From NCBI GenBank assembly GCA_000814665.1, contig JWIH01000020.1:479398-543397 (forward strand): a DNA stretch of 64,000 bases, written 5' to 3'. Each line of letters begins with the position of its first letter. The stretch's first letter is position 1. Positions 1-64,000 of the stretch are shown here, in pieces. The notes beneath the pieces are model-generated. The model was not told the origin of the DNA. It worked only from the letters and a program-made list of their open reading frames with translations, and did not search any database. Both the position numbers and the translations under genes were made by a program. The stretch comes from Pseudoalteromonas flavipulchra NCIMB 2033 = ATCC BAA-314 (lineage in GTDB: Bacteria > Pseudomonadota > Gammaproteobacteria > Enterobacterales > Alteromonadaceae).

Positions 1-1
1 G

Positions 2-499
2 GAGCGGATCATACAAGCAGCCAAATTGCAGATGAAGGAAAGTAGAAAAGTGCCTAGTATTCGAGCGTTGGCGAGCAGCCTACATGTCGATGCGATGGCA
101 ATTTATCACTACTTTAAAAACAAACAGGCTTTGCTCGAAGCTTTGACCTGCTCTTTAGTCGATGAAATATATGAACCTAGCTGCGATGAACAGTGGCAAA
201 CAGAACTGCAAAAGCTCAGTGCAAGTTATTTACAGCTACTCGACGACTATCCAGGGTTGTTAACTGTGCTGCTGTCAATGGACTCAGAGGGTCCAGCTCA
301 AGTATTTCAAACTCGATTTGAAGAAGTGACTCAAACGCTTGAATTACAGGGGCAGGTACAACAAGATGCGATTTGCTTACTGGTTGATTATTTACATGGG
401 GTAGCACTTGCTATGGAGTGTAACCCAGATAGAGAAGCGTTAAATGTCTCGATGACAAACGGTGCAATTGCACTAATTTGTAAAGCGATTGAGGCTTAA
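2..499 (+). CDS. TetR-family transcriptional regulator, 5' end cut by the window
   Basis: The reading frame is open from base 2, so the true start lies left of the window; an internal TTG at 26 is not a credible start because the helix-turn-helix begins before it. The visible N-terminal part (ERIIQAAKLQMKES, then VPSIRALASSLHVDAMAIYHYFKNKQALLEAL) is a classic TetR_N DNA-binding domain ending in the YHYFKNK recognition helix. The rest is a helical ligand-binding domain of about 110 residues that I cannot assign to a ligand. A one-component repressor controlling a nearby gene is the usual role in this family; its target is not visible here. Confidence 0.85.
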   Translation, partial: ERIIQAAKLQMKESRKVPSIRALASSLHVDAMAIYHYFKNKQALLEALTCSLVDEIYEPSCDEQWQTELQKLSASYLQLLDDYPGLLTVLLSMDSEGPAQVFQTRFEEVTQTLELQGQVQQDAICLLVDYLHGVALAMECNPDREALNVSMTNGAIALICKAIEA

Positions 500-558
500 G
501 TGTCATTGCGTTGTGGCGTTGTAAAGGGGCATTACAAAGCGTTTAGGCAAAGTACCTG

Positions 559-1353
559 TTAGGGACGCTTGAGATAGCGGTTTGGAGTGGTACCGATTAT
601 TTCTTTAAAATCTCTTATAAGGTGGGACTGATCGGTATAGTTCAACTGAGCAACAATGTCTGCCATTGTAGTCGCATCAGATTCAAGCAGTGCAAGCGCT
701 TGGTGCAGGCGATACTTTCGAATTAGCCATTTGGGACTAAAACCGATGTAATGTTGGCAAAGCCTTTGTATTTGTCGTATTGGCATGTCGCATTGTTTGG
801 CCAGTTGCTCAACCGTAAAAATATCGCTGTGATCTTGCAAAGTGTTGAGAATATCTTCAGCCATAGCAGCACCTGTGCTTTGAGGGAGTGTAAACGACAT
901 TAAAAATTGTGATAGCACTTTTACCCGCTCTGCATCATCACTTGCCGTTGCTAATGAAGAAACAAGTGAACTTGACGGCACATCGCAAAGATGCTCCCAA
1001 GAAAAGGTTTTATCGACACATGCCAAAGGGGTGATATCAAATCGTTCTACTAGGGCTCCGACCCTAAATTTAACCCCCAAGATCTGCCCTTTTCCATGCA
1101 TTGTGTAATTGTATACTTTGCTTACAGGGCCAATAATTTTTATTTCATCGGTACTTAGCAGTAAATGAAAGTTGGGATCAGGTAAGTTTCTTTGTGTATG
1201 GGTTTTATTATCCGGCAAACTCCAGTCGACAAACCAAAATTGCTCGACAAGACCTTTTAACTCTGTGCATGGGAAATACCGTCTAAGCTGGTAATTTGGA
1301 GCGCTTTGTTGTTGGTGAAGTACGCCGTTGATTGGGCTAAGGTTAGATTTCAT
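559..1353 (-). CDS. AraC-family transcriptional regulator
   Basis: A 264-residue regulator. I place the start at the ATG at 1353 (MKSNLSPINGV), preceded by AAGGCAG, rather than at the far upstream in-frame codon at 1503. The N-terminal 150 residues (PDPNFHLLLSTDE, GQILGVKFRVGA) resemble the DUF6597-type sensor region of AraC regulators. The C-terminus carries two helix-turn-helix units, FTVEQLAKQCDMPIRQIQRL and DIVAQLNYTDQSHLIRDFK, followed by GTTPNRYL, the usual AraC ending. It is divergent from the DUF3224 gene with about 145 bp between, so it may control that gene. Ligand unknown. Confidence 0.88.
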   Translation of the reverse strand: MKSNLSPINGVLHQQQSAPNYQLRRYFPCTELKGLVEQFWFVDWSLPDNKTHTQRNLPDPNFHLLLSTDEIKIIGPVSKVYNYTMHGKGQILGVKFRVGALVERFDITPLACVDKTFSWEHLCDVPSSSLVSSLATASDDAERVKVLSQFLMSFTLPQSTGAAMAEDILNTLQDHSDIFTVEQLAKQCDMPIRQIQRLCQHYIGFSPKWLIRKYRLHQALALLESDATTMADIVAQLNYTDQSHLIRDFKEIIGTTPNRYLKRP

Positions 1354-1497
1354 CGCTGCCTTGTTATGGATCGAGCTCTTTGTTTGTTGTCGTGTTTTTA
1401 CAATACCGATTTTAATTTGCGTGCTAGATTTAAAACAAGCTGCATGAAACTGCAGAGCAAGGTCAAACTCTTCTACTATAAAATTAAGGGAAATGCG

Positions 1498-1878
1498 ATG
1501 CAACTAACAGGTGTGTACGAAATTATCAATTGGCAAGAAACCACAGAAAAACAATTTGATGATGGTGCTAAACTCTCCAAAGCCGTGGTGAGCCTCAGTT
1601 ATGAAGGCGAAATTGAAGGCAGTAGCGAAGTTTATTATCAGCTTCACTATACTGAAGAGGGAGATGTTGAGTTTAATGGCTTTGAAGCAGTAATCGGGTG
1701 CTTTTCTGGGCAACAGGGGAAGGTTGTATTGATGCACGATGGTCGTTTTAAGCACGGTAAAGCACATAGTAATTTTACGGTGGTACAGAGCGATGTTGGC
1801 GCGATTGCGGTGGGTGATAAAGGGTCATTTGAGTCGACAGAGGGAAAAAAGGCAAACTACCAAATAACACATAACTGA
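1498..1878 (+). CDS. DUF3224 domain-containing protein
   Basis: A 126-residue cytosolic protein starting at the ATG at 1498, preceded by AAGGG. The sequence has the DUF3224 pattern: a short N-terminal motif ending in W, then LSKAVVSLSYEGEIEGSS, a FxGFEAVIG-type core, VVLMHDGRF and a final DKGSFESTEG strand. The family forms a small beta-barrel related to allene-oxide-cyclase-like folds; its function is unknown. It is divergent from the AraC regulator, a common partner arrangement for small stress- or ligand-responsive proteins. The longer in-frame upstream extension overlaps the regulator's start and is rejected. Confidence 0.85.
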   Translation: MQLTGVYEIINWQETTEKQFDDGAKLSKAVVSLSYEGEIEGSSEVYYQLHYTEEGDVEFNGFEAVIGCFSGQQGKVVLMHDGRFKHGKAHSNFTVVQSDVGAIAVGDKGSFESTEGKKANYQITHN

Positions 1879-1897
1879 TAGCTTCAATGTTATTACG

Positions 1898-2515
1898 CTA
1901 GGCTAAGTAGCGGTGTCTTCTCATGTCTAGCGTGTACAGCGCATCAACTAACTCAGCAAAGTGACTAATGACGACATCTGCTTGCTCTGCGTAGTGAGGT
2001 TTGTCATTGGGGGCAAACAAGCATGACGGCATATTGGCGTTATGTGCCGCCTCTATATCGTAGAGGTAATCGCCAACATAAACACATTGATAAGGTGGCA
2101 CTTGCCAGGTCTGAGCAACTTGCAGCAGCGCGGCTGGGTCTGGTTTAGCTGGCGCGTCGTCTCTCGTCAAAATCAATGGAATTGGCAATCCCGCTATTTT
2201 AAGCTTCAATCGCGCCGCTTTCGCAAAGTTTCTGGTCACAACGGCAAGCGGGACCCCCATTCTCGAAAGATGCCCAATGGATTCCTTAACCCCAGGAATA
2301 ACTTCACAGTGCTGTGCGTCACATAATTCATGTTGGTGGACGATGTTCATGGCCTCTTCACGCATATAAGGTGAAGGCAATCCACTGATAAAACTGAGTA
2401 AGTCTTGCCCTACCGGACAGCCAATTTGTGCCCGAATAAGTGAGAAGTCGAGTTCAGATGTCACTAGTGTGCCATCTAGGTCAAAAATGATGCCTTTAAC
2501 CGGTATCCTATCCAT
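1898..2515 (-). CDS. HAD-superfamily hydrolase (phosphatase-like)
   Basis: A 205-residue HAD hydrolase. Motif I is FDLDGTLV (nucleophile and acid/base aspartates), motif II is VVTRN, motif III is the lysine in AKPDP, and motif IV is VGDYLYDIEAA. The helical cap between motifs I and II is typical of subfamily IA, as in phosphoglycolate-phosphatase-like enzymes. The start at 2515 (MDRIPVKG) is chosen because AAAGGA lies 8 bases upstream; an ATG at 2539 has no ribosome binding site. Substrate cannot be deduced. It is followed by a strong hairpin before the next gene. Confidence 0.88.
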   Translation of the reverse strand: MDRIPVKGIIFDLDGTLVTSELDFSLIRAQIGCPVGQDLLSFISGLPSPYMREEAMNIVHQHELCDAQHCEVIPGVKESIGHLSRMGVPLAVVTRNFAKAARLKLKIAGLPIPLILTRDDAPAKPDPAALLQVAQTWQVPPYQCVYVGDYLYDIEAAHNANMPSCLFAPNDKPHYAEQADVVISHFAELVDALYTLDMRRHRYLA

Positions 2516-2624
2516 TTTTAATATCCTTTGGTTTCGCATGTGTACTGCGTAGCCCTACTTAAAGGTAGGTACGTAATTGAAGTTTGTAAAGATCAAGACG
2601 ATGGAGTTTTGCTTTTGCGAGATG

Positions 2625-2659
2625 AGTGGCTCACTGAGGGTAACAGTGAGCCACTTTTT
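2625..2659. terminator. Hairpin with T-tract between HAD and ybbP genes
   Basis: An 11-bp perfect stem (AGTGGCTCACT with AGTGAGCCACT) encloses a 9-base loop and is followed on the + strand by TTTTTA. The neighbouring genes both run on the minus strand, so the better T-tract faces the wrong way for them. It may still act as a terminator for the minus-strand ABC operon or for antisense transcription. Confidence 0.6.
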
Positions 2660-2674
2660 AGACTTTTCGAAGTT

Positions 2675-5176
2675 TTATGCGAGTTTGCGTAGTAGCCCTT
2701 GCGTGTTTTGTTTCATAGTGTTCGCCACCATAAAGTAACCAATCACAGCGACGAACGTTGCGCCAGTTGCAGGCCCTAATAGCCAAATATAGGGGTGTAA
2801 GCGGCCATCTACATCGAATGTTTGGACTTGGATCACAAAAAGTGCAATGTCACTGACCACGGCAGCTACCAGCCCTGCCAATCCGCCAAGTAATAAAAAC
2901 TCATAAAGCGTGGCGAGTTTTATCAAACGACCTTTGGCACCGAGTGTGCGCAAGATAACGATTTCTTGCATACGTTCGGCAAGGCTCGCCTGAACCTGAG
3001 AAATGAGCACCAAAGAACCGCTGATAAGCACGATACTAAGTACAAAGCTAATCGCCAGTGAGACTTGAGAAATCATCGACTGCGCCTGTTTGAGCTGGCT
3101 TTGAATGTCTATCATGCTAATTGTTGGATACGCCTTCAAAAACTGACTAATAACCTTAGTGTCTGCTATTTCAAGCTTGGCGGCAGTAAAGTAAGTCACT
3201 GGGAATTGGCCGGCGATTTTATCGTTAAATATCATCACAAAGTTAGGTTTCAGCGAGCCCCAATTGACACTACGTAAACTCGTCACTTTGGCTTCAATTG
3301 TTTGGCTATTGATTAGGAAGCTAAGCGTGTCCCCCACTTTTATCCCTACCCGCTCGGCAAGCCCCTGGGCGACGGAAACTTGAAGTGCATCAGAGTCATC
3401 AAACCACTCACCATCGACTACTTCATTGCCCGCTGGCAATTCATCTAGCCAGGTAAGGTTGAGCTCTCGCCCTACCCCTTCTCGTGCATCTTCGTCTTTT
3501 TCTTCACCTTCTTGTAGTGAGACCCGGCGCGCAAATTCTTCGCCATTCAGCGCATTGACACGGCCCAAAAAGACGGGATAAAAATGTTCATGCTTGATGC
3601 CACTTTCATCGAGTTTGCTTTGCATTGGCTGAATTTCTTGTTCCATGATATTGATAAAAAACGCATTGGGTGCGTCTTCTGGAACTTGCATCTGCCAATC
3701 TGAGATCATGTCATTTTTCAGCACCACTAAAAACAACATTAATTTGATAGCCAGAGCAAAGCTAATAAGCTGTACCGCATTTGCATTGGCACGTTTTTGC
3801 AGTGTGGCAATGGCAAGAGACCAACTTGAGCCTGGGCTCAACCCCAGTTTTCTGCCCGCTGAAAATAACAGTCGTGAGATCACGTATAGCACGGCCATGA
3901 GTAGCAAGGTTGCGCCGAATAAAATCGCGGTGATCTTAATATCGCGACTAAATAGCCACATTAACCCAAAAATAGTTAATACAGAGAGCGCCATATGAAT
4001 TCGGCTAATCGCAATGGTGTCTCCAAGATTACGTCTTAGGACGCGCAGCGGCGGGATATCAAATAAATCTAATAGTGGTTTTAATGAAAACATCATTGCA
4101 CACACCACACCCACGGCAATGCTCAACAGCCAAGGCCTAAAGCCGGCTTCAGGCAGGGCTGTATCCATAAAGTTAATCAGGTAAGCGGCCCCAACACTTT
4201 GCAGTCCGTAACCAATTGCAAGACCAACCACAACGGAAAAAAAGGTCACTAAAGAAAGGTGTAATAGATAAATACGACGGATGGTTTTGCGACTACCGCC
4301 GAGCGTTTTCATCATGGCGACAGGATCATATTGGCGCTCACAATAGCGCTTTGCAGATACCGCCATCGCCACAGCAGCGAGCATGATCCCAAATAGTCCA
4401 GCAAGGAGCAAAAAGCTCTCCGAGCGAGCTAAGTTTTCACCCAAAGGTGATTGCCTGTCTTTTATTCCCTGCCAAGATTGGTTGCTCTTGAGTTGCGGCT
4501 TGAGCCAAGTGTAGTACTCTCCCAGCTGCTGCTCTGAGCCCGAAAATAGTAGGCGGTAAAATACTCGGCTCCCGGGTTGAATGGCTTTAGTCACCGCAAT
4601 ATCATCATAATTAATAAGGACGCGTTTGTTCCCCGCCAGCGAGAAGAAAGGGGCATCAGGCTCGCTAATGAGCACCTTACTCACGGTAAACTGCCCTGCC
4701 CCTATTTCTACCACGTCGCCAATGTTAAGGCCAAGGGAATAAAACAAGCCTTCGCTGAGCCATACATTACCCTTTTTCGGAGCGGCTTGAACTTGGTAAT
4801 TCTCGCCATTAAGGCTGTCTCTTAAAGTAAGTTTACCTCTCAGTGGATATGTCTCTGTCACCGCTTTTAGCGCGCCAAGTATTAACTCATCGTTGGCAAA
4901 TAACATCGAGTCAAAATACACTTGCTTAGCGGTATTTAAGCCAAACTCTCGTGCTGTGGTCAGTACTCGGTCGTCGAAATCATGATTGCTTGAAAGCCGC
5001 CTGTCAGCAGCAATAAAATCTGCGGATTTTTGTTCTAAATTCAAACGGATCCGCTCGGTAATGGAAGACAAGCTAAACACTGTCAATACTGCAAGCGCAA
5101 TTGCAGCTAGGATGATGGTGAGCTCGCCCCGTCTAAATTCCCTTGAGAATAAAGTAAGTGCTAACTTAAACCACAT
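2675..5176 (-). CDS. ybbP: FtsX-like ABC transporter permease (YbbP family)
   Basis: An 833-residue inner-membrane permease with the YbbP layout. One N-terminal membrane segment is followed by a periplasmic MacB_PCD-like domain, three FtsX helices around residues 255-365, a central pair of helices, a second periplasmic domain, and three C-terminal helices ending near residue 820. LREFRRGEL at the start and VILRTLGAKG in the C-terminal FtsX box are family hallmarks (the corresponding first box is KTLGGSRK). It pairs with the ATPase at 5166-5879; the start overlaps that gene's end by 11 bp, implying translational coupling. The E. coli complex has no firmly established substrate; lipoprotein or lipid handling is the usual suggestion. 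Confidence 0.9.
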   Translation of the reverse strand: MWFKLALTLFSREFRRGELTIILAAIALAVLTVFSLSSITERIRLNLEQKSADFIAADRRLSSNHDFDDRVLTTAREFGLNTAKQVYFDSMLFANDELILGALKAVTETYPLRGKLTLRDSLNGENYQVQAAPKKGNVWLSEGLFYSLGLNIGDVVEIGAGQFTVSKVLISEPDAPFFSLAGNKRVLINYDDIAVTKAIQPGSRVFYRLLFSGSEQQLGEYYTWLKPQLKSNQSWQGIKDRQSPLGENLARSESFLLLAGLFGIMLAAVAMAVSAKRYCERQYDPVAMMKTLGGSRKTIRRIYLLHLSLVTFFSVVVGLAIGYGLQSVGAAYLINFMDTALPEAGFRPWLLSIAVGVVCAMMFSLKPLLDLFDIPPLRVLRRNLGDTIAISRIHMALSVLTIFGLMWLFSRDIKITAILFGATLLLMAVLYVISRLLFSAGRKLGLSPGSSWSLAIATLQKRANANAVQLISFALAIKLMLFLVVLKNDMISDWQMQVPEDAPNAFFINIMEQEIQPMQSKLDESGIKHEHFYPVFLGRVNALNGEEFARRVSLQEGEEKDEDAREGVGRELNLTWLDELPAGNEVVDGEWFDDSDALQVSVAQGLAERVGIKVGDTLSFLINSQTIEAKVTSLRSVNWGSLKPNFVMIFNDKIAGQFPVTYFTAAKLEIADTKVISQFLKAYPTISMIDIQSQLKQAQSMISQVSLAISFVLSIVLISGSLVLISQVQASLAERMQEIVILRTLGAKGRLIKLATLYEFLLLGGLAGLVAAVVSDIALFVIQVQTFDVDGRLHPYIWLLGPATGATFVAVIGYFMVANTMKQNTQGLLRKLA

Positions 5177-5879
5177 TGACGGCCGCTCCTTGTTTTATTA
5201 CTTCTAATTTCCCAGCTTCAATATGAATGATGCGGTCACACTGTTGAGCGAGTTGCTCATCATGGGTAACAAGAACCAAAGTGGTGCCATTCTCTTTGTT
5301 TAGGTCAAACAGTAAACGCTCGATAAGATGGCCGTTTTTACTGTCTAAATTGGCCGATGGCTCGTCGGCGAATAAGATCTTGGGCTTGCCAACAAAGGCT
5401 CTGGCGATGGCTACTCGTTGCTGTTCGCCACCCGAAAGTTGTGAAGGATAGTGCGTTAGACGATGGGACAAGCCGACCTTTTCTAATAACTCTGTCGCTT
5501 GATTTTTTGCACCTTTGTCCCCAGCTAATTCAGCAGGAAGCATCACATTTTCAAGCGCCGTTAGGCTTTGCACTAGCATAAATGACTGAAATACGAAGCC
5601 GACTTTTTCTGCTCGCAGTTGAGCTCGAGCTTCTTCATCCATTTTTTGTAATGATTCGCCATCTAAATGAACTTCTCCTTTGGATGCGATATCTAAGCCG
5701 GCAAGCAAACTAAGTAAGGTTGACTTACCAGAGCCAGAAGCGCCAACGATTGCCACGGACTCACCTGACTTGACAGTGAAATCGATATCACTAAGGATAG
5801 TGAGATTACCTTCGACGGTAGAGACCTGTTTAGTAAGGCCTTTTACTTGGATCATATTTAACTGAGAAAGCACTGACAT
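5166..5879 (-). CDS. ybbA: ABC transporter ATP-binding protein (YbbA/LolD family)
   Basis: A 237-residue ATPase with Walker A GASGSGKST, signature LSGGEQQRVAIARA, Walker B ILFADEPSANLD and H-loop LVTHD. This is the MacB/LolD/YbbA type. Two starts are possible: ATG 5879, preceded by AGGA, or ATG 5855 (MIQVKGLTK), which matches usual family length better. If the first is used, its start codon lies inside the palindrome CATG shared with the start codon of tesA on the other strand. It forms an operon with ybbP and sits head-to-head with tesA, as in E. coli. Confidence 0.9.
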   Translation of the reverse strand: MSVLSQLNMIQVKGLTKQVSTVEGNLTILSDIDFTVKSGESVAIVGASGSGKSTLLSLLAGLDIASKGEVHLDGESLQKMDEEARAQLRAEKVGFVFQSFMLVQSLTALENVMLPAELAGDKGAKNQATELLEKVGLSHRLTHYPSQLSGGEQQRVAIARAFVGKPKILFADEPSANLDSKNGHLIERLLFDLNKENGTTLVLVTHDEQLAQQCDRIIHIEAGKLEVIKQGAAVNVV

Positions 5880-6498
5880 GAAGTACTATTTCCTAAAGTT
5901 GTTGTTCATACTTGTTATTGTAATGACGCCGTTAAGCGCAAATGCCAAGCAAAAACTCATGATAGTTGGTGATAGCTTAAGCGCCGCTTATGGCCTGAAA
6001 CAAGATGATGGTTGGGTTAAATTGTTACAAAATAAATACGAAACAGAACAAAATCCGATCGAAATTATCAATGTTAGCGTTAGCGGTCAAACAACAGGTA
6101 ATGCTGTGGCAAAACTAAATCAGCAATTGAAAACGATTTCGCCTACTCATGTATTAATCGAGTTGGGCGGTAATGATGGCTTGCGCGGTTTCCCTGTGAA
6201 AAGGTTAAAGGCAAATCTCACACAGCTGGTGCAATCTAGTCAACAAGCAGGCGCCAACGTTGCTGTAATGGAAATCCAAATACCTCCTAACTTAGGTCCA
6301 CGTTATACCAGTATGTTTACCGAGAGCTACCAACAAGTGACAGAGCAAACCGGTAGCTATCTAATGCCCTACTTTATGTTAGAAGTGGCGGACAAACCGG
6401 AGTTAATGCAAAACGATAACCTACACCCAAACAAAGAAGCACAACCTCTAATCCGCGACTTTATGTATCAAGAAATAAATCAATGGCTGACAAAGTAA
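5878..6498 (+). CDS. tesA: Multifunctional acyl-CoA thioesterase I / lysophospholipase L1
   Basis: A 206-residue periplasmic SGNH hydrolase. A signal peptide covers about residues 1-24 (ending SANA). Block I is GDSLSAAYGL with nucleophile Ser33, block III is GGNDGLRG with Asn99, and block V is DNLHPN with Asp180 and His183. The length matches TesA. In E. coli it hydrolyses acyl-CoA thioesters, lysophospholipids and arylesters in the periplasm. It is divergent from ybbA, the conserved genomic arrangement, and is followed by a strong terminator. Confidence 0.95.
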   Translation: MKYYFLKLLFILVIVMTPLSANAKQKLMIVGDSLSAAYGLKQDDGWVKLLQNKYETEQNPIEIINVSVSGQTTGNAVAKLNQQLKTISPTHVLIELGGNDGLRGFPVKRLKANLTQLVQSSQQAGANVAVMEIQIPPNLGPRYTSMFTESYQQVTEQTGSYLMPYFMLEVADKPELMQNDNLHPNKEAQPLIRDFMYQEINQWLTK

Positions 6499-6515
6499 GC
6501 ATACTAAGCGCGAAA

Positions 6516-6541
6516 AAACCCGCTAAGAGCGCGGGTTTGGG
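6516..6541. terminator. Bidirectional terminator after tesA
   Basis: An 8-bp stem AAACCCGC / GCGGGTTT with a 7-base loop and T/A-rich flanks on both sides. It separates the convergent tesA and metalloprotease genes. Confidence 0.8.
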
Positions 6542-6574
6542 TGTGTTTTAGTTTGAAACTTGAACATAAAGCGA

Positions 6575-7315
6575 TTACTTGAAGTTTGCGATGCTCGTTT
6601 TAGTCGCATCTACCGTTTTCCAAGCATATGATTGACCAACGACACCGTAAGGCACACCGCCAAGAGACCAGTTCGGGTTTGCGAAGTAGTCGTACTGTGT
6701 TGCATTACCAAATACATGTGGGTAAGCCATGATACTGGCGAAGTTGTCTTGTACACCGTGGCCCATGCCATCAACGTATACACCACCGCTGGTGTCACCT
6801 TGTTTGCGTGAATGCGCTAGACCTTGATTGTGGCCAAGTTCATGAACAAATGTTGTTGCACCACAATCGATACCTGTAATGCTGAACATACGGTTGCTCA
6901 TGCTTGAATATAGGTTGCCATTGCTACCTTGACCTACCCAAGCTAGACCACATGTGATGTAGTTACCATTGCGCTCACCTGTACCAAGTACTGCGACCAT
7001 ATCTGCACGCCAAGTATTACGTAGGTTAGCTACATAGCTGCTGTTAGTCACAGAGTCTAACCAAGCACTCGTTGGTGTGATGTTGTAGTTACCTAAGTTT
7101 TGCGTACCTGCAAGGCGTAGTTGCAGATCGATACCGTTCTGGCTGTAAACTTGGTTTGTAAACGCAATCAACTGATTGATTTTAGTATTAATGTTTGATG
7201 TAGCAGCCGCTGACTGGTCAGTATAAAGAATACCGATATCAACGGTGACTGCTGATGCGCTTGCAGATAGAGCGAGTGCTGTTGCCAGCGATGCTGCCTT
7301 TACTGTTGTATTCAT
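6575..7315 (-). CDS. Secreted metzincin zinc metalloprotease (M12/M72-like)
   Basis: A 246-residue exported protease. The first 22 residues form a signal peptide (ending SASASA). The zinc site HELGHNQGLAH at residues 158-168 is a complete HExxHxxGxxH metzincin signature, and ASIMAYP supplies the Met-turn. The surrounding region (IDCGATTFV before the site, an N-terminal VDIGILYTDQSAA) is like reprolysin-type and peptidyl-Asp metalloendopeptidase families. Those enzymes normally carry a long N-terminal propeptide in the same chain. Here the mature domain starts straight after the signal peptide and the propeptide-like region is in the gene 15 bp upstream. AAAGGA precedes the start. Substrate unknown. 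Confidence 0.88.
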   Translation of the reverse strand: MNTTVKAASLATALALSASASAVTVDIGILYTDQSAAATSNINTKINQLIAFTNQVYSQNGIDLQLRLAGTQNLGNYNITPTSAWLDSVTNSSYVANLRNTWRADMVAVLGTGERNGNYITCGLAWVGQGSNGNLYSSMSNRMFSITGIDCGATTFVHELGHNQGLAHSRKQGDTSGGVYVDGMGHGVQDNFASIMAYPHVFGNATQYDYFANPNWSLGGVPYGVVGQSYAWKTVDATKTSIANFK

Positions 7316-7330
7316 TGTTTTTCCTTTCTT

Positions 7331-8032
7331 TTAGTTAACGTTACTTTTGGGTTGAAAAATATCTTCCTTCACAGAAACTGAGTTATGTTCTGTTTCGTCA
7401 TGACTATCATGCGGATGCAGTTCTTCTTCTTTGTGAGAGCGATATAAGTCTCGCTTGGCTGCGATCCAGCCAAATTGGTCTTTTGACTCGAATACATAGT
7501 TGCCGCTTGGTGCGGTGAGTTGACCATATACGGCGTCTTTGCCTACCGTCAAAACGGTGGTATGGAAACGACCATCAGCACCAGTGACCTTACCAAAGAC
7601 GCTTTTATCGCCGTTTTCTGCCAAGGATATGCCGGTCACTTCTGCTACAAATGACTCTTGTGTTTGCGGAATAAGCAATTCAAAGTTATCGCCGCCTTCT
7701 AATTTTCTGAGTGTAGGTAAGTCAAATTCAATATAAGCTTCATTGTTTAAGTCTTGTGGTAAAACCTTTGCGGCTGACAGCACGGCTTTTGCTTTATTCG
7801 ATACCTTATTCACCGCATAAAAGTCGCTACTTTTTTGTATTGGCGCTGCTGTAGTGATGGCTTGCTTAGAACCTTGTTCAAGCGTGTCAAGCTCTAGGGT
7901 CGCCTTCGACTCACCTTCTGTGTTGTTCGAAACTTGAATTACATTTGCATGTGAAAGTTGAGCTTCAGGCATCATTTTCCAAAAAGCAATTCCAATAAAA
8001 CCAACAAGTAATGCAACAATGAGCAATCGCAT
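7331..8032 (-). CDS. Membrane-anchored propeptide-like protein paired with the metalloprotease
   Basis: A 233-residue protein with a single N-terminal hydrophobic helix (residues 2-18, no obvious cleavage site). A central domain around residues 85-195 reads YIEFDLPTLRKLEGGDNFEL, then FVAEVTGISLAENGDKSVF, GKVTGADGRFHTTVLTVG, and VYGQLTAPSGNYVFESKDQF. This matches the N-terminal propeptide region that precedes the catalytic domain in single-chain metzincins of this kind (from memory of the family). The C-terminus is rich in His, Glu and Asp (HPHDSHDETEH) and could bind metal. It is the first gene of a two-gene operon with the protease. Likely an inhibitor, chaperone or anchor for it, by inference. 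Confidence 0.65.
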   Translation of the reverse strand: MRLLIVALLVGFIGIAFWKMMPEAQLSHANVIQVSNNTEGESKATLELDTLEQGSKQAITTAAPIQKSSDFYAVNKVSNKAKAVLSAAKVLPQDLNNEAYIEFDLPTLRKLEGGDNFELLIPQTQESFVAEVTGISLAENGDKSVFGKVTGADGRFHTTVLTVGKDAVYGQLTAPSGNYVFESKDQFGWIAAKRDLYRSHKEEELHPHDSHDETEHNSVSVKEDIFQPKSNVN

Positions 8033-8366
8033 AATCCACCACGAATACGTTAATAAGTGGTGAAATACTATTCATTTTGAGGGTTTGTGATCAACTTTAA
8101 ATTTACCAAACGTTTTCATTTGTATTCATTAAAATTAAATATCTTCATGATATATATGTATAAATCTCATTAACAAATCTTTACAATGTGGTGTGGTTAA
8201 ATGTGTTAAGCAGTGGGGTTGTCAAACTAATGTAACTAAAGTGTGTCTTTTTAAAGTGATTGATTAAATTGACTTTATTTTTTCAATTAGTGGCATTATT
8301 TATCTGTTAGTCTCTATCTAGTTGATTTGTATATTTAAAGTTTTCAGCTTTAGTTGACGCTTTTAT
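8033..8366. other. AT-rich gene-free region upstream of the protease operon
   Basis: About 330 bases without a supportable gene. It is strongly AT-rich and must contain the promoter of the minus-strand propeptide/protease operon. No clear operator, repeat or small ORF was recognised. GGTGGA just right of 8032 is the ribosome binding site of the propeptide-like gene. Confidence 0.5.
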
Positions 8367-8960
8367 TCATAGTCCTGATGCGTGTTCAGGGTATTTTGCC
8401 ATTTGTTTTGAAAACTGTTGTTTGACTTGGTGAAGTAACTGATCTGGAGTGAGCTCTGTAGTATTGTTAATCGCCGGCATAACAACAAAAGTTTTACTAC
8501 GGTAGTCTATTGCCATAGGCACAATGGGGACTTTGGCGGATTGTGCGATGTAGATAAAACCTTTTTTCCATTCTGAGGTGTATTTACGAGTCCCTTCTGG
8601 GGCTAAGCCCAAAATTAATTTGTCGTTGGCATTGAAGATATCGCGAACCTGCGTGACCATACCATGAGGTGTATCTCGCCTAACCGGAATACCGCCCCAT
8701 TTGCGTAATAGCCAGCCAAATGGTGGGATAAAAATGGTGTGCTTGCCTAAAAAACGAATTTCAACATCAAGTGCAAGCTTGACAGCAATGCCAATAAAGA
8801 AATCCCAGTTTGATGTATGCGGCGCGACGGCTGCTACGAATTTGTCTTCACATGGGAAAGTGCCAGCTATCCTCCATCCCATCATCTTAAGCATCAAGTT
8901 TCCAAGCTTTCGACCAATAGGGCTGTTCGAGCGTGGGATATTAGGTGGAATATTGATCAA
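8367..8960 (-). CDS. Lysophospholipid acyltransferase family protein (PlsC-like)
   Basis: A 197-residue acyltransferase with the catalytic block HTSNWD (HX4D) near residue 48, then a FLGKHTIFIPPFGWLLRKWG segment, GGIPVRR, and LAPEGTRK, the EGTR acyl-acceptor motif. The start is a TTG at 8960 preceded by GAAGG at good spacing; there is no upstream ATG. The family transfers acyl chains from acyl-ACP or acyl-CoA to lysophospholipids at the inner membrane. This short type with HTSNWD is common beside plsC in marine bacteria. Acceptor unknown. Confidence 0.85.
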   Translation of the reverse strand: MINIPPNIPRSNSPIGRKLGNLMLKMMGWRIAGTFPCEDKFVAAVAPHTSNWDFFIGIAVKLALDVEIRFLGKHTIFIPPFGWLLRKWGGIPVRRDTPHGMVTQVRDIFNANDKLILGLAPEGTRKYTSEWKKGFIYIAQSAKVPIVPMAIDYRSKTFVVMPAINNTTELTPDQLLHQVKQQFSKQMAKYPEHASGL

Positions 8961-9022
8961 GGTAATGGCCTTCTTTGTTTTTGTTATTTATTGGTGGTGA
9001 ATTTATTTTAGTAGACAGTTTT

Positions 9023-9072
9023 GGGGCTTGTTGACCTTTGCTGCAAAAACAAAATTGAAAGATAAGCAGGCC
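9023..9072. repeat. Short palindromic element, relative of the element at 20503-20646
   Basis: GGGCTTGTTGACCTTTG and GAAAGATAAGCAGGCC are imperfect inverted repeats flanking GCTGCAAAAACAAAAT. The right half is about 85% identical to the right end of the 144-bp element near 20.6 kb (CTGCAAAAACAAACTTGAAA). It looks like an internally deleted copy of the same mobile or REP-like family. Confidence 0.65.
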
Positions 9073-9250
9073 ATAAGTACCAAACGCAGGTGTGCGATGC
9101 CATCATATAAAATGAACTACTGATTAGGCAGAGAAATCTACAAAAGCATCATTGAACTAATATAGATCCCTTACTGCTGTATCCCAGCCCCAGATTAATT
9201 AACCAAAGCCGATAATTCAAGTTTCAATAGCTTGTCGCTCTGAGCTAGGT

Positions 9251-10138
9251 TTAGTTGGGGGATATGCACTGGTGGATAGGTTGCCAAGTATATTTGGGGT
9301 TAAACAGGATATCCCTTGTGTGGCCACTCAAGTTTGGGTTTTGCAGTTTTAATGCTTTTCTCTCTTCAAATTTAGCCTTTGCAATGGCTTCACGAGTAAT
9401 TGGATGATTGAAAAACAGTTTATCAAACGAGCCGTCTTCTATTGCTTTGTTGAGGCCATAGGTAAGGCGCTCCTTGAGTCGGCGATTGTTTTTATTAACG
9501 AAAAAATACATGGCGGCGGGATAACAAAACGCGAACTTGGACTCCACCACTGCACTATTCATACTTTGTAACTCCGTCCATGGTTCGTGAAGCGCGCGAG
9601 GGAAGAGCTCAAAGCGCTTTTCTTCTAGCATTTTAGGTAATAGGGCAGCCATGCTAGTAACCACAACAAAGCCATTTTTTTCGTAGATTGAGGTATCAGG
9701 CCAATCGATACCACTGCCAAGCGTAAAGCTCATTAATTGGGCGGGTGAATTAAGTAAGGAGAGTCTTTCTTCGCTATCTTTATGGATCAGAAATAAACGC
9801 GCGCCCATCATTCCTTTTAGTAGAGGCACATATACCGTCGCTAAACTTTTTTCCCTTTGGATTGACGTCATGCTCCAGTGAACATCTAAAAGCTTCCCTT
9901 GCTCCAAAATTTCTAAGGTGCGTCCTTGGGGAGTGTGATCGAAAGAGTTTTCACTGAGTTGGTAGGCACCGTATTTATCGCGGCTCTTATTTAGAGCCAG
10001 TCTTAATAACGCGATATAGTAGTCTTGCTTGGGATCGGCAAATTCTTTAGAGATGTTATAGCGCACAAGATCGCTTGCACAGATGCTATATGACGTTAGT
10101 AATATGAAGGTTAAAACCAGCTTTATTGAGGCTATCAT
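9251..10138 (-). CDS. Periplasmic solute-binding-like protein (SBP_bac_3 fold)
   Basis: A 295-residue exported protein. I start it at ATG 10138 (MIASIKLVLTFILLTSYSICA), which gives a clean signal peptide and has AGGAAAAGGA directly upstream. The in-frame upstream extension to 10192 is not needed. The body resembles family 3 extracellular binding proteins of the kind not linked to a transporter: GRTLEILEQGKLLDVHWSMT, a hinge near GSGIDWPDTSIYEKNG, and a C-terminal LNKAIEDGSFDKLFF. No permease or ATPase is adjacent, so a sensory or orphan role is possible. Its upstream region is tandemly duplicated. Confidence 0.7.
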   Translation of the reverse strand: MIASIKLVLTFILLTSYSICASDLVRYNISKEFADPKQDYYIALLRLALNKSRDKYGAYQLSENSFDHTPQGRTLEILEQGKLLDVHWSMTSIQREKSLATVYVPLLKGMMGARLFLIHKDSEERLSLLNSPAQLMSFTLGSGIDWPDTSIYEKNGFVVVTSMAALLPKMLEEKRFELFPRALHEPWTELQSMNSAVVESKFAFCYPAAMYFFVNKNNRRLKERLTYGLNKAIEDGSFDKLFFNHPITREAIAKAKFEERKALKLQNPNLSGHTRDILFNPKYTWQPIHQCISPN

Positions 10139-10139
10139 T

Positions 10140-10306
10140 CCTTTTCCTCGTCGCGCGTTCACAATGTATGCTTTAACTTTAGCGCAGAACATGAGTTGAT
10201 AAAGTAAAAAAGCACCGAAGTGCCTTTTCCTCGTCGCGCGTTCACAATGTATGCTTTAACTTTAGCGCAGAACGTGAGTTGATAAAGTAAAAAAGACACC
10301 GAAGTG
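10140..10306. repeat. Tandem duplication, 83-bp unit
   Basis: Two direct copies, 10140-10222 and 10223-10306, differ at two or three positions (ATGAG/GTGAG and one inserted A). Each holds CCTTTTCCTCGTCGCGCG, then CACAATGTATGCTTTAAC, and ends in the hairpin CACCGAAGTG. The unit carries the ribosome-binding region of the gene at 9251-10138 and the terminator of the operon at its right, so both were duplicated. Confidence 0.95.
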
Positions 10307-10314
10307 CCTTTTTA
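10290..10314 (-). terminator. Terminator of the DUF6702/M1 peptidase operon
   Basis: Read on the minus strand, AAAAGGCAC-TTCG-GTGTCTTTT forms a 9-bp stem with one G-U pair, a UUCG tetraloop and a following T-run. A second copy lies at 10208-10227 because of the tandem duplication. Confidence 0.8.
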
Positions 10315-10333
10315 CTTTAGCGAGTTAGATAAC

Positions 10334-10822
10334 CTAAAACGTGACGCTTAGCCAATCATCATTGCCATCAAAGTGCAGCGACCTGACTTTTCCTTTGCCT
10401 TCGAAGTTTACTAAATTGACTTGTTCTGACCACACATCTCTGAGTGCATTGTGACGCATTTTAAGCTCTGTTATTGGTGAGAACAGCGGGGTTTCTTGAT
10501 ATACCCAAAAGAATTGGCCATCGATTTCCGCACCAACCAAATTTAAAGGCAGAACTTTCCCTGCGCCTGTTTTTATTTCAACGTGCTTACTGACATAATC
10601 CGCAAAGCTTGCTCTATCTGCAGCATTGTTAAAGATGTCGGCATTGTGACTCAGTAGGCTCTCTATCGCATGCTCAGTATCATGGAGATAAAATCTGTGC
10701 ATGATCTCGATATTGCCACTGCGTTCGTTAAATAAAACAGTGGTGATCGCTGCTTTTAATTGGTGCGCCTGACAAAGCGGCGAAATCAGCACAAATAAAC
10801 AGGCTAAGCGCCAGGTTTTCAT
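10334..10822 (-). CDS. DUF6702 family protein, exported
   Basis: A 162-residue protein with a signal peptide (residues 1-19, ending CQA). The pattern AHQLKAAITTVLFNERSGNIEIMHRFYLHDTEHAIE and a C-terminal NDDWLSVTF match DUF6702 as I remember it. The start codon overlaps the stop of the M1 peptidase gene (ATGA-type), so the two are translationally coupled. DUF6702 genes commonly follow M1-type peptidases in marine bacteria; function unknown. Confidence 0.75.
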   Translation of the reverse strand: MKTWRLACLFVLISPLCQAHQLKAAITTVLFNERSGNIEIMHRFYLHDTEHAIESLLSHNADIFNNAADRASFADYVSKHVEIKTGAGKVLPLNLVGAEIDGQFFWVYQETPLFSPITELKMRHNALRDVWSEQVNLVNFEGKGKVRSLHFDGNDDWLSVTF

Positions 10823-13245
10823 TAGTTATCCTTTTTCTCTTCGAATGGTTTTAGCTCGGCTTTCACGTCTTGCATGATATCGCGATACACTTTACCTTCA
10901 CGCTCTTTCTTTTTATAGAGTTCGAGGCGGGATTCTATAATGCGCCTTGGGTAATGATTATTCTCGATATCAACGTCAGCAGTTTCCCATCGCGGATCAA
11001 CAGTCACGGATGCAAGCGGCTTATCTTTATCTGTAATAATTAGCTTGCTGACGTTACGGGTATTGCGACGCCAAATCTCGGCAGGGATAGTTCGCTCTTC
11101 TTTGCTACCATCTTGGTACGTGAGCTCAAGTAAGATTGGCATCACGAGTCCACCGACATTACTAAACTTAAGCACATAATAGTTTTTGTCTTCTTTTACC
11201 GCGCGCTCAAGGGTACGTTTTTCCCAAGGTTTGAGCTCAGATAAAAACTCACGATACTCATTTCGTTCTTCATTGGTTACCGTAAACTGGTCATTACTAT
11301 CGTAAAAGTCTGTTATGTCTTGGTTTTTATCAATCCAAAGTGCGCGCCCTTGTTCTTGATTGCGTTTGACGAATAACGACATTGGTTTGTTCTTTTCAAA
11401 CTCACGTAGGCGGCCAAAATCGATGTCTGGGTTTTTGGTATCTAACCGCAATTGATAGATTTTATCTAATGAGATATCGACATGATCAGTGCTGTAAAAC
11501 CAGCCGCGCCAGAACCAATCTAAATCGACCCCAGAAGCTTCCTCCATCGTTCTAAAGAAGTCGGCGGGCGTTGGGCGCTTATACTTCCAGCGTAAGGCAT
11601 ATTCTTTAAATGCAAAATCGAATAGCTCACGGCCTAAAATCACCTCGCGCAGAATGTTAAGAGCCGCAGCAGGCTTAGTGTAGGCATTTGGACCGAGATG
11701 CAATACGCTGTCTGATTGCGTCATGATTGGAGACTGATCTTCAGATTTCATGTAGGCAGCAACATCTCTTGGCTCTACGCCCCAAGGAATGGTGGGATCC
11801 CATTCGCGGCCGGCAACGCCATCTAAAAAGCTATTGAGGCCTTCGTCCATCCATGTCCATTGGCGCTCGTCTGAGTTGACTATCATGGGGAAGTAGATAT
11901 GCCCCACTTCGTGAATGACAACGCCGATTAAAAAACGTTTCTCGGCCAGTGAATAGGTGCGAGAGCCATCATCTTGCAATTTCGTACGAGGACCATTGAA
12001 AGTGATCATCGGATATTCCATCCCACCGACAGGACCATTTACCGACTGCGCGGTTGGATAGGGGTAATCAAACGAGAAACGTGAATAGACTTCCATGGTA
12101 TGAATAACGGCTTCGGTGGAGTATTTTTTCCACAAGTCCCCCCCCTCTTTGGGGAAAAATGACATGGCCATCACGAGAGGCTGCTCGTCACCACCTTGCT
12201 GATAGCCTTTAGCATCCCACATAAATTTACGTGATGAAGCCCACGCAAAATCGCGCACATTCTTGGCCTTAAAGCGCCACGTTTTTGTGTCATCTGTGCC
12301 GGCTTTTTCGTTTTCTAGCGCTTCTTCTTCAGTAACGACAAATACCGGGCGTTTTGCTGTTTTTGCTTGCGCTAGTCTGTCACGCTGGGTTTTGCTCAGA
12401 ACTTGCTTTGGGTTATCTAACTCACCGGTTGCAGAAACGATATGATCGGCCGGCACCGTGATTTCAACGTCGTAGTCACCAAATTCGAGCGTGAACTCAC
12501 CACTGCCAAGAAACGCCTTATTGGTCCAAGCTTCATAATCTGTATACGCCGTTAGACGAGGGAACCATTGCGCGAGCAAAAAGATGTCATTACCATCTTT
12601 TTCAAAGTGCTCATAACCCGAACGTGCGCCAACCGCATCTTCTTCAACAATATTAAAGGCGAAGTCCATGCTAAATTGCAGATCTTTACCTGATTTGAGC
12701 GGTTCGTTTAGGTCAACACGCATCATGGTATCAACAATCGTGACCTTGAGCGGTTTACCGCGACCATCCTTGACATTATTGATGACAAAACCAAGCTCAG
12801 TGTCATCCATAAACTGCTGGCGTCTGAGTTGATTTAGTGAAATTTTTGCATGTTTTGTAACCGGATTACTCTGTAATTCGTTCCCAAAAGTTGCAGTTCG
12901 TTCAGCGATTGAATCGTTTTTGAAGATATTTTGGTCTAATTGTAGCCATAAATATTTGAGGGTGTGAGGAGAGTTATTTTTGTAATTTATGGTCTGCGTA
13001 GCGGTTAATCTTTTGGCTTTCTCGTCCAAATTTACATCAATATCATAATCCACCTTTTGTTGCCAATAACGCTCTCCGGGCTCACCGGCTGCGCTGCGGT
13101 AGATATTTGGGGTCGGTAAAGTCTCGTCTAATTGGCGAAACTTATCTTCAAAATGCCCTTTGGTTTGTGAAATGGCGCTGGCGTGTGCGACACCGGATAG
13201 CGCGAGTGCAACCAATAAAGGCATAGCTGGTGTTGATTTTTTCAT
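10822..13245 (-). CDS. M1 family zinc metallopeptidase, exported
   Basis: An 807-residue aminopeptidase-N-type enzyme. I start it at ATG 13245 (MKKSTPAMPLLVALALSGVAHA), a clear signal peptide, rather than at the in-frame ATG at 13290. The zinc site is HEVGH at residues 445-449 with the third ligand Glu468 (HExxH-X18-E). The substrate-amino-binding motif GPVGGMEYP (variant of GxMEN) lies about 45 residues before. A beta-rich N-terminal domain precedes the catalytic domain, and a long charged C-terminus follows. It probably trims peptides in the periplasm. It is the first gene of an operon with DUF6702. Confidence 0.92.
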   Translation of the reverse strand: MKKSTPAMPLLVALALSGVAHASAISQTKGHFEDKFRQLDETLPTPNIYRSAAGEPGERYWQQKVDYDIDVNLDEKAKRLTATQTINYKNNSPHTLKYLWLQLDQNIFKNDSIAERTATFGNELQSNPVTKHAKISLNQLRRQQFMDDTELGFVINNVKDGRGKPLKVTIVDTMMRVDLNEPLKSGKDLQFSMDFAFNIVEEDAVGARSGYEHFEKDGNDIFLLAQWFPRLTAYTDYEAWTNKAFLGSGEFTLEFGDYDVEITVPADHIVSATGELDNPKQVLSKTQRDRLAQAKTAKRPVFVVTEEEALENEKAGTDDTKTWRFKAKNVRDFAWASSRKFMWDAKGYQQGGDEQPLVMAMSFFPKEGGDLWKKYSTEAVIHTMEVYSRFSFDYPYPTAQSVNGPVGGMEYPMITFNGPRTKLQDDGSRTYSLAEKRFLIGVVIHEVGHIYFPMIVNSDERQWTWMDEGLNSFLDGVAGREWDPTIPWGVEPRDVAAYMKSEDQSPIMTQSDSVLHLGPNAYTKPAAALNILREVILGRELFDFAFKEYALRWKYKRPTPADFFRTMEEASGVDLDWFWRGWFYSTDHVDISLDKIYQLRLDTKNPDIDFGRLREFEKNKPMSLFVKRNQEQGRALWIDKNQDITDFYDSNDQFTVTNEERNEYREFLSELKPWEKRTLERAVKEDKNYYVLKFSNVGGLVMPILLELTYQDGSKEERTIPAEIWRRNTRNVSKLIITDKDKPLASVTVDPRWETADVDIENNHYPRRIIESRLELYKKKEREGKVYRDIMQDVKAELKPFEEKKDN

Positions 13246-13709
13246 TGTTATTTCCCGTTTTATCATGCCAAGGCATTGACCGATAAACATTTTTATTTCA
13301 GTTTTTTGCTCTGAGTGAGTAGAGGGGATTTACATGGTGACAAAGGAAGACAAATAAAACCTTCTACGTGTCAATAAACTGACAAATAAAAACACATAAA
13401 TCAAAGTTTTGAGATAAAGTAACAAGATTTGGACACGACTGAAATGAGACTGTTTTGAGTGTTTTTTAATCTGTTGTTTTTGATAGAAAAAATATAGTGG
13501 TCTAAAAAATTAATTTGTATGCCAAAAAGGTATTTTGCTGGGTTATTGTGTACATTTTATAAATAAATAAATAAAGAAAACAAAATTAGTTGTTGATATT
13601 GACCCAAGTTTGTCTTTAAAATCGCGCACTTTACAATCTCTGGGTAAAACTGGCGTTAGTTTTGCTCTGTACTAAATACCCGTTTAGCGAATCGAATGTG
13701 GTGGGCAGT
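13246..13709. other. AT-rich divergent intergenic region
   Basis: About 460 bases between the M1 peptidase (minus) and the small membrane protein (plus). It is very AT-rich, with AAATAAATAAATAAAG near 13561-13575, and should contain both promoters. I see no convincing gene, repeat or named operator. Confidence 0.5.
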
Positions 13710-13949
13710 ATGGATTTCTACATACTAAAAAAACAAGAGAAGTTTGTTGCAATTCCTGCAGACGAACAAAACTGTAAAGATTATTTAGATGACGGCTATT
13801 TTTATGTTGATAAAGTAGCTGCCTGTAACGAGAAATCGGCGATTAAACGCGTGCAAGATAAGCATAGTCGTGTTTTCAAGTTACCTGCTAAATTCTTTTT
13901 ACTGGCATTACCTATAATCATTTTTGCTTGGTGGCAGTTGACTCACTAA
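13710..13949 (+). CDS. Small membrane protein, hypothetical
   Basis: A 79-residue protein starting at ATG 13710 (MDFYILKKQEKFVAI), with GGTGGG upstream. An in-frame TTG at 13662 would add 16 residues without a good ribosome binding site. The N-terminal 55 residues are soluble and mixed-charge. The C-terminus is one hydrophobic helix (FFLLALPIIIFAWWQL) ending in TH, so it looks like a tail-anchored inner-membrane protein. I do not recognise a family. Confidence 0.6.
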   Translation: MDFYILKKQEKFVAIPADEQNCKDYLDDGYFYVDKVAACNEKSAIKRVQDKHSRVFKLPAKFFLLALPIIIFAWWQLTH

Positions 13950-14030
13950 GCTGTTAAAGCGTCAATATTCACAAGACGAATATTGCTCGACGATGCTATA
14001 TTAGCGTTTCTATAGGAAAAGGAACGCTAA

Positions 14031-15230
14031 ATGAAGGTTTTACACACGTCTGACTGGCACTTAGGGCAATCGTTTTACGAGCATGATCGCAGTGAAGAGC
14101 ATCAGCTGTTTTTAGACTGGCTATGCGATGCGCTGGTGGAACAGCAAGTCGATGTACTGTTGATCAGCGGTGATATTTTTCATACCGCAACACCGCCCGC
14201 CAGTGCTGAAAAGCAACTGTATACCTTTATCCAAAAAGCATCTCAACTTTGCCCTCAGCTGCACATTATTCTGATTGCAGGCAACCACGATTCCGCTAAT
14301 CGCATTGAAACCGCAAAACCACTCTTAACCTTATTCAACACCCATGTTATTGGGCGCTTTAACAAACAAGCGCCTGAACAAGTTGTTATCGATTTACCTA
14401 TCGCAGCGCAGCATATGCATGTTGTGGCAATGCCATTTTTGCGCAGTGCTGATTTACCAAAACCGCTAGCTGACGAGTTTGACTATCAAACCGGGGTACA
14501 ATTAGCTTATCAGCATGCGCTAAGCACGATAGAAGAAGTGAAAGGTCCTATTGTGCTAATGGGGCATCTGCACGCCAAGGGGGGAACGATTTCTGAAGAT
14601 TCTGAGCGTAACCTCAACATTGGCGGTTTTGATGCGGTATCTGCAGGCGTGTTTGGCGAGCAGTTTGACTATGTTGCGTTAGGTCATTTACATAAAGCGC
14701 AAACCGTCGCTAAGCAAAGTGCTATCAGATACTGCGGCACACCTTTGCCAATGTCATTTTCCGAACGCAATTATAAGCATCAGGTATTGCTCGCTGAATT
14801 TAATGAGCAAGGTCTGGTCGATGTAAACCCCCTTTACGTTCCCCGTTTTAAAGATGTGCTATATATCCCTGAAAATGGTGCAAAGCGCTTGACTGAATTA
14901 TGCGAAGCTATCGCGGCGCAGGATTTTAGCAAGTTCGATAGCGCTCCCTATATTCGCTTAAAATTATCTGCAGCGGAAACCAATAGCCGCTTTCGAGCTG
15001 AGATTGATGAAGCGTTAAAAGGAAAGGATATTAAGTTTTGTGGTATTGAGCGGGTGTCTAAAGGCGCAGCTGCCAGTGAGTGGTTGTTTGAAGATTTGGG
15101 TAAAGTTGAATCGTTATCGCCCAATACCTTGTTGGATATTGCCTATCGCGAAATTGAACCTGAGCAGGAAAAGGCACCGGCGACATTGCATGAAAAGTTA
15201 GCTGAAGTGATCGCGAGCATGGAGGAGTAG
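14031..15230 (+). CDS. sbcD: Exonuclease SbcD, nuclease subunit
   Basis: A 399-residue Mre11-type nuclease. The metallophosphoesterase motifs are HTSDWHLGQ (residues 5-13), GDIFHT, IAGNHDS, MGHLHAKGG and LGHLHKAQ. A C-terminal capping domain follows. With SbcC it forms an ATP-dependent nuclease that cleaves hairpins and DNA ends with blocked termini, important for processing long palindromes at replication. GGAAAAGGA precedes the start and sbcC follows after 4 bp. Confidence 0.96.
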   Translation: MKVLHTSDWHLGQSFYEHDRSEEHQLFLDWLCDALVEQQVDVLLISGDIFHTATPPASAEKQLYTFIQKASQLCPQLHIILIAGNHDSANRIETAKPLLTLFNTHVIGRFNKQAPEQVVIDLPIAAQHMHVVAMPFLRSADLPKPLADEFDYQTGVQLAYQHALSTIEEVKGPIVLMGHLHAKGGTISEDSERNLNIGGFDAVSAGVFGEQFDYVALGHLHKAQTVAKQSAIRYCGTPLPMSFSERNYKHQVLLAEFNEQGLVDVNPLYVPRFKDVLYIPENGAKRLTELCEAIAAQDFSKFDSAPYIRLKLSAAETNSRFRAEIDEALKGKDIKFCGIERVSKGAAASEWLFEDLGKVESLSPNTLLDIAYREIEPEQEKAPATLHEKLAEVIASMEE

Positions 15231-15234
15231 GGCG

Positions 15235-18200
15235 ATGAAACTTGAAAAAATATTAATCACCAACCTTGCCTCTATAGAAAGTGCAGAAGTCGACTTTACT
15301 GCGGCACCACTCAAAGACACCGGTCTTTATGCCATTACTGGTGATACTGGGGCGGGGAAAAGCACTTTACTGGATGCGGTTTGTCTTGCATTTTATGGCA
15401 AAACCGCACGGTTAAAATCGGACGACAAAGAGAAAGTTGCCTTTAATGGCGATAATATTAAGTTAAACGACCCGCGAAACCTATTGCGTCGGGGCTGTGT
15501 TGCGGCATCTGCTAGCGTGGTTTTTATTGCTCAAGATAGCAAACGTTATCAAGCTATTTGGTCAGTAGAGCGCGCTAGAAAAAGCCCTAAAGGTAATTTA
15601 AAAACCGCCACAATTGAGTTGTTCAGCCTACCTGATATGACCCTAGTCTGTGAGAAGAAAAAAGAAACAGAACAAAAAATCGAACAGCTAGTCGGGCTTA
15701 ACTTTGAACAGTTTACACGAGCTGTGCTGCTTGCTCAGCATGAATTCTCCGCATTTTTGAAGGCAGGGGGAGATGAACGGGCTCAGTTACTAGAATGTCT
15801 TACGGGTACCGAAAAGTTCAGCAATATCGGTAAAGCGGTTTTTGAAGCGCACAAACAAAAGAAAGTCGAGCTGCAATCCCTGCAAGATAGGCTAGGTCAA
15901 ATTGTGCTCTTGTCACCAGATCAGCTTGCCGAACTTGAAGCACAGAAGTTGGCGTTGATTGAAACAAGAAATCGACAACAAGAAACAAGCACAAAGCTGC
16001 AAGCTCAGCTGCAATGGCTCGCGGATGTCGAGCTAAGAAAGCAAAAAATAGCTGAGGTGGAACACACGCTAAAAACGCTTGAGCAGCAAATAGCAGAGGG
16101 AAAGCCACAGCAGGAATATGCGCAGCAAGTCTTAAAAGCCAATGAGATGCGTGATAACCGTGAGCAGCATGAGCTGGCGGATAAACGCGTTGCGCAGCTA
16201 TCTCAAGAGCAGCTAGCACTGCAGCAACAAGATTTTGCATCCACTATTGCAACGCTAAAAGCAAAACAGCAGCAACTTGAACAGCAGCTTATTACGCAGC
16301 AAGCCAATTTTGTAAAGTTAGAACCAAGCTTTAATACCATTCGTCTATTGGATGAAAAGCTGAGCCTACACAAAGCGCAAGAACGAGAAACTAAGCCTTA
16401 TCTCGATAAGCATGCCAATCTTATTACGCAACATGAAGCTGCGATACAGAAGTATCAAGTGCAACAAGGCGAGATCGCTACTGAATTAAAGCAGCTAGAG
16501 CATGAGCAAGCGAACTTGCACTCAGTTAGCAATATTGCCGGGCAATGGAGCGTGGTTCAGCCTCAATTCGATGATCTGCAAAAGTACCAACAACAACGTA
16601 ACGATCATGAAACCCAGTTGCAAAAATTACCGAGCGAACAGCAAGCGCTAGGTACACAATTGAGCAAACATGAGGCTGAGGTACAGCATCTACAAAAGGT
16701 TTACGACACCGAAGCCAGCGCGCTCTCAGCGTTAAAAGAAGCACTCGCACCTTTGACTCAACAAGACCTAAATTTGGCATTGCAAAACTGGTCTCTATGC
16801 GTGCAGGCCTATCGCAGTATCGAAGAAGGGGATGCCTTGCTGCATCAGTTACGATCGCAACAAACTCAACATCATATTGGCTTGGAAAGGCTTGAGATAC
16901 TGATCCGAGATACCAAGCAGCAAGACGAGTTGTCTAAGCAGCGCCTAGCCCTAACTCGTGATAACTTGGAGCAAGTGCAGTTACGCGCAAGTGAGCGGAT
17001 CAGCGATTTACGCTCTCAACTGCGGGCAGGGCAAGAATGCATGGTGTGTGGCTCAAAAGAACATCCTTATGGTGTGGAGCACATCGATGCCCACTGGGAA
17101 CAGCTACTATCGGATTTTCGGTCTCAGTATCAAGCTGCTGAGCAAGCTCGTGAACAAGTGTTGCAGCGTTATAATCAACAAGTCGGTGAAAAGGAGCGTG
17201 AGAATGCGCTATGGCAGTCAGTCACTCAGGAAATTGCTCACTGCACTAAGCAAATAAATGAGAATCGGGCTCGACTAGACGCGTTGAGCGATGAGTATAA
17301 AGTTGGCAGCGCTGAGCAAGCTGAATTGCAACTCGTGAGTATTCAGTCACGGCTAAATGAACTATCAAAGTTACGCAATAATATCGACCGCCAGTGGCAA
17401 TCGGTTCAGCAGGCACAACAACACCTCGAGCAGGCTAAACATAAAGGGCAGGCACTTCAGCAGCAGCACCATGATTTAGGTAATCATATTGCCTTTTTGC
17501 GAACCGAATATGATCAGCTATCACAAACAGTGGATGCCTTACGCAATCGGCTTGAAGCGTTAATTTCCGATAATTCATGGTGGCAAAACTTTGATTCATC
17601 TCCTCAAGCTGCCATTAGCCAACTTAAAACAGGAGTGCAAACTTGGCTAAAAACCACCGAGCGCACCGATGCGTTAACGGCGAAAAAAGTTCAGCTTGAG
17701 CATCAATTACATCTTGCCAGTCAACAAAAACAAGATGAGGCGCAGCGGCTTGAAGAATTAGAACATACGCTTTTACAACATCAGCAGAATATTGAACGCC
17801 TCAATCGCGAACGTGCTGAATACTTACCACAGCAGCACACCAGATTGGATGATTGGATTGCAGAGCTGAAGCAGCAAGAACAGCAAAGCCGAGAGCAGAT
17901 CACACAAACCCAGTTGGCGCTAAGCCAAACCGAAGCACAGCGTGAAAAGACCCAACACAGTCTGACGCAGCTAGAAAAGCAAATTGCCGAGCAAACATCG
18001 CGGTTGCAGCAGCTCAGTGCGCGCTTTGAACAATGGCTGCTCGACCAGCAAGGGCAGCTAAACAAAGTAAAAGTATTAGCGTTACTTGAGGTTTCGTTAG
18101 ATGAAGCTCGAGCGAATTTAGAAAAGTGTGCGCAAGTTCAGCAAACCTTTCAAAACACTAAGCTGCAGCTTAGTCATCAGCGTGAAGAACTCAGCCAACT

Positions 18201-18894
18201 TGAAAATAAGTACCCTGATGGAGTTGACAGTGCACAAGTTAAACTAAGTCATGCCGAGACGACGCAAGCACTTGAGCAAACTCAAAATCAGTTGCTACAA
18301 GTGCAAAGTGCATTAGAGGTTGATGCTCAGAATAAACAACAATTCTCTTTGCAAGCGGCAAATCTCGCTCAGTTGCAACAAGACTACGAGCAATGGCATT
18401 TGCTAGACAAGTTATTAGGCGACGCAACAGGCAAAAAGTTGCGTAATTGGGCGCAAACACAAACGTTAAAAATCTTATTGCAGTATGCTAACCAGCAATT
18501 GCATACGCTTTCTAGACGTTATCTGCTTACCAATATTGAGCAATCTTTGGAAATTGCGGTTATAGATAAAGATATGGCTGACGAACAACGTAGCGTCAAC
18601 ACCTTATCTGGAGGAGAGTCCTTCTTGGTATCTTTATCTTTAGCACTTGGACTTGCTGCGCTTTCATCAAATAAAGTGCAAATACATTCATTATTTATTG
18701 ATGAAGGGTTTGGTACGTTAGACCCCGAGACGCTGGGTGTCGCAATTGATGCACTGGACGCGTTGCAATCACAAGGACGCAAGGTTGGAGTGATCTCGCA
18801 TGTTGCTCAGATGAGCGAGCGGATCGCCACCCGTATTCATGTGAATAAACAGCCGGGAGGCTACTCATCTTTAAATTTAGTACCACAAACATAA
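15235..18894 (+). CDS. sbcC: Exonuclease SbcC, ATPase subunit
   Basis: A 1219-residue SMC-like ATPase. Walker A GDTGAGKST is at residues 36-44, and the C-terminal part has signature LSGGESFLVSLSLALGLA and Walker B LFIDEGFGTLD. Between them are two very long Gln-rich coiled coils meeting at the zinc hook ECMVCG, with Cys602 and Cys605. The length is at the upper end for the family. It partners with SbcD in a two-gene operon. The high glutamine content of the coiled coil explains a long spurious minus-strand open frame at 15818-16240. Confidence 0.96.
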   Translation: MKLEKILITNLASIESAEVDFTAAPLKDTGLYAITGDTGAGKSTLLDAVCLAFYGKTARLKSDDKEKVAFNGDNIKLNDPRNLLRRGCVAASASVVFIAQDSKRYQAIWSVERARKSPKGNLKTATIELFSLPDMTLVCEKKKETEQKIEQLVGLNFEQFTRAVLLAQHEFSAFLKAGGDERAQLLECLTGTEKFSNIGKAVFEAHKQKKVELQSLQDRLGQIVLLSPDQLAELEAQKLALIETRNRQQETSTKLQAQLQWLADVELRKQKIAEVEHTLKTLEQQIAEGKPQQEYAQQVLKANEMRDNREQHELADKRVAQLSQEQLALQQQDFASTIATLKAKQQQLEQQLITQQANFVKLEPSFNTIRLLDEKLSLHKAQERETKPYLDKHANLITQHEAAIQKYQVQQGEIATELKQLEHEQANLHSVSNIAGQWSVVQPQFDDLQKYQQQRNDHETQLQKLPSEQQALGTQLSKHEAEVQHLQKVYDTEASALSALKEALAPLTQQDLNLALQNWSLCVQAYRSIEEGDALLHQLRSQQTQHHIGLERLEILIRDTKQQDELSKQRLALTRDNLEQVQLRASERISDLRSQLRAGQECMVCGSKEHPYGVEHIDAHWEQLLSDFRSQYQAAEQAREQVLQRYNQQVGEKERENALWQSVTQEIAHCTKQINENRARLDALSDEYKVGSAEQAELQLVSIQSRLNELSKLRNNIDRQWQSVQQAQQHLEQAKHKGQALQQQHHDLGNHIAFLRTEYDQLSQTVDALRNRLEALISDNSWWQNFDSSPQAAISQLKTGVQTWLKTTERTDALTAKKVQLEHQLHLASQQKQDEAQRLEELEHTLLQHQQNIERLNRERAEYLPQQHTRLDDWIAELKQQEQQSREQITQTQLALSQTEAQREKTQHSLTQLEKQIAEQTSRLQQLSARFEQWLLDQQGQLNKVKVLALLEVSLDEARANLEKCAQVQQTFQNTKLQLSHQREELSQLENKYPDGVDSAQVKLSHAETTQALEQTQNQLLQVQSALEVDAQNKQQFSLQAANLAQLQQDYEQWHLLDKLLGDATGKKLRNWAQTQTLKILLQYANQQLHTLSRRYLLTNIEQSLEIAVIDKDMADEQRSVNTLSGGESFLVSLSLALGLAALSSNKVQIHSLFIDEGFGTLDPETLGVAIDALDALQSQGRKVGVISHVAQMSERIATRIHVNKQPGGYSSLNLVPQT

Positions 18895-18904
18895 GGAAAT
18901 TTGG

Positions 18905-19570
18905 ATGCCGACTTTTACGGGCGAAGAAGCCCAAAACTACGACTCTAGGATCACAAAACTGGTGCCAGGTTATGCGTTAATTCACCAACTTACCGGGGCG
19001 CAACTGTTAGCACTTTACCCAGATAGCGCAACCATTTTGGTTGTGGGTGCAGGGACAGGCAAAGAAATTGTAGAGCTTGCTCAGCTAAACCCGAGTTGGC
19101 GGTTTATAGCGCAAGATGTATCTGCTGATATGTTGGCAATTGCAGATCAGCATTTTACTAAGTTAGGCCTACAAGAGCGCGTGCAGATCCATCATGGTGC
19201 GATTTCACCACAGGCCTACCAAGCGGATGCAGTACTATGCTTGTTGGTGATGCACTTTGTAAAAGATAACGGCGATAAAGCAAGCTTGTTTAAACAAATG
19301 AGTGAGCAGCTAAAGTCGGATGGGCATCTTTTTATTGCCGACTTAGAAAAACCTGCGACAAGCTTTGAACGTGAAGCGCAGTTAATCGTGTGCAAACAAC
19401 TTGGGCTGACTGATGTTGGCGAGCAACGTATGAGGGTAAATTTAGAGCATGAGTTTTACCCCGTGGATAAAATGCGCCTTGCTGAACTGCTAGACACCGC
19501 AGGTTTTGGCATTGCTAAACCTTTCTTCAAAGCCCTTGGGTTTGCTGGCTTTGTGGTAGATAAACAGTAG
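18905..19570 (+). CDS. Class I SAM-dependent methyltransferase
   Basis: A 221-residue methyltransferase with motif I VVGAGTGKEI, an acidic residue after strand 2 (FIAQDVSADML), motif post-I GAISP and motif III LKSDGHLFIADLEK. It resembles CmoA-like and ubiquinone-type small-molecule methyltransferases; the acceptor is unknown. AAGGA precedes the start, 10 bp after sbcC, so it may be co-transcribed. The coding sequence contains one copy of the 19-bp dispersed motif at 19144-19162, read as DQHFTK. Confidence 0.85.
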   Translation: MPTFTGEEAQNYDSRITKLVPGYALIHQLTGAQLLALYPDSATILVVGAGTGKEIVELAQLNPSWRFIAQDVSADMLAIADQHFTKLGLQERVQIHHGAISPQAYQADAVLCLLVMHFVKDNGDKASLFKQMSEQLKSDGHLFIADLEKPATSFEREAQLIVCKQLGLTDVGEQRMRVNLEHEFYPVDKMRLAELLDTAGFGIAKPFFKALGFAGFVVDKQ

Positions 19571-19582
19571 TTTTTATCTAAA

Positions 19583-19601
19583 TAACCTGAGCTTCGGATA
19601 A
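19583..19601. repeat. Solo end of the TAACCTGAG palindromic element
   Basis: TAACCTGAGCTTCGGATAA differs by one base from the left inverted repeat of the 198-bp element at 32473-32670. No matching right end was found nearby, so this is a fragment. Confidence 0.7.
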
Positions 19602-19602
19602 A

Positions 19603-19635
19603 TAAGCCAGACCATATTCGGGTGTGGCTTTTCCT
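19603..19635 (+). terminator. Terminator after the methyltransferase gene
   Basis: AAGCCAGACC and GGGTGTGGCTT form an imperfect stem around ATATTC, followed by TTTCCTTTCTT. Confidence 0.6.
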
Positions 19636-19665
19636 TTCTTACTCTTTCAAAGTAGCTTGTATTAA

Positions 19666-20187
19666 GTTAGTAAAATAATGATCTATCCAAACCAATTGCT
19701 GCTCCGCTACTGACGTCACCGCGCTTCATCTAAACCTCATGTCATTTACTTCTAAAAAGTTAGTAAAACTCTGATCTCAATGATGAAGATACAGGAAGTA
19801 GATCAGTATTTTACTTAGTAAAAATTTGATCTCTTCACAACTTGGCATACAGTTTAGTTGCCGCCTAATATCTAACCTTGTCTTATTATTTCCACTAACT
19901 TATTGATTTTTATATTACTAAGTTGGCGATAATCCAAAAATGGCGAAATAATAAGACGCAAGTTATAGTCAACGGCGAACTCATCATCCAGCCAAGTTAG
20001 ATTGTTAGTAAAAACCTGATCTCTGAGTAATGATTTCGCGTAGGTGCGTCCTGCAATAATATGCCAATCGTATGTTTTTGCTGAAAAATCAGGCGTTGAG
20101 AAGAGCAGGGCTTCTTGACTTGAAGCTTGAAGTAATGCGCTATCACGATATGACTGCCAAGTTGAATAGTTAGTAATATCGTGATCT
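19666..20187. repeat. Cluster A of the 19-bp GTTAGTAAAATNNTGATCT motif
   Basis: Six copies in 522 bp: 19666-19684, 19759-19777, 19814-19832, 20004-20022 and 20169-20187 on the + strand, and 19800-19818 inverted and overlapping the third. Most match the consensus at 16-17 of 17 fixed positions. The first four lie between two convergent genes, where promoters are not expected. The last two lie inside the minus-strand gene at 19872-20438, read there as DQVFTN and DHDITN. A seventh copy is at 19144-19162. Every copy holds one GATC. Function unknown. Confidence 0.85.
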
Positions 20188-20438
20188 GGCAGTCTTGCAG
20201 CAAATAAAAACTTGGCAAAAACATTGAAGATTTTCCGCCAACCATTGCCACAATGCGCATTAATATGTTCGATCTCCCCACTCGCTAACGCACTGACTTG
20301 CATCAAATTATTATAAGGTTCTATGCGTGGTGGATGTTCAATATAAAACGCAACTTTACCCGTTACGACACCCAAACCATGAGTTAGTATTTTTTTGCTC
20401 TGTGCTGTATTCATCATACTTTGCTGCGATCTATTCAT
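19872..20438 (-). CDS. Uncharacterised protein (possibly DUF6942 family)
   Basis: A roughly 188-residue soluble protein. The start is uncertain: ATG 20438, a GTG at 20444 and ATGs at 20417 and 20414 are all in frame, none with a strong ribosome binding site. Distinct features are VAFYIEHPPRIEPYNNL, then HCGNGWRKIFNVFAKFLF, and AGRTYAKSLL. I think this resembles DUF6942 proteins of Vibrio and Pseudoalteromonas, but that is from memory and unverified. Two copies of the 19-bp motif are part of its coding sequence, and four more lie just past its 3' end. Confidence 0.65.
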   Translation of the reverse strand: MNRSQQSMMNTAQSKKILTHGLGVVTGKVAFYIEHPPRIEPYNNLMQVSALASGEIEHINAHCGNGWRKIFNVFAKFLFAARLPDHDITNYSTWQSYRDSALLQASSQEALLFSTPDFSAKTYDWHIIAGRTYAKSLLRDQVFTNNLTWLDDEFAVDYNLRLIISPFLDYRQLSNIKINKLVEIIRQG

Positions 20439-20502
20439 TTGCACGTAAGTTTAAAATAAATAAGGTGAAATTGGCATGGTAAGGGTTTGAATTAAATTTT
20501 GC

Positions 20503-20646
20503 TTTTACTAGGGCCTGATTGGCATTTCTAATGCGTTATCGCCTGACTCACATAGAATAACTATGCTACACAGGCTCTTCCCTGTATAAATGGCAATCAA
20601 ACTGCTGCAAAAACAAACTTGAAAGATCAACAGGCCCTAGGTAAAA
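20503..20646. repeat. 144-bp palindromic (MITE-like) element
   Basis: Terminal inverted repeats TTTTACTAGGGCCTG and CAGGCCCTAGGTAAAA bound the element. Inside are a second inverted pair (GATTGGCATTT / AAATGGCAATC) and a hairpin GCCTG..CATAG..CTATG..CAGGC. It has no coding capacity. A shortened relative lies at 9023-9072. The structure fits a non-autonomous mobile or REP-like element. It lies between the genes at 19872-20438 and blc. Confidence 0.75.
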
Positions 20647-20716
20647 ATCGAACCTATCGTTAATCTTAGTGCTTGGTTACTACGTATGACATCAAGATGG
20701 AATATGGAGAACTTAT

Positions 20717-21253
20717 ATGAAAGTACCACAGTTATTTTTCACAGCGATTTTAGTGCTTGTAATTTCAGCATGCACAGGGCTGCCAGATGGCATCAAACCA
20801 GTTAAAGACTTTAATGTTGAGCGCTATACAGGCACTTGGTATGAAATCGCGCGATTAGATCATTCATTTGAAAGGGGAATGCAGAACGTCACGGCAACGT
20901 ATAGCCAAAATCCTGATGGTTCAATTAAAGTCGTAAATAGGGGATATGTAACAGAGGAAGGAGAGTGGAAAGAAGCGGTTGGCAAAGCTAAGTTTGTTGC
21001 AAATGATGAAATAGCGCATTTGAAAGTGTCATTTTTTGGTCCGTTTTATGGCAGTTATGTGGTATTCGAGTTAGATGAAGATTATCAGTATGCATTTGTT
21101 ACCAGCTACAACCGTGATTACCTTTGGTTGCTTTCTAGAGCACCTAAAGTGCCCGATACCGTAATGAATAAGTTTAAAACCATGTCAGAACAATATGGTT
21201 TTAACACCAATGAACTTATCTATATGAGACACGAACCCGTTCAAAAAGAATAG
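20717..21253 (+). CDS. blc: Outer-membrane lipoprotein lipocalin Blc
   Basis: A 178-residue bacterial lipocalin. The lipobox is VISAC with Cys19, giving a lipoprotein after cleavage by signal peptidase II. The lipocalin signature is FNVERYTGTWYEIARLDHSFE (SCR1, with the invariant GTWYE), followed by NVTATYSQNPDGSI, VVFELDEDYQYAFV and YLWLLSRAPK. Length and motifs match E. coli Blc, which binds lysophospholipids and is made under envelope stress. Confidence 0.93.
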   Translation: MKVPQLFFTAILVLVISACTGLPDGIKPVKDFNVERYTGTWYEIARLDHSFERGMQNVTATYSQNPDGSIKVVNRGYVTEEGEWKEAVGKAKFVANDEIAHLKVSFFGPFYGSYVVFELDEDYQYAFVTSYNRDYLWLLSRAPKVPDTVMNKFKTMSEQYGFNTNELIYMRHEPVQKE

Positions 21254-21272
21254 TGTAAACCCCCTTTACACT
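21252..21272 (+). terminator. Hairpin at the end of blc
   Basis: AGTGTAAA and TTTACACT form an 8-bp perfect stem with a C-rich loop, starting just before the stop codon. The T-tract behind it is weak. Confidence 0.45.
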
Positions 21273-21449
21273 AAAGTTCCTTTTATGGGTATTTTAACTT
21301 ACTAACAGAAGGGAGGCTGTATGTGAGTTGAGTCTAAGTGTCTTATTCCTGTAGGAAATGGTTAATAAATCATTCAGTCAACTGTAACAGGAACACTTCA
21401 CACTGTTGCACGCTTTACAAAAAATAATACTTAGGAACTGGAGTAACTC

Positions 21450-23369
21450 ATGAAGCGTGTAGCATATTCTCTTATTGCAGCGGCAGTTGCAATGGCACTT
21501 ACAGCCTGTGATGGTGACGACGGAGCACAAGGTCCTGCGGGTCCTCAAGGTGAGCAGGGCACTGCTGGCCAAGATGGTGCAAACGGTACTAATGGCTCAA
21601 ATGGTACAAACGGCACAAATGGACAAAATGGTACTGACGGACAGGACGGTCAAAATGGACAAGACGGCCAAAATGGTCGCGATGGTAGTTACAGCGTACC
21701 AGGCCTTGTTCGCATCGCAACCGTCCCTGCTGGTGCTGAAGTAACTGGTCTATTTCTCTCTGAAGGGGGTGACTTGTTCTTCAATGTTCAGCACCCAAAT
21801 GATACCAACACAGCTACTGATAAGTTCAATAGCAAGCCATTCAATACGGGTACTGTCGGTGTACTAACCGGTGTGAACTTTAATAATTTACCTGCAAATA
21901 TCCCAAGCGCACCAGTTCCTGCTTCGACCATGGAACAACAAACCGTGATTTCTGCAATTGGTCAATATCAAATCCTAGGCCAAACAGGTGATACATTCGC
22001 AAACCTTGGCACTAAGGGGTTAGCGGGTGGTTTGGGTGTACATTACAGCATCTCAACTGGTGAAGAAATCATTAAAAATGATAACCCTGACTTCAATGGT
22101 TATATTCCAGTCGATGCAAACACAGGTTACCTATTTACAAACTGGGAAGCGTACCCAGGTGGTGTCAGTCGTTTGAAAATGAGTAAAGCAACAACGGGTA
22201 AATGGTCAATCGAAGAAGCCATGATGGTAGACTTCGACGGTGTTAAAGGCACAGCAGCCAACTGCTTTGGTTCAGTATCACCTTGGGGCACACCGCTGAC
22301 TTCGGAAGAATGGATTGTCTGGTCTGAAGTTGATTCAACACAAGATCCACAGTGGAATAACCCTGCTGAAACAGGTAATGACACAATGGAAGCGTTAATG
22401 GCACCTGATTTCCCTAACCCTTATCGCTACGGTTACATTGCAGAAATCAAAAATCCTACAACCGAAACACCTGATGTTGTAAAACACTTTACAATCGGTC
22501 GTTATGAGCATGAAAACTCAGTTGTAATGCCTGACCGTCGTACTGTTTATTCATCACAAGATGATACCGGTGGCGTACTATTTAAATTTGTTGCAGATCA
22601 ACCAGAAGACTTAAGTGCAGGTACCCTATACGCAGCAAAGCTAACTCAAGATGCAGGCCTTACCGATCCGGCTGTAACTGGCTTTGACATTAGCTGGGTT
22701 GAGCTTGGTAGCGGCAGTAATGCACAGATTGAAACTTGGGTGGCCGAATACGACGGCATCAATGAGACTGACTATGTTGAAGGTCAAACAAGCTATCTGT
22801 CTGTTGCTGATGTAAAAGCGTGGGCAGAAGGCGCTGCAACTTATCCAACTGTTGCAAACGGTGGCGGTAAAGTAACGGCAGGTAAAGCGATGGACAACCG
22901 TGCTATCTTCCTTGAGTCTCGTCAGGCTGCACGCCAAAAAGGCGCTACGGCTGAATGGCGTAAACTTGAAGGCTTAAGCATCAACCATAACCGCGTACTT
23001 GAGGCAGTAACTGGTCAAGATGTAGTTGCCGGTGAGGTGGTAGATAAAGCCTATATGTATATCGGTATCTCGGATATCGACAACACCATGATTGATGGCG
23101 AAGGTGACATGCAGCTTTCTGCGCGTGTTAAAGATTGTGGCGGTGTATACCGTGCTCATATCGATAACAACTATAACTTAACTCGCATTGAACCGGTTGT
23201 CATGGGTGCAACTTACCGCTCGTCACTAACTGGCGCTGAGCGTTGTGACGTCAATCAACTTTCGCAGCCTGATAACGTAATCGTAATGGAAGATGGTCGC
23301 ATCATCATTGGTGAAGATGGCTTCCAAGAAAACAACACGCTTTGGCTTTATGACCCTAAAGCAAAATAA
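21450..23369 (+). CDS. PhoX-like (DUF839) lipoprotein with a collagen-like stalk
   Basis: A 639-residue lipoprotein. The lipobox is ALTAC with Cys20. Residues about 25-80 are some 18 uninterrupted Gly-X-Y triplets (GAQGPAGPQGEQG, then NGTNGSNGTNG runs). The rest is a beta-propeller-like domain with PhoX-family features: CFGSVSPWGTPLTSEEW (family C-x-G-x-TPWGTWLTCEE), GRYEHENSVVMPDRRTVY and SSQDDTGGVLFKFV. PhoX enzymes are Ca/Fe alkaline phosphatases exported by Tat; here export is by lipoprotein signal, which is unusual. The Trp-Leu-Thr-Cys-Glu motif is altered (PLTSEE), so phosphatase activity is uncertain. It precedes a di-haem lipoprotein gene. Confidence 0.8.
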   Translation: MKRVAYSLIAAAVAMALTACDGDDGAQGPAGPQGEQGTAGQDGANGTNGSNGTNGTNGQNGTDGQDGQNGQDGQNGRDGSYSVPGLVRIATVPAGAEVTGLFLSEGGDLFFNVQHPNDTNTATDKFNSKPFNTGTVGVLTGVNFNNLPANIPSAPVPASTMEQQTVISAIGQYQILGQTGDTFANLGTKGLAGGLGVHYSISTGEEIIKNDNPDFNGYIPVDANTGYLFTNWEAYPGGVSRLKMSKATTGKWSIEEAMMVDFDGVKGTAANCFGSVSPWGTPLTSEEWIVWSEVDSTQDPQWNNPAETGNDTMEALMAPDFPNPYRYGYIAEIKNPTTETPDVVKHFTIGRYEHENSVVMPDRRTVYSSQDDTGGVLFKFVADQPEDLSAGTLYAAKLTQDAGLTDPAVTGFDISWVELGSGSNAQIETWVAEYDGINETDYVEGQTSYLSVADVKAWAEGAATYPTVANGGGKVTAGKAMDNRAIFLESRQAARQKGATAEWRKLEGLSINHNRVLEAVTGQDVVAGEVVDKAYMYIGISDIDNTMIDGEGDMQLSARVKDCGGVYRAHIDNNYNLTRIEPVVMGATYRSSLTGAERCDVNQLSQPDNVIVMEDGRIIIGEDGFQENNTLWLYDPKAK

Positions 23370-23380
23370 TTAAGCAAGTA

Positions 23381-23412
23381 GTAGCGCACTGAATGGTGCG
23401 CTGCTTTTTTTT
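23381..23412 (+). terminator. Terminator after the PhoX-like gene
   Basis: GTAGCGCAC and GTGCGCTGC form a 9-bp stem with a 6-base loop, followed by eight T. The downstream gene starts only 24 bp later, so read-through or a weak internal promoter is needed for its expression. Confidence 0.85.
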
Positions 23413-23435
23413 AGCAAAATTTTGGAGTCATAAAA

Positions 23436-25091
23436 ATGAAATACGTTAGCCTAACTCTAGTGGCATTGACGAGCGTAGCCTTGTTTGGTTGTAATGATGA
23501 ACAGACTCAAGGGCTAACCAATACCGCACTTATGTCGGCGCAAACTACAGCACCTTATAAACAGGGTGATGATATTCCTGCGGCCGCATTTATGCAGCAC
23601 AATGAAGTCTATAACCCTGAATCAGTGATCCCACCTCAGTGTTACACCAAAACGGATGGCGTGAATAACCCTTGCTATGCCTGCCATCAATCATATGATG
23701 AAAAAAACCGACCAAACATGATGCGCGATGCCAATTTACAAGGCGCCTATGAGTTTTCCGATCTTGGATTTAAAAACCACTGGAAAAATTTGTTTAAAGA
23801 TCGTTCTGAGCTTATCAAAGGTATCTCAGATCAAGATATTACTAACTGGGTCAACCAAGATAATTACAGCCCTTTCATCGAAAAACTAAAAAATAACCCC
23901 GACTGGAAAGGTGAGATCACCCCGCTTAACAACTTGGCATATCCGGAAAAAGCGTTCGATGAGCTTGGTATAGCAAAAGACGGCAGTGGCTGGGTGGCAT
24001 TCAATTATAAACCTTTTCCTAGTACTTTCTGGCCAACCAATGGCTCTACAGGGGATGTCATGATCCGCCTTGCTGACGCCTTCAGAGAAAAGGGCGAAAC
24101 GTATAATCAGGACGTTTACCTTGCCAACTTAAGTTTGGTTGAAATGGCTGTAAAGGGGCTTGACGAAATATCAACGCCAGTGATTTCTGAGTCGCGAGTT
24201 GGCGTAGATTTAAATGGTGATGGCAAACTCACGAAGATCACTAGCATGCTGCGCAGTGAGCGTTACCTTGGTGATGCCAATACTATCGAGCTTGCTCATC
24301 AGTTATATCCACAAGACACTGAATTCTTACACACCGTTCGGTATATTGGGGTAGATGATAACGGCCAAGTATTTAATGCGCCAAGAATGAAAGAAGTGCG
24401 CTACATGAAAAAGCACAACTTTAAATCCAAGCAGTCACTCGGCGCTGCTTACTACAGAGAAGCGAAAGAAAAGTCATTCGAAAATTACCCACAAACGCTT
24501 TATTTGGGCGACCAAGGGATCAATAACAACTTCGGTTGGACGATTAACGGTTATATTGAAGACAAAAATGGTGCTCTTCGTCCGCAACATGAGCAAGAGC
24601 TCGCTTTTTGTAATGGTTGTCACAAAACCATTGGTTCAACCTATGACCAAACCTTCTCGTTTGCGCGTAAAGTCGAAGGCAAACTGGGTTGGGGTTATAT
24701 CAATTTAAAAGAGATGCAAGACGTACCTAACAAAGGCGAAGAGCAGGGGGAGTTCTTGACCTATATGATGCGTGTTGGCGGCGGTGATGAGTTTAGGCAA
24801 AACCAAGAGATGCTAATGCGCTGGTTTAACGAAGATGGCACGGTAAACAGCAAAAAAGTGCAGTCTGCGAAAAACCTTTATGAATTGATCACACCATCAA
24901 AACCACGTGCGCTGGCACTGAATAAAGCCTATTTAACCATTGTTAAAGAGCAAAGTTACCTATTCGGTCGTGACGCCACCATAGTAAAAGCGCGTAATGT
25001 GCTTGAACAAGTCGATGATTCTCAACAGCCTCTAGAGCCAGAGCACCGATATGTGTGGGATATGCAGCTGGATTGGAATAAAGCCGAGTAA
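23436..25091 (+). CDS. Di-haem c-type cytochrome-like lipoprotein
   Basis: A 551-residue lipoprotein with lipobox ALFGC (Cys19). Two haem c sites are present, CYACH at residues 80-84 and CNGCH at residues 392-396. A calcium-type loop DLNGDGKLT lies near residue 260. Between the haem sites are conserved-looking stretches such as NYKPFPSTFWPTNGSTGDVM and FGWTINGYIEDKNGALRPQHEQ. I do not recognise a named family. It follows the PhoX-like gene by 66 bp, suggesting a joint surface or periplasmic function. The coding sequence contains one 19-bp motif copy at 23828-23846, read as DQDITN. Confidence 0.8.
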   Translation: MKYVSLTLVALTSVALFGCNDEQTQGLTNTALMSAQTTAPYKQGDDIPAAAFMQHNEVYNPESVIPPQCYTKTDGVNNPCYACHQSYDEKNRPNMMRDANLQGAYEFSDLGFKNHWKNLFKDRSELIKGISDQDITNWVNQDNYSPFIEKLKNNPDWKGEITPLNNLAYPEKAFDELGIAKDGSGWVAFNYKPFPSTFWPTNGSTGDVMIRLADAFREKGETYNQDVYLANLSLVEMAVKGLDEISTPVISESRVGVDLNGDGKLTKITSMLRSERYLGDANTIELAHQLYPQDTEFLHTVRYIGVDDNGQVFNAPRMKEVRYMKKHNFKSKQSLGAAYYREAKEKSFENYPQTLYLGDQGINNNFGWTINGYIEDKNGALRPQHEQELAFCNGCHKTIGSTYDQTFSFARKVEGKLGWGYINLKEMQDVPNKGEEQGEFLTYMMRVGGGDEFRQNQEMLMRWFNEDGTVNSKKVQSAKNLYELITPSKPRALALNKAYLTIVKEQSYLFGRDATIVKARNVLEQVDDSQQPLEPEHRYVWDMQLDWNKAE

Positions 25092-25320
25092 AGTATATTC
25101 AGGGTAGGACACTTCCTGCTCTGAGTTGATAAAGGCGCAAAGATAGGGGACTGGCACTGATAAGAGGTAGTTTCAAATTGAAATTGCACGCTAATCTTTT
25201 GGTAGCGGATAAGTGCATGTCTTTTCATTATTTCTGAAACTCCAAAAGCAAGTTTCTGAGGGCAATTCATTGTTTTTATTACTGCTTTAAAGTTACACTT
25301 GTTTTAAGACAGGAGTGGGT

Positions 25321-26139
25321 TTGAAATACGTGAAGAAGTTGCTGGTTTTTATTATTGTTACGGGGTTAGTCGTTATAACATGGTTATTTACACAAGATAA
25401 CAGCATTCAGCTTACTCCGTTCGTGGGTGAAAATTCAAACTTAATCAAGGCATTACCTCAAGAAGAGCGCTTTGTTGAGAAGTCAAATGCTCAACAACCG
25501 CTTTTGCTTCATGCTCACGAGAGTTCTGATGAGCTCTACGAGCAAGCAAACAAAATAAGAATATGCAGAAGAGTGCCTAAAACGCAGAGTGAACTCGACA
25601 CTTGGGCTGAACGAGCGCATGCTAATGATGAGTACTATGAAATCATAGATAGTATGCATAGAAAATTTAAAATGTGCTTAGGCAGCGCAGATCGCGATGG
25701 CCCTTATGTTGACATGTTGATAGAAGCTGCTGAAAAGGGCTCAGATAAAGCGGTGTCTTTGCTTTGGCTACTAGGCGACGTTGAGCTGGTTGATGAGCTG
25801 AAGTTAAAAGATGTCCCAAGAGATGAACAAGTTTCGCGTCGACAAGCATTTATCACGACTAAGTATCGCTTAGCGCACAAGGTCGCACTTCAAGGTGGTG
25901 AGAATTCGATGCTAAAGCTTATCTCTGGCTTTCAACACTTAGATCCACAGACTGGTGGGCAGGATTATGTTAAGTCTCTCGCTTTTGCTTACTTTTTTGT
26001 AGAAGTGGTGAGTAACAGTGACGTATTTGGCAGAGTTGAGTGGACAATCAGAGATCTCGAGGGAAAAATGTCATCAGAAGAAATTACTCAAGCCAACGAA
26101 CTGACTCGTGACTTTTTAGCGCAGCATAGAGCGCTATAG
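25321..26139 (+). CDS. Membrane-anchored hypothetical protein
   Basis: A 272-residue protein. I choose the TTG at 25321 because AGGAG lies 5 bases upstream; the GTG at 25315 overlaps that ribosome binding site. One N-terminal hydrophobic helix (LLVFIIVTGLVVITWLF) anchors a periplasmic domain that is helical and charged, with Cys pairs at IRICRRVPK and FKMCLG that may form a disulfide. The segment MLIEAAEKGSDKAVSLLWLLGDVE has a Sel1/TPR-like look but no clear repeat series. Family unknown. Its 3' end faces motif cluster B. Confidence 0.6.
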   Translation: MKYVKKLLVFIIVTGLVVITWLFTQDNSIQLTPFVGENSNLIKALPQEERFVEKSNAQQPLLLHAHESSDELYEQANKIRICRRVPKTQSELDTWAERAHANDEYYEIIDSMHRKFKMCLGSADRDGPYVDMLIEAAEKGSDKAVSLLWLLGDVELVDELKLKDVPRDEQVSRRQAFITTKYRLAHKVALQGGENSMLKLISGFQHLDPQTGGQDYVKSLAFAYFFVEVVSNSDVFGRVEWTIRDLEGKMSSEEITQANELTRDFLAQHRAL

Positions 26140-26200
26140 ACCTTGAAGGTAAGATAAAACTTAAGCTCGGAGCAGAGCTGAGTTACTCTTCTCGCTTTTT

Positions 26201-26459
26201 GGATCAGAATTTAACTAACCAATAGTATTCCTTTAGCGCTTAGATCAGGATTTTACTAAGCTAGCCCGAAAACAAGACTATCAGATCATATTTTTACCAA
26301 CTGATTAAGCTAATTGAGCTCATTAGATCACGATTTTACTAACCTACCTTAGTTTGAGTTAGTAAATTTGCGGTGTATATCGCCACTATTGCTGATATTT
26401 TATGCTAAATGATGTGGTTTCAAAGAGTTAACAAAGGAATGTTAGTAAAATTGTGATCT
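26201..26459. repeat. Cluster B of the 19-bp motif, with a 41-bp periodic array
   Basis: Four copies of AGATCANNATTTTACTAAC in the same orientation start at 26201, 26242, 26283 and 26325, so the period is 41, 41 and 42 bp. The 22-23-bp spacers are unrelated. A fifth, inverted copy at 26441-26459 matches the consensus perfectly. Weaker or coding copies follow at 26535-26553 and 27600-27618. A half-copy (GAGTTAGTAAAT) is near 26357. The whole set lies between convergent genes. The spacing is close to four helical turns, which would put bound proteins on the same face. Confidence 0.85.
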
Positions 26460-26460
26460 A

Positions 26461-26485
26461 AAAAAGGCGCCGTTAGTGGCGCCTT
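26461..26485 (-). terminator. Terminator of the DUF3649-PepSY-DUF3325 operon
   Basis: AAGGCGCC and GGCGCCTT form an 8-bp stem around GTTAGT; on the minus strand it is followed by TTTTTT. It abuts the perfect motif copy at 26441-26459. Confidence 0.85.
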
Positions 26486-26487
26486 AG

Positions 26488-26820
26488 TTAAAATATGATC
26501 CAATACAGCGTACTGAGCAGCATAGCGATAATGACTAGGTAAAATAGTGATCTGAAGTAACTAGGTTTGGTCGCAAAGATAGCGATAAGTAGTAATACTG
26601 CCAAGGTCATATAACCAATAAACTCTAAGCTACCGTAGGCCCCCTGAGTTTTAAGAGCAAGTGCCAAGCTGCTGCCGAGGCAGAGCCAGCCGGCAATGGT
26701 TAATTGACTTGTTACGTTACCTTTTGGACGTGTACCAAATACTTCTTTATAGTGATTGGGTTTTGCTACTGCAAAACCCATAAACGCTAGCAGGCAAAGT
26801 AAAAACGTTAGCCATTCCAT
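26488..26820 (-). CDS. DUF3325 family membrane protein
   Basis: A 110-residue protein with three or four hydrophobic helices (LTFLLCLLAFMGFAVA, IAGWLCLGSSLALAL, YMTLAVLLLIAIFA, LFYLVIIAMLLSTLYWIIF) and the short NHYKEVFG segment after helix 1, typical of DUF3325. Such genes end operons of a PepSY-TM protein next to siderophore receptors. Its start codon overlaps the stop of the PepSY gene. A weak 19-bp motif copy at 26535-26553 lies inside, read in a different frame (RSLFYL) from the other coding copies. Confidence 0.8.
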   Translation of the reverse strand: MEWLTFLLCLLAFMGFAVAKPNHYKEVFGTRPKGNVTSQLTIAGWLCLGSSLALALKTQGAYGSLEFIGYMTLAVLLLIAIFATKPSYFRSLFYLVIIAMLLSTLYWIIF

Positions 26821-28403
26821 TAGGCGTTTACCTCATGTTTTGCTTGGCGACGTGGTGTCGCTGGCGCTGCTTTGGTACTGCCGAGCTTTTTGGCTTGAAC
26901 CAAGAAACCGAACGCGATACCAATAGCCATCACATCAAAACCAAATAATACCCACTGACCATTAATGAAATAGCTAACAATGCTGCCATCAGTGGTTAGC
27001 ATGTTTACGACAGGCAGTAAGCCCCACACGATAGCATTTACTTTCGCAGAGAGCAGCCACGCTAGCCTATCCGACTTAAATAGAGCAGCCAGAGTGAATA
27101 CTCCCCACGTAACAAAGAACACCAGAACTTCTTTGTCTGCACGTCCCGCTAATTCCATTGGAAGCAATCGGTTTGCATAAAAGAACATCGCCGTTGCGGC
27201 TGGCAGACCCATAATGGTGCCTAAATTGAGCGACTCCACAAGCCTAAGGCCTACACCCGGTTTGTCATCACCTTTGAGCTTTTGGCGCAGTCTTTTTGCC
27301 CACATAACCGCACCAGTAGCAATCATGGCACATCCCGCTAATCCAGCAACAAAGTATAACCAACGCAAAAGCGGCTCTGCTAAACGTCCAGTGTGCAGTG
27401 CTATCATTCCGCCGTAGAGATTTTCAGCGCCAGACAGTGTCACATTGTGCGTTTTTAACAGCTCACCTGATACCGCGCTATACATCCAGCTTGGTGGGTC
27501 ATCCTGAACAGTACGTTGAGCATTGGCATAAAGCTTAATCGTTGCGCTTGCATCCCCTGGCGATGAGATCACAATGCGGCGAAGCGGTGCGTCACCAGAG
27601 TTAGTAAAATAATGATCTAACGCTGTATTTAATGCGAGCTCCTTCAATGGTTGTCCTGTTTCAGGGATCGCAGCAAGAAAGGGGTAGCGTTCGGCTCGGA
27701 GCGTTTTTGTATCTTCAAAGCGCTGCTCAGCTGGTTGTGGCAGCAACATAAAAATAAGCGTCACTAAGCCGGTGTAAGTGATCATAATATGAAACGGTAA
27801 TGCAACCACGGAAGAGAGATTGTGGGCGTCTAGCCAACTTCTCAGTCCTTTCCCGTTTCTAAATTGGAATAGATCTTTGAAAATGCGTTTATGGATCACT
27901 ACGCCAGAAATAAGCGCAATCAGCATAAACAGAGTTGCAAAACAGACAATCCAGCGCGCGGTGATTGCGTTCATGTAATGTAAGTCAAAATGCAAACGAT
28001 AGAAAAAGTTACCGCCTTTAGTCTCTCTAAACTCAGGAAGTGCCTCCAGCGTTACTGGGTCAAGATACTCCGAGTGACGTTTTCCACGTCTTTCCCCTTC
28101 GGCTGGCTTTTCAGAGTACATCAATAGCAAGCTTGGGCGACGCTCTGTTGGCATCTCAATACGCCAAGACTCGGCGCTTGGCGCTGTCTCTTGAAACCGT
28201 TCGATACTCTTTTTGACCGTTTCATTTTGTTGAGCGCTATCGTAATGAGGTAGATGATGTGTCGCAGGTTGTGCCCACAGACTGATCTCATGTCTGAAAA
28301 AACTCGCTGTACCAGCAAAAAAGATTAAAAACAGCAACCAACAAACGAGTAAACCAACCCAAGTGTGTAGCCAAGTCATACTGCGGAAAAATGACTCTCT
28401 CAC
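26820..28403 (-). CDS. PepSY-associated TM helix protein (iron-uptake type)
   Basis: A 527-residue inner-membrane protein. I start it at the GTG at 28403, overlapping the upstream stop as GTGA, because GGAGG lies 6 bases before it; an in-frame ATG at 28445 lies inside the upstream gene. Residues 9-30 form helix 1 (LHTWVGLLVCWLLFLIFFAG), followed by a periplasmic domain, paired helices around HFDLHYM...ARWIVCFATLFMLIA, and a second PepSY-like periplasmic domain. These proteins (PiuB/FecR-neighbour type) are thought to reduce iron-siderophore complexes. A perfect 19-bp motif copy at 27600-27618 is read as DHYFTN. Confidence 0.85.
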   Translation of the reverse strand: MRESFFRSMTWLHTWVGLLVCWLLFLIFFAGTASFFRHEISLWAQPATHHLPHYDSAQQNETVKKSIERFQETAPSAESWRIEMPTERRPSLLLMYSEKPAEGERRGKRHSEYLDPVTLEALPEFRETKGGNFFYRLHFDLHYMNAITARWIVCFATLFMLIALISGVVIHKRIFKDLFQFRNGKGLRSWLDAHNLSSVVALPFHIMITYTGLVTLIFMLLPQPAEQRFEDTKTLRAERYPFLAAIPETGQPLKELALNTALDHYFTNSGDAPLRRIVISSPGDASATIKLYANAQRTVQDDPPSWMYSAVSGELLKTHNVTLSGAENLYGGMIALHTGRLAEPLLRWLYFVAGLAGCAMIATGAVMWAKRLRQKLKGDDKPGVGLRLVESLNLGTIMGLPAATAMFFYANRLLPMELAGRADKEVLVFFVTWGVFTLAALFKSDRLAWLLSAKVNAIVWGLLPVVNMLTTDGSIVSYFINGQWVLFGFDVMAIGIAFGFLVQAKKLGSTKAAPATPRRQAKHEVNA

Positions 28404-28705
28404 AGGGAGCCTCCAAAATGCGTCAGTGCGCCGTAGAGAATACAAAGTAGTCCGATCATGCCAAGAAATACTTTTCTAAAAGAGCGGCATCCAAACACCC
28501 AAATAAAAACGATGGCGTAAAAGACGATGCCGGTTGTTAATGCATATAAAAGCGCATCTAGGCGCGGAGTAGGTAAAGTTAAAGCCAACAAAGATGAAGC
28601 CAAAACGGTCACGTAATAGCCGCCGAAAATAGCGATGAAAAAGCGTGCTAGCACTTCAGCTCTGTACAAAATAGCCTTATTGTTTGTGTTATCCCGACTA
28701 GGCAT
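28400..28705 (-). CDS. DUF3649 family membrane protein
   Basis: A 101-residue protein with three hydrophobic helices (FFIAIFGGYYVTVLASSLLAL, LLYALTTGIVFYAIVFIWVFG, VFLGMIGLLCILYGAL) matching DUF3649. It is the first gene of the DUF3649-PepSY-DUF3325 operon, a set usually controlled by Fur and linked to siderophore uptake. A Fur-box-like sequence lies about 60 bp upstream. Confidence 0.8.
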   Translation of the reverse strand: MPSRDNTNNKAILYRAEVLARFFIAIFGGYYVTVLASSLLALTLPTPRLDALLYALTTGIVFYAIVFIWVFGCRSFRKVFLGMIGLLCILYGALTHFGGSL

Positions 28706-28764
28706 AGCACCTCTTAAAAAGACAGAAAACGTAATAGAATATTATCCAATAATTTGCATCTAAA

Positions 28765-28779
28765 TGATAGTGATTCGTA
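28765..28779. promoter_or_regulatory. Candidate Fur box
   Basis: TGATAGTGATTCGTA matches the 7-1-7 Fur consensus TGATAATNATTATCA at about 10 of 14 positions, with the left half nearly perfect. It lies between the divergent DUF3649 operon and the glycosylase gene. The position suits iron control of the PepSY operon, but the match is only moderate. Confidence 0.35.
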
Positions 28780-28900
28780 CTTGTTTTAAGTCGAGTGGAG
28801 GTGTTTTAACGACTAAGTGCTTTTGGTTCAATGGGGTTTTGAATGTGGTTATGCCATAATGACTCTCGGTGCGATTGGGTAAAATAAGAAGTAAGGGAAG

Positions 28901-29467
28901 ATGGATACTTTTGAACGTGTTAGGCAGTGCAAGCTTTGTGATAAAACGCTTCCCATGGGGGCAAAACCTATCATCCAAGGCAGTTATAAGGCCAAAGTCT
29001 TAATTATAGGCCAAGCGCCGGGGTTAAAAGCACATCAAACCTGTCAGCCGTTTAATGACCCAAGTGGAGATAGATTGCGCGACTGGCTCGGTGTTAGTCG
29101 AGCACAGTTTTATAACCCAGATTTATTTGCCATTATGCCAATGGCGTTTTGCTACCCGGGTAAAGGGAAGTCTGGAGATTTACCACCGCCTAAAATCTGT
29201 GCGCCAACGTGGCATTCTCAGGTGCTAGCTACACTCAGCCACGTATCGCTGACACTACTTATTGGGCAATATGCGCAAAAATGCTACTTAACGCAATATT
29301 CATCAGTAACTGAGTTGGTAAAAAATGCTGACTTTTCCAGCCAAAGTCATTTGCCATTACCTCATCCTAGCCCCCGTAATCAGATCTGGTTAAAAAAGCA
29401 CGACTGGTTTGAAAAAGACAGTGTACCGCAGTTAAAGACAAGAGTTTCAGCTGCGCTATCATCTTGA
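28901..29467 (+). CDS. Uracil-DNA glycosylase family protein
   Basis: A 188-residue protein with the UDG-superfamily fold: an N-terminal CKLCDKTLP cysteine pair as in family 4/5 iron-sulfur members, motif A IIGQAPGLKAH (family GQxPG), and motif B region HPSPRN (HPSPxN). Only one CxxC pair is evident, so a full [4Fe-4S] site is not assured. It resembles the short uracil-DNA glycosylase-like proteins common in gammaproteobacteria; activity is inferred. Confidence 0.8.
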   Translation: MDTFERVRQCKLCDKTLPMGAKPIIQGSYKAKVLIIGQAPGLKAHQTCQPFNDPSGDRLRDWLGVSRAQFYNPDLFAIMPMAFCYPGKGKSGDLPPPKICAPTWHSQVLATLSHVSLTLLIGQYAQKCYLTQYSSVTELVKNADFSSQSHLPLPHPSPRNQIWLKKHDWFEKDSVPQLKTRVSAALSS

Positions 29468-29666
29468 TAATGCGTTAATTAAATTTTCACTTAATGCTTT
29501 AGGGTTAGGTTTAAAATCAAAGGCAATCTGATAGGTTTAAAACTAAGGAATAAAGGTCATATCAGCTAATATTTATCACCATTTAGTTGCGTAATTACGA
29601 GTATTACCTCATACTCCAGCCTGTTTACATAACAAACACTTTTTAACATTTTCAAAGGACTTGATA

Positions 29667-30023
29667 ATGATATACAAAACTACCGGTTGGGCTGCTGTAC
29701 TCCTTTCTCTCGTCGCATTTTATCCTAGTATGCAACCTGGTGCGTTTTCCGTTATAGGCTTCTACTTATGCCTGTTTTCCCTCATTATCGCAGCATTTGC
29801 GAGCCATATGGATAAACCGATTTATTTTCGCAGCGTGATCACACTGTCTCTTGTTAACATCTTGTTAGTGAATGATGGTACTCGTGCAAGCCTTTGGTTT
29901 GGCCAAAGCGACTGGGTCTATATCGGCTCTATGTACGGTATCTTTTTAGTCGTGGTGAGTATTTGTGGTTTTCTAGTGAGCCGAGACTTATTGATATCAA
30001 CCTTAGAAGGTAAGGTTGAGTAA
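29667..30023 (+). CDS. Small four-helix membrane protein, hypothetical
   Basis: A 118-residue protein starting at ATG 29667 with AAAGGA 7 bases upstream; an in-frame TTG at 29661 is less well placed. Four hydrophobic helices (AAVLLSLVAFYPS, VIGFYLCLFSLIIAAFAS, FRSVITLSLVNILLV, YGIFLVVVSICGFLV) suggest an inner-membrane protein. No family recognised. Confidence 0.65.
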   Translation: MIYKTTGWAAVLLSLVAFYPSMQPGAFSVIGFYLCLFSLIIAAFASHMDKPIYFRSVITLSLVNILLVNDGTRASLWFGQSDWVYIGSMYGIFLVVVSICGFLVSRDLLISTLEGKVE

Positions 30024-30025
30024 AA

Positions 30026-30053
30026 AATAAGTGCACAAGCAAAGCCTGTGCAC
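30026..30053. terminator. Terminator between convergent genes
   Basis: GTGCACAAGC and GCCTGTGCAC form a 10-bp stem with one G-U-type mismatch around AAA. The minus-strand side is followed by TTATTTTTTAC, so it serves mainly the qorB gene. Confidence 0.75.
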
Positions 30054-30074
30054 TATATCAGCGGTAAAATACGC

Positions 30075-30920
30075 TTAACTCTTTGCGAGCGACTGGGCCA
30101 CCGTTGTGGTCGGGCGACCAATCAACTGGCTGAGCGCATTACTCTGGGTTGCCAAATATCTTTGCTGTGCTTGTGCCTCGGCGTCAACCAATAACGCAGC
30201 AAACGCTGCTGGCACGCCAAGAGCAACCAAGTAGGCCAAGTATTCTTCTTCAGATACAAACTTTGCTTTTACTTCAACTTGAGTATGCTTTGACACCGCT
30301 TGTGCCAAACCTTCAATTGTAAATGCGTTATCGCCAGCCAGCTCATAGACTGAATTATCATGGCCAGAACTACTTAATACGGTTGCAGCAGCCAGTGCGT
30401 AGTCTGCACGAGCAGCGCTATTGATCTGAGCTTTCGGCGCGATTGAGGTAATGGCATGATTTGCTGTAAATACAGGTACTAAATCAGTGTAGTTCTCGTT
30501 ATACCATCCATTTCTCAGCATGCTATAAGCCACGCCGCTTGCTCTCAAATACGCTTCTGTTTCTTTGTGCTCTTTAGCCAGCTTTAGTGGTGAATTGTCC
30601 ACATTCAAAATACTGGTATAGGCGATTAAGCGCACTTGGTTTTTCACTGCGGCGTCAATAACTGCTTTGTGTTGAGGTGTGCGGCTTCCGATCTGATTGC
30701 CTGAGATCAGCAGCAGCTTTTCAACACCTGCAAGTGCTGCATCAAGTGTATGCGGTTTGTCATAATCAGCTTGCCTTACGGTGATCCCTAAATTGGTGAG
30801 TGCCTTTCCTTTATCGAGATCTCTGACAAGAGCCACGATGTGCTTGGCTGGGATCTTTTGTGTCAAAAACTCGATAACTAATTGACCTAATTTGCCTGTT
30901 GCGCCTGTGATTGCGATCAT
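30075..30920 (-). CDS. qorB: NmrA-type NAD(P)H:quinone oxidoreductase
   Basis: A 281-residue atypical short-chain dehydrogenase. The Rossmann motif ITGATGKLGQLV is at the N-terminus, followed by VRDLDKGKAL (cofactor specificity loop), LLLISGNQIGSRTPQH, and LRNGWYNENYTD, all features of QorB/YtfG. E. coli QorB reduces quinones with NADPH. It is divergent from a LysR-type regulator that probably controls it. Gene symbol follows the E. coli family and is likely but not proven here. Confidence 0.88.
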   Translation of the reverse strand: MIAITGATGKLGQLVIEFLTQKIPAKHIVALVRDLDKGKALTNLGITVRQADYDKPHTLDAALAGVEKLLLISGNQIGSRTPQHKAVIDAAVKNQVRLIAYTSILNVDNSPLKLAKEHKETEAYLRASGVAYSMLRNGWYNENYTDLVPVFTANHAITSIAPKAQINSAARADYALAAATVLSSSGHDNSVYELAGDNAFTIEGLAQAVSKHTQVEVKAKFVSEEEYLAYLVALGVPAAFAALLVDAEAQAQQRYLATQSNALSQLIGRPTTTVAQSLAKS

Positions 30921-31023
30921 GATGTATACCTCTTTTTAAAATGAGAATGTATTGGATGTCGCTATTATGCGTGGTAATTTTTGTTATCATAAGTGAGTTA
31001 ATTCGATATGGTGAGTTCTGAAA

Positions 31024-31920
31024 TTGAGTACAATAGACTTAAATGCACTAAAACTCTTAGCGATATTTGCAACGGTTGTGGATGTGGGAAGCTTTGCTCA
31101 AGCTGCGCGAAAGCTGGCTACTAGCCGTTCTAGAGTGAGTGAACAAGTGTCCCAGTTAGAGGCCATGCTGGGTGTTCGACTACTGCAGCGTAGCACGAGG
31201 CAACTCACGCTAACGCGAGAGGGGCGTGACATTTTGGCTCAAGCGCATTCATTGCACGCTATTTTGGATGATGTTGAGGTATTGCTCGATAACAAAGAGC
31301 CTCATGGTATGGTCTCAATAACCATGACACACGACACCGCACATAAGTTTCTGTTACCAAAACTTCCTGAACTCACGGCGCGATATCCGAAGATCCAATT
31401 AAATATCATCGTTGATGATGACAAGCGCGATATAATTAACGACCAAATAGATCTCGCCATCAGGGTTGGCTTTCCTAAAGATAGCGCACTGGTTGCAAGG
31501 CAATTACATCAAGAATGTTTTAAGCTCTATGCAAGCCCTAAACTGATAGCATTGCATGGTTTACCAAGCAAAGACACACTGCTAAATCAGTTACCTTGGT
31601 TACTGTTAGAGCAGGCTAAATCAACGGGGATGACACAGTTTTATCGTGGCGGTGAAGCCGTAAACTTTACACCAACTCAAGTACATTGGTGCAATTCCCC
31701 CATGCTGTTACAACAAATGACAGTGGCAGGATTAGGAGTTGCGCAGTTATTGCCTTCTACTGTGAAGCAAGAAGTTGAGCGTGGGGAGTTACAAATGATC
31801 TGTCCAGAGTTAAGTAGCGAGCAACTGGTGTTTTCTCTCATTTATCCATCGCGTAAACAAATTCCACCTAGGACACGGGCGGTTATTGACTACCTATTGG
31901 AAGCGAATCTGTTTGGATAG
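31024..31920 (+). CDS. LysR-family transcriptional regulator
   Basis: A 298-residue regulator with the winged helix at residues 8-66 (FAQAARKLATSRSRVSEQVS, LEAMLGVRLLQRSTR) and a periplasmic-binding-like effector domain. The start is a TTG at 31024 with GGTGAG upstream; no ATG is suitable. It is divergent from qorB with about 100 bp between. The pairing suggests induction by quinones or electrophiles. Close in type to the DhfA/QorR-neighbour LysR group. Confidence 0.88.
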   Translation: MSTIDLNALKLLAIFATVVDVGSFAQAARKLATSRSRVSEQVSQLEAMLGVRLLQRSTRQLTLTREGRDILAQAHSLHAILDDVEVLLDNKEPHGMVSITMTHDTAHKFLLPKLPELTARYPKIQLNIIVDDDKRDIINDQIDLAIRVGFPKDSALVARQLHQECFKLYASPKLIALHGLPSKDTLLNQLPWLLLEQAKSTGMTQFYRGGEAVNFTPTQVHWCNSPMLLQQMTVAGLGVAQLLPSTVKQEVERGELQMICPELSSEQLVFSLIYPSRKQIPPRTRAVIDYLLEANLFG

Positions 31921-32055
31921 CTTTAATTCTTTTTAACAGAATGATGTGTGATATTTTTACTAATTTAATTATTCTAAAGCGAACGTATACTTTCTTCCAA
32001 CGGCTCATCACCTAGAGCCAATCCAATACCGTCTATATTTATCGAGGAAAGTATC

Positions 32056-32475
32056 ATGAACCTAATTAACATCATTAAACCGAACAGTACAATGGCATCA
32101 GTATTATCTTTATTTGGCCGAGTAGGGCTATCAGCCATTTTTATACTGGCTGCGATTAATAAAATCCAATACTTCGAAGGTAATGCTGCATACATGGCTT
32201 CAAGTGGATTACCAAGCGAGCTGCTGCCATTGGTTATAGCCTTTGAATTGATAGGAGGGCTTTTCATTCTTGCGGGAGCATTTACTCAGCTGACAGCAAT
32301 TGCATTTGCAGGATTTAGTATTGTCAGTGCGTTGCTGTTTCACTTTGATCTGGCCGACCAAATGCAGTTCTTAATGTTTTTTAAAAATATTGCAATGGCT
32401 GGTGGCTTTCTCGCACTTGCCGTGTCAGGTGCTGGTAAATTCAGTATCGACAGTAAGCTCGTAGAGAGTAAGTAA
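32056..32475 (+). CDS. DoxX family membrane protein
   Basis: A 139-residue DoxX protein with four hydrophobic helices. The first (LFGRVGLSAIFILAAINKIQ) is the diagnostic DoxX helix, followed by YMASSGLP, LIGGLFILAGAFTQ and the C-terminal FLMFFKNIAMAGGFL. GAGGAAA precedes the ATG. The stop codon TAA is the first three bases of a palindromic element at 32473-32670, so the original 3' end may have been altered by insertion. Functions proposed for the family concern oxidative stress and thiol balance. Confidence 0.88.
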   Translation: MNLINIIKPNSTMASVLSLFGRVGLSAIFILAAINKIQYFEGNAAYMASSGLPSELLPLVIAFELIGGLFILAGAFTQLTAIAFAGFSIVSALLFHFDLADQMQFLMFFKNIAMAGGFLALAVSGAGKFSIDSKLVESK

Positions 32476-32670
32476 CCTGAGCTGCGGATAATTAATGCCT
32501 TTCTAGCAGCCAGTTTTAGCGCTAACTGCGTTGAATTCACTTCCAATAGCCAGCTATTGGTGCGTAAATTCGCCTTGTTTTCCCTAAAACTCTCTGGCTA
32601 GACAAGGAAAAAACTAAGTTGTGCTTTAGCAACAATGAGTTGGAACATTCCTTATCCAAACCTCAGGTTA
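32473..32670. repeat. 198-bp palindromic element with inverted ends
   Basis: Terminal inverted repeats TAACCTGAGCTGCGGATAA and TTATCCAAACCTCAGGTTA match at 16 of 19 positions. The inside folds on itself: CCAATAGC / GCTATTGG at the centre, with further pairs such as CAGCCAG / CTGGCTAG-type arms. It has no coding capacity and overlaps the stop codon of the DoxX gene. A solo end is at 19583-19601. The element looks like a dispersed non-autonomous repeat. Confidence 0.8.
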
Positions 32671-32684
32671 AGTAATTACAAAAT

Positions 32685-32716
32685 AAAAGCGCACAGGGTT
32701 GGGACCGTGCGCTTTT
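32685..32716. terminator. Bidirectional terminator
   Basis: AAAAGCGCAC and GTGCGCTTTT form a 10-bp perfect stem with a 12-base loop, serving the convergent DoxX and ABC permease genes. Confidence 0.85.
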
Positions 32717-32726
32717 GGTAGTCCTG

Positions 32727-33452
32727 TTAAGCCTTTTTAAATTTAATTTGTGCGACAAAAAATAATGCTAGCGTTTGTGTAATTAGGACGGCCGCATGGA
32801 GGTAAACTGGAAAACCCAAGGTGGCATCAATGGTCGAAAGCGCCAACTGGGAAATATGGAAAGTTGGCAACAGCCAAGCAAACCATTGCATTGCTTCAGG
32901 AAATAGCGTGATAGGTAGCCACAGGCCAGAAAGCAATGAGAGTGGTAGGTAAACTAAATTAACCACTGCAGGTGCCGCTTTTGCTGACACTGACAGCCCA
33001 ACTAACAGCCCTAACATACACAAAGGCAAGGTGCCGAGCAGGGCAATGGCAATCACGAGTAACCATTGAGCTAAACTTAAAGACACGCCAGAAAATAATG
33101 CCAGCAAGCTCATTAAGCAGGCTACGAGCAATGAAAAAGCCGTCGCACTTACACATTTTGCGAGCAGATACTGATAGGGAGAAACGGGAGAGAGCTGCTT
33201 GAGTATCAGCCAACCATTTTGCTTTTCAAGGGCGACGTTAACGCCAAAGGAAAATAGCGCAGGTCCTATCATGCCAAAAATCAAATAATTGATATACATA
33301 TAGTTATGGGAGTCATGATGACTGAACACCACGCCGAAGAAAAGATAAAACAAGCAAGGAAATAGGGTGGCTGGGATCACAAAACCCTTACTTCTAAATG
33401 TGCTCAAAAGCTCAGTTTTGCTCTCTAGTATAAAGGATGCTGTGTTTATCAT
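32727..33452 (-). CDS. ABC-2 type transporter permease
   Basis: A 241-residue permease with six hydrophobic helices. The N-terminal amphipathic ESKTELLSTFRSKGFVIPA leads into helix 1, and PLSLLSGLWLPITLFPEAMQ near the end is the ABC-2 signature. Together with the ATPase ending 3 bp upstream it forms a drug- or lipid-exporter of the ABC-2 type. In several gammaproteobacteria this pair sits beside a DesK/DesR two-component system, but none is present here. Confidence 0.88.
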   Translation of the reverse strand: MINTASFILESKTELLSTFRSKGFVIPATLFPCLFYLFFGVVFSHHDSHNYMYINYLIFGMIGPALFSFGVNVALEKQNGWLILKQLSPVSPYQYLLAKCVSATAFSLLVACLMSLLALFSGVSLSLAQWLLVIAIALLGTLPLCMLGLLVGLSVSAKAAPAVVNLVYLPLSLLSGLWLPITLFPEAMQWFAWLLPTFHISQLALSTIDATLGFPVYLHAAVLITQTLALFFVAQIKFKKA

Positions 33453-33454
33453 GG

Positions 33455-34342
33455 TTAAGCGCTCCTAGCATTCATTAGGGATAAATAAGCTTCTTCGAGG
33501 CTCATTGGGGCTACATATAAATTGCGGATAGAAAATTTCTCTAATAACTGCTGCAAAATATGGTTTGGCTCGTCCGTCAAGATAGTGAACTGATCGCCTT
33601 TAACATTCAGATCTATCATGGGAAGTGCGTTAACCAGTGCCGCTGCAGACAGGTCGCTGGTGAACTTGATTTGTGAGCGACGATAGGTGTTAGCAAGCTC
33701 AGGTATGTCGTTAAGCTTGGTACATTTTCCTTCTTTTAAAACTAACAATTCATCCGCTAATGCTTCTGCCTCGTGAAGATAGTGTGTGGTAAGGAGTACC
33801 GTTTTATTTTGTTGTTTTAACGTCCGTACGGCCTGCCACAGTTGCTGTCTTGACTCTACATCCATACCAACACTAGGTTCATCCAAAAAAACAATGTTGG
33901 GATTGCCTGCTAGTGCAATTGCCATAAACAGTCGTTGCTTTTGGCCTCCAGATAACGTGTCGAAAGTTTGTTCTAAAAATGGTGCTAATTGGCAGAGGGA
34001 AATTAACCGCTCCAATGGAATTGGGGTTTGATGGTAACTTGCAAATAACGCCAGAAACTCATCTACCTTGGTTTGCAGAGGTAGTCCGCCTAACTGCATC
34101 ATGGCACCCACGCGCTGGCGGCAAAAATCAGACTCAGGCTGATGGCCAAGAACGGAAACTCGTCCTGAAGTGGGTCTTAGTCTGCCAAGCATTATATTGA
34201 TCAGGGTGGTTTTTCCCGCGCCATTTGGACCAAGAATGGAATATACCTTACCCTGTTCAAGCGTAAGGTTTAGGTCTGCTAATATTGGCTTAGTATTGTT
34301 GTATGCAAAACTGATATTTGATAACTCAATGGCATTGCTCAC
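33455..34342 (-). CDS. ABC transporter ATP-binding protein
   Basis: A 295-residue ATPase. I start it at the GTG at 34342 (SNAIELSNISFAYNN), which has TAGGAG 8 bases upstream; the in-frame start at 34432 adds 30 residues without homology. Walker A is GPNGAGKTT, the signature LSGGQKQRLFMAIAL, Walker B IVFLDEPSVGMD and the H-loop TTHYLHEAE. About 75 extra C-terminal residues are usual for drug-export ATPases (DrrA/CcmA type). It drives the ABC-2 permease gene 3 bp downstream. Confidence 0.9.
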   Translation of the reverse strand: MSNAIELSNISFAYNNTKPILADLNLTLEQGKVYSILGPNGAGKTTLINIMLGRLRPTSGRVSVLGHQPESDFCRQRVGAMMQLGGLPLQTKVDEFLALFASYHQTPIPLERLISLCQLAPFLEQTFDTLSGGQKQRLFMAIALAGNPNIVFLDEPSVGMDVESRQQLWQAVRTLKQQNKTVLLTTHYLHEAEALADELLVLKEGKCTKLNDIPELANTYRRSQIKFTSDLSAAALVNALPMIDLNVKGDQFTILTDEPNHILQQLLEKFSIRNLYVAPMSLEEAYLSLMNARSA

Positions 34343-34453
34343 CGTCTTCGCTCCTACTGAACTGTACGATTTGCAGTATGCGCTGCTGTAAGATGAAGCG
34401 TGAGTGAGGGTTGTCAGAAAATAAAATGACAAATGTCAGAACTTAAAAAGAGA

Positions 34454-34481
34454 ACTCACAGGCATTGCAACACCTGTGAGT
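34454..34481 (-). terminator. Terminator of the DUF2141 gene
   Basis: ACTCACAGG and CCTGTGAGT form a 9-bp perfect stem; on the minus strand it is followed by TCTCTTTTT. Confidence 0.8.
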
Positions 34482-34489
34482 ATTCAGCA

Positions 34490-34999
34490 TTACAGCCCTG
34501 TCATTTTTGATAAATGCGTAGAGAGGGCAAGTTGGATCTTAGTGTCAGGGGCCTTTACAGTAAACAAAGCCTCTTCAAAATCTCCTTTTGAAAAGCTATC
34601 GTGAATGTTATTCGACAGCGCATAAGGCTCACTTGGCATGCCGGTAAATGGGAAGATCATCCGATCCATGCCGCCATCACCATCTTCGTCATGGATCACG
34701 TGGATCGCATACTGGCCTGCAGGCACGCCTTCAAAAGTGACCGTCGTGGTAGGAGTTTGCGGTGTGACAATCAGCTTGCGAAAAAAGTGAGCGTCTGGAT
34801 CATTCACATTTTTATCGCTGTGGTAGTCAGCGCTGTTGTCAAATAGCAGTACTAGCATTTGACCATCGGTATTGGTCACATCAGTGATCTCAACCGTAAG
34901 ATTCGTTGGGGGACCTGCAACCGTATTTACGCTTACCGGACTTGTTGAACTACACGCCGCAAGTAGTGCCAGCGCAAACAATAAACTTAGGGACCTCAT
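34490..34999 (-). CDS. DUF2141 family lipoprotein
   Basis: A 169-residue protein with lipobox ALLAAC (Cys16). The DUF2141 fold shows as LTVEITDVTNTDGQMLVLLF at the start of the domain, VTFEGVPAGQYAIHVIHDED with the D-x-D-G-D loop (DEDGDGGMD), and MPSEPYALSNN. The family is a small beta-sandwich of unknown function, often with a signal peptide. It ends in a clear terminator and stands alone. Confidence 0.87.
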   Translation of the reverse strand: MRSLSLLFALALLAACSSTSPVSVNTVAGPPTNLTVEITDVTNTDGQMLVLLFDNSADYHSDKNVNDPDAHFFRKLIVTPQTPTTTVTFEGVPAGQYAIHVIHDEDGDGGMDRMIFPFTGMPSEPYALSNNIHDSFSKGDFEEALFTVKAPDTKIQLALSTHLSKMTGL

Positions 35000-35269
35000 C
35001 CTTTGCTCCTATTAAGGGTTAAATTGTAGCTCCACAAGCTTGTCAGATAATTGTGTAAATACTGTTAAAAATTGTTAGATGCGAGCAATGTTAAAGACTG
35101 TTCTGACCAGTATGACCGCGCGCTGTAATAGATGGGAATAATCATTCGATGTAATAGAACGAAATAGCCAAATTTGACTAATTTTATTCTCGCGTAGGTT
35201 TGGTAGGCTAACCATTAAATAATGGCGCTGAACTTATTCTCTCAAGTTCAGATTAACCCGAGAGTTATT

Positions 35270-36097
35270 ATGAAAATTATCCGAACTAACAAAGCACAGG
35301 CGACACAAGATGGTGCTGGTGTAAATATTAACCGCATCGCTGGATTTGACGGCAAGAGTTTAGATCCTTATCTCATGATTGATGAATTGAAATCAGATAA
35401 TCGCAGTGACTTTATGGCTGGCTTCCCACCGCACCCACACCGAGGCATTGAAACCTTTACTTATATTCGCAAAGGCGGCTTTGAGCATAGAGATCAAATG
35501 GGTAATGTCAAAGCCATTCGCAGCGGTGATGTGCAGTGGATGAGCACCGGGCGTGGTGTGGTGCATTCAGAAATGCCGCTAAGTGACGCACAAGGCATGC
35601 ATGGCTTTCAAATTTGGCTAAATATGCCAGCAAAAGACAAAATGCGAGCGCCTAGATATCAAGATACAACTGAGCACCCTGCACCACAAAAAGCGATAGC
35701 AAAAGCTGGTCATTTCAAAGCACTGGCGGGCACATGGCAAGTGGCGGGCGAAGTGCTTACATCGTCATTACAGTCTCTTGCAGGGGAAGGAGCACTTGCA
35801 GATGTGACCTTAACTGCGGGAAGTCAATTGCACCTTGAACTGGCTCAGTTTGGCAAGGTGATGATCTACATTCATTCGGGCAGATTTGAAAACTATGGGG
35901 AGCAAACGCTGCTTGAGCTTGACCCCAGCCAAAACCTTGATCTCTTAGCTACGGATGATGTTGGCTTTTTGATCCTCGCAGGGCAGCCGATTAATGAAAA
36001 AATAGCGCATATGGGACCATTTGTGATGAATACCCAAGAGGAGCTTCATCAAGCGGTAAAAGATTATCAACAAGGACGCTTCGGCGATATTGTATAG
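35270..36097 (+). CDS. Pirin family protein
   Basis: A 275-residue bicupin. The ATG at 35270 (MKIIRTNKAQ) is chosen; an in-frame ATG at 35222 adds 16 residues without homology. The pirin metal site is in FPPHPHRGIETFTYIRKGGFEHRD, followed by QWMSTGRGVVHSEMP and a C-terminal cupin. Bacterial pirins such as YhhW act as quercetin dioxygenases or stress-related regulators. It is 9 bp upstream of yqjG and most likely co-transcribed, so a role in quinone or aromatic metabolism is plausible. Confidence 0.92.
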   Translation: MKIIRTNKAQATQDGAGVNINRIAGFDGKSLDPYLMIDELKSDNRSDFMAGFPPHPHRGIETFTYIRKGGFEHRDQMGNVKAIRSGDVQWMSTGRGVVHSEMPLSDAQGMHGFQIWLNMPAKDKMRAPRYQDTTEHPAPQKAIAKAGHFKALAGTWQVAGEVLTSSLQSLAGEGALADVTLTAGSQLHLELAQFGKVMIYIHSGRFENYGEQTLLELDPSQNLDLLATDDVGFLILAGQPINEKIAHMGPFVMNTQEELHQAVKDYQQGRFGDIV

Positions 36098-36106
36098 GAG
36101 GTTTAC

Positions 36107-37090
36107 ATGGGATTATTAATTGACGGTCAATGGCACGATAAGTGGTATGACACAAAAAGTAGCCAAGGCAAGTTTGAGCGTGAGTCTGCAAAACTAAGAA
36201 ATTGGGTAACAGCAGACGGCAGTACAGGGCCAACGGGTAAAGCGGGCTTTAAAGCCGAGTCCGGACGTTACCATTTGTATGTTTCCCTTGCGTGTCCTTG
36301 GGCTCATAGAACGCTTATTTTCAGACAGCTTAAACAATTAGAGGCGCATATTGATGTCTCGATTGTAGACCCAGATATGTTAGATCAAGGTTGGTGCTTT
36401 ACCAGTCAGCGGCCAGAAGTCGGTGATAGCCTGTATCAGCTCAGTTTTATGCATCAGCTGTATACGAAAAACGACCCAAATTATTCGGGTCGAGTCACGG
36501 TGCCAGTCCTTTGGGATAAACAAACGGAGCAGATCGTGAGCAACGAATCGAGTGAAATCATTCGTATGTTTAATCGTGCGTTTAACCAGATAACGGGAAA
36601 CGACACCGATTATTACCCAGAGGCGTTACAGCATGAAATCGATGAAATAAACGAATTTGTTTATCACAATATCAACAATGGCGTATATAAGGCCGGATTT
36701 GCGACAACCCAAGATGCTTATCACAATGCGGTAAGCGCGTTATTTAACGCGCTAGATAAGCTTGAAGCAAGACTCGCTGCGCAACGTTATCTTGTGAAAG
36801 GACAATTAACGGAAGCCGACTGGCGATTATTTACGACTCTCATCCGTTTCGATAGCGTGTACCATGGTCACTTCAAGTGCAACATTAAGCAAATCGAAGA
36901 TTACCCCAATATTTCTGCCTATGTGCGTGACTTATATCAACATCAAGGTATTGCAGATACAGTTGATTTTTACCACATTAAAAGGCACTACTACTTTAGC
37001 CATACGATGATCAATCCAACCCAAGTAGTACCAGAAGGGCCAAGCATTGATTATCACCGTTTTCATAACCGTAAAGGCATCACGTTGTAA
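36107..37090 (+). CDS. yqjG: Glutathionyl-hydroquinone reductase
   Basis: A 327-residue glutathione transferase of the Xi class. The catalytic cysteine is Cys63 in YVSLACPWAHRTL. GRVTVPVLWDKQT (the cis-Pro) and NESSEIIRMFN (the glutathione gamma-glutamyl site) follow, and the C-terminal helical domain has EADWRLFTTLIRFDSVYHGHFK. The family reduces glutathionyl-hydroquinones to hydroquinones. TAGGAGG precedes the ATG. Together with pirin it fits a quinone-handling operon. Confidence 0.93.
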   Translation: MGLLIDGQWHDKWYDTKSSQGKFERESAKLRNWVTADGSTGPTGKAGFKAESGRYHLYVSLACPWAHRTLIFRQLKQLEAHIDVSIVDPDMLDQGWCFTSQRPEVGDSLYQLSFMHQLYTKNDPNYSGRVTVPVLWDKQTEQIVSNESSEIIRMFNRAFNQITGNDTDYYPEALQHEIDEINEFVYHNINNGVYKAGFATTQDAYHNAVSALFNALDKLEARLAAQRYLVKGQLTEADWRLFTTLIRFDSVYHGHFKCNIKQIEDYPNISAYVRDLYQHQGIADTVDFYHIKRHYYFSHTMINPTQVVPEGPSIDYHRFHNRKGITL

Positions 37091-37151
37091 ATAACCTCCG
37101 TGTGCAGGGTAAGTAATCTTTGTCTTTGTTTCTATTTGGACTAGATTTAAT

Positions 37152-37200
37152 AATGCGTTTGCTTGTAGCTGCCCTTTGTGCTTAAGTGCAAACGCATTTT
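37152..37200 (+). terminator. Terminator after yqjG
   Basis: AATGCGTTTGC and GCAAACGCATT form an 11-bp perfect stem with a long loop of about 25 bases, followed by TTTT on the + strand. Confidence 0.65.
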
Positions 37201-37244
37201 AGGTCTTTATGCCTAACAGTTAGGCCACTGTCCAAGGAGAAAAT

Positions 37245-40200
37245 GTGTCTTCTTCCAATATTGCTAAGGGCGCTATTGTACTGCTGCTCGCCGTGATGGT
37301 GAGTGCCATCTTATATTTTGAAAACAGTATCCATCGTGACCTGAACGAGGGCTTTTATCAGCGCTTGGAGCAGGTACATTCGGCACAAAACAATATTTAC
37401 TTGGGAGAGATCGACGATAACCGCCGGTTTCTTTATTTTCTGCTAGATACCCCGCCAATTCAGGGTATCGCCAGAGCGGAAAAAAACGATGGTATCGACC
37501 CTCAAGAAAACACGCCGCTTGATGTTTGGCGGGCACGACTAAGTACGATTTTTAGGTCAATGTTATATTCGTATGATGGCCTTAACCAAATCCGCCTACT
37601 TGACGCCCATACAGGCGTTGAGATGGTTAGGGTTGAACGGCAGCTAGGGCAGGTCATCGCTGTACCCGATAGCAAACTACAGGATAAGAGCGAAAGTGAT
37701 TACTTTATCCAAGCACTGCAACTGCCAGAACGCACTATCTATTCCACAACAATCAACTTAAATCGCGAGCACGGACAGGTCGTCACGCCTTTTCAACCAA
37801 CCAAACGCTTTACCTTACCGACCTACGATATAGATAACGAATTATTTGGTATATTGGTAATTAATACCAATGCTGAAAAGATGATAGACAGAATTGTCTC
37901 TCAAGTGCCTAGTATGCAAAAAGTGATGCTCTTAGGTGCAGATGACTCATTTATTTATCACCCTGAATTTTCGCTACGATACAGCAAAGATATAAACCCC
38001 GAAATCAACTTTCAAACATTATATCGCGTGACACCATGGTCCAATAAAATCCAACTGGTGGAAGAAAAGTCAACGGGAGAGCAGTTTCTTGCGCTCATTA
38101 GCAAGGTTGAAGGGGCTAACTTTAACAACTTAGAAGTTAAGCTCGTTAATCTTATCCCTTTTGCTGTTTATCAGCAAAGCCTCAATGAAAAACGATTAAC
38201 CACCTATGTTTTACTCGCGATTGCCTGCGGTGTATTCGCTCTAGTCTTTTTTGCATTTTGGCAATATACCCATAGTTTACGTGCGCTCGATTCAACGCGA
38301 GCAGAGTTTAAGGCGATTTTAGATGGTGCCTCAGATGGTGTGCTTGGCTTTGATAGCAACTTAAAGCTCACCAGCTTTAATGAGTCGGCACAGCGTTTCT
38401 TTAAGCAGCTGAATAACAGTCGTTTAGGTAACAACCCACAGTTTTTGCCAGAGGCTGTGCATCAGTTTTTATTTCACTATGCCAATATGGTTTTACAGGG
38501 CGAAGTGGTGGAGTCTAAGTCATTACAACTAGACTTGAACGCCCATGAGAACATCTGGCTTTCACTTAGTTTATCTCCAATCTATGCAGGAAACGGGCGC
38601 ATTCAGGGGGTCGCACTATTTGTTGAAGACATCACTGCGAAAAAAGAAGCGGAAGCACAGTTAGTTGGTGCAAATGAACGACTAGAGCAAGAGGTGAAGG
38701 AGCGCACCAAAGAGCTGGTGGACGCTCGGGATAAAGCAGCGAAAGCGTCGGAAGTGAAAAGTGCATTTATTTCCACTATCAGCCATGAAATGAGGACGCC
38801 TCTCAATGGTATTTTAGGATCACTAAACTTGGTGAGAAAAGAGCCCGTTACTAAGCACCAACATAAGTACCTAGAAATGATGGAAACGAGCTCGACTACG
38901 CTTTTGTCGTTAATTAACGATGTACTGGACTTGTCGAAGATAGAAGCGGGTAAGCTGGACATTGATAATGAGCCGTTCAACCCGCTCTCTGTCATTGAGC
39001 ATGTCGCGCTATCTATGTCGGCGAAAGCCAAAGAACAGGGTATCACTTATATTTTGGACCAAACTGGTTTAGCGCATATTGAACTGTGCGGTGATGCGGC
39101 GCGCGTTAAACAAATAATTTATAACCTCCTCAGTAACGCAATTAAATTTACTAAAAAAGGTCATGTGAAATTGACCGTTACCACCGAACAGTTAGACGAC
39201 ACGGTATGGCTTAAAGTCACTGTGGAAGACACTGGAGTTGGAATTGAAAAAGCTAATCAAAACAAGCTATTTCAATCGTTTAGTCAAGAATCTGCTAATA
39301 CCTCGAACGAGTTTGGAGGCACAGGCCTTGGACTCTCTATTTGTAAGCAGTTAGTCGAAAAGATGCTCGGCCATATTCACTTTGAGAGTGAAAAGTTTAA
39401 AGGCAGCAAGTTTTGGTTTGAATTACCCTTTTCTAGTGCGCAAACTAAGCCCATCAACGTGCCTGAAGTATTGGCCGATAAAACAGTCTCTGTGTTCAGC
39501 AAAACAAAACTGGAGTCAGAGACTGTTGCTAAGCTTATCGCTCTATGTGCTGGTGAATACGTTGAGAAAGAGGCACAGAGTGATATATGCATCATTACCA
39601 ATGAGCAAGATTATATTCAAGTGAAGTCAGCTCAAAATCATTTTGAGAAACTTATTTTAGTGGGGGATGAACTTCAGAATATTAACGATGCTGATAACAT
39701 AGTGCATATCTCTTCACCTCTTAGAGTTGGAGAGTTTGTTGCGCTATTTGACTTAAACAAAGCAATCAGATTACAGCCTAGCTTGAAGAAATCAGGTGAG
39801 ACAGTTGCATTAAGTGGTAACTTGGTCGCGGGCTGTCACTTCTTGGTAGTAGACGATAATCAAATCAACCGGATTGTGGCAAAAGGCATTTTGGAAGGAC
39901 AAGGAGCTAAGGTGAGTTTTGCTGTTGATGGTCAAGATGCTGTGAATAAACTGCTGTTATTTGAGCATCAAGAGGTTGATTTTGATGCTATCTTTATGGA
40001 CTGTAATATGCCAGGAATGGATGGGTATCAGGCCACAAGAGCGATCCGTCAAGGTCAAGGTGGTGATAAGTATAAAGATGCGATCATTATTGCGATGACT
40101 GCCAGCGCCCTTGCGGGTGAAAAAGAACGTTGTCTCAATGCAGGAATGGATGAGTTTGTGACTAAACCTGTGGTCGTCGAACAGTTATTTGACGTGCTAG

Positions 40201-40643
40201 ATGCGCTAGGTGTGCATGCTAAGGATGATGATTCTGTGCTTATTCACCCGTTTGAAAGTGTGGCAGAAGAGCAAATAAGCCTGCCGATAAACGAAGCTGA
40301 CGTGCTCGAGCGCCTCTCTGGGGACGAAGAATTACTTAAAAAGGTGTACACCTTATTCTTGAACGACTCTGAAAATCAAATGCAACAGCTTAGATTGAGT
40401 ATCAAAAATAGTAATTGCGATGCATCGGCAAAATACAGCCATGCACTTAAAGGTCAAGCTGGTGATTTAGCCGCAGAAGCACTCTTTGATCTGCTTGATA
40501 AAATAGAGACTTATGCGCGTGAACACCAAGCTGGGCAGTGTAAATCACACTTGGAACAAGCGCAAAGTGAATACGATAAAGTCGTCGTATTTGCAAAAAA
40601 ACGCGTGAGTGAGCTAGAGTTCGTAGATATCAACAGTGGCTAA
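37245..40643 (+). CDS. Membrane-bound hybrid histidine kinase with receiver and HPt domains
   Basis: A 1132-residue sensor. The start is a GTG with AAGGAG upstream. One helix near residues 7-25 and a second near 318-338 (VLLAIACGVFALVFFAFW) bracket a dCache-like periplasmic domain. Then come a PAS domain, a coiled linker, HisKA with His514 in SHEMRTPLNG, an ATPase domain (DAARVKQIIYNLLSNAIK, TGLGLSIC), a degenerate receiver-like stretch, a true receiver with Asp919 in MDCNMPGMDG, and an HPt domain with His1066 in YSHALKG. All phosphorelay steps up to a separate response regulator are in one chain. No cognate output regulator is adjacent. Confidence 0.93.
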   Translation: MSSSNIAKGAIVLLLAVMVSAILYFENSIHRDLNEGFYQRLEQVHSAQNNIYLGEIDDNRRFLYFLLDTPPIQGIARAEKNDGIDPQENTPLDVWRARLSTIFRSMLYSYDGLNQIRLLDAHTGVEMVRVERQLGQVIAVPDSKLQDKSESDYFIQALQLPERTIYSTTINLNREHGQVVTPFQPTKRFTLPTYDIDNELFGILVINTNAEKMIDRIVSQVPSMQKVMLLGADDSFIYHPEFSLRYSKDINPEINFQTLYRVTPWSNKIQLVEEKSTGEQFLALISKVEGANFNNLEVKLVNLIPFAVYQQSLNEKRLTTYVLLAIACGVFALVFFAFWQYTHSLRALDSTRAEFKAILDGASDGVLGFDSNLKLTSFNESAQRFFKQLNNSRLGNNPQFLPEAVHQFLFHYANMVLQGEVVESKSLQLDLNAHENIWLSLSLSPIYAGNGRIQGVALFVEDITAKKEAEAQLVGANERLEQEVKERTKELVDARDKAAKASEVKSAFISTISHEMRTPLNGILGSLNLVRKEPVTKHQHKYLEMMETSSTTLLSLINDVLDLSKIEAGKLDIDNEPFNPLSVIEHVALSMSAKAKEQGITYILDQTGLAHIELCGDAARVKQIIYNLLSNAIKFTKKGHVKLTVTTEQLDDTVWLKVTVEDTGVGIEKANQNKLFQSFSQESANTSNEFGGTGLGLSICKQLVEKMLGHIHFESEKFKGSKFWFELPFSSAQTKPINVPEVLADKTVSVFSKTKLESETVAKLIALCAGEYVEKEAQSDICIITNEQDYIQVKSAQNHFEKLILVGDELQNINDADNIVHISSPLRVGEFVALFDLNKAIRLQPSLKKSGETVALSGNLVAGCHFLVVDDNQINRIVAKGILEGQGAKVSFAVDGQDAVNKLLLFEHQEVDFDAIFMDCNMPGMDGYQATRAIRQGQGGDKYKDAIIIAMTASALAGEKERCLNAGMDEFVTKPVVVEQLFDVLDALGVHAKDDDSVLIHPFESVAEEQISLPINEADVLERLSGDEELLKKVYTLFLNDSENQMQQLRLSIKNSNCDASAKYSHALKGQAGDLAAEALFDLLDKIETYAREHQAGQCKSHLEQAQSEYDKVVVFAKKRVSELEFVDINSG

Positions 40644-40663
40644 AGTGAGTGAGGCCTTGGTTG

Positions 40664-40691
40664 AATAATGGTGAGGTTATTCACCATTATT
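40664..40691. terminator. Bidirectional terminator
   Basis: AATAATGGTGA and TCACCATTATT form an 11-bp perfect stem around GGTTAT, overlapping the stop codon of the DJ-1 gene on the minus strand. Confidence 0.7.
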
Positions 40692-41265
40692 AACTTCTAG
40701 GCCAGTCATAATCCATTTGGGTTGCGGTTTTTCTTGCAACAGATTGTCCGAAGCGTTTTTTCACCAGCTCTAAACTCATATCTATACCTGCCGAAATACC
40801 CGCTGAGCTAGTAAAATTCTGATCCATCATAAATCTTACGTCCTCAACGACTTCTAAAGAGGGATATTGCTCTCTCAAATCGTCGATATCCTGCCAGTGG
40901 GTGGTGACTCGCTTGCCATCAATAAGGCCTGCTTCGGCATATAAAAACACACCTGTACAAACAGATGCGCACTGAGAGGTATGATTCGCTGTTTCTGCAA
41001 GCCAATTAAGTACGTTGTGATCTCCGCAAATTTGGTGATGAAGTCCGCCTACTACGATGAGCAAATCAAACTTTGGATGCGAGTAAATACTGTAATGGGG
41101 GTTTACACTCATGCCGCCACGCGAGGTAACAGGAACATGACTTGGAGCGACAAGGCTGACGTTAATCGGCGTTTCGATAAATCGCTTTGCGGTGTTGAAT
41201 ACCTCAAACGGGCCGCAAAAATCTAAACACTCTGCACCGTCATAGATAAAAATACCAACTTCCAT
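40690..41265 (-). CDS. DJ-1/PfpI family protein (isonitrile-hydratase-like)
   Basis: A 191-residue protein. The nucleophile elbow is ASVCTGVFLYAEAGL with Cys103, preceded by LLIVVGGLH and followed by TTHW and the family stretch DQNFTSSAGISAGIDMSLEL. This matches the AraC-regulator-associated and isonitrile-hydratase branch of the DJ-1 superfamily, without a DNA-binding domain. Substrate unknown. The 19-bp-like sequence at 40807-40825 encodes the conserved DQNFTS segment, so that match may come from protein conservation. Confidence 0.87.
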   Translation of the reverse strand: MEVGIFIYDGAECLDFCGPFEVFNTAKRFIETPINVSLVAPSHVPVTSRGGMSVNPHYSIYSHPKFDLLIVVGGLHHQICGDHNVLNWLAETANHTSQCASVCTGVFLYAEAGLIDGKRVTTHWQDIDDLREQYPSLEVVEDVRFMMDQNFTSSAGISAGIDMSLELVKKRFGQSVARKTATQMDYDWPRS

Positions 41266-41278
41266 TATTTCTTCCCAC

Positions 41279-41297
41279 AGATCAGTTTTTTACTAAC
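41279..41297. repeat. Isolated copy of the 19-bp dispersed motif
   Basis: AGATCAGTTTTTTACTAAC matches the reverse consensus at 16 of 17 fixed positions. It lies 14 bp upstream of the DJ-1 gene start, in the divergent region before the M3 peptidase. This is the only copy in a position where a transcription operator would be natural. Confidence 0.75.
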
Positions 41298-41503
41298 TTG
41301 GCTGATTTTAGTTAAATTTTCAAGATAAATTGTAACAACCCATGAAAAAACTCTACTCACTGTCGTTTTAGTGTCTTTAAGCTACTATGAACTCAAGCTT
41401 TTCTGCTCCATCGCAGAGAACCTTGTTTCTCCCGCAAAGCGATTGCACTTTTAGAGACGATCCGTAATATCTTACCCACGATAACAACAAGCGATGAAAC
41501 AAA

Positions 41504-43669
41504 ATGTTCAAACCTTCCATCACATTATTAAGTGCAGCCGTATGTTTAGCCTTTGCGGGCTGTGCGGGCACTGCAGACCAAAGCCAAGAACCAGTAAAAT
41601 CACTGCAAAGTAAGCAATATGATAACGTGCTTTTACAGGAGTTTTCAGGTCCTTATCAAGGCGTTCCTCATTTTGACAAAATGAAGCTTGAAGATTTAGA
41701 AGCTGCGCTTGAAATTGGTATGGCTGATAATTTGAAAGAAATTGAAGCAATAGCCAATAATCCAGCTAAGCCAACTTTTGAGAACACCATTGTTGCACTA
41801 GAAAGAGCGGGTGCCGCTTTGGATCGCGTTTTTACCTACTATGGTCTTTGGAGTGCAAACATTTCAAGCCCGGAGTTTAGAGAAATCCAATCGCGAGTTG
41901 TGCCTAAGTTTTCAGAGTTCAGCTCTAAAATCACCCAAAACCAAGCGCTTTTTGAACGCGTAAAAGCAGTATATGAAGGCGCTGAATATAAAAAGTTAAC
42001 TGCTGAAGAGCAGCGTATCACTTGGATGCGTTATAACGGCTTTGCTCGCAATGGTGCGACGCTAAAAGGTGAAGACGCTAAGCGTTACGCAGACATCAAT
42101 CTTGAGCTATCAAAGCTACATACTAAGTTTGCAAATAACGTCCTTGCAGATGAAGAAAACTACGTGGTTTACCTCACTAAAGCGCAGTTGTCAGGTTTGC
42201 CTGAGTCGTTTGTTGCATCGGCAGCGGCTGCTGCAAAAGCGCGCGGCAAGGCGGATATGTACGCGATTACAAACTCTCGCTCTTCAATGGATCCATTTTT
42301 AACCTACTCAACAGAGCGTGAGTTACGCGAGAAAGTATGGAACAACTATTATAACCGAGGCAACAACGGTGGTGAGTACGACAACAAAGCGATTATCTCT
42401 GACATCTTAACGCTTAGACATGAGCGCGTTAACTTACTGGGTTACGATAATTACGCGCAGTGGCGTCTTGAAGACCGCATGGCGAAAAAGCCTGAAAACG
42501 CTATGGCGCTGATGAAAAAAGTGTGGCCAGCAGCAATTGCCCGCGTGAAAGAAGAAGTTGCTGACATGCAAGCGATCGCCGACAAAGAAGGCGCCGATAT
42601 CACCATCAAGCCATGGGATTACCGTTTCTACGCCGAGAAGGTTCGCCAAGCTAAATATCAATTGGATTCAAACGAAGTTAAAGCTTATTTACAGCTAGAC
42701 AATCTGCGCGAAGCAATGTTCTATGTTGCAGGCCGTTTGTTTAACTTTGAGTTCACCGAAGTGCCTAAGGGCTCAGTACCAGTGTTCCACCCTGACGTTC
42801 GTGTATGGGAAGTAACAGACAAAACCACCGGTGATAATATCGGCCTTTGGTATTTAGACCCGTTCGCACGTAAAGGTAAACGCTCTGGTGCGTGGGCCAT
42901 ATCATATCGTAGCCATACAACATTTGATGGTAAAACAAATGTGCTTAGCTCAAACAACTCCAACTTTGTGAAAGCACCTGAAGGTGAAGCGACCTTAATT
43001 TCTTGGTCAGATGCAGAAACCTATTTCCACGAGTTTGGTCACGCGCTGCATGCGCTTTCATCAAACGTGAAGTATCCTAGTTCAAACTCTGGCGTGCGCG
43101 ACTACACTGAGTTCCAATCTCAGCTATTGGAGCGTTGGTTGGCAACGGACGAAGTGATCAATCGTTACTTAGTTCACTATAAAACAGGCAAACCTATGCC
43201 TAAAGCGCTAATCGAGAAAATCAAGAAGTCAGCAACCTTTAACCAAGGTTTCGCGACGACTGAATACCTTGGATCGGCTATCATGGATATGCTTTTCCAT
43301 ACCACAGATCCTGACAAGATTGGCGACCCTGTTGCATTCGAAAAGTCTCAGTTAGGTGCGCTTGGCATGCCGGACGAGGTAGTGATGCGTCATCGTACAA
43401 CTCACTTTGGTCACGTATTCTCAGGTGAAGGTTATTCAGCGGGTTACTACGGTTACCTGTGGGCTGAGGTATTAACTTCTGATGCAGCAGAAGCGTTTGC
43501 TGAAGCGCCAGGTGGCTTCTACGACAAAGACGTTGCACAGCGTTTAGTGGATTACCTATTCTCAGTTCGCAACTCAATGGATCCAGCAGAAGCGTATCGC
43601 AAGTTTAGAGGCCGTGACGCTGAAGTTGAGGCGCTGATGCGTGATAGAGGCTTTCCGGTAGAGAAGTAA
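41504..43669 (+). CDS. dcp: M3 family metallopeptidase (peptidyl-dipeptidase Dcp-like), lipoprotein
   Basis: A 721-residue oligopeptidase. The N-terminus MFKPSITLLSAAVCLAFAGC is a lipoprotein signal with Cys20, and a short linker leads into the helical thimet-type fold. The zinc site HEFGHALH lies near residue 510, with the third ligand downstream in EFQSQLLERW. GYSAGYYGYLWAEVL is the conserved substrate loop. Dcp releases C-terminal dipeptides; lipid-anchored versions act in the envelope. The gene symbol follows the nearest well-known family member and is not certain. Confidence 0.9.
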   Translation: MFKPSITLLSAAVCLAFAGCAGTADQSQEPVKSLQSKQYDNVLLQEFSGPYQGVPHFDKMKLEDLEAALEIGMADNLKEIEAIANNPAKPTFENTIVALERAGAALDRVFTYYGLWSANISSPEFREIQSRVVPKFSEFSSKITQNQALFERVKAVYEGAEYKKLTAEEQRITWMRYNGFARNGATLKGEDAKRYADINLELSKLHTKFANNVLADEENYVVYLTKAQLSGLPESFVASAAAAAKARGKADMYAITNSRSSMDPFLTYSTERELREKVWNNYYNRGNNGGEYDNKAIISDILTLRHERVNLLGYDNYAQWRLEDRMAKKPENAMALMKKVWPAAIARVKEEVADMQAIADKEGADITIKPWDYRFYAEKVRQAKYQLDSNEVKAYLQLDNLREAMFYVAGRLFNFEFTEVPKGSVPVFHPDVRVWEVTDKTTGDNIGLWYLDPFARKGKRSGAWAISYRSHTTFDGKTNVLSSNNSNFVKAPEGEATLISWSDAETYFHEFGHALHALSSNVKYPSSNSGVRDYTEFQSQLLERWLATDEVINRYLVHYKTGKPMPKALIEKIKKSATFNQGFATTEYLGSAIMDMLFHTTDPDKIGDPVAFEKSQLGALGMPDEVVMRHRTTHFGHVFSGEGYSAGYYGYLWAEVLTSDAAEAFAEAPGGFYDKDVAQRLVDYLFSVRNSMDPAEAYRKFRGRDAEVEALMRDRGFPVEK

Positions 43670-43695
43670 AAAGTTTACTCTGCTATTTGGATAAT

Positions 43696-43724
43696 AAAAA
43701 ACCCCCTGAACCAAGGGGTTTTTT
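43696..43724. terminator. Bidirectional terminator
   Basis: AAAAAACCCC and GGGGTTTTTT form a 10-bp perfect stem with a 9-base loop between the convergent M3 peptidase and DUF1707 genes. Confidence 0.9.
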
Positions 43725-43732
43725 ATTAAGCT

Positions 43733-44410
43733 TTAGCTTTTGGATTTCGTGCCGTCACCAAATAGGGATTTAAGGCCGTCGGCAAATTGCTTTATTTGCG
43801 CTTTCATCGAGCGCTTTACACTAACTTCAATGCTACCCAAAATCATTCTGCCGTGAATATAAATTCGTGGACGCTGTTTCACCTGCCCTGCAGATGCAAG
43901 CGTATTTCTTGTGTTTTCTACTGAACCCATAATATTACGAATATCGGTGACGACATCGACCGTGTCTGGTACAAAAATTTCGTCACTGCCTAAAATGCAA
44001 TCTATATAAATATGTACTTCAGGGTGACTAAAAATTGCGTTGCTAAAATCTAGTTCCAAGCTGCCAAGGTAGTTTTTTAGGTGGATCTCTTTAGGTACGA
44101 CCCACTCGCCACTGCGATGGTTGGAACTAAGTATAGAGGTAATGCTTATTGCCTCAGCACCATCTACGCTTGAGGTAAATTTTGGACCCATACGAGCGGC
44201 TTTTTCGCTGTGATATCTTGCATCCGACTTGAGCGGTAAATCAGCACTAAGTGCTGCAATTTGTTCTTGCTCGTTCAGGTCGTATGCTTTATCCAATCGT
44301 CTCTCGAATGCATCAGCCGAAAGCTCACCGTGGCTGTAATTTAGAATTAACTGGTCAATCACCTCTTCCCTGACGGATTCGAGAGGCCTATCTTTTAATG
44401 GTACAGACAT
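43733..44410 (-). CDS. DUF1707 / LiaF-like domain protein
   Basis: A 225-residue protein started at ATG 44410 (MSVPLKDRPLE); the upstream TTG in frame is less likely. The N-terminal DUF1707 box is VIDQLILNYSHGELSADAFERRLDKAYD. The C-terminal half resembles the LiaF beta-helix (KNYLGSLELDFSNAIF, IDCILGSDEIFVPDTVDV, HGRMILGSIEV). No membrane helix is seen, so it is probably cytosolic or peripheral. The pairing of these domains suggests a link to envelope-stress control, by inference. Confidence 0.8.
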   Translation of the reverse strand: MSVPLKDRPLESVREEVIDQLILNYSHGELSADAFERRLDKAYDLNEQEQIAALSADLPLKSDARYHSEKAARMGPKFTSSVDGAEAISITSILSSNHRSGEWVVPKEIHLKNYLGSLELDFSNAIFSHPEVHIYIDCILGSDEIFVPDTVDVVTDIRNIMGSVENTRNTLASAGQVKQRPRIYIHGRMILGSIEVSVKRSMKAQIKQFADGLKSLFGDGTKSKS

Positions 44411-44671
44411 ATGGTTGGTTCCGTTCTCTTGATTTGTGGTTAGAGGAGCAACAACCAAGCCAATATTAAATCATTTATAAAACAAGTGGTTAGTATTTTT
44501 TAATATCAACTTACTCTATTTATTTACTAATATTTAGTTGTACAAAATAGTATTTGGTCAAAATTACCACTATTAGATGGCAGGTAATGCAGTAGCGCAG
44601 GTGTAGTTTGATATTGTCAGTCACTTTGCTATGGTAGTAGGTGTTCGCAAAACAACCAAAGGAGATTAGTT

Positions 44672-44788
44672 ATGGCGAAGAAAAGCGATGTTAAAGCGCT
44701 TAAAAAAGAGCTGAAAGCGCGTAAAGCAAAGATTGAAAAGCATGAAGCGAAAATCAAAAAGCTGAAAAAAGCGATTAAAAAGGCTTAA
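44672..44788 (+). CDS. 38-residue lysine/alanine-rich helical protein
   Basis: A very short open frame, ATG at 44672 to TAA at 44786-44788, with AAAGGAG 8 bases upstream and a strong terminator (44824-44848) behind. The product begins MAKKSDVKALKKELKARKAK and ends KLKKAIKKA: 16 lysines, mostly i, i+3/4 spaced with Leu/Ile/Ala, so a single amphipathic, highly basic helix or coiled coil. The clean ribosome binding site, codon pattern and own terminator argue it is a real gene. Role unknown; nucleic-acid or membrane binding are options. Confidence 0.75.
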   Translation: MAKKSDVKALKKELKARKAKIEKHEAKIKKLKKAIKKA

Positions 44789-44823
44789 AAGCCATTAGCC
44801 CTAAGGTAAAGGGATAAGTAAGC

Positions 44824-44848
44824 GAGCGGTAAATATACCGCTCTTTCT
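44824..44848 (+). terminator. Terminator after the small basic protein gene
   Basis: GAGCGGTA and TACCGCTC form an 8-bp perfect stem around AATA, followed by TTTCT. It may also serve mntP from the other side. Confidence 0.75.
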
Positions 44849-44858
44849 GCGAGTCAGA

Positions 44859-45422
44859 TTAAATCGAAAGATGGCTATATAGCAACCAAGTTCCCACACA
44901 GATTAAGGTCACCCCTCCAAAGGTTTCAGCTCGACTACCAAGAAACTTTCCAGCCGAATGCCCAATCATCACCCCAATTGTTACCATCATGGTGGTGGCA
45001 AGGCCAATGAGCGCAGCGGCGAGCCATATATTCACATCAACAAATGCGAGACTGACACCGACAGCCATCGCATCAATGCTAGTGCCAAACGCTGTGATAA
45101 TGGTTTTTAACCAAGGCTGCTTTGCGTGTTGCGTTGGTGCATCATCGTCACCCTTAAGGCTCTCATAAATCATATGAGCGCCAAGTCCTAACAATAAGAT
45201 AAACGCAATCCAATGATCCCAAGCCTCGACATAGCCAGCTGCAGATTGTCCTATTAACCAGCCAATCAGCGGTGTACTGGCTTCAATAATCCCAAAAATA
45301 AGGCCGATTTTTATGGCTTCGGTAAGCCGAGGTGATTTTAGGCTGGCGCCTTTACCGATTGCCGCGGCAAACGCATCGGTAGACATGGCGTATGCTAACA
45401 GTAGCAGGGTGACGAAATTCAT
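44859..45422 (-). CDS. mntP: Manganese efflux pump MntP
   Basis: A 187-residue inner-membrane protein with six hydrophobic helices. The family hallmarks are [18 protein letters not shown] in helix 1 and [19 protein letters not shown] in helix 4, each with the acidic residues needed for Mn export. The gene is preceded by a yybP-ykoY type manganese riboswitch, which confirms the assignment. The start ATG at 45422 is 8 bases after GGAG. Confidence 0.94.
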
Positions 45423-45425
45423 TTA

Positions 45426-45600
45426 CATTGCTCCGGTCGGGCGATTTGAGTCCACGATACATCCACACGCCCGACCACAGGCATGGATATATCGATGGTC
45501 TCGCCAACCGAGAGGTGTCCGCACCATGGCATGTGGCCAATTATGTTGATACGAACTCTTCCGAGCATTGGAAGCAGGCTACTCCCCAACGAGTTGCGAT
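45426..45600 (-). promoter_or_regulatory. yybP-ykoY manganese riboswitch leader of mntP
   Basis: On the minus strand the leader carries GGGGAGTAGCC (45587-45577) and later CTCGGTTGGCGAGACCATCG (45512-45493), the two conserved parts of the Mn-binding three-way aptamer. An expression-platform hairpin GGTCGGGCG / CGCCCGACC (45476-45435) ends directly at the ribosome binding site GGAG. High Mn would free the ribosome binding site or allow read-through and raise MntP. Between GGAG and the mntP start lies ATGTAA, a start codon followed at once by a stop. Confidence 0.9.
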
Positions 45601-45670
45601 AATATCAAGAATTGCAGTGGATGCAAAACCAAAATTGAGCAGCTCCTGAAGGTGATAATTCTCGTTACCT

Positions 45671-46390
45671 TTATGACGAGGTCAAGAAGTCTATTTCGGT
45701 TGTGATAAGCTGCTCCCTTGCATCGCCGAGTATAAGTACCTCTCCATTAGGGCTCACAAGAAGGCTTTGGCCGATAAATTGAATTCCCGTGCCATTGCTG
45801 TGGTCCATTCCTAGGCGATTGGCTGAAATAATATGGACTTTATACTTCTTGGCTTGTTTTATGATTGTATCAAGGCTGTCTTCGCCACAATAATTTGAAG
45901 GGTTCACAATGAGCTGTACACCCTGATCGGTGAGTTGCGTCAGCCCCTCTTCAAACCAGATGTCGTAACATAATAAAATACCCACTTTAATACCCATTAC
46001 TTCGTGCACTTTGAATGCATTACCTGATTGAAAAAAGCGCTTATCGGGCGGTGCTAAAAAAACCTTGCGATGTACGCCAACAATCCCTTCTGAACCCACT
46101 ATAGCCGCACTATTAAAGTGCTCACAGCCTGCCTTCTCAATGATGCCAGCGATGATAGTACCGTGTTGTTGTTGTGCGATAGATTGAAGCAGGCTGATAG
46201 TCGTGCTGTCGGATAACTCCTCTGCCATTTCCTCCATATGAGTATGGCAAAGAAAGAGGCTACCTGAAGTACATAATTCGGGTAAGACGATGAGATCAAA
46301 GTCAGCCTGTGATAAAGTTTTTTCTATGGTTGTCCGGTTGCATTGAGGGTCGCCATAGTTGACTGCAAATTGATAAAACCCCACTTTCAT
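45671..46390 (-). CDS. Carbon-nitrogen hydrolase (nitrilase superfamily)
   Basis: A 239-residue amidase-type protein with the full catalytic set: Glu38 (VLPELCTSG), Lys109 (VHRKVFL) and Cys141 (ILLCYDIWF). It is somewhat shorter than typical family members. It lies 7 bp downstream of alkB. Substrate unknown; deaminated glutathione or other omega-amides are possible for this type. Confidence 0.87.
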   Translation of the reverse strand: MKVGFYQFAVNYGDPQCNRTTIEKTLSQADFDLIVLPELCTSGSLFLCHTHMEEMAEELSDSTTISLLQSIAQQQHGTIIAGIIEKAGCEHFNSAAIVGSEGIVGVHRKVFLAPPDKRFFQSGNAFKVHEVMGIKVGILLCYDIWFEEGLTQLTDQGVQLIVNPSNYCGEDSLDTIIKQAKKYKVHIISANRLGMDHSNGTGIQFIGQSLLVSPNGEVLILGDAREQLITTEIDFLTSS

Positions 46391-46397
46391 CGTTCAC

Positions 46398-47000
46398 CTA
46401 CGTAATATTGGGCCAAGCAAACTGCCTAAAGGTCAGATTGAATCTAGCACCAATCTCTTTAGGTGTAGGAGGTACGGCATGTTGGAACTGCGTTTGAAAG
46501 CCATTTCCCATGATGAATAACGAACCGTCTTCTAGCAGCTGTTCAAATTGCTCATCGGGATTTTCTTGATGACGAACTTGAAACAAGCGCTCGGCACCTA
46601 AGCTCAGAGAAGCGATAACATTAGTTGGCCCAAATGCGGACAGATCACTGTGAAAGTCCATGTATTCTTCACCATCTGGATAAAAAATACAGACACAGAC
46701 GCTAAATTCGATACCTATTTGAGTCTGTAATCGCTGCTGTATCAATGCAATCAAATCAGGCCAAGTTTGGCGTCTACCATGATAGCTAGGAAATACCGCT
46801 GGATCTTCGAGCTTTGGCTCTACAAACATCATTTTCCAGGGTCTAATCTCTGTATTTTCACCGTTAGGCAAGGTGATGATTTCAGGCTGAGATAAATCAC
46901 AGTGCTTGATTAACCACTGATACAGTGAGTGGCTTTCTGCCTTGGTAAGAAACGCTGGAATATACTCTGCCTCGGCGTTATCGATAAGTGGAAGTTTCAT
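46398..47000 (-). CDS. alkB: AlkB-like alpha-ketoglutarate-dependent dioxygenase
   Basis: A 200-residue dioxygenase. I choose ATG 47000 (MKLPLIDNAEA) because AAGGA lies 7 bases upstream; the in-frame start at 47048 overlaps the kinase stop. The Fe(II) site is HSD in DFHSDLSAFG and the distal His in QHAVPPTPK, and the 2-oxoglutarate Arg is in RFNLTFR. Sequence features (PWKMMFVEPK, LSLGAERLF) resemble ALKBH2/3-like bacterial AlkB proteins that repair alkylated bases. It follows the histidine kinase gene by about 45 bp. Confidence 0.85.
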   Translation of the reverse strand: MKLPLIDNAEAEYIPAFLTKAESHSLYQWLIKHCDLSQPEIITLPNGENTEIRPWKMMFVEPKLEDPAVFPSYHGRRQTWPDLIALIQQRLQTQIGIEFSVCVCIFYPDGEEYMDFHSDLSAFGPTNVIASLSLGAERLFQVRHQENPDEQFEQLLEDGSLFIMGNGFQTQFQHAVPPTPKEIGARFNLTFRQFAWPNIT

Positions 47001-47047
47001 GACTAATTCCTTGTTGTTGCTATTTTTCTTTAACAAAAAGAACAGCA

Positions 47048-48349
47048 CTAAAGCAATACACTAAAGCAGCTCCCTTTTCCTACTTCAGAGGTTGCGCTGA
47101 TCCGCCCTTTGTGGCGATGGATAATTTGTTGGCTGAGTGCAAGTCCAATTCCTGAGCCATGAGGTTTTGTGGTAAAAAATGGTACGAATATTTTATCAAG
47201 TGCGCTGGGTTCTATTCCTTCCCCGTTATCAGCGACGTTGATCTCACATTTGCCGTAGCGATTAATCGTTGCTGATACAGTCACTACTTTTTCTTGGTTG
47301 TTATGTTTCATGGCATCTTTGGCGTTATTTAGTAGATTGAGCAGCACTTGTTCTATCATCTTTCTATCAACATTAATGCTCAGCGCAGCGGGCGTCACGT
47401 CAAAGTGTAGAGTGATATTGGCGTCCCTAAAGTCGCGTTTTATCAGCGGTGTAATGTCGTCAAATAAAGTCTGTACCGCAAGCGGTTGGAGGTCAAGTTC
47501 AGGAATATGCGTGAGCTTTCTGTAGTTATCAATAAAGCCAAGTAAAGACTGGCTTCTAATACCAATTGCTTGCAGGCTTTGTAGGTAGTCTTCAACGAGC
47601 TCTTGGTCTGCCAACGCTTCAGCTAGCTGATTATTGGTGATATTAACTAGCGTATTGGAGAGTGAATAAATCGGTGCGACGGAGTTTCCTATTTCATGGA
47701 TAAGCACGCGGATCAGCTTTTGCCAAGATTCGATTTGGGTGCTCTCTAGCTGCTCTGAAATCGCGGTGAAAAGCCAAAGTTGGTACTGATTGCCTTGATT
47801 GGAAAACGTAAAATATTTAAATAGTAAGTCTTTGGCGATGTGACTACCTACTTTGGCTTGTTCAAGCTCTGGGTGTGCTGCAAGTAGTGAGTGTCCAGAC
47901 TCTGCGCCGCGAATATCCAACAATTGCTTTGCGCTGTTATTACAAATCAAAATGGTGTGGCCATTTTTGATAAGGATCAGACCTGCTTCTATGTGTTGTA
48001 GCATGGTTTCGTATGTGGTGACGAGCTCTGCCTGCTTGGTTTTATCTTGCTGAGCTTTCTGAATAAGCTCGTTACAGGTTGTAAGTGCTTGCTTACTTAT
48101 TGAGTGCTTATTATCAATTCTAAAGCTGCCATCTTGATACTTGAGCGCAGTAAACACCTCTTCGAATTGTTGTTTTTGTCTTTTCAGTGTGGCAATAGAC
48201 AGCACTGTGAATAGCACTGCAATCGCAATGGCTAAACCACTAAACAAAAAGACGTAGCTGTGGAGAAAACCCAATACACCAAGTGTAGCGAATACAATGG
48301 CTGCGAGTTGAAAAATGGCCATGCGAACGAGGCTATTATTCCACATCAT
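47048..48349 (-). CDS. Sensor histidine kinase partnering the sigma-54 regulator
   Basis: A 433-residue kinase. Two hydrophobic helices at residues 10-30 and 32-53 have a very short loop between, so sensing is probably in or near the membrane or by the PAS-like domain (about 112-200). His218 is in RVLIHEIGNSVAPIYSL, and the ATPase domain has NLLNNAKDAM, VADNGEGI and GSGIGLALSQQ. The gene overlaps the response regulator by 14 bp. Together they resemble the NtrB/NtrY-type pair beside MacB-like efflux operons. Confidence 0.92.
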   Translation of the reverse strand: MMWNNSLVRMAIFQLAAIVFATLGVLGFLHSYVFLFSGLAIAIAVLFTVLSIATLKRQKQQFEEVFTALKYQDGSFRIDNKHSISKQALTTCNELIQKAQQDKTKQAELVTTYETMLQHIEAGLILIKNGHTILICNNSAKQLLDIRGAESGHSLLAAHPELEQAKVGSHIAKDLLFKYFTFSNQGNQYQLWLFTAISEQLESTQIESWQKLIRVLIHEIGNSVAPIYSLSNTLVNITNNQLAEALADQELVEDYLQSLQAIGIRSQSLLGFIDNYRKLTHIPELDLQPLAVQTLFDDITPLIKRDFRDANITLHFDVTPAALSINVDRKMIEQVLLNLLNNAKDAMKHNNQEKVVTVSATINRYGKCEINVADNGEGIEPSALDKIFVPFFTTKPHGSGIGLALSQQIIHRHKGRISATSEVGKGSCFSVLL

Positions 48350-49712
48350 ACTTCTCCATTTTGCGGTACAGTGACGCGCGGGTGATCCCTAGCGCTTTAG
48401 CCGCATGGCTGATATTTCCCTTAAAGTCTCGGACCGCCCGCTCTATGGTGTGCTGCTCTATTTCTGCGAGGTTATAGGTGTCAATAAAGCCCGCGCGCTC
48501 CTCAGAGCTTGCCGCTGGACTGGTGAGCTGAAACTGCAATTGGGTTGAGTCAGATAAAATAACAGCACGTTCAACCAAATGTTGTAATTCTCGGATGTTA
48601 CCGGGCCATTGATACTTGACTAAATCAGCCATCATTTTATCGCTGACCGTTTTACACGCGAGCTTGTACTTTTTGCTGTACAGATCAGCATAAAACTCAA
48701 TAAGAAGTGGAATATCTTGGGGTCTATCTCGTAGTGCGGGAAGTGTGATCTCTACGGTATTTATGCGGTATAACAAGTCCTGACGAAAACTGCCTTCGCG
48801 CACCATGTCATACAAATTCATATTGGTTGCGGTGATAAGGCGCAGATCAACCTCTATTTGTTTGCTGCCTCCGACTGGCGTAACCACTCGATTTTGGATC
48901 GCAGTAAGTAACTTTCCCTGTAACTCGAGCGGAATATTGGCTATTTCATCCAAAAACAAAGTACCAGATTCCGCAAGCTCAAAGCGACCTGGCTTATTGG
49001 CTTTCGCATCTGTAAATGCGCCTTTCATATGGCCGAACAATTCACTTTCGAACAAAGAGCTGGCGATCGTGCCCATATCGACAGACATGAAGGTATTGTC
49101 TTTTCGTAAAGACTGTTTATGTAGCTCTCTGGCAACGACTTCTTTACCAGTGCCGCTTTCGCCTAAGATTAAGACGTTGGCATCGGTTTTGGCGGCCTTT
49201 TCTATGGTTTGAAAAACTTGCTCCATTGCTGGACTCGAGGCGATTAAATGCTCGAATGGTTTGTTTTGCGCTGCCATTGAAATTTGTGCGATTTGCGTGA
49301 GCTTCTTGGACTTTTGCCGTTGTTTGCTCAACTCGATGCAATTGGCAACCGTTGCGAGTAGCTTTTCATTTTGCCAAGGCTTGAGGACAAAATCGTTGGC
49401 GCCAAGTTTGATGGCATCCACCGCCATCGTTAGGTCGCCATAGGCGGTGAAGAGTACAACCACGGCATCTTCATCCAAGGCTTTTATTTGTTTTAGCCAG
49501 TAGAATCCTTCGGCACCGGAGGTTGATTCTCGAGTAAAGTTCATGTCGAGCAATATCAGTGCAAAGTCCTGTGCTGACATTGTTTTAGCGATATCGTGGG
49601 GATTCTCTAGCGTCACGACTTTTTTGTAATATTGTTTGAGCAACATTCTCGTGGCGACGAGAATTTCGCTGTTGTCGTCGACAACTAAAATAGCCTTATC
49701 GCTGATAGTCAT
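48336..49712 (-). CDS. Sigma-54-dependent response regulator (NtrC family)
   Basis: A 458-residue activator, started at ATG 49712 (MTISDKAILVVDDN) with AAAGGA upstream. The receiver has Asp56 in LILLDMNF. The AAA+ domain has Walker A GESGTGKE (184-191), the sigma-54 contact loop GAFTDA (231-236) and Walker B GTLFLDEI. The C-terminal Fis-type helix-turn-helix is AAKALGITRASLYRKMEKY. It is divergent from the efflux operon at 49888, whose upstream region contains a sigma-54-like promoter, so that operon is the likely target. Confidence 0.93.
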   Translation of the reverse strand: MTISDKAILVVDDNSEILVATRMLLKQYYKKVVTLENPHDIAKTMSAQDFALILLDMNFTRESTSGAEGFYWLKQIKALDEDAVVVLFTAYGDLTMAVDAIKLGANDFVLKPWQNEKLLATVANCIELSKQRQKSKKLTQIAQISMAAQNKPFEHLIASSPAMEQVFQTIEKAAKTDANVLILGESGTGKEVVARELHKQSLRKDNTFMSVDMGTIASSLFESELFGHMKGAFTDAKANKPGRFELAESGTLFLDEIANIPLELQGKLLTAIQNRVVTPVGGSKQIEVDLRLITATNMNLYDMVREGSFRQDLLYRINTVEITLPALRDRPQDIPLLIEFYADLYSKKYKLACKTVSDKMMADLVKYQWPGNIRELQHLVERAVILSDSTQLQFQLTSPAASSEERAGFIDTYNLAEIEQHTIERAVRDFKGNISHAAKALGITRASLYRKMEKYDVE

Positions 49713-49836
49713 TACATTTCCTTTTCTCATCAAACTGTTCGATATCGTACACTAGGTGTTTAATTTTTTTACACTCTTTTGTTCCATTATTCCATAGAAT
49801 TGTTTTATGTTTTTGATTTTTATTTGTTTTTTAGTT

Positions 49837-49851
49837 TGGCATGCAACTTGA
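49837..49851 (+). promoter_or_regulatory. Candidate sigma-54 promoter of the efflux operon
   Basis: TGGCATGCAACTTGA matches TGGCACGNNNNTTGC with correct -24/-12 spacing; the -24 GG is intact and the -12 has GA in place of GC. Expected transcription start is near 49864, about 24 bp before the ATG at 49888. The divergent gene encodes an NtrC-type activator. An ACAC-N3-GTGT palindrome at about 49748-49758 could be part of its binding site. Confidence 0.55.
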
Positions 49852-49887
49852 GTTATTAGGCTAACCTAAACTCAAGAGAGTGACAAA

Positions 49888-51135
49888 ATGGACAGAAAAA
49901 TAACACCTAACAAAAGATTTCAGCTGTGGTGGTTGGCGCTACCTGTCATCGTGGTAGCGTATTTTGCATTTGATAGTGCAGCGAGTAGCAGCGGGGATCG
50001 TGTTAATCTGGCGATGGATAAAGTCAAGATAAGTACAGTGACAAAAGGCGAGTTTCATGATCTTATTCCGCTTAGAGGCAGCATCATGCCGAGTAAGTCT
50101 GTGTATCTAGATGCCATCGAAGGTGGGCGAGTCGAAGCGCGTTTCGTCGAAGAAGGTGCGATGGTTAAAAAAGGTGACAAACTGCTCGCACTGAGCAACA
50201 CCAGTTTGCAGCTGGATGTGATCTCTCGTGAGGCGCAGATCTCAGAGCAGCTAAATAACCTACACAATACCCGCTTAGCGATAGATCAAAACCGTTTAAA
50301 CTTAAAACGAAACCTATTAGAGCTAGATTTTCAGGTAAGTCAAAGTGAGCGAAAGCTTGCACAGTTCAAGCGCCTTGGTAGCGGTAATTTAGTTTCAAAA
50401 GATGAGCTACAAGCGGCCGAAGATGAAACTGAGTATCTAAAAAACCGCCGCAAGTTAATTATTGAGCAGCAGCAACAAGATGAAAAAATCCGTACGGCAC
50501 AAATTGCACAGCTAGAAGATAGCGTTGAGCAGCTCAATAAAAACTTGGGTTTTGCGCGTAAAAATCTTGAAAATCTAATTATCAAAGCGCCTATGGATGG
50601 CCAATTGACAGCGCTAGACGCGGAATTAGGCGCGTCAAAGGCGAGAGGATCACGCTTAGGGCAAGTGGATATTGTGTCTGAATATAAAGTGTCGGCTCAA
50701 ATTGATGAATTTTACTTGGGCCGCGTATATGCGGGACAAACCGCAAGGTTAACGCTGCAAGGGAGGCCGTATGAGCTAACGCTCGCAAAGGTCTATGCCG
50801 AAGTGTCAAATGGTCGATTTGAAGTGGATTTAACTTTTAATGCTGCGCTGCCCAGCGACATTCGTAGAGGTCAAAGTTTGCAGTTGGAGTTGTTATTAGC
50901 AGATGCGAAAGCCGCGACTTTAATACCAAATGGTGGATTTTATCAAGATACCGGCGGCAAGTGGGTATTTGTACTAGAGCAGGGTAGCCAAGTGGCGGTG
51001 AAGAAATCGGTGACGTTTGGCGAGCGTAACAACAAATATATTGAAGTACTTGATGGGCTGGCAGTCGGCGACCGAGTGATCACCTCAAGTTACAGCAGCT
51101 TTAAAGACATGCAGTCGGTCAGTTTGACTCGTTAA
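49888..51135 (+). CDS. HlyD/MacA-type efflux periplasmic adaptor
   Basis: A 415-residue adaptor with an N-terminal membrane helix (LWWLALPVIVVAYFAFDSAA). The biotinyl-lipoyl half-motifs are VEARFVEEGAMVKKGDKLL and LIIKAPMDGQLTAL, separated by a coiled-coil hairpin of about 110 residues. Beta-barrel and membrane-proximal domains follow (GQTARLTLQGRPYELTLAK, VGDRVITSSY). It is the first gene of a three-gene efflux operon with an ATPase and a MacB-like permease. Substrate unknown. Confidence 0.9.
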   Translation: MDRKITPNKRFQLWWLALPVIVVAYFAFDSAASSSGDRVNLAMDKVKISTVTKGEFHDLIPLRGSIMPSKSVYLDAIEGGRVEARFVEEGAMVKKGDKLLALSNTSLQLDVISREAQISEQLNNLHNTRLAIDQNRLNLKRNLLELDFQVSQSERKLAQFKRLGSGNLVSKDELQAAEDETEYLKNRRKLIIEQQQQDEKIRTAQIAQLEDSVEQLNKNLGFARKNLENLIIKAPMDGQLTALDAELGASKARGSRLGQVDIVSEYKVSAQIDEFYLGRVYAGQTARLTLQGRPYELTLAKVYAEVSNGRFEVDLTFNAALPSDIRRGQSLQLELLLADAKAATLIPNGGFYQDTGGKWVFVLEQGSQVAVKKSVTFGERNNKYIEVLDGLAVGDRVITSSYSSFKDMQSVSLTR

Positions 51136-51157
51136 TAGAATTAAAAGGCAAAAGAAT

Positions 51158-51847
51158 ATGTTACATCTAACTAAAATAAATAAAGTTTTTCGTACCGAGC
51201 TGGTTGAGACTTACGCCCTTGAGGATGTCACGGTGACCGTAGAGCGTGGCGAGTTCGTTGCTATCATGGGACAGTCAGGCTCAGGTAAGTCTACCTTACT
51301 TAATATCATCGGCATGCTAGACCATATTGATGGTGGCGAGTATGTTTTTGATGGCAAGGACATCAGCCATTTAAGTGAAGGTCAGCTTGCTGATATTCGT
51401 AAAGACAATATTGGTTTTATCTTCCAAAGTTTTAACCTTATTGATGAGCTCACTGTATATGAGAACGTTGAGCTTCCGCTTATTTACCAAGGGCTCCCTA
51501 AAGCCGAACGAGCACTGCGTGTGACAGCCGTGCTTGAAAAAGTGAATATTGCGCATCGCAAAGATCATTACCCACAGCAACTTTCAGGTGGTCAACAGCA
51601 AAGGGTTGCAGTTGGGCGTGCCATTGTCGCAAAGCCAAAAATGATTCTTGCGGATGAACCAACCGGTAATCTTGACTCAAAAAATGGTGAAGAAGTCATG
51701 GGGCTGTTAGCACAGCTTAACCAAGAAGGGGTAACGATAGTCATGGTGACGCACTCAGATCACCATGCAAATTACGCGCATCGCACGATCCATGTTTTGG
51801 ATGGCCATATTGTTTCGAGTCAAATGCAGGAGGTTCGCTGTGCTTAA
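51158..51847 (+). CDS. ABC transporter ATP-binding protein (MacB/LolD type)
   Basis: A 229-residue ATPase: Walker A GQSGSGKST, signature LSGGQQQRVAVGRA, Walker B ILADEPTGNLD, H-loop MVTHSDHH. It is the middle gene of the operon. The last 8 bp overlap the GTG start of the permease, so the two are coupled. Confidence 0.92.
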   Translation: MLHLTKINKVFRTELVETYALEDVTVTVERGEFVAIMGQSGSGKSTLLNIIGMLDHIDGGEYVFDGKDISHLSEGQLADIRKDNIGFIFQSFNLIDELTVYENVELPLIYQGLPKAERALRVTAVLEKVNIAHRKDHYPQQLSGGQQQRVAVGRAIVAKPKMILADEPTGNLDSKNGEEVMGLLAQLNQEGVTIVMVTHSDHHANYAHRTIHVLDGHIVSSQMQEVRCA

Positions 51848-54266
51848 AAATTACTTGTTAATCGCGTACCGCAGCTTGCTGCAACAAAAACTCTACTCAA
51901 CAATCAATATTTTGGGTTTGGCGATTGGTTTAGCTATTTGTATCAGTATGGCTATCTTTGTTGAATCTGAGCTGGGTTACGACAAGTTTATTAAGGATAA
52001 TGAGCAAATCTATCGCTCGTCTGTAAAATGGATGCCGCCAAGTGCGCCTGAACAATACTATGCGCAAGGGCAAGTATTTAACGCTGAAAACTATCAAGCA
52101 CACTTTGAAGAAGTGGTAGATGCTACTCGCTTTCGAGAAGTGAGCGTTGCGCTTGGGCAAGGCAAGGAAAGTTTTCTTCATGATGGTGTATTCCTCGCTG
52201 ATCCCAACTTCGTCGATTTTTTCTCCTTAGATGTAATTGACGGAGAGCGTCAGTCGGCACTTGAGGCTCCCAACACTATTGTTTTAACCCAAGCAGCTGC
52301 AATGCTCTATTTTGGTCGCACGAATGTTGTTGGAGAATCTTTACTTGGTGCAGGAAAACTACCGTTAAAGGTGAGCGCTGTGATAAAAGACTTGCCACTG
52401 CGCACCCATTTAAACGTCTTTGCGCTGATCAGTATGGCAACGGCCACCACTTATTATGGTGATAACAGCTGGCAGCGTGACCCAAGTTTTAACTATTTCA
52501 CTTACGTTAAATTAGCGGATGGGGTAACCGGTGAAGATGTTGAAGCAAAAATCCCAAGTTATTTAGAAAATCATTATGGTCCGGGAACTAGCGATACCCT
52601 TGGCTTTGAATTAATGCCTATCACCGATATTTATCTTCACTCACATCATTATGGTGAAATGAAAGAAAATGGTGATATCAATACCGTTTATTCGTTTAGT
52701 GTTATTTCAGCGCTTATTCTCTTTATTGCGTGTGTTAACTTTATGAATTTGTCGACTGCCACAGCAACCAAGCGCGCAAAGGAAGTGGGAGTACGTAAGA
52801 CATTAGGCGCTAAACAGCAGCATTTAGTTATGCAGTTTGTGGTTGAGGCGATGATGCTGAGTTATATCGCGTTGATCATTGCTGTGGCGCTGGTTGAAGC
52901 TGGTTTGCCCTTGTTTGCGAGCTTTATCGGCAAGCCGCTCAGTTTTGACTTCTATTCAGAGCCGTTAGTGTTGACTACGCTGTTGCTGTTAGGGTTATTC
53001 GTTGGCTTAATCTCAGGCGCATACCCTGCCTTTTATCTAAGCCGCTTTAAACCTGCTAAAGTGCTTAAAGGAGAAGTGACACAGGGTAAATCTGGCGCGC
53101 TGCTGCGTAAAGGGCTGGTGGTATTTCAATTTAGTGTCGCCGTGGTGCTTATTATCGCCACCACGGTATCTAACCAGCAACTAAAGTACGCCAGAGCCAT
53201 AGAGCTCGGTTATGACAAAGACAATACTTTTGTGCTGAGCCGTCTTTATACAGATATCGCCAGTCAACAGCGTAGCGCATTAAAAACACAACTGCTCTCT
53301 CACCCAAATATTGTCAGCGTGACAGCAAGTTCAGCAGTACCAACAGAGACCATTGTCGATGCTTTTGGGATGGTTAATCCAAAAACACAATTGTCGCAGA
53401 CCATGCCGACACTGGCAGTAGATGAAGATTATTTTAGCAGCTACAACATTAAGTTACTGAGTGGCCGAGGGTTTAGTCGCGATTTTCCTGCCGATAAATT
53501 CGCGATGCCGAGTGCGGCTGAGCCAAATCCGCGTTTTTCGGTTGTGATTAATGAAAAGGCGGCGCAGAGTTTAGGATTTAGTGCTGATGAAGCAGTTGGT
53601 AAAACATTTGAAGTACGATTAACTCGCCATTCAAGTGCTATGGCCACTATCATCGGGGTGACGCAAAACTACTATTTTTCTTCACTTAAAACAGAGATAA
53701 GCCCAACGTATCACTTGCTAAGAGAGAATGAAGGCAATTCGATGGCGATAAAATTTAAAGGTGATACAGCGCAAACTCGCGACTTTATAGAGGCCACTTG
53801 GCGCAAGCTAGTACCAGAACAAGAAATGGAACTGACTTATCTACAAACTAAATTTGAGCAGATGTATCGCCAGGAAGACAAAGAAATCATTGTGTTTAAT
53901 TTGTTCTCTATGCTGGCGATTTTCATTGCGTGTTTAGGCTTATTTGGTCTTGCCTCTTTTACCACAAAAAGGCGCACCAAAGAGATTGGGGTGCGTAAAG
54001 TGCTTGGTGCTTCGGTGATGGATATCGTGATATTGATCAACAAGGAATTCTCAAAGCAAGTGATGATCGCAAACCTGATAGCGTGGCCGCTTGCGTACTT
54101 TGTGATGCAGCAGTGGTTAAACAACTTTGTCTATCGTATTGACCTTTCAATCGTGCCATTTTTGATTGCAGCAAGTTTAGCGTTTGCAATTGCTTGGTTA
54201 ACGGTCGGCTCGTTGACGCTAGTTGCCGCACAAGCGCGACCTGTAAAATCATTAAGATACGAGTAA
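51840..54266 (+). CDS. MacB-like FtsX permease
   Basis: An 808-residue permease. I start it at the GTG at 51840 (LKNYLLIAYRSLLQQKLYS), with GGAGG 6 bases before; in-frame starts further left lie inside the ATPase gene. It has an N-terminal helix, MacB_PCD periplasmic domain, an FtsX block (KEVGVRKTLGAKQQHLV), three helices, a second periplasmic domain and a second FtsX block (KEIGVRKVLGASVMDIV). Two FtsX blocks make this the long duplicated type seen in many marine bacteria and Bacteroidetes. With the adaptor and ATPase it forms a tripartite export system. Confidence 0.9.
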   Translation: MLKNYLLIAYRSLLQQKLYSTINILGLAIGLAICISMAIFVESELGYDKFIKDNEQIYRSSVKWMPPSAPEQYYAQGQVFNAENYQAHFEEVVDATRFREVSVALGQGKESFLHDGVFLADPNFVDFFSLDVIDGERQSALEAPNTIVLTQAAAMLYFGRTNVVGESLLGAGKLPLKVSAVIKDLPLRTHLNVFALISMATATTYYGDNSWQRDPSFNYFTYVKLADGVTGEDVEAKIPSYLENHYGPGTSDTLGFELMPITDIYLHSHHYGEMKENGDINTVYSFSVISALILFIACVNFMNLSTATATKRAKEVGVRKTLGAKQQHLVMQFVVEAMMLSYIALIIAVALVEAGLPLFASFIGKPLSFDFYSEPLVLTTLLLLGLFVGLISGAYPAFYLSRFKPAKVLKGEVTQGKSGALLRKGLVVFQFSVAVVLIIATTVSNQQLKYARAIELGYDKDNTFVLSRLYTDIASQQRSALKTQLLSHPNIVSVTASSAVPTETIVDAFGMVNPKTQLSQTMPTLAVDEDYFSSYNIKLLSGRGFSRDFPADKFAMPSAAEPNPRFSVVINEKAAQSLGFSADEAVGKTFEVRLTRHSSAMATIIGVTQNYYFSSLKTEISPTYHLLRENEGNSMAIKFKGDTAQTRDFIEATWRKLVPEQEMELTYLQTKFEQMYRQEDKEIIVFNLFSMLAIFIACLGLFGLASFTTKRRTKEIGVRKVLGASVMDIVILINKEFSKQVMIANLIAWPLAYFVMQQWLNNFVYRIDLSIVPFLIAASLAFAIAWLTVGSLTLVAAQARPVKSLRYE

Positions 54267-54277
54267 TTGCAACTAAA

Positions 54278-54298
54278 CAGGCCTCACAATGAGGCCTG
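54278..54298. terminator. Hairpin between convergent genes
   Basis: CAGGCCTCA and TGAGGCCTG form a 9-bp perfect stem with a 3-base loop. T-tracts are weak on both sides (TTTAGTT on the minus strand). Confidence 0.6.
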
Positions 54299-54310
54299 AA
54301 CTGAGATAAG

Positions 54311-55771
54311 TTAAGCGCCAGGACCACACTCCAAGCAGTGCTTGATAATATCCGGGCCAAACTTCAAGTTTGCATTTAGATTTCGCAGTGCCGTTCTTAG
54401 GCCTTCTTCTATCACTGGGTGGTAGAAAGGCATGTCGAGCATTTGCGGCACGGTCATCTTGTTTTGTAGCGCCCAAGCAAGTAAATGCGCTATATGCTCA
54501 GCAGCAGGGCCGACAAATTCGGCACCTAAGAATAATCCGGTGCCTTGCTCAGCGTAGACTCGCATATGGCCTTTGTTTTTTAACATCACGCGGCTGCGGC
54601 CTTGGTTTTCAAAGCTTACCTCTCCGATGGCAAAGCAGCCGCAATTGCCATATTGCTTTTCCAGCTCTTTATAACTTGCTCCAACCATCGCAATTTGTGG
54701 GTCGCTAAATACCGCCGCAAGCTTTGCACGGCGTAGTCCCACTCTCACATCAGGGAAACGACCGGCATTTTCACCTGCAATCGTGCCTTGATCTGCGGCT
54801 TCATGTAGAAGCGGGATCTGATTGCTGGCATCACCTGCAATAAAAATCGGGGCGTTCCCTGAGCCATCAAGACATTGCATGGTATGTGGGTCGGCTAGCG
54901 GTACGCCTCGGTCATCAAGTTCAAGCGTGGTATTTTCTAGCCCAAGGTTATCAACATTGGGCACACGACCAGTGGCTGCCAACACATAGTCAAACTGCTC
55001 GGTTTGTGGTTTCCCTTGTTTGTCAATGTAGGTAAGCTCGGCTTTGTCACCGACCTGTTTCATATCTGATACTTTGGCATCTGTGTCGAGGTAAAACTCA
55101 TCACTGAACACCGTGGTGGCATAGTCTTTGACGATTGGATCGGTTAGTGGTCCAAGGCCACCGCCGACACCAAATACTTTGACCTTTACGCCAAGTCGGT
55201 GTAGCGCTTGACCTAGTTCTAAGCCAATCACACCGGGGCCAAATACGGCCACTGAGTCGGGTAAATCGTCCCAGTCAAAAACGTTATCGTTAATGACTAA
55301 GCGGTCGCCAAAATTATTAAACGCACCGGGGTAGCTAGGTCTTGAACCTGTAGCGATAACAAAACGTTTGGCTGTGATCTGAGTGTGGTCGTCCAACTGT
55401 ACCGTATGGCTGTTGATAAATTTTGCACTGCCGCGTAGTTTATCCTGCAGAGGCAATTCGTCTACAGCTTCGACGACAAAGCCAACGAAGCGATCTCGCT
55501 CACGTTTGACTCTCGCCATAACCGCTTTACCGTCAATTTCAGCGGGTTTTACATTAATACCAAATTTAGGTGCGACTTCAATTTGATGTGCGGCTTCAGC
55601 TGCGGCAATCAGTAACTTGCTCGGCATGCAGCCAACCCGTGCGCACGTTGTGCCGTATACGCCAGACTCAATCATCAGTACTTCTGAGGTATATTTTTTG
55701 GCATTTCTATAGGCGCTGAGACCCGCTGTTCCCGCACCAATCACGACTACGTCGGTGTTTATCTTTTTCAT
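54311..55771 (-). CDS. Dihydrolipoyl dehydrogenase-like flavoprotein
   Basis: A 486-residue class I pyridine nucleotide-disulfide oxidoreductase, started at MKKINTDVVVIG. FAD motif VVIGAGTAGLSAYRNA, redox disulfide CARVGC, NADH motif VAVFGPGVIGLELGQAL, second FAD motif APIFIAGDA and C-terminal HPVIEEGLRTAL (His-Glu pair of the partner active site). It stands away from any 2-oxoacid dehydrogenase genes, so it may not be the complex E3. The C-terminus ends with ECGPGA, adding one more cysteine pair (CLEC). A soluble NAD(P) or mercuric-reductase-like role is possible. Confidence 0.87.
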   Translation of the reverse strand: MKKINTDVVVIGAGTAGLSAYRNAKKYTSEVLMIESGVYGTTCARVGCMPSKLLIAAAEAAHQIEVAPKFGINVKPAEIDGKAVMARVKRERDRFVGFVVEAVDELPLQDKLRGSAKFINSHTVQLDDHTQITAKRFVIATGSRPSYPGAFNNFGDRLVINDNVFDWDDLPDSVAVFGPGVIGLELGQALHRLGVKVKVFGVGGGLGPLTDPIVKDYATTVFSDEFYLDTDAKVSDMKQVGDKAELTYIDKQGKPQTEQFDYVLAATGRVPNVDNLGLENTTLELDDRGVPLADPHTMQCLDGSGNAPIFIAGDASNQIPLLHEAADQGTIAGENAGRFPDVRVGLRRAKLAAVFSDPQIAMVGASYKELEKQYGNCGCFAIGEVSFENQGRSRVMLKNKGHMRVYAEQGTGLFLGAEFVGPAAEHIAHLLAWALQNKMTVPQMLDMPFYHPVIEEGLRTALRNLNANLKFGPDIIKHCLECGPGA

Positions 55772-55798
55772 TTTTTGCTCCGAAATCAGAAAGTGTGA

Positions 55799-55958
55799 TA
55801 CCAATTTACTTAATTAAGAGGTCTATTTGAGGCGAGAAAATCTTGTCGATAACCAGGCAAAAATTTTGCTATTTAGTTGTTCTAAATGAGAAATTTTTAA
55901 CGCAGTTAGCGTCAGATTTGCTCCTTCAAATTGAGCAAGTATTAAGACAAATTGGTAT
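55799..55958. repeat. 160-bp palindromic element (ATACCAATTT ends)
   Basis: Terminal inverted repeats ATACCAATTT and AAATTGGTAT bound the element; the next bases pair as CTTAATTAAG and TATTAAGAC. No gene is contained. A short open frame on the minus strand across it is judged spurious. I believe this family occurs widely in Pseudoalteromonas, Shewanella and Vibrio intergenic regions, from memory only. It separates the Lpd-like gene from the peroxiredoxin gene. Confidence 0.75.
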
Positions 55959-56014
55959 ACTCCCCCATGACAGTCAGTTATTAGCCATCGTGTTGTGTTG
56001 AGGGGGAACATTTT

Positions 56015-56040
56015 GACTTGGTGAGCAAGTTCACCAAGTC
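56015..56040. terminator. Hairpin after the hybrid peroxiredoxin gene
   Basis: GACTTGGTGA and TCACCAAGTC form a 10-bp perfect stem around GCAAGT. It has no clear T-tract. Confidence 0.5.
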
Positions 56041-56060
56041 ATGTTGTGGGGGATGAGTGA

Positions 56061-56789
56061 TTAAGCGAAATATTCAGCTAAATCGTCTGAGCCACCGATG
56101 TGTTTACCGCCGATAAATACTTGCGGCACGGTTTCGCGACCAGACAGCGCTTTAAGGCTGGTTAGCGATGCCTGTTGGCCAATTACCAGCTCTTCATATG
56201 CCAGTCCTTTTTCTTTTAGCAAGGCTTTGGCTTTTTCACAGAATGGACAGCCAATCTTGCTAATAACGGTAACCGGCTCTGGTTTGATTTGGCGCGGGTT
56301 AATGTACTCCAGCATAGTATCTGCGTCTGATACCTCAAACGGGTCGCCAGGCTTTTCTGGTTCGATAAACATTTTGTCAATCACACCATCTTTTACCAGC
56401 ATTGAATAACGCCAGCTGCGTTTGCCAAAACCTAAATCGTTTTTATCAACTAACATGCCCATGCCGTCAGTGAATTCGCCGTTACCGTCAGGTAGTAGTG
56501 TAATATTCTGTGCTTCTTGGTACTGTGCCCATGCGTTCATTACAAACGTATCATTAACGGATAAACACACGATTTCGTCGACACCATTTTGTTTAAATAC
56601 GCTAGCAAGCTCGTTATAGCGCGGTAAGTGCGTAGACGAACAAGTTGGTGTAAAGGCACCAGGCAAAGAAAATACAACTACAGTTTTACCTTTAAAAATT
56701 TCATCGGTGGTGACGTGCTTCCACTCTTCATTTTCTCTAATTGGGAATGTAACCTGTGGTACGCGTTGACCTTCAATATTCTTTAACAT
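56061..56789 (-). CDS. Hybrid peroxiredoxin-glutaredoxin (hyPrx5)
   Basis: A 242-residue fusion. The N-terminal Prx5 domain has the peroxidatic Cys50 in [14 protein letters not shown], and the C-terminal glutaredoxin has CPFC at 181-184, then [18 protein letters not shown], which binds glutathione. The glutaredoxin replaces an external reductant, so peroxides are reduced with glutathione. This architecture is well known in Haemophilus, Vibrio and marine gammaproteobacteria. An OxyR-controlled promoter is usual, but I could not identify a convincing site upstream. Confidence 0.95.
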
Positions 56790-56975
56790 TCTGCTTTCCT
56801 TCTTAAGTTGATGTAGCCATTATGCCGCGCGCATTTCGATTTGTATAATTGATAGTTAAGATTAAAGTGTTCAATAAAATTGATTGTTTTCAACTTCAAA
56901 TATTTGTATTTTTTAACCTAGCCAATGCCGCTAAGTTGAGGTTAGTCAATTTTTACGGGGACAGGGAATATTTAG

Positions 56976-57500
56976 ATGAAAGCAAACTTTGAATTAATGG
57001 CGGATTACAATCGCTGGATGAACGAAAGATTATATGAAGCTGTTTCGGGATTGAGCGTCACGGAATTACACCAAGATCGAGGGGCTTTTTTTGGCTCCAT
57101 CATGGGCTCGTTAAACCATATTCTTGTTGCTGATATTATTTGGCTTAAGCGCTATACAGAGCATAGCCACCATATTGAAGCACTGAACGTTGTAGCAACG
57201 ATGCCACTGCCGACAAAGCTTGATGCGATGTTGTATGAAGATTTTGCAGCGTTGAGGCAGGCAAGAGCTGAAATGGATAAGGTGATTATTGAGTTTGCGA
57301 ATGAAGTCACTGAAGAGGCGCTTGCAGCCGACTTACACTACACAAACACCCAAGGTAAAACCTTTTCTCGCAAGTTTGGTTTTTTAGTGCATCATTTATT
57401 TAATCATCAGACGCACCATAGAGGGCAAATAACGACATTACTCAGCCAGATTGGTATTGATATGGGAGAAACCGATCTATTAGCGCGGATCCCCACATAG
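56976..57500 (+). CDS. DinB family protein
   Basis: A 174-residue four-helix-bundle protein. The three metal-binding His are in GSLNHILVADIIW, and in FLVHHLFNHQTHHRGQITTLL, the DinB signature. Members of this group bind nickel or zinc and may act as thiol-dependent transferases. CAGGGA precedes the ATG. It is followed by two inverted-repeat hairpins. Confidence 0.9.
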   Translation: MKANFELMADYNRWMNERLYEAVSGLSVTELHQDRGAFFGSIMGSLNHILVADIIWLKRYTEHSHHIEALNVVATMPLPTKLDAMLYEDFAALRQARAEMDKVIIEFANEVTEEALAADLHYTNTQGKTFSRKFGFLVHHLFNHQTHHRGQITTLLSQIGIDMGETDLLARIPT

Positions 57501-57511
57501 CTTGGTTAGTG

Positions 57512-57583
57512 GTCTAGCTTTACCGCTTCAGTTATGTCTAGTGTTTTGTGCTAGCAGCAATGAGAAGGGTTGTAAAGCTAGAC
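57512..57583. repeat. Inverted-repeat structure downstream of the DinB gene
   Basis: GTCTAGCTTTAC (57512-57523) and GTAAAGCTAGAC (57572-57583) are perfect 12-bp inverted repeats about 48 bp apart, with CTAG repeats inside. A second weaker inverted pair (ACAGGCCTTTAA with TAAAGCCTGT) follows at 57593-57627. They may be terminators or a small palindromic element. Confidence 0.55.
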
Positions 57584-57652
57584 ATTAGCTCTACAGGCCT
57601 TTAAAAACCGTGGTCGGTAAAGCCTGTTAAGAAGAATTTCACTCGCTAACTT

Positions 57653-57916
57653 TCACAATAACTCTGAATAGAGCTCCTCTAGCCACTCATGAAGGTCCTC
57701 TATGGAGTCAAAATCTTCGTCTGTTAGTTCTTCATACTCTGTTAGTGAAATAAGATTTAAGTCTATAACCTCCCGAAGTTGGGCTCTGACTTTAATCAAG
57801 TCATAAGGGTAGTCTTCTCCAATATCGACAGCTCTTCTCAAAATATTGGGGTCATAGCTTTCAACATGACAATAAGTTTTTAAAATGGTTCTTAAAGGAT
57901 CTTCGAGTTTATTCAT
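57653..57916 (-). CDS. Orphan immunity-type small acidic protein
   Basis: An 87-residue acidic protein, AAGGAG 10 bases before its ATG. It is rich in Asp and Glu (EEYEELTDEDFDSIEDLHEWLEELY in its second half). I do not recognise the family. It is called immunity-type because a 42-residue toxin-like C-terminal tail (57924-58052) ends 8 bp before it, the same arrangement as the other orphan pairs in this locus. Confidence 0.55.
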   Translation of the reverse strand: MNKLEDPLRTILKTYCHVESYDPNILRRAVDIGEDYPYDLIKVRAQLREVIDLNLISLTEYEELTDEDFDSIEDLHEWLEELYSELL

Positions 57917-57923
57917 CTTATAT

Positions 57924-58052
57924 TTACTCCTTTAGTTCAGGGTATAATGCGTGCAATTTAATGTTACCATCTTCTATTAGATATATAGCTTTGGTGTATC
58001 CGTTTGAAAAATCTGTAACCTCGTATCCAGTGGGGTTTTCTTGCAATCTAGT
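57924..58052 (-). pseudogene. Orphan toxin C-terminal tail upstream of the 87-residue gene
   Basis: On the minus strand a frame is open for 42 codons and ends in TAA just before the ribosome binding site of the next gene; it has no start codon of its own. It reads LQENPTGYEVTDFSNGYTK, then AIYLIEDGNIKLHALYPELKE. It has the look of the C-terminal end of a secreted polymorphic toxin, left behind when the rest was lost. Confidence 0.5.
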
Positions 58053-58537
58053 CTAGTTATTCCGCGTACCGCATTTCTGTAGTTAGAGCCAAAAAATATC
58101 TTAAAGTGGTATTTATGCGATCCTCGTTTATAGCGTTGTGGGAGGCGGTTTATCCGCCGAGAAGTATGTTTTTTGAGTGGTGAGGGCTTGCCTTTTCTTT
58201 AGACGAGAAAAATGAACCAAGAAAACGTTGCCCCAGCATCACACTTAATCCTCAAATCCTAAGCTGATATTGTGCAACCGTCTTGTAAGGCACGTCTTTG
58301 TGCCAGACAAAACTTAGCCGACATGCTGTCGGCACATTGCATATCGACTTATTCCTTTCGGGTGTGATAGAGGGGGGATACGTTGCTTGTGAGATCTTCT
58401 ATGACTTTAGCGATTAAGCTGCTTTAAAGCATTGCAAAAACTACCAGCGCAGTATCCATGCCTAAATTTTTAGAGCAGTACGAAAATAAAAGTGAATTTT
58501 AAGGCAAGGAGAGTTGCTCCTTGCCTGACGACACCAG
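58053..58537. other. Gene-free region with several small hairpins
   Basis: About 485 bases without a supportable gene. It contains the hairpins GGCGG..CCGCC (about 58145-58160), GGCAC..GTGCC (about 58287-58303) and CCGAC..GTCGG (about 58319-58332), and at 58502-58526 a stem AGGCAAGGAG / CTCCTTGCCT that looks like a minus-strand terminator. The composition differs from the immunity genes on both sides, as expected for recombination debris. Confidence 0.5.
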
Positions 58538-58654
58538 TGTATTTAAAGGACTCTGGTTATGGGGTAATTGGTTAAATAGCGTAACGATATCAACCATGAC
58601 ACGCTCCTCTCCAAAGTCTGTTAAGAAAGCCGTATCCCGTGGCTTTTACTTTGC
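58538..58654 (-). pseudogene. Decayed copy of the 3' end of the Tdi1-like immunity gene
   Basis: These 117 bp closely match 61640-61770, which hold the 3' end and downstream flank of the intact Tdi1-like gene. In translation the fragment gives FLTDFGEERVMVDIVTLFNQ then LPHN, against FLADLGEKRVMADIVALSNQ then LPHN in the intact protein. The frame is broken by a one-base shift near the upstream end and the rest of the gene is absent. Both copies are followed by TGTATTTAAAGGACT-type sequence and a hairpin. Confidence 0.8.
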
Positions 58655-58658
58655 TAGG

Positions 58659-59132
58659 TCAAAGTTCGTCTTCATTTTTTTCTAGGATAGCTAAGAACTC
58701 ATGGAAATTTGAGCTAATATGCCTTATTGCTTTATCTCCATCTTCAAGTTGCGAAGAGATAATAAATATAACTTCAGGCTCAGTTATTTTATGACGAAAG
58801 TCAAAAGCGATTAGGTTTGAATCAAAAGTTATAGCAAAAGGTACTATTTTATCCGATAGAAACTCATCTATTTCTTCTCTTTGATCTGAAATACTATAAA
58901 TTTCGAAATCATCATTTACTAAATTTTGGCAGTGAAGGAAGTGTGCGATTGAACAAAGTCCTTTTCCTACTTCAAAAGATGAATACACAGGCTTATCTCC
59001 AAAGTATAATTCCATGCAGTTCAAAAACTCTATCGGAAGTTTAATCTGAAGTTCTAACTCAAGCTCCTTTAGGTAACTTGGATTATAAGTCGGCTTATTT
59101 TCTTTCCACAAATATGGTTCACATTTAAACAT
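58659..59132 (-). CDS. SUKH (SMI1/KNR4) family immunity-type protein
   Basis: A 157-residue protein started at ATG 59132 (MFKCEPYLWKEN), with GGAGGAGGA 8 bases upstream; an in-frame start at 59153 lacks this. The SUKH features are the N-terminal LELELQIKLPIEFLNCMELY helix pair and the VPFAITFDSNLIAFDFR strands. SUKH proteins neutralise many nuclease toxins. A toxin-like tail ends 2 bp before the start. Confidence 0.75.
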   Translation of the reverse strand: MFKCEPYLWKENKPTYNPSYLKELELELQIKLPIEFLNCMELYFGDKPVYSSFEVGKGLCSIAHFLHCQNLVNDDFEIYSISDQREEIDEFLSDKIVPFAITFDSNLIAFDFRHKITEPEVIFIISSQLEDGDKAIRHISSNFHEFLAILEKNEDEL

Positions 59133-59134
59133 AA

Positions 59135-59260
59135 TTAATATCCTCCTCCCCAAATAGACATACCACCTGTATGTCTAAATGTATCATGTGTAGTTCTGTC
59201 AATAAGCTGCATTCTGCCAGTGTCTGATGATGCTATGTCAAACCATCTGAAGGATTTTGT
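59135..59260 (-). pseudogene. Orphan toxin C-terminal tail upstream of the SUKH gene
   Basis: A 41-codon open tail without a start codon, ending TAA 2 bp before the SUKH ATG. It reads KSFRWFDIASSDTGRMQLID, RTTHDTFRHTGG, MSIWGGGY. The His/Gly-rich ending looks like the terminal strand of an HNH-type nuclease toxin, but this is inference. The 196 bp to its right (59261-59456) hold nothing I can name. Confidence 0.5.
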
Positions 59261-59456
59261 TTATGATAGTGTCGCTTTTAGTTTTATATCACTTTGGATA
59301 ACGCAGCAATGACTACGACGTCATCGGCAATCTCCAGCTTTTAAGTGAATTATGGTGCTAGTACATCGTCATTATTGATAATCGATTATTTGCCCGATCA
59401 TTTACTCCAAATGTAGCCAGTTTAAAAAGGACTGTTCTGACTACAATATTCTATTC

Positions 59457-59987
59457 TTAGTCATTTAAAAGGAAAGACTTATCTTCGTCTATTTTCGAGG
59501 CATGATCAGTTGCTTCATCTTCATCCGGCTGTAGCGCTTGAAAAAATGAAGATAGGTTCGTAGAAACCTCATAAAATTCCTGTTCGCTTTCACCACTTTC
59601 ATGATCCCAGCAGTAGACTTTGAGATCTCTTTTTCCCAAACAAAGTTGATCGCCACCACAAGAGGAGCCAAAAATAAAATAGCCTTTTTGCTCAAGTTCT
59701 TCGTACATGGCATTTTTCTGGAGTATATTGTTATCTTGATTATCAATACCATAAAGAATTTCCACCGACTGATAGCCATCATGATCAGTCAGTGGGGTAG
59801 CTTGATTAGGCTTAATTTTTGCACCTGAATCAAAAATAACTGATGAATTAAATAGTGAATAAAGTTCTTTTAGTTCATCTGGTATTTCGAACTTAAATCT
59901 ATTTTCAAGCTCATTGATATCAATAACTTCATCGCTGCATTCATGCAAAGGCATGGCTCCAAGAGAGTCAAGAACATTCTTAATCAT
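59457..59987 (-). CDS. SMI1/KNR4 (SUKH) family immunity-type protein
   Basis: A 176-residue acidic protein. The SUKH hallmarks are LENRFKFEIPDELKELYSLF at the N-terminus, GYFIFGSSCGGDQLCLG in the centre and VYCWDHESGE. Its ATG overlaps the stop of the upstream gene (ATGA) and has GGAGG inside that gene, so it is translationally coupled. It is the last gene of the Imm49 operon. Confidence 0.85.
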   Translation of the reverse strand: MIKNVLDSLGAMPLHECSDEVIDINELENRFKFEIPDELKELYSLFNSSVIFDSGAKIKPNQATPLTDHDGYQSVEILYGIDNQDNNILQKNAMYEELEQKGYFIFGSSCGGDQLCLGKRDLKVYCWDHESGESEQEFYEVSTNLSSFFQALQPDEDEATDHASKIDEDKSFLLND

Positions 59988-60484
59988 AACTCCTCCATCA
60001 AGATCACAATAGATTTGTCTTGCTCTTTGGCATCTCGGAAAGTTCGGTAATAAGCATTTCGAACAATCTCATAAGCGTCTGGGTCTAAGTCGCCTTCGTT
60101 TTGCTCAACATATTTAACTAGCTGTTTACCATCATAAGAGTTAATATCGAAGTCTAGATTTTCTTCCATGACATCACTTAAATCGGTAATCATTTCTGAA
60201 GGAAAAAAGCCAAAAGAACCATTTATCTCGGCATCAGGAGCAATTAGGTGATTGGGAAAGTAGTGAAATGAACACGCCTCAATCAATTGGCTATTACCAG
60301 CAACTTTGTCCCACATGGAAATTGCAGGAATAAAGCCACGCATATTTAATTCAACCGTTTGCCAGCGAATTCCATTACTTAAAGTAATATCAATAAGTTG
60401 CTGGTATTTTTGCTGACTGCTTCCTGTTAGTGTTTTTGGAAAAACAGCTTCATCAATGAGGTACAAATGAATTAGGCCACTCAT
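59984..60484 (-). CDS. Hypothetical protein in the immunity operon
   Basis: A 166-residue protein with AAGGA before the ATG, 10 bp after Imm49. It reads MSGLIHLYLIDEAVFPKTL at the start, with later IRWQTVELNMRGFIPAI and a Pro/Phe-rich segment (NGSFGFFPSEM). The acidic, soluble composition and position between Imm49 and SUKH genes suggest another immunity or accessory protein. I do not recognise a family. Confidence 0.6.
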   Translation of the reverse strand: MSGLIHLYLIDEAVFPKTLTGSSQQKYQQLIDITLSNGIRWQTVELNMRGFIPAISMWDKVAGNSQLIEACSFHYFPNHLIAPDAEINGSFGFFPSEMITDLSDVMEENLDFDINSYDGKQLVKYVEQNEGDLDPDAYEIVRNAYYRTFRDAKEQDKSIVILMEEL

Positions 60485-60494
60485 TTTTTCCTTA

Positions 60495-61250
60495 CTAAAT
60501 TAAATTCAAGAGGTTTAACGGTAAATAGATTGATTCACTGGTACATTCCCATCCATGCATGTCACGACCAAGCTTTGCAAGAGTTAAGGCATTCAAACAA
60601 ATAACACCTTGCCGGATGTCTCTATATTCACCCAATTTTGCTTCGTCATTGTGCCATTGCAAAGCTTTGTCAATGCCAATTTGCCATTGGGATTTATCAC
60701 TAGTAATTAGCCCTTTAATTGAGCGTAGCAAAGGCACGATAAATTGTTGAACATCTCTGTCTTTTTCTAATTCAGAAACGTTTAGAGCATTAATTAATGC
60801 TGCATCATCAACTTTTAATGTGGTACCAATTTGAATAAGTAGGCGGTCATATAAATAGGATGACTCGTTAATAATGTCCTCGTTCTCTAATTTCCAATTA
60901 GAGTCAATAAGTTCGGATTTCAACTCTTTCGTGCCGAAAAGTAAAATACAATTCAATGTTTCCTGTATGCTCCAGCAGTTTTCTGGCTCTTTCCATAAAG
61001 CTTCGAATGCTAACTTAAACTTGTACGGCATAGCTTTTTGAAAGTGTACGATGCTCTTATTGTTTTCTTCAAGCATATAATACGCATAACCTAAATCAAG
61101 GTATTCTTCTGCGACAGTAAATAATGCTTCTTTACGCTGCTCCAATGATAATGTTTTATCATCTATTTGTGCCTTCCTATTTTCAATAATAATAGGTGAG
61201 TCAGCAATAAGCTCTTCAAAATCTTCTTCATATTGGTTGATCTTTAACAT
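60495..61250 (-). CDS. Imm49 family immunity protein
   Basis: A 251-residue helical protein. The N-terminal helices, the central EPENCWSIQETLNCILLFG, the later VQQFIVPLLRSIKGLI, and the C-terminal HGWECTSESIYLPLNLLN match Imm49 as I know it. AGGAA precedes the ATG. It is the first gene of a three-gene operon and directly follows a toxin-like tail at 61259-61450. Imm49 proteins are predicted to neutralise polymorphic toxins. Confidence 0.75.
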   Translation of the reverse strand: MLKINQYEEDFEELIADSPIIIENRKAQIDDKTLSLEQRKEALFTVAEEYLDLGYAYYMLEENNKSIVHFQKAMPYKFKLAFEALWKEPENCWSIQETLNCILLFGTKELKSELIDSNWKLENEDIINESSYLYDRLLIQIGTTLKVDDAALINALNVSELEKDRDVQQFIVPLLRSIKGLITSDKSQWQIGIDKALQWHNDEAKLGEYRDIRQGVICLNALTLAKLGRDMHGWECTSESIYLPLNLLNLI

Positions 61251-61258
61251 TATAATTC

Positions 61259-61450
61259 CTAAGGTAAAGGTTGAAGTTTTGATGATACAACAGAACCATT
61301 CTTTTCAACCGCCTCTATAACTAAACGACGAACAGGCGGAGTTCCACTTTTCATAGCTCTGAGTAAGTCACTTCCGAGTTGGTTTTTAGATTTGTATTTC
61401 TTCGAGTTTTTCATCTTTTTTGCGTTAACTCTGAGCCAAAATAGAGACAT
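61259..61450 (-). pseudogene. Orphan toxin C-terminal tail upstream of Imm49
   Basis: A short open frame ending 8 bp before the Imm49 start, reading KNSKKYKSKNQLGSDLLRAM, KSGTPPVRRLVIEAVEKN, GSVVSSKLQPLP. The ATG at its start has no ribosome binding site. In an overlapping frame the same bases read TWSNAEKNKNHANLDVSILAQS then stop, which also resembles toxin sequence, so a frameshift may divide an older gene. Treated as a remnant, not a functional gene. Confidence 0.5.
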
Positions 61451-61600
61451 CTAGGTTTGCATGGTTTTTGTTTTTTTCAGCGTTGCTCCAGGTCTTACCA
61501 CTGCACACCATCTCAGTAGAGTAGTTAAAGGTTAGCAACCGTGGTTTCTCTAATTAAAAATGTAAATGAAAGCAGCAGAAGAAATGTGGTGAGCAATGTA

Positions 61601-61627
61601 GGCTAGGAAGACGATTGAACCTAGCCT
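61601..61627 (-). terminator. Hairpin after the Tdi1-like gene
   Basis: TAGGCTAGG and CCTAGCCT form an 8-bp stem. Together with the following TGTATTTAAAGGACT it parallels the arrangement near 58502-58550, indicating a duplicated 3' flank. Confidence 0.5.
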
Positions 61628-61663
61628 CACAACATCTATGTATTTAAAGGACTTAAAAAAGTG

Positions 61664-62350
61664 CTATTGGTTATGGGGTAATTGGTTAGATAGCGCAACG
61701 ATATCAGCCATAACCCGCTTCTCTCCAAGGTCAGCTAGGAATGCCAAATGTTCTGTAGCTTTTACCTTTTGGAGATTCTCAAGCTTAGGTTCGCCACCAA
61801 GGGCAAGAGCAGGCGCAAAGCCATAGATCTCTCCATTTTCAAGAGGGCCTAGCTTTTCGACAGCTCGTTCAAAAAGAGGCTGATCATTGATATCGTCTAA
61901 ATCAATTTCGGAACTAACTTTATTTGCAAAAAATAAATCTAAAGTTAGTTCTTTTCCATCTTCAATAAACTCTTGATCGTTAAATGTTGGAAAAATCATA
62001 CCATAACAGCTTGTTATCGATAGGCTATTACCCGAGTTCTTTCCCCAAATATACACTTCTCCAAAGGCGTCAATGGCTATTACGGAGAAGTTATCCAAAC
62101 CATCTCTTTGCATTTGCTCAAATCTAGTGCTTTTCAGCCATGAGTCTAAAACATCTTGATAATCAGCTGGGTTTACCATCCATAGCCGTCCCGCTCCCCA
62201 GCCACAAAAGCCGTACTCTTTCCAATATTCTAGCAAGTTATCAGGCAATAAGCCTTTATACGCTTTAATATCTTCACCTGTCGGCTTGATCTCTTTAATT
62301 GCAGGTCCAAAACCGCCAAAGTTATAAAATTCTTCAAAGTATTCGTTCAT
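61664..62350 (-). CDS. Tdi1-like immunity protein (GAD-like plus DUF1851)
   Basis: A 228-residue protein. The N-terminal GAD-like domain is FYNFGGFGPAIKEIKPTGED, then LLPDNLLEYWKEYGFCGWGAGRLWMVNP. The C-terminal DUF1851 part has ENGEIYGFAPALALGG, then LENLQKVKATEHLAFLADLG. This is the domain pair of Agrobacterium Tdi1, which protects against the Ntox15 DNase Tde1. The ATG follows the toxin stop codon with no gap (TAGATG), so the pair is co-translated. A decayed second 3' end lies at 58538-58654. Confidence 0.88.
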   Translation of the reverse strand: MNEYFEEFYNFGGFGPAIKEIKPTGEDIKAYKGLLPDNLLEYWKEYGFCGWGAGRLWMVNPADYQDVLDSWLKSTRFEQMQRDGLDNFSVIAIDAFGEVYIWGKNSGNSLSITSCYGMIFPTFNDQEFIEDGKELTLDLFFANKVSSEIDLDDINDQPLFERAVEKLGPLENGEIYGFAPALALGGEPKLENLQKVKATEHLAFLADLGEKRVMADIVALSNQLPHNQ

Positions 62351-64000
62351 CTACTTACACCTGTACAAGTTCATATTTAATTTTGCATCTGGACCCAATG
62401 CTTTTAGTGCTTTCTCTGCTTCATTATCCATTAGCTCAACACGACTCAACGTAGTCTTTTTACCTGAGTCATCAAAACCTTTTTTATTCCATCGTGCGCC
62501 AATAGATTGGTTAACACTGGCGTCGCCTAAATCAACAACTTCATCTAGTCCTCCTGCAATCATATCAGGGTTATGCAAAGCATTCAGAGTCTTCATGTCC
62601 AACCTTGCAAGTGCTTCTGCTTGATCTGAAAGCTCCTGACCACTTAATCTATTCTCTTTTCTTAGTTTATTCTTATATTTATTAATTAATTTACTTTTAA
62701 ACTTTTCTCTAGCCGCCTTCTGCGCCTTTCCAGTTCCTTTTCGTCCAATCTTTTTATAAGCATCGCGATTTTCAAGATACTGTTTTACAGTCATGCTATT
62801 TAGCCCGTCCATTTGTCCCTTTAATTGGCGGTCATATTCAACTGCGGTTCCTTTGGCATTCTTTTTAAAACAAGGCACGTTGTATTGTGGCATACGTTTT
62901 ATTGCCGCCCCCGGCAGCTCATTCCCTTTTGGCGCTTCCAATTCATCGGCTTTGGCTTTGGTGGGCTTGTCGGTAACGCCTCGAATTGGTGATTGACCTT
63001 GATATTCATCCAATGCTTTATTAACTCGCTGCCCGATTTCTTGGGCGGCTTGTTGCATATGCTGGTCGATTTTGGGGGTGACGTCGTCTAGGCGTTTAAC
63101 CGTGGCTTGCATGCTTTCGATGGCGGCGTCTGGAAGTAGTAGGTCGTAGTGCCAGCTGGTAGACATATCATCAAGTGAATCGCGCAGGCCTTTGACGATG
63201 TTTTTAACTTCCGTGGCGGATTGTTTTCCTAGGTCTTGCCAGTTGATGTCTCTTAGGTATTTAACTGGGTCGCCTTTGCCGAGCTTGCGTAAAACGGCAA
63301 GCGCAGCAGAGAGCGATTCTCCAGTATTTTTTAAGATAACCTTGCCTACGCCTTTGACTGCGGAGCCCACAACTGGCACTAAACCAATACCCGTTAGGGT
63401 AAAGGCAAGCCAAGCGTCAGTGTCGTTGGCTTCATCATCGTCGGTCAGTAACATGACATTGGCGATGATATCTCGTAAATCCATGACTTGGTCGATAATC
63501 GGTATCATGGAAATCAAGGTACCTACCACGATTTGTGACGTGGAGGGGTTTTGATTAAAGTCGCCTTGTAGTGTGCCCCACAACCAATCACCTGCTTGGG
63601 TTGCAATGCCATTGGCTTCTATCAGTGGTGCAGTATTGCCGCTGCGTACCATTTCAGCCGCTCGCGCTGGGGTGATTTGTCCATACAGTGGATTTTTAGG
63701 GCGATTATCTTCTGGCAGGTAATCGCGTTTGTCCTCACCATATTGCACGGTGTATTGACCGGGCGGTGCATTCTCAATTTTTGCTTTACCGCTGTCGTCT
63801 AAGTTACCGGTCAGCGCTGTGCCGTTTGCAAATCGAATGGTATAAGGCGCACCCATAATTGGGCTGCCATCTTGATAGGTATAAGACAGCTCAATGGTAC
63901 TGCTCATCATGGTAGCAATGCCATCGGCGGCAAGTGAGAGTCGAGCATTCTCAGAGAGGGCTTGAATTTGCGGTACACTCGGCATAGTGGCGCTTTGTTT
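62351..64000 (-). CDS. Polymorphic toxin effector with C-terminal Ntox15 nuclease domain
   Basis: At least 544 residues from ATG 63985; the frame stays open to the window edge, so the true start may lie outside. Residues about 35-85 form a transthyretin/SpaA-like beta domain (IMGAPYTIRFANGTALTGN, PPGQYTVQYGEDKRDY). A PreToxin-like helical section follows (GDWLWGTLQGDFNQNPST, ending near 215). The Ntox15 toxin covers about 395-544, with the catalytic HxxD as His471-Asp474 in LHNPDMIAGG. Agrobacterium Tde1 with this domain is a type VI secretion DNase. The delivery part (PAAR, VgrG or adaptor) is probably to the right of the window. Confidence 0.85.
   Translation of the reverse strand, partial: KQSATMPSVPQIQALSENARLSLAADGIATMMSSTIELSYTYQDGSPIMGAPYTIRFANGTALTGNLDDSGKAKIENAPPGQYTVQYGEDKRDYLPEDNRPKNPLYGQITPARAAEMVRSGNTAPLIEANGIATQAGDWLWGTLQGDFNQNPSTSQIVVGTLISMIPIIDQVMDLRDIIANVMLLTDDDEANDTDAWLAFTLTGIGLVPVVGSAVKGVGKVILKNTGESLSAALAVLRKLGKGDPVKYLRDINWQDLGKQSATEVKNIVKGLRDSLDDMSTSWHYDLLLPDAAIESMQATVKRLDDVTPKIDQHMQQAAQEIGQRVNKALDEYQGQSPIRGVTDKPTKAKADELEAPKGNELPGAAIKRMPQYNVPCFKKNAKGTAVEYDRQLKGQMDGLNSMTVKQYLENRDAYKKIGRKGTGKAQKAAREKFKSKLINKYKNKLRKENRLSGQELSDQAEALARLDMKTLNALHNPDMIAGGLDEVVDLGDASVNQSIGARWNKKGFDDSGKKTTLSRVELMDNEAEKALKALGPDAKLNMNLYRCK

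Follow-up and report, generated by a model that had tools for sequence, protein, structure and literature searches.

A 19-bp sequence repeated 17 times within 22 kb raises the question of what recognizes it and what the copies are for. They lie in a 64-kb stretch of DNA (the window, meaning the whole stretch analysed) that is part of the chromid, or second chromosome, of Pseudoalteromonas and that also carries a PhoX gene. The explanation considered likely here is that the copies are iterons of the chromid initiator RepA, occurring at the origin ori2, in the distal array of the window and in a candidate timer on chromosome 1, with RepA binding and function both predicted.

The motif in the window

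A recount in the window confirmed all 17 start coordinates, on both strands, given in the initial annotation (Table 1). Over the 17 fixed positions of the motif, four copies are perfect, seven have one mismatch, five have two, and one has three, and each of the 17 contains one GATC, as had been claimed. In dinucleotide shuffles a mean of 0.38 copies would be expected, and none of 100 shuffles reached 17. The further claim that the window has no other copies is true when up to three mismatches are allowed; at four, three extra degenerate copies appear (starts 20383, 26358, and 26483) inside the known clusters. Seven of the 17 copies are in reading frames and ten are between them. An Rfam RNA was rejected as the identity of the motif, as the sole Rfam match in the window is a Mn riboswitch located elsewhere.

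Table 1. Copies of the 19-bp motif in the window, with their sequence context and conservation.
Feature	Position	Strand	Evidence
Copy in methyltransferase gene (18905-19570, +)	19144..19162	-	Same codon column in 5/9 aligned genes, own included
Copy, perfect, intergenic	19666..19684	+	Motif search
Copy, intergenic	19759..19777	+	Motif search
Copy, intergenic, overlaps opposite-strand copy at 19814	19800..19818	-	Motif search
Copy, intergenic	19814..19832	+	Motif search
Copy in DUF6942 gene (19872-20444, -)	20004..20022	+	Same codon column in 5/12 aligned genes, own included
Second copy in DUF6942 gene (19872-20444, -)	20169..20187	+	Same codon column in 6/12 aligned genes, own included
Copy in 551-aa frame without Pfam match (23436-25091, +)	23828..23846	-	Same codon column in 4/6 aligned genes, own included
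Array copy 1, next start 41 bp on	26201..26219	-	Motif search
Array copy 2, next start 41 bp on	26242..26260	-	Motif search
Array copy 3, next start 42 bp on	26283..26301	-	Motif search
Array copy 4, perfect	26325..26343	-	Motif search
Array copy 5, perfect, orientation opposite to array copies 1-4	26441..26459	+	Motif search
Copy with 3 mismatches in 110-aa frame (26488-26820, -)	26535..26553	+	Same column in 3/11 aligned frames, own included
Copy, perfect, in PepSY_TM gene (26820-28445, -)	27600..27618	+	Same codon column in 7/11 aligned genes, own included
Copy in DJ-1/PfpI gene (40690-41265, -)	40807..40825	+	Absent from 2 other aligned genes, only 30-34% identical
Copy, intergenic	41279..41297	-	Motif search

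Distribution within the genus

With up to two mismatches allowed, the genome as a whole has 32 copies (none for the pattern read backwards), with 27 spread over 103 kb of the window's contig, four together on contig C23, and one on C18. The initial annotation had reckoned with the possibility of only chance-level copies in relatives, and this proved not to be the case: 35 of 36 Pseudoalteromonas genomes, including this one, possess 6–17 copies at one mismatch or fewer (control, none), whereas among 24 genomes of other genera, five have a single copy and 19 have none. The motif marks three kinds of places, namely ori2, arrays elsewhere on the chromid at distances from ori2 that reach about 100 kb, and one array on chromosome 1 near fba. 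The copies of the window are 80–102 kb from ori2.

Among the candidates initially put forward, a protein-binding site with a nearly invariant Dam site fits this pattern, but a DNA-uptake signal or a mobile repeat does not. An uptake signal would be expected in hundreds of copies genome-wide, as opposed to 32 clustered copies at up to two mismatches. Both are rejected because the copies are few and concentrated in the ori2-proximal chromid and one orthologous chromosome-1 locus, and because, across several species, orthologous genes carry them at the same codons. Among open-access papers, GTTAGTAAAAT occurs in 7 and ATTTTACTAAC in 15, none of which concerns Pseudoalteromonas by its title.

Probable iterons of RepA at ori2

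In iteron plasmids, including F (RepE), R6K (Pi), and P1 (RepA, incA), the origin contains directional repeats roughly 20 bp long next to the initiator gene, together with extra control repeats. The Pseudoalteromonas arrangement is similar in that directional repeats occur beside an initiator gene and further, putative control repeats occur elsewhere; unlike the plasmid repeats, its arrays span 100 kb, lie inside coding genes, and are also found on another replicon. All 73 named Pseudoalteromonas repA loci have multiple directional repeats in the origin beside repA, with three to eight copies in the 1 kb upstream at up to three mismatches (402 in total; none for the reversed control and none in the repA bodies). 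The initial annotation did not know the motif as a replication iteron, but it is very probably just that, a site bound by the chromid's replication initiator.

DnaA boxes and additional GATC sites are interspersed among the copies at ori2, a combination that would serve initiation, and one copy starts 86–89 bp upstream of repA, where it could mediate autoregulation of the gene. The GATC in the copies might also make RepA binding sensitive to Dam methylation, a dependence for which the chances appear even. Sequence searches with RepA itself gave no match in Pfam, NCBIfam, or the PDB, and its profile matches none of the PDB chains, RctB of Vibrio cholerae included. When its structure was modelled, the best PDB matches were RctB domains 2–3 and then RepE, with Pi also listed, although this was a low-confidence model (mean pLDDT 58, TM 0.29 to RctB). 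According to an earlier study, RepA and ori2 make up a tested minimal replicon (PMC7858055).

Plasmid relatives of RepA provide another line of evidence. Five Pseudoalteromonas plasmids were tested in their repA-flanking stretches (G013:C10 and NZ_CP023400 were left out), and four of them, with a RepA 46–53% identical to that of the chromid, have GATC-n1..5-TTTAC repeats beside repA. Their counts in the 1.5 kb upstream are five in pTML1, eight in donghaensis unnamed2, eight in G079:C77 (an array nearly identical to that of donghaensis), and three in G008:C3, which has three more just downstream of repA. The right part of the repeat in pTML1 and donghaensis differs from that of the chromid. Such repeats were absent upstream of repA in G004:C12 (RepA 46%) and in three relatives with a RepA only 28–31% identical. 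Moreover, a search for tus in pTML1 gave no match, its ParA is only 32% identical, and no ParA2 match occurs in 13-kb stretches of donghaensis unnamed2, G079:C77, and G008:C3. The repeat format therefore tracks RepA.

The distal array of the window

Eleven of 13 motif clusters from relatives have the same gene neighbourhood as the window array; these clusters were picked for their motif content and so show synteny as opposed to how often the locus has copies. Motif copies are found at an identical codon column, frame, and strand in orthologous genes of only 33–74% identity. The window array is likely to be a conserved distal locus for RepA binding, on the early-replicated side.

By likeness to the distal RctB sites described in V. 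cholerae, titration is proposed for the window array. Duplicated soon after initiation, it would titrate or handcuff RepA and so hinder re-initiation, a role that seems somewhat more probable than its absence. The proposed logic, initiator titration after origin duplication, is also that of E. coli datA, although the datA sites are DnaA boxes as opposed to RepA-type sites. The same comparison with datA has been drawn for the distal RctB cluster of V. cholerae, which lies 40 kb from ori2, has six sites in a 74-kb region, and is described as titrating (PMC6090056).

The array on chromosome 1

An orthologous array occurs on chromosome 1 by the aldolase gene fba in 83 of 84 genomes, and in the genome studied here it lies between fba and a porin gene. 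Most of the genomes (79 of 84) have four to nine copies within 1 kb of fba, for a total of 450 against four for the reversed control; the background density, from 10 copies in 132 kb, is 0.076 per kb. The copies are 1.5–2.3 kb from fba in G095 and G129 and about 2 kb away in G102 (four copies) and G016 (two), and in G114 no array is present up to 2.5 kb from fba. Genes in the vicinity include the porin gene downstream and those for PhoR-like and periplasmic binding proteins. The copies are degenerate, mostly with two to four mismatches, and 57% end in GATCC versus 14% at ori2; given this degeneracy, their sequences may bind weakly or differently.

The array is located 434–799 kb from ori1 in 13 relatives measured and 653 ± 101 kb from dnaA (n = 12), making it a single conserved mid-arm position on the main chromosome, as is typical of a crtS-type site. 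It is a candidate crtS-like timer: once replicated, it would alter the state of RepA and cause ori2 to fire, and both replicons would then terminate together. Work published in 2021 did report termination synchrony in Pseudoalteromonas, as in V. cholerae, but found neither a crtS-like site nor ter sites, reports no homology to Vibrio crtS, and calls the mechanism worth further study (PMC7858055).

Considering distances, all 27 genomes have an array-to-dif1 interval longer than the chromid fork; leaving out G064, the excess is 279 ± 86 kb, with a range of some 160–530 kb, and the two quantities correlate with a raw r of 0.91 and a slope of 0.90 (n = 26). Genome G064, whose dif1 lies a long way from the middle of chromosome 1, was dropped from this regression for that reason; its inclusion gives an r of 0.84. 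An ori2-dif2 gap of 14 kb was assumed for G008, G020, G021, G022, G025, G070, and G073, where dif2 was not located, and chromosome 1 of G020, an assembly of four contigs, is not closed. A similar raw correlation would arise for any gene that keeps a constant distance from ori1; the dnaA-to-array distance shows r = -0.15 with chromid fork length (n = 12). By phylogenetic contrasts, r loses significance and falls to 0.31 (p = 0.13; 25 contrasts, one-gene tree, without G064) or 0.25 (p = 0.21) with G064 included.

This loss after phylogenetic correction, along with the degeneracy of the copies, is what one would expect if the motif were indeed a RepA iteron and the chromosome-1 array merely a titration sink or a relic and no timer, a serious possibility that is nonetheless the less probable one. 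A relic would decay, and is disfavoured for that reason; the array instead holds one orthologous place in 83 of 84 genomes and a strict order, a minus block followed by a plus block, in 74 of 84. Some part for the array in inter-chromosome control is moderately favoured, and its action as a positive trigger is a more tentative proposal. Equally tentative is the full scheme, in which an inter-chromosome timer built from the initiator's own iterons, and apparently evolved independently of Vibrio, would have the chromosome-1 array trigger ori2 and the coding-embedded arrays near ori2, such as those of the window, shut initiation off.

Other functions considered

Another function that could be conceived for the motif is that of parS2-type centromere sites for ParB2. 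The copies adjoin parA2, near-origin clusters are typical of parS, and no other parS2 was identified in the chromid studied here. This is nevertheless unlikely: parS sites are palindromic and the motif is not (2 of 17 positions), repeats built alike stand beside repA on the plasmids with a distant ParA or no ParA2 match in the stretch, and a chromid centromere array kept mid-arm on chromosome 1 would misplace ParB2. In addition, a separate palindrome, TTACTA-n4-TAGTAA, occurs 55 times in 20 of the 73 repA loci, always 6.66–7.61 kb from repA, and is itself a parS2 candidate in that part of the genus. Searched more loosely (up to three mismatches), it gave 99 occurrences beyond ori2 in 36 loci, compared with 22 across repA on the opposite side and 11 when a control pattern was used, and in the chromid studied here only scattered single places. 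A second palindrome, AAGATC-n-GATCTT, has 56 occurrences in 55 of 73 loci, all within ori2 and 293–526 bp from repA. Across 280–543 kb of contig C13, the universal parS had no match, and the Vibrio parS2 had six one-mismatch matches (three places, both strands) versus 2.2 for shuffled patterns.

Still less probable is that the copies serve as Ter sites for Tus, which the chromid encodes and whose sites eluded the authors of the 2021 study. The tus gene does adjoin ori2; of the same-genus genomes searched for each, only G001 is without Tus and only G001 is without the motif (at one mismatch); and the reverse complement of the motif shares ..ACTAA with the E. coli Ter core. Genome G001 also lacks repA and a MinC over the cut-off, so its chromid was lost or is missing from the assembly and it is uninformative as a natural deletion. 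Ter sites belong around the terminus, but in the bidirectional 1.6-Mb chromid of G002, where the GC skew turns at 0.80–0.84 Mb and dif2 is at 819264, 20 of 21 copies (up to two mismatches) lie from 8 kb before to 129 kb beyond ori2, with one 26 kb from dif2. The arrays also hold both orientations on the early-replicated side, one of them occupies a mid-arm place on chromosome 1, where blocking forks would do harm, and on pTML1 the repeat format occurs in the absence of Tus. The E. coli Ter core gave 12 matches at three mismatches versus 14.1 for shuffled patterns (280–543 kb of contig C13 and three G002 pieces). Least probable of all is a transcription-factor operator or nucleoid-organising site outside replication, which would suit a chromosome-1 array that precedes a porin gene and has genes for PhoR-like and periplasmic binding proteins nearby, and a window with PhoX, but not dense arrays, the copies within reading frames, the presence of the motif at all 73 ori2 loci, or a format common to repA plasmids.

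Comparison with Vibrio cholerae and implications

RepA iterons would place Pseudoalteromonas close to the RctB system of V. cholerae. Both have a plasmid-derived second chromosome, repeats that contain GATC, a distal cluster on the second chromosome, and one mid-arm site on chromosome 1, and RepA may, by its low-confidence model, share the winged-helix Rep type of the initiator. The two initiators nevertheless show no match by sequence, and while crtS is described as having no homology to the iterons, the chromosome-1 site of Pseudoalteromonas is an array of the ori2 motif itself. Most Pseudoalteromonas chromids also replicate unidirectionally, unlike the V. cholerae system (PMC7858055).

Molecular detail on how a plasmid is domesticated into a second chromosome that initiates once in each cell cycle comes chiefly from V. 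cholerae. The present work offers an inter-chromosome timer candidate in a genus for which PMC7858055 reported no crtS-like site, and, with a 19-bp motif defined, mapped on both chromosomes, and paired with a candidate for the protein that binds it, the synchrony of Pseudoalteromonas becomes directly testable. Testing it would show whether such three-part control evolved twice. The motif arrays on both replicons suggest how two copying programmes could stay in step.

The motif at ori2 and on the chromid

All 17 copies of the 19-bp motif that the initial annotation had placed in the window were confirmed, against an expectation of 0.38. With two mismatches or fewer allowed, 32 copies occur in this 5.45-Mb genome of 25 contigs, distributed as in the table below, and a reversed control pattern gave none. 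Contig C13, which carries the window at 479398-543397, also encodes tus, repA and parA, its RepA is 99–100% identical to those of Pseudoalteromonas sp. HM-SA03, sp. S2755 and P. piscicida, and the published chromid carries a single cluster of tus, repA, ori2 and parA2B2 (PMC7858055); together, these sequence features identify the window as chromid DNA. Its motif copies lie 80–102 kb from ori2.

Features of the chromid, motif copies and related repeats (G, relatives' genomes; C, contigs; L, repA loci)
Feature	Location	Detail
tus	C13:415043-415972	
repA	C13:416566-417780	
parA	C13, from 418477	
Motif copies, own genome	C13:417848-520694	27 (≤2 mismatches)
Motif copies, own genome	C23:100865-101113	4 (≤2 mismatches)
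Motif copy, own genome	C18	1 (≤2 mismatches)
Manganese riboswitch (yybP-ykoY)	window 45430-45599	minus strand
DUF6942 motif copies	two shared columns	6/12 and 5/12 aligned genes, own included
Methyltransferase motif copy	shared column	5/9 aligned genes, own included
110-aa frame	one motif column	9/11 aligned frames, not own
110-aa frame	column occupied in window	3/11 aligned frames, own included
PepSY motif copy	shared column	7/11 aligned genes, own included
551-aa frame motif copy	shared column	4/6 aligned genes, own included
Plasmid repeat	pTML1	GATCAGATTTACTACATGT-like
Plasmid repeat	donghaensis unnamed2 and G079:C77	AGATCGCATTTACACGTTATT; near-identical arrays
Plasmid repeat	G008:C3 (counterpart of pKCTC22325)	chromid motif itself, beside repA
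Dense arrays upstream of plasmid repA	L290:4908-5885; L294:5703-6680	10–17 copies spaced at 22 and 43 bp
Split repA match	G023:C7:471413-472625	two overlapping pieces, one containing a stop

The minimal replicon has been shown to consist of repA plus ori2 (PMC7858055), and the repA–parA intergenic region of the present genome holds five motif copies (≤2 mismatches). Among the best 73 of 82 repA loci found, all from one genus, every locus has 3–8 copies (402 in total, ≤3 mismatches) in the kilobase upstream of repA, or in whatever part of it the contig contains; the reversed control found none in the same stretches, and the repA bodies contain none. One copy begins 86–89 bp before repA in 11 of 12 loci printed. 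Six loci inspected have 1–3 DnaA boxes and 14–19 GATC sites each, and the GATC at motif positions 15–18 is near-invariant in ori2 copies (94–100%). The split repA match in G023 and the repA of L238, which likewise has no read-through, could be assembly errors.

In G080, a close relative with a 1.23-Mb chromid, the 26 copies on that replicon all fall in the stretch from ori2 to a point 102 kb away. Unidirectional-type chromids, among them those of G012 and G083, have dif2 on the side of ori2 that carries tus, so the chromid arrays would occupy the early-replicated side. Eleven of 13 relatives' stretches share the window's genes in varying number (DUF6942, UDG, PepSY_TM, the 110-aa frame, lipocalin and methyltransferase), and those of G073 and G034 lack them; because all 13 were selected around motif clusters, they show cluster synteny and not the frequency of copies at the locus. 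Copies embedded in coding sequence keep codon column, frame and strand across aligned genes; the DJ-1 copy occurs in neither of two other genes aligned. Without selection on the DNA word such fixed columns are difficult to account for, with shared amino acids also contributing an effect not separated here.

Candidate binders

RepA fits best as the putative binder, because plasmids with related RepA proteins (46–53% identical) bear repeats of the same build, and one of them, pTML1, has no tus match; its ParA is only 32% identical. A counter-example is G004:C12 (RepA 46% identical), which lacks GATC-n-TTTAC-type repeats, as do three relatives at 28–31% identity. RepA has no sequence match in Pfam, NCBIfam or PDB. 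Its low-confidence structure model (pLDDT 58) has as top match RctB domains 2-3 (E 1.7e-8, TM only 0.29), followed by RepE and, later, Pi (E 0.0012), all of them iteron initiators. The main alternative binder is ParB2. A reading of the motif as Ter sites has the adjacent tus in its favor, and is rejected since 20 of the 21 G002 chromid copies fall in a stretch that starts 8 kb before ori2 and ends 129 kb past it, away from dif2 at 819264, with the remaining one 26 kb from dif2; GC skew there is positive to 0.80 Mb and negative from 0.84 Mb (23 sampled pieces). Authors in 2021 reported seeking ter sites without success (PMC7858055).

Second, divergent tus genes occur off the chromid contig (G008:C3, G021:C3, G013:C10, G030:C30 and G079:C188). 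A palindrome, TTACTA-n4-TAGTAA, is found in some members of the genus on the parA side of repA, at a distance of 6.66–7.61 kb (55 copies in 20 of the 73 loci, several per locus in roughly 190-bp steps) and is missing from the present chromid; half of it resembles the motif's TTAGTAA part, making it a candidate parS2 or inverted half-iteron. The dif sites are of two types, one ending ..TATATTATGTTAAAT, the other ..TACGTTATGTTAAAT, and their assignment to chromosome 1 or the chromid is reversed between genomes, which suggests exchange of dif between replicons: the former is on chromosome 1 in G088, G120, G127 and G080 and, exactly or as a close variant, on the chromid in G106, G111, G028, G116, G083 and G095.

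An array on chromosome 1

Chromosome 1 carries a single array past the 3′ end of fba, its copies mostly with 2–4 mismatches. In the present genome it is flanked on one side by fructose-bisphosphate aldolase, PGK and GAPDH-type genes and on the other by porin, response regulator, PhoR-type kinase and periplasmic binding protein genes (Pfam). The fba locus was detected in 108/108 genus genomes and its flank read in 84, of which 79 have 4–9 copies within 1 kb and 74 a strict order of minus-copy block then plus-copy block; flanking chromosome-1 DNA has 0.076 copies per kb (10 in 132 kb, same cut-off). Copies lie 1.5–2.3 kb from fba in G095 and G129 and about 2 kb away in G102 (four) and G016 (two; both ≤3 mismatches); the 2.5 kb next to fba in G114 are free of them. 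Seven arrays inspected hold 10–17 GATC each, versus about 2–3 expected from length, and do not look like origins, as the exact pattern finds no DnaA box in them. Copies ending GATCC make up 57% in chromosome-1 arrays versus 14% in ori2, and chromosome-1 copies are possibly a separate functional class of site. One single-contig genus genome (G001) carries this array (five copies) and has no repA, tus or MinC over cut-off; its chromid is absent from the assembly or lost.

Following a comparison made in Vibrionaceae (PMC5854411), array–dif1 distance was set against chromid fork length (ori2–dif2) in 27 genomes whose replicons are complete or almost so. The former is greater in 27/27; without G064, the slope is 0.90 ± 0.08 (r = 0.91) and the excess 279 ± 86 kb, close to the reported V. 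cholerae delay of 200 kb. Genomes with dif2 opposite or displaced (G002, G102, G017) are fit by fork length and not by total chromid length, for which raw r is 0.50. The dnaA–array distance (653 ± 101 kb) does not track fork length (r = -0.15, n = 12). These data are compatible with a timer and are not proof, because phylogenetic contrasts give r = 0.31, p = 0.13 without G064 (r = 0.25, p = 0.21 with it) and a similar raw correlation would arise for every gene lying at a set distance from ori1.

A possible replication circuit

In architecture, this arrangement would work like the V. cholerae RctB system, as described, with ori2 iterons, a distal titration cluster and a chromosome-1 site. Membership in that system is not established, because RepA has no sequence match to RctB and the Pseudoalteromonas chromosome-1 site is built of iterons, whereas V. 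cholerae crtS is described as lacking homology to its iterons. Dam dependence may be inferred from the near-invariant GATC and the RctB precedent. RepA would start chromid replication on the ori2 iterons and, at the promoter-proximal copy, restrain its own synthesis. Soon after initiation, the window array and its neighbors would duplicate and could then draw RepA off or pair with ori2, while the chromosome-1 array, crossed mid-arm by the chromosome-1 fork, would be a candidate signal to ori2.
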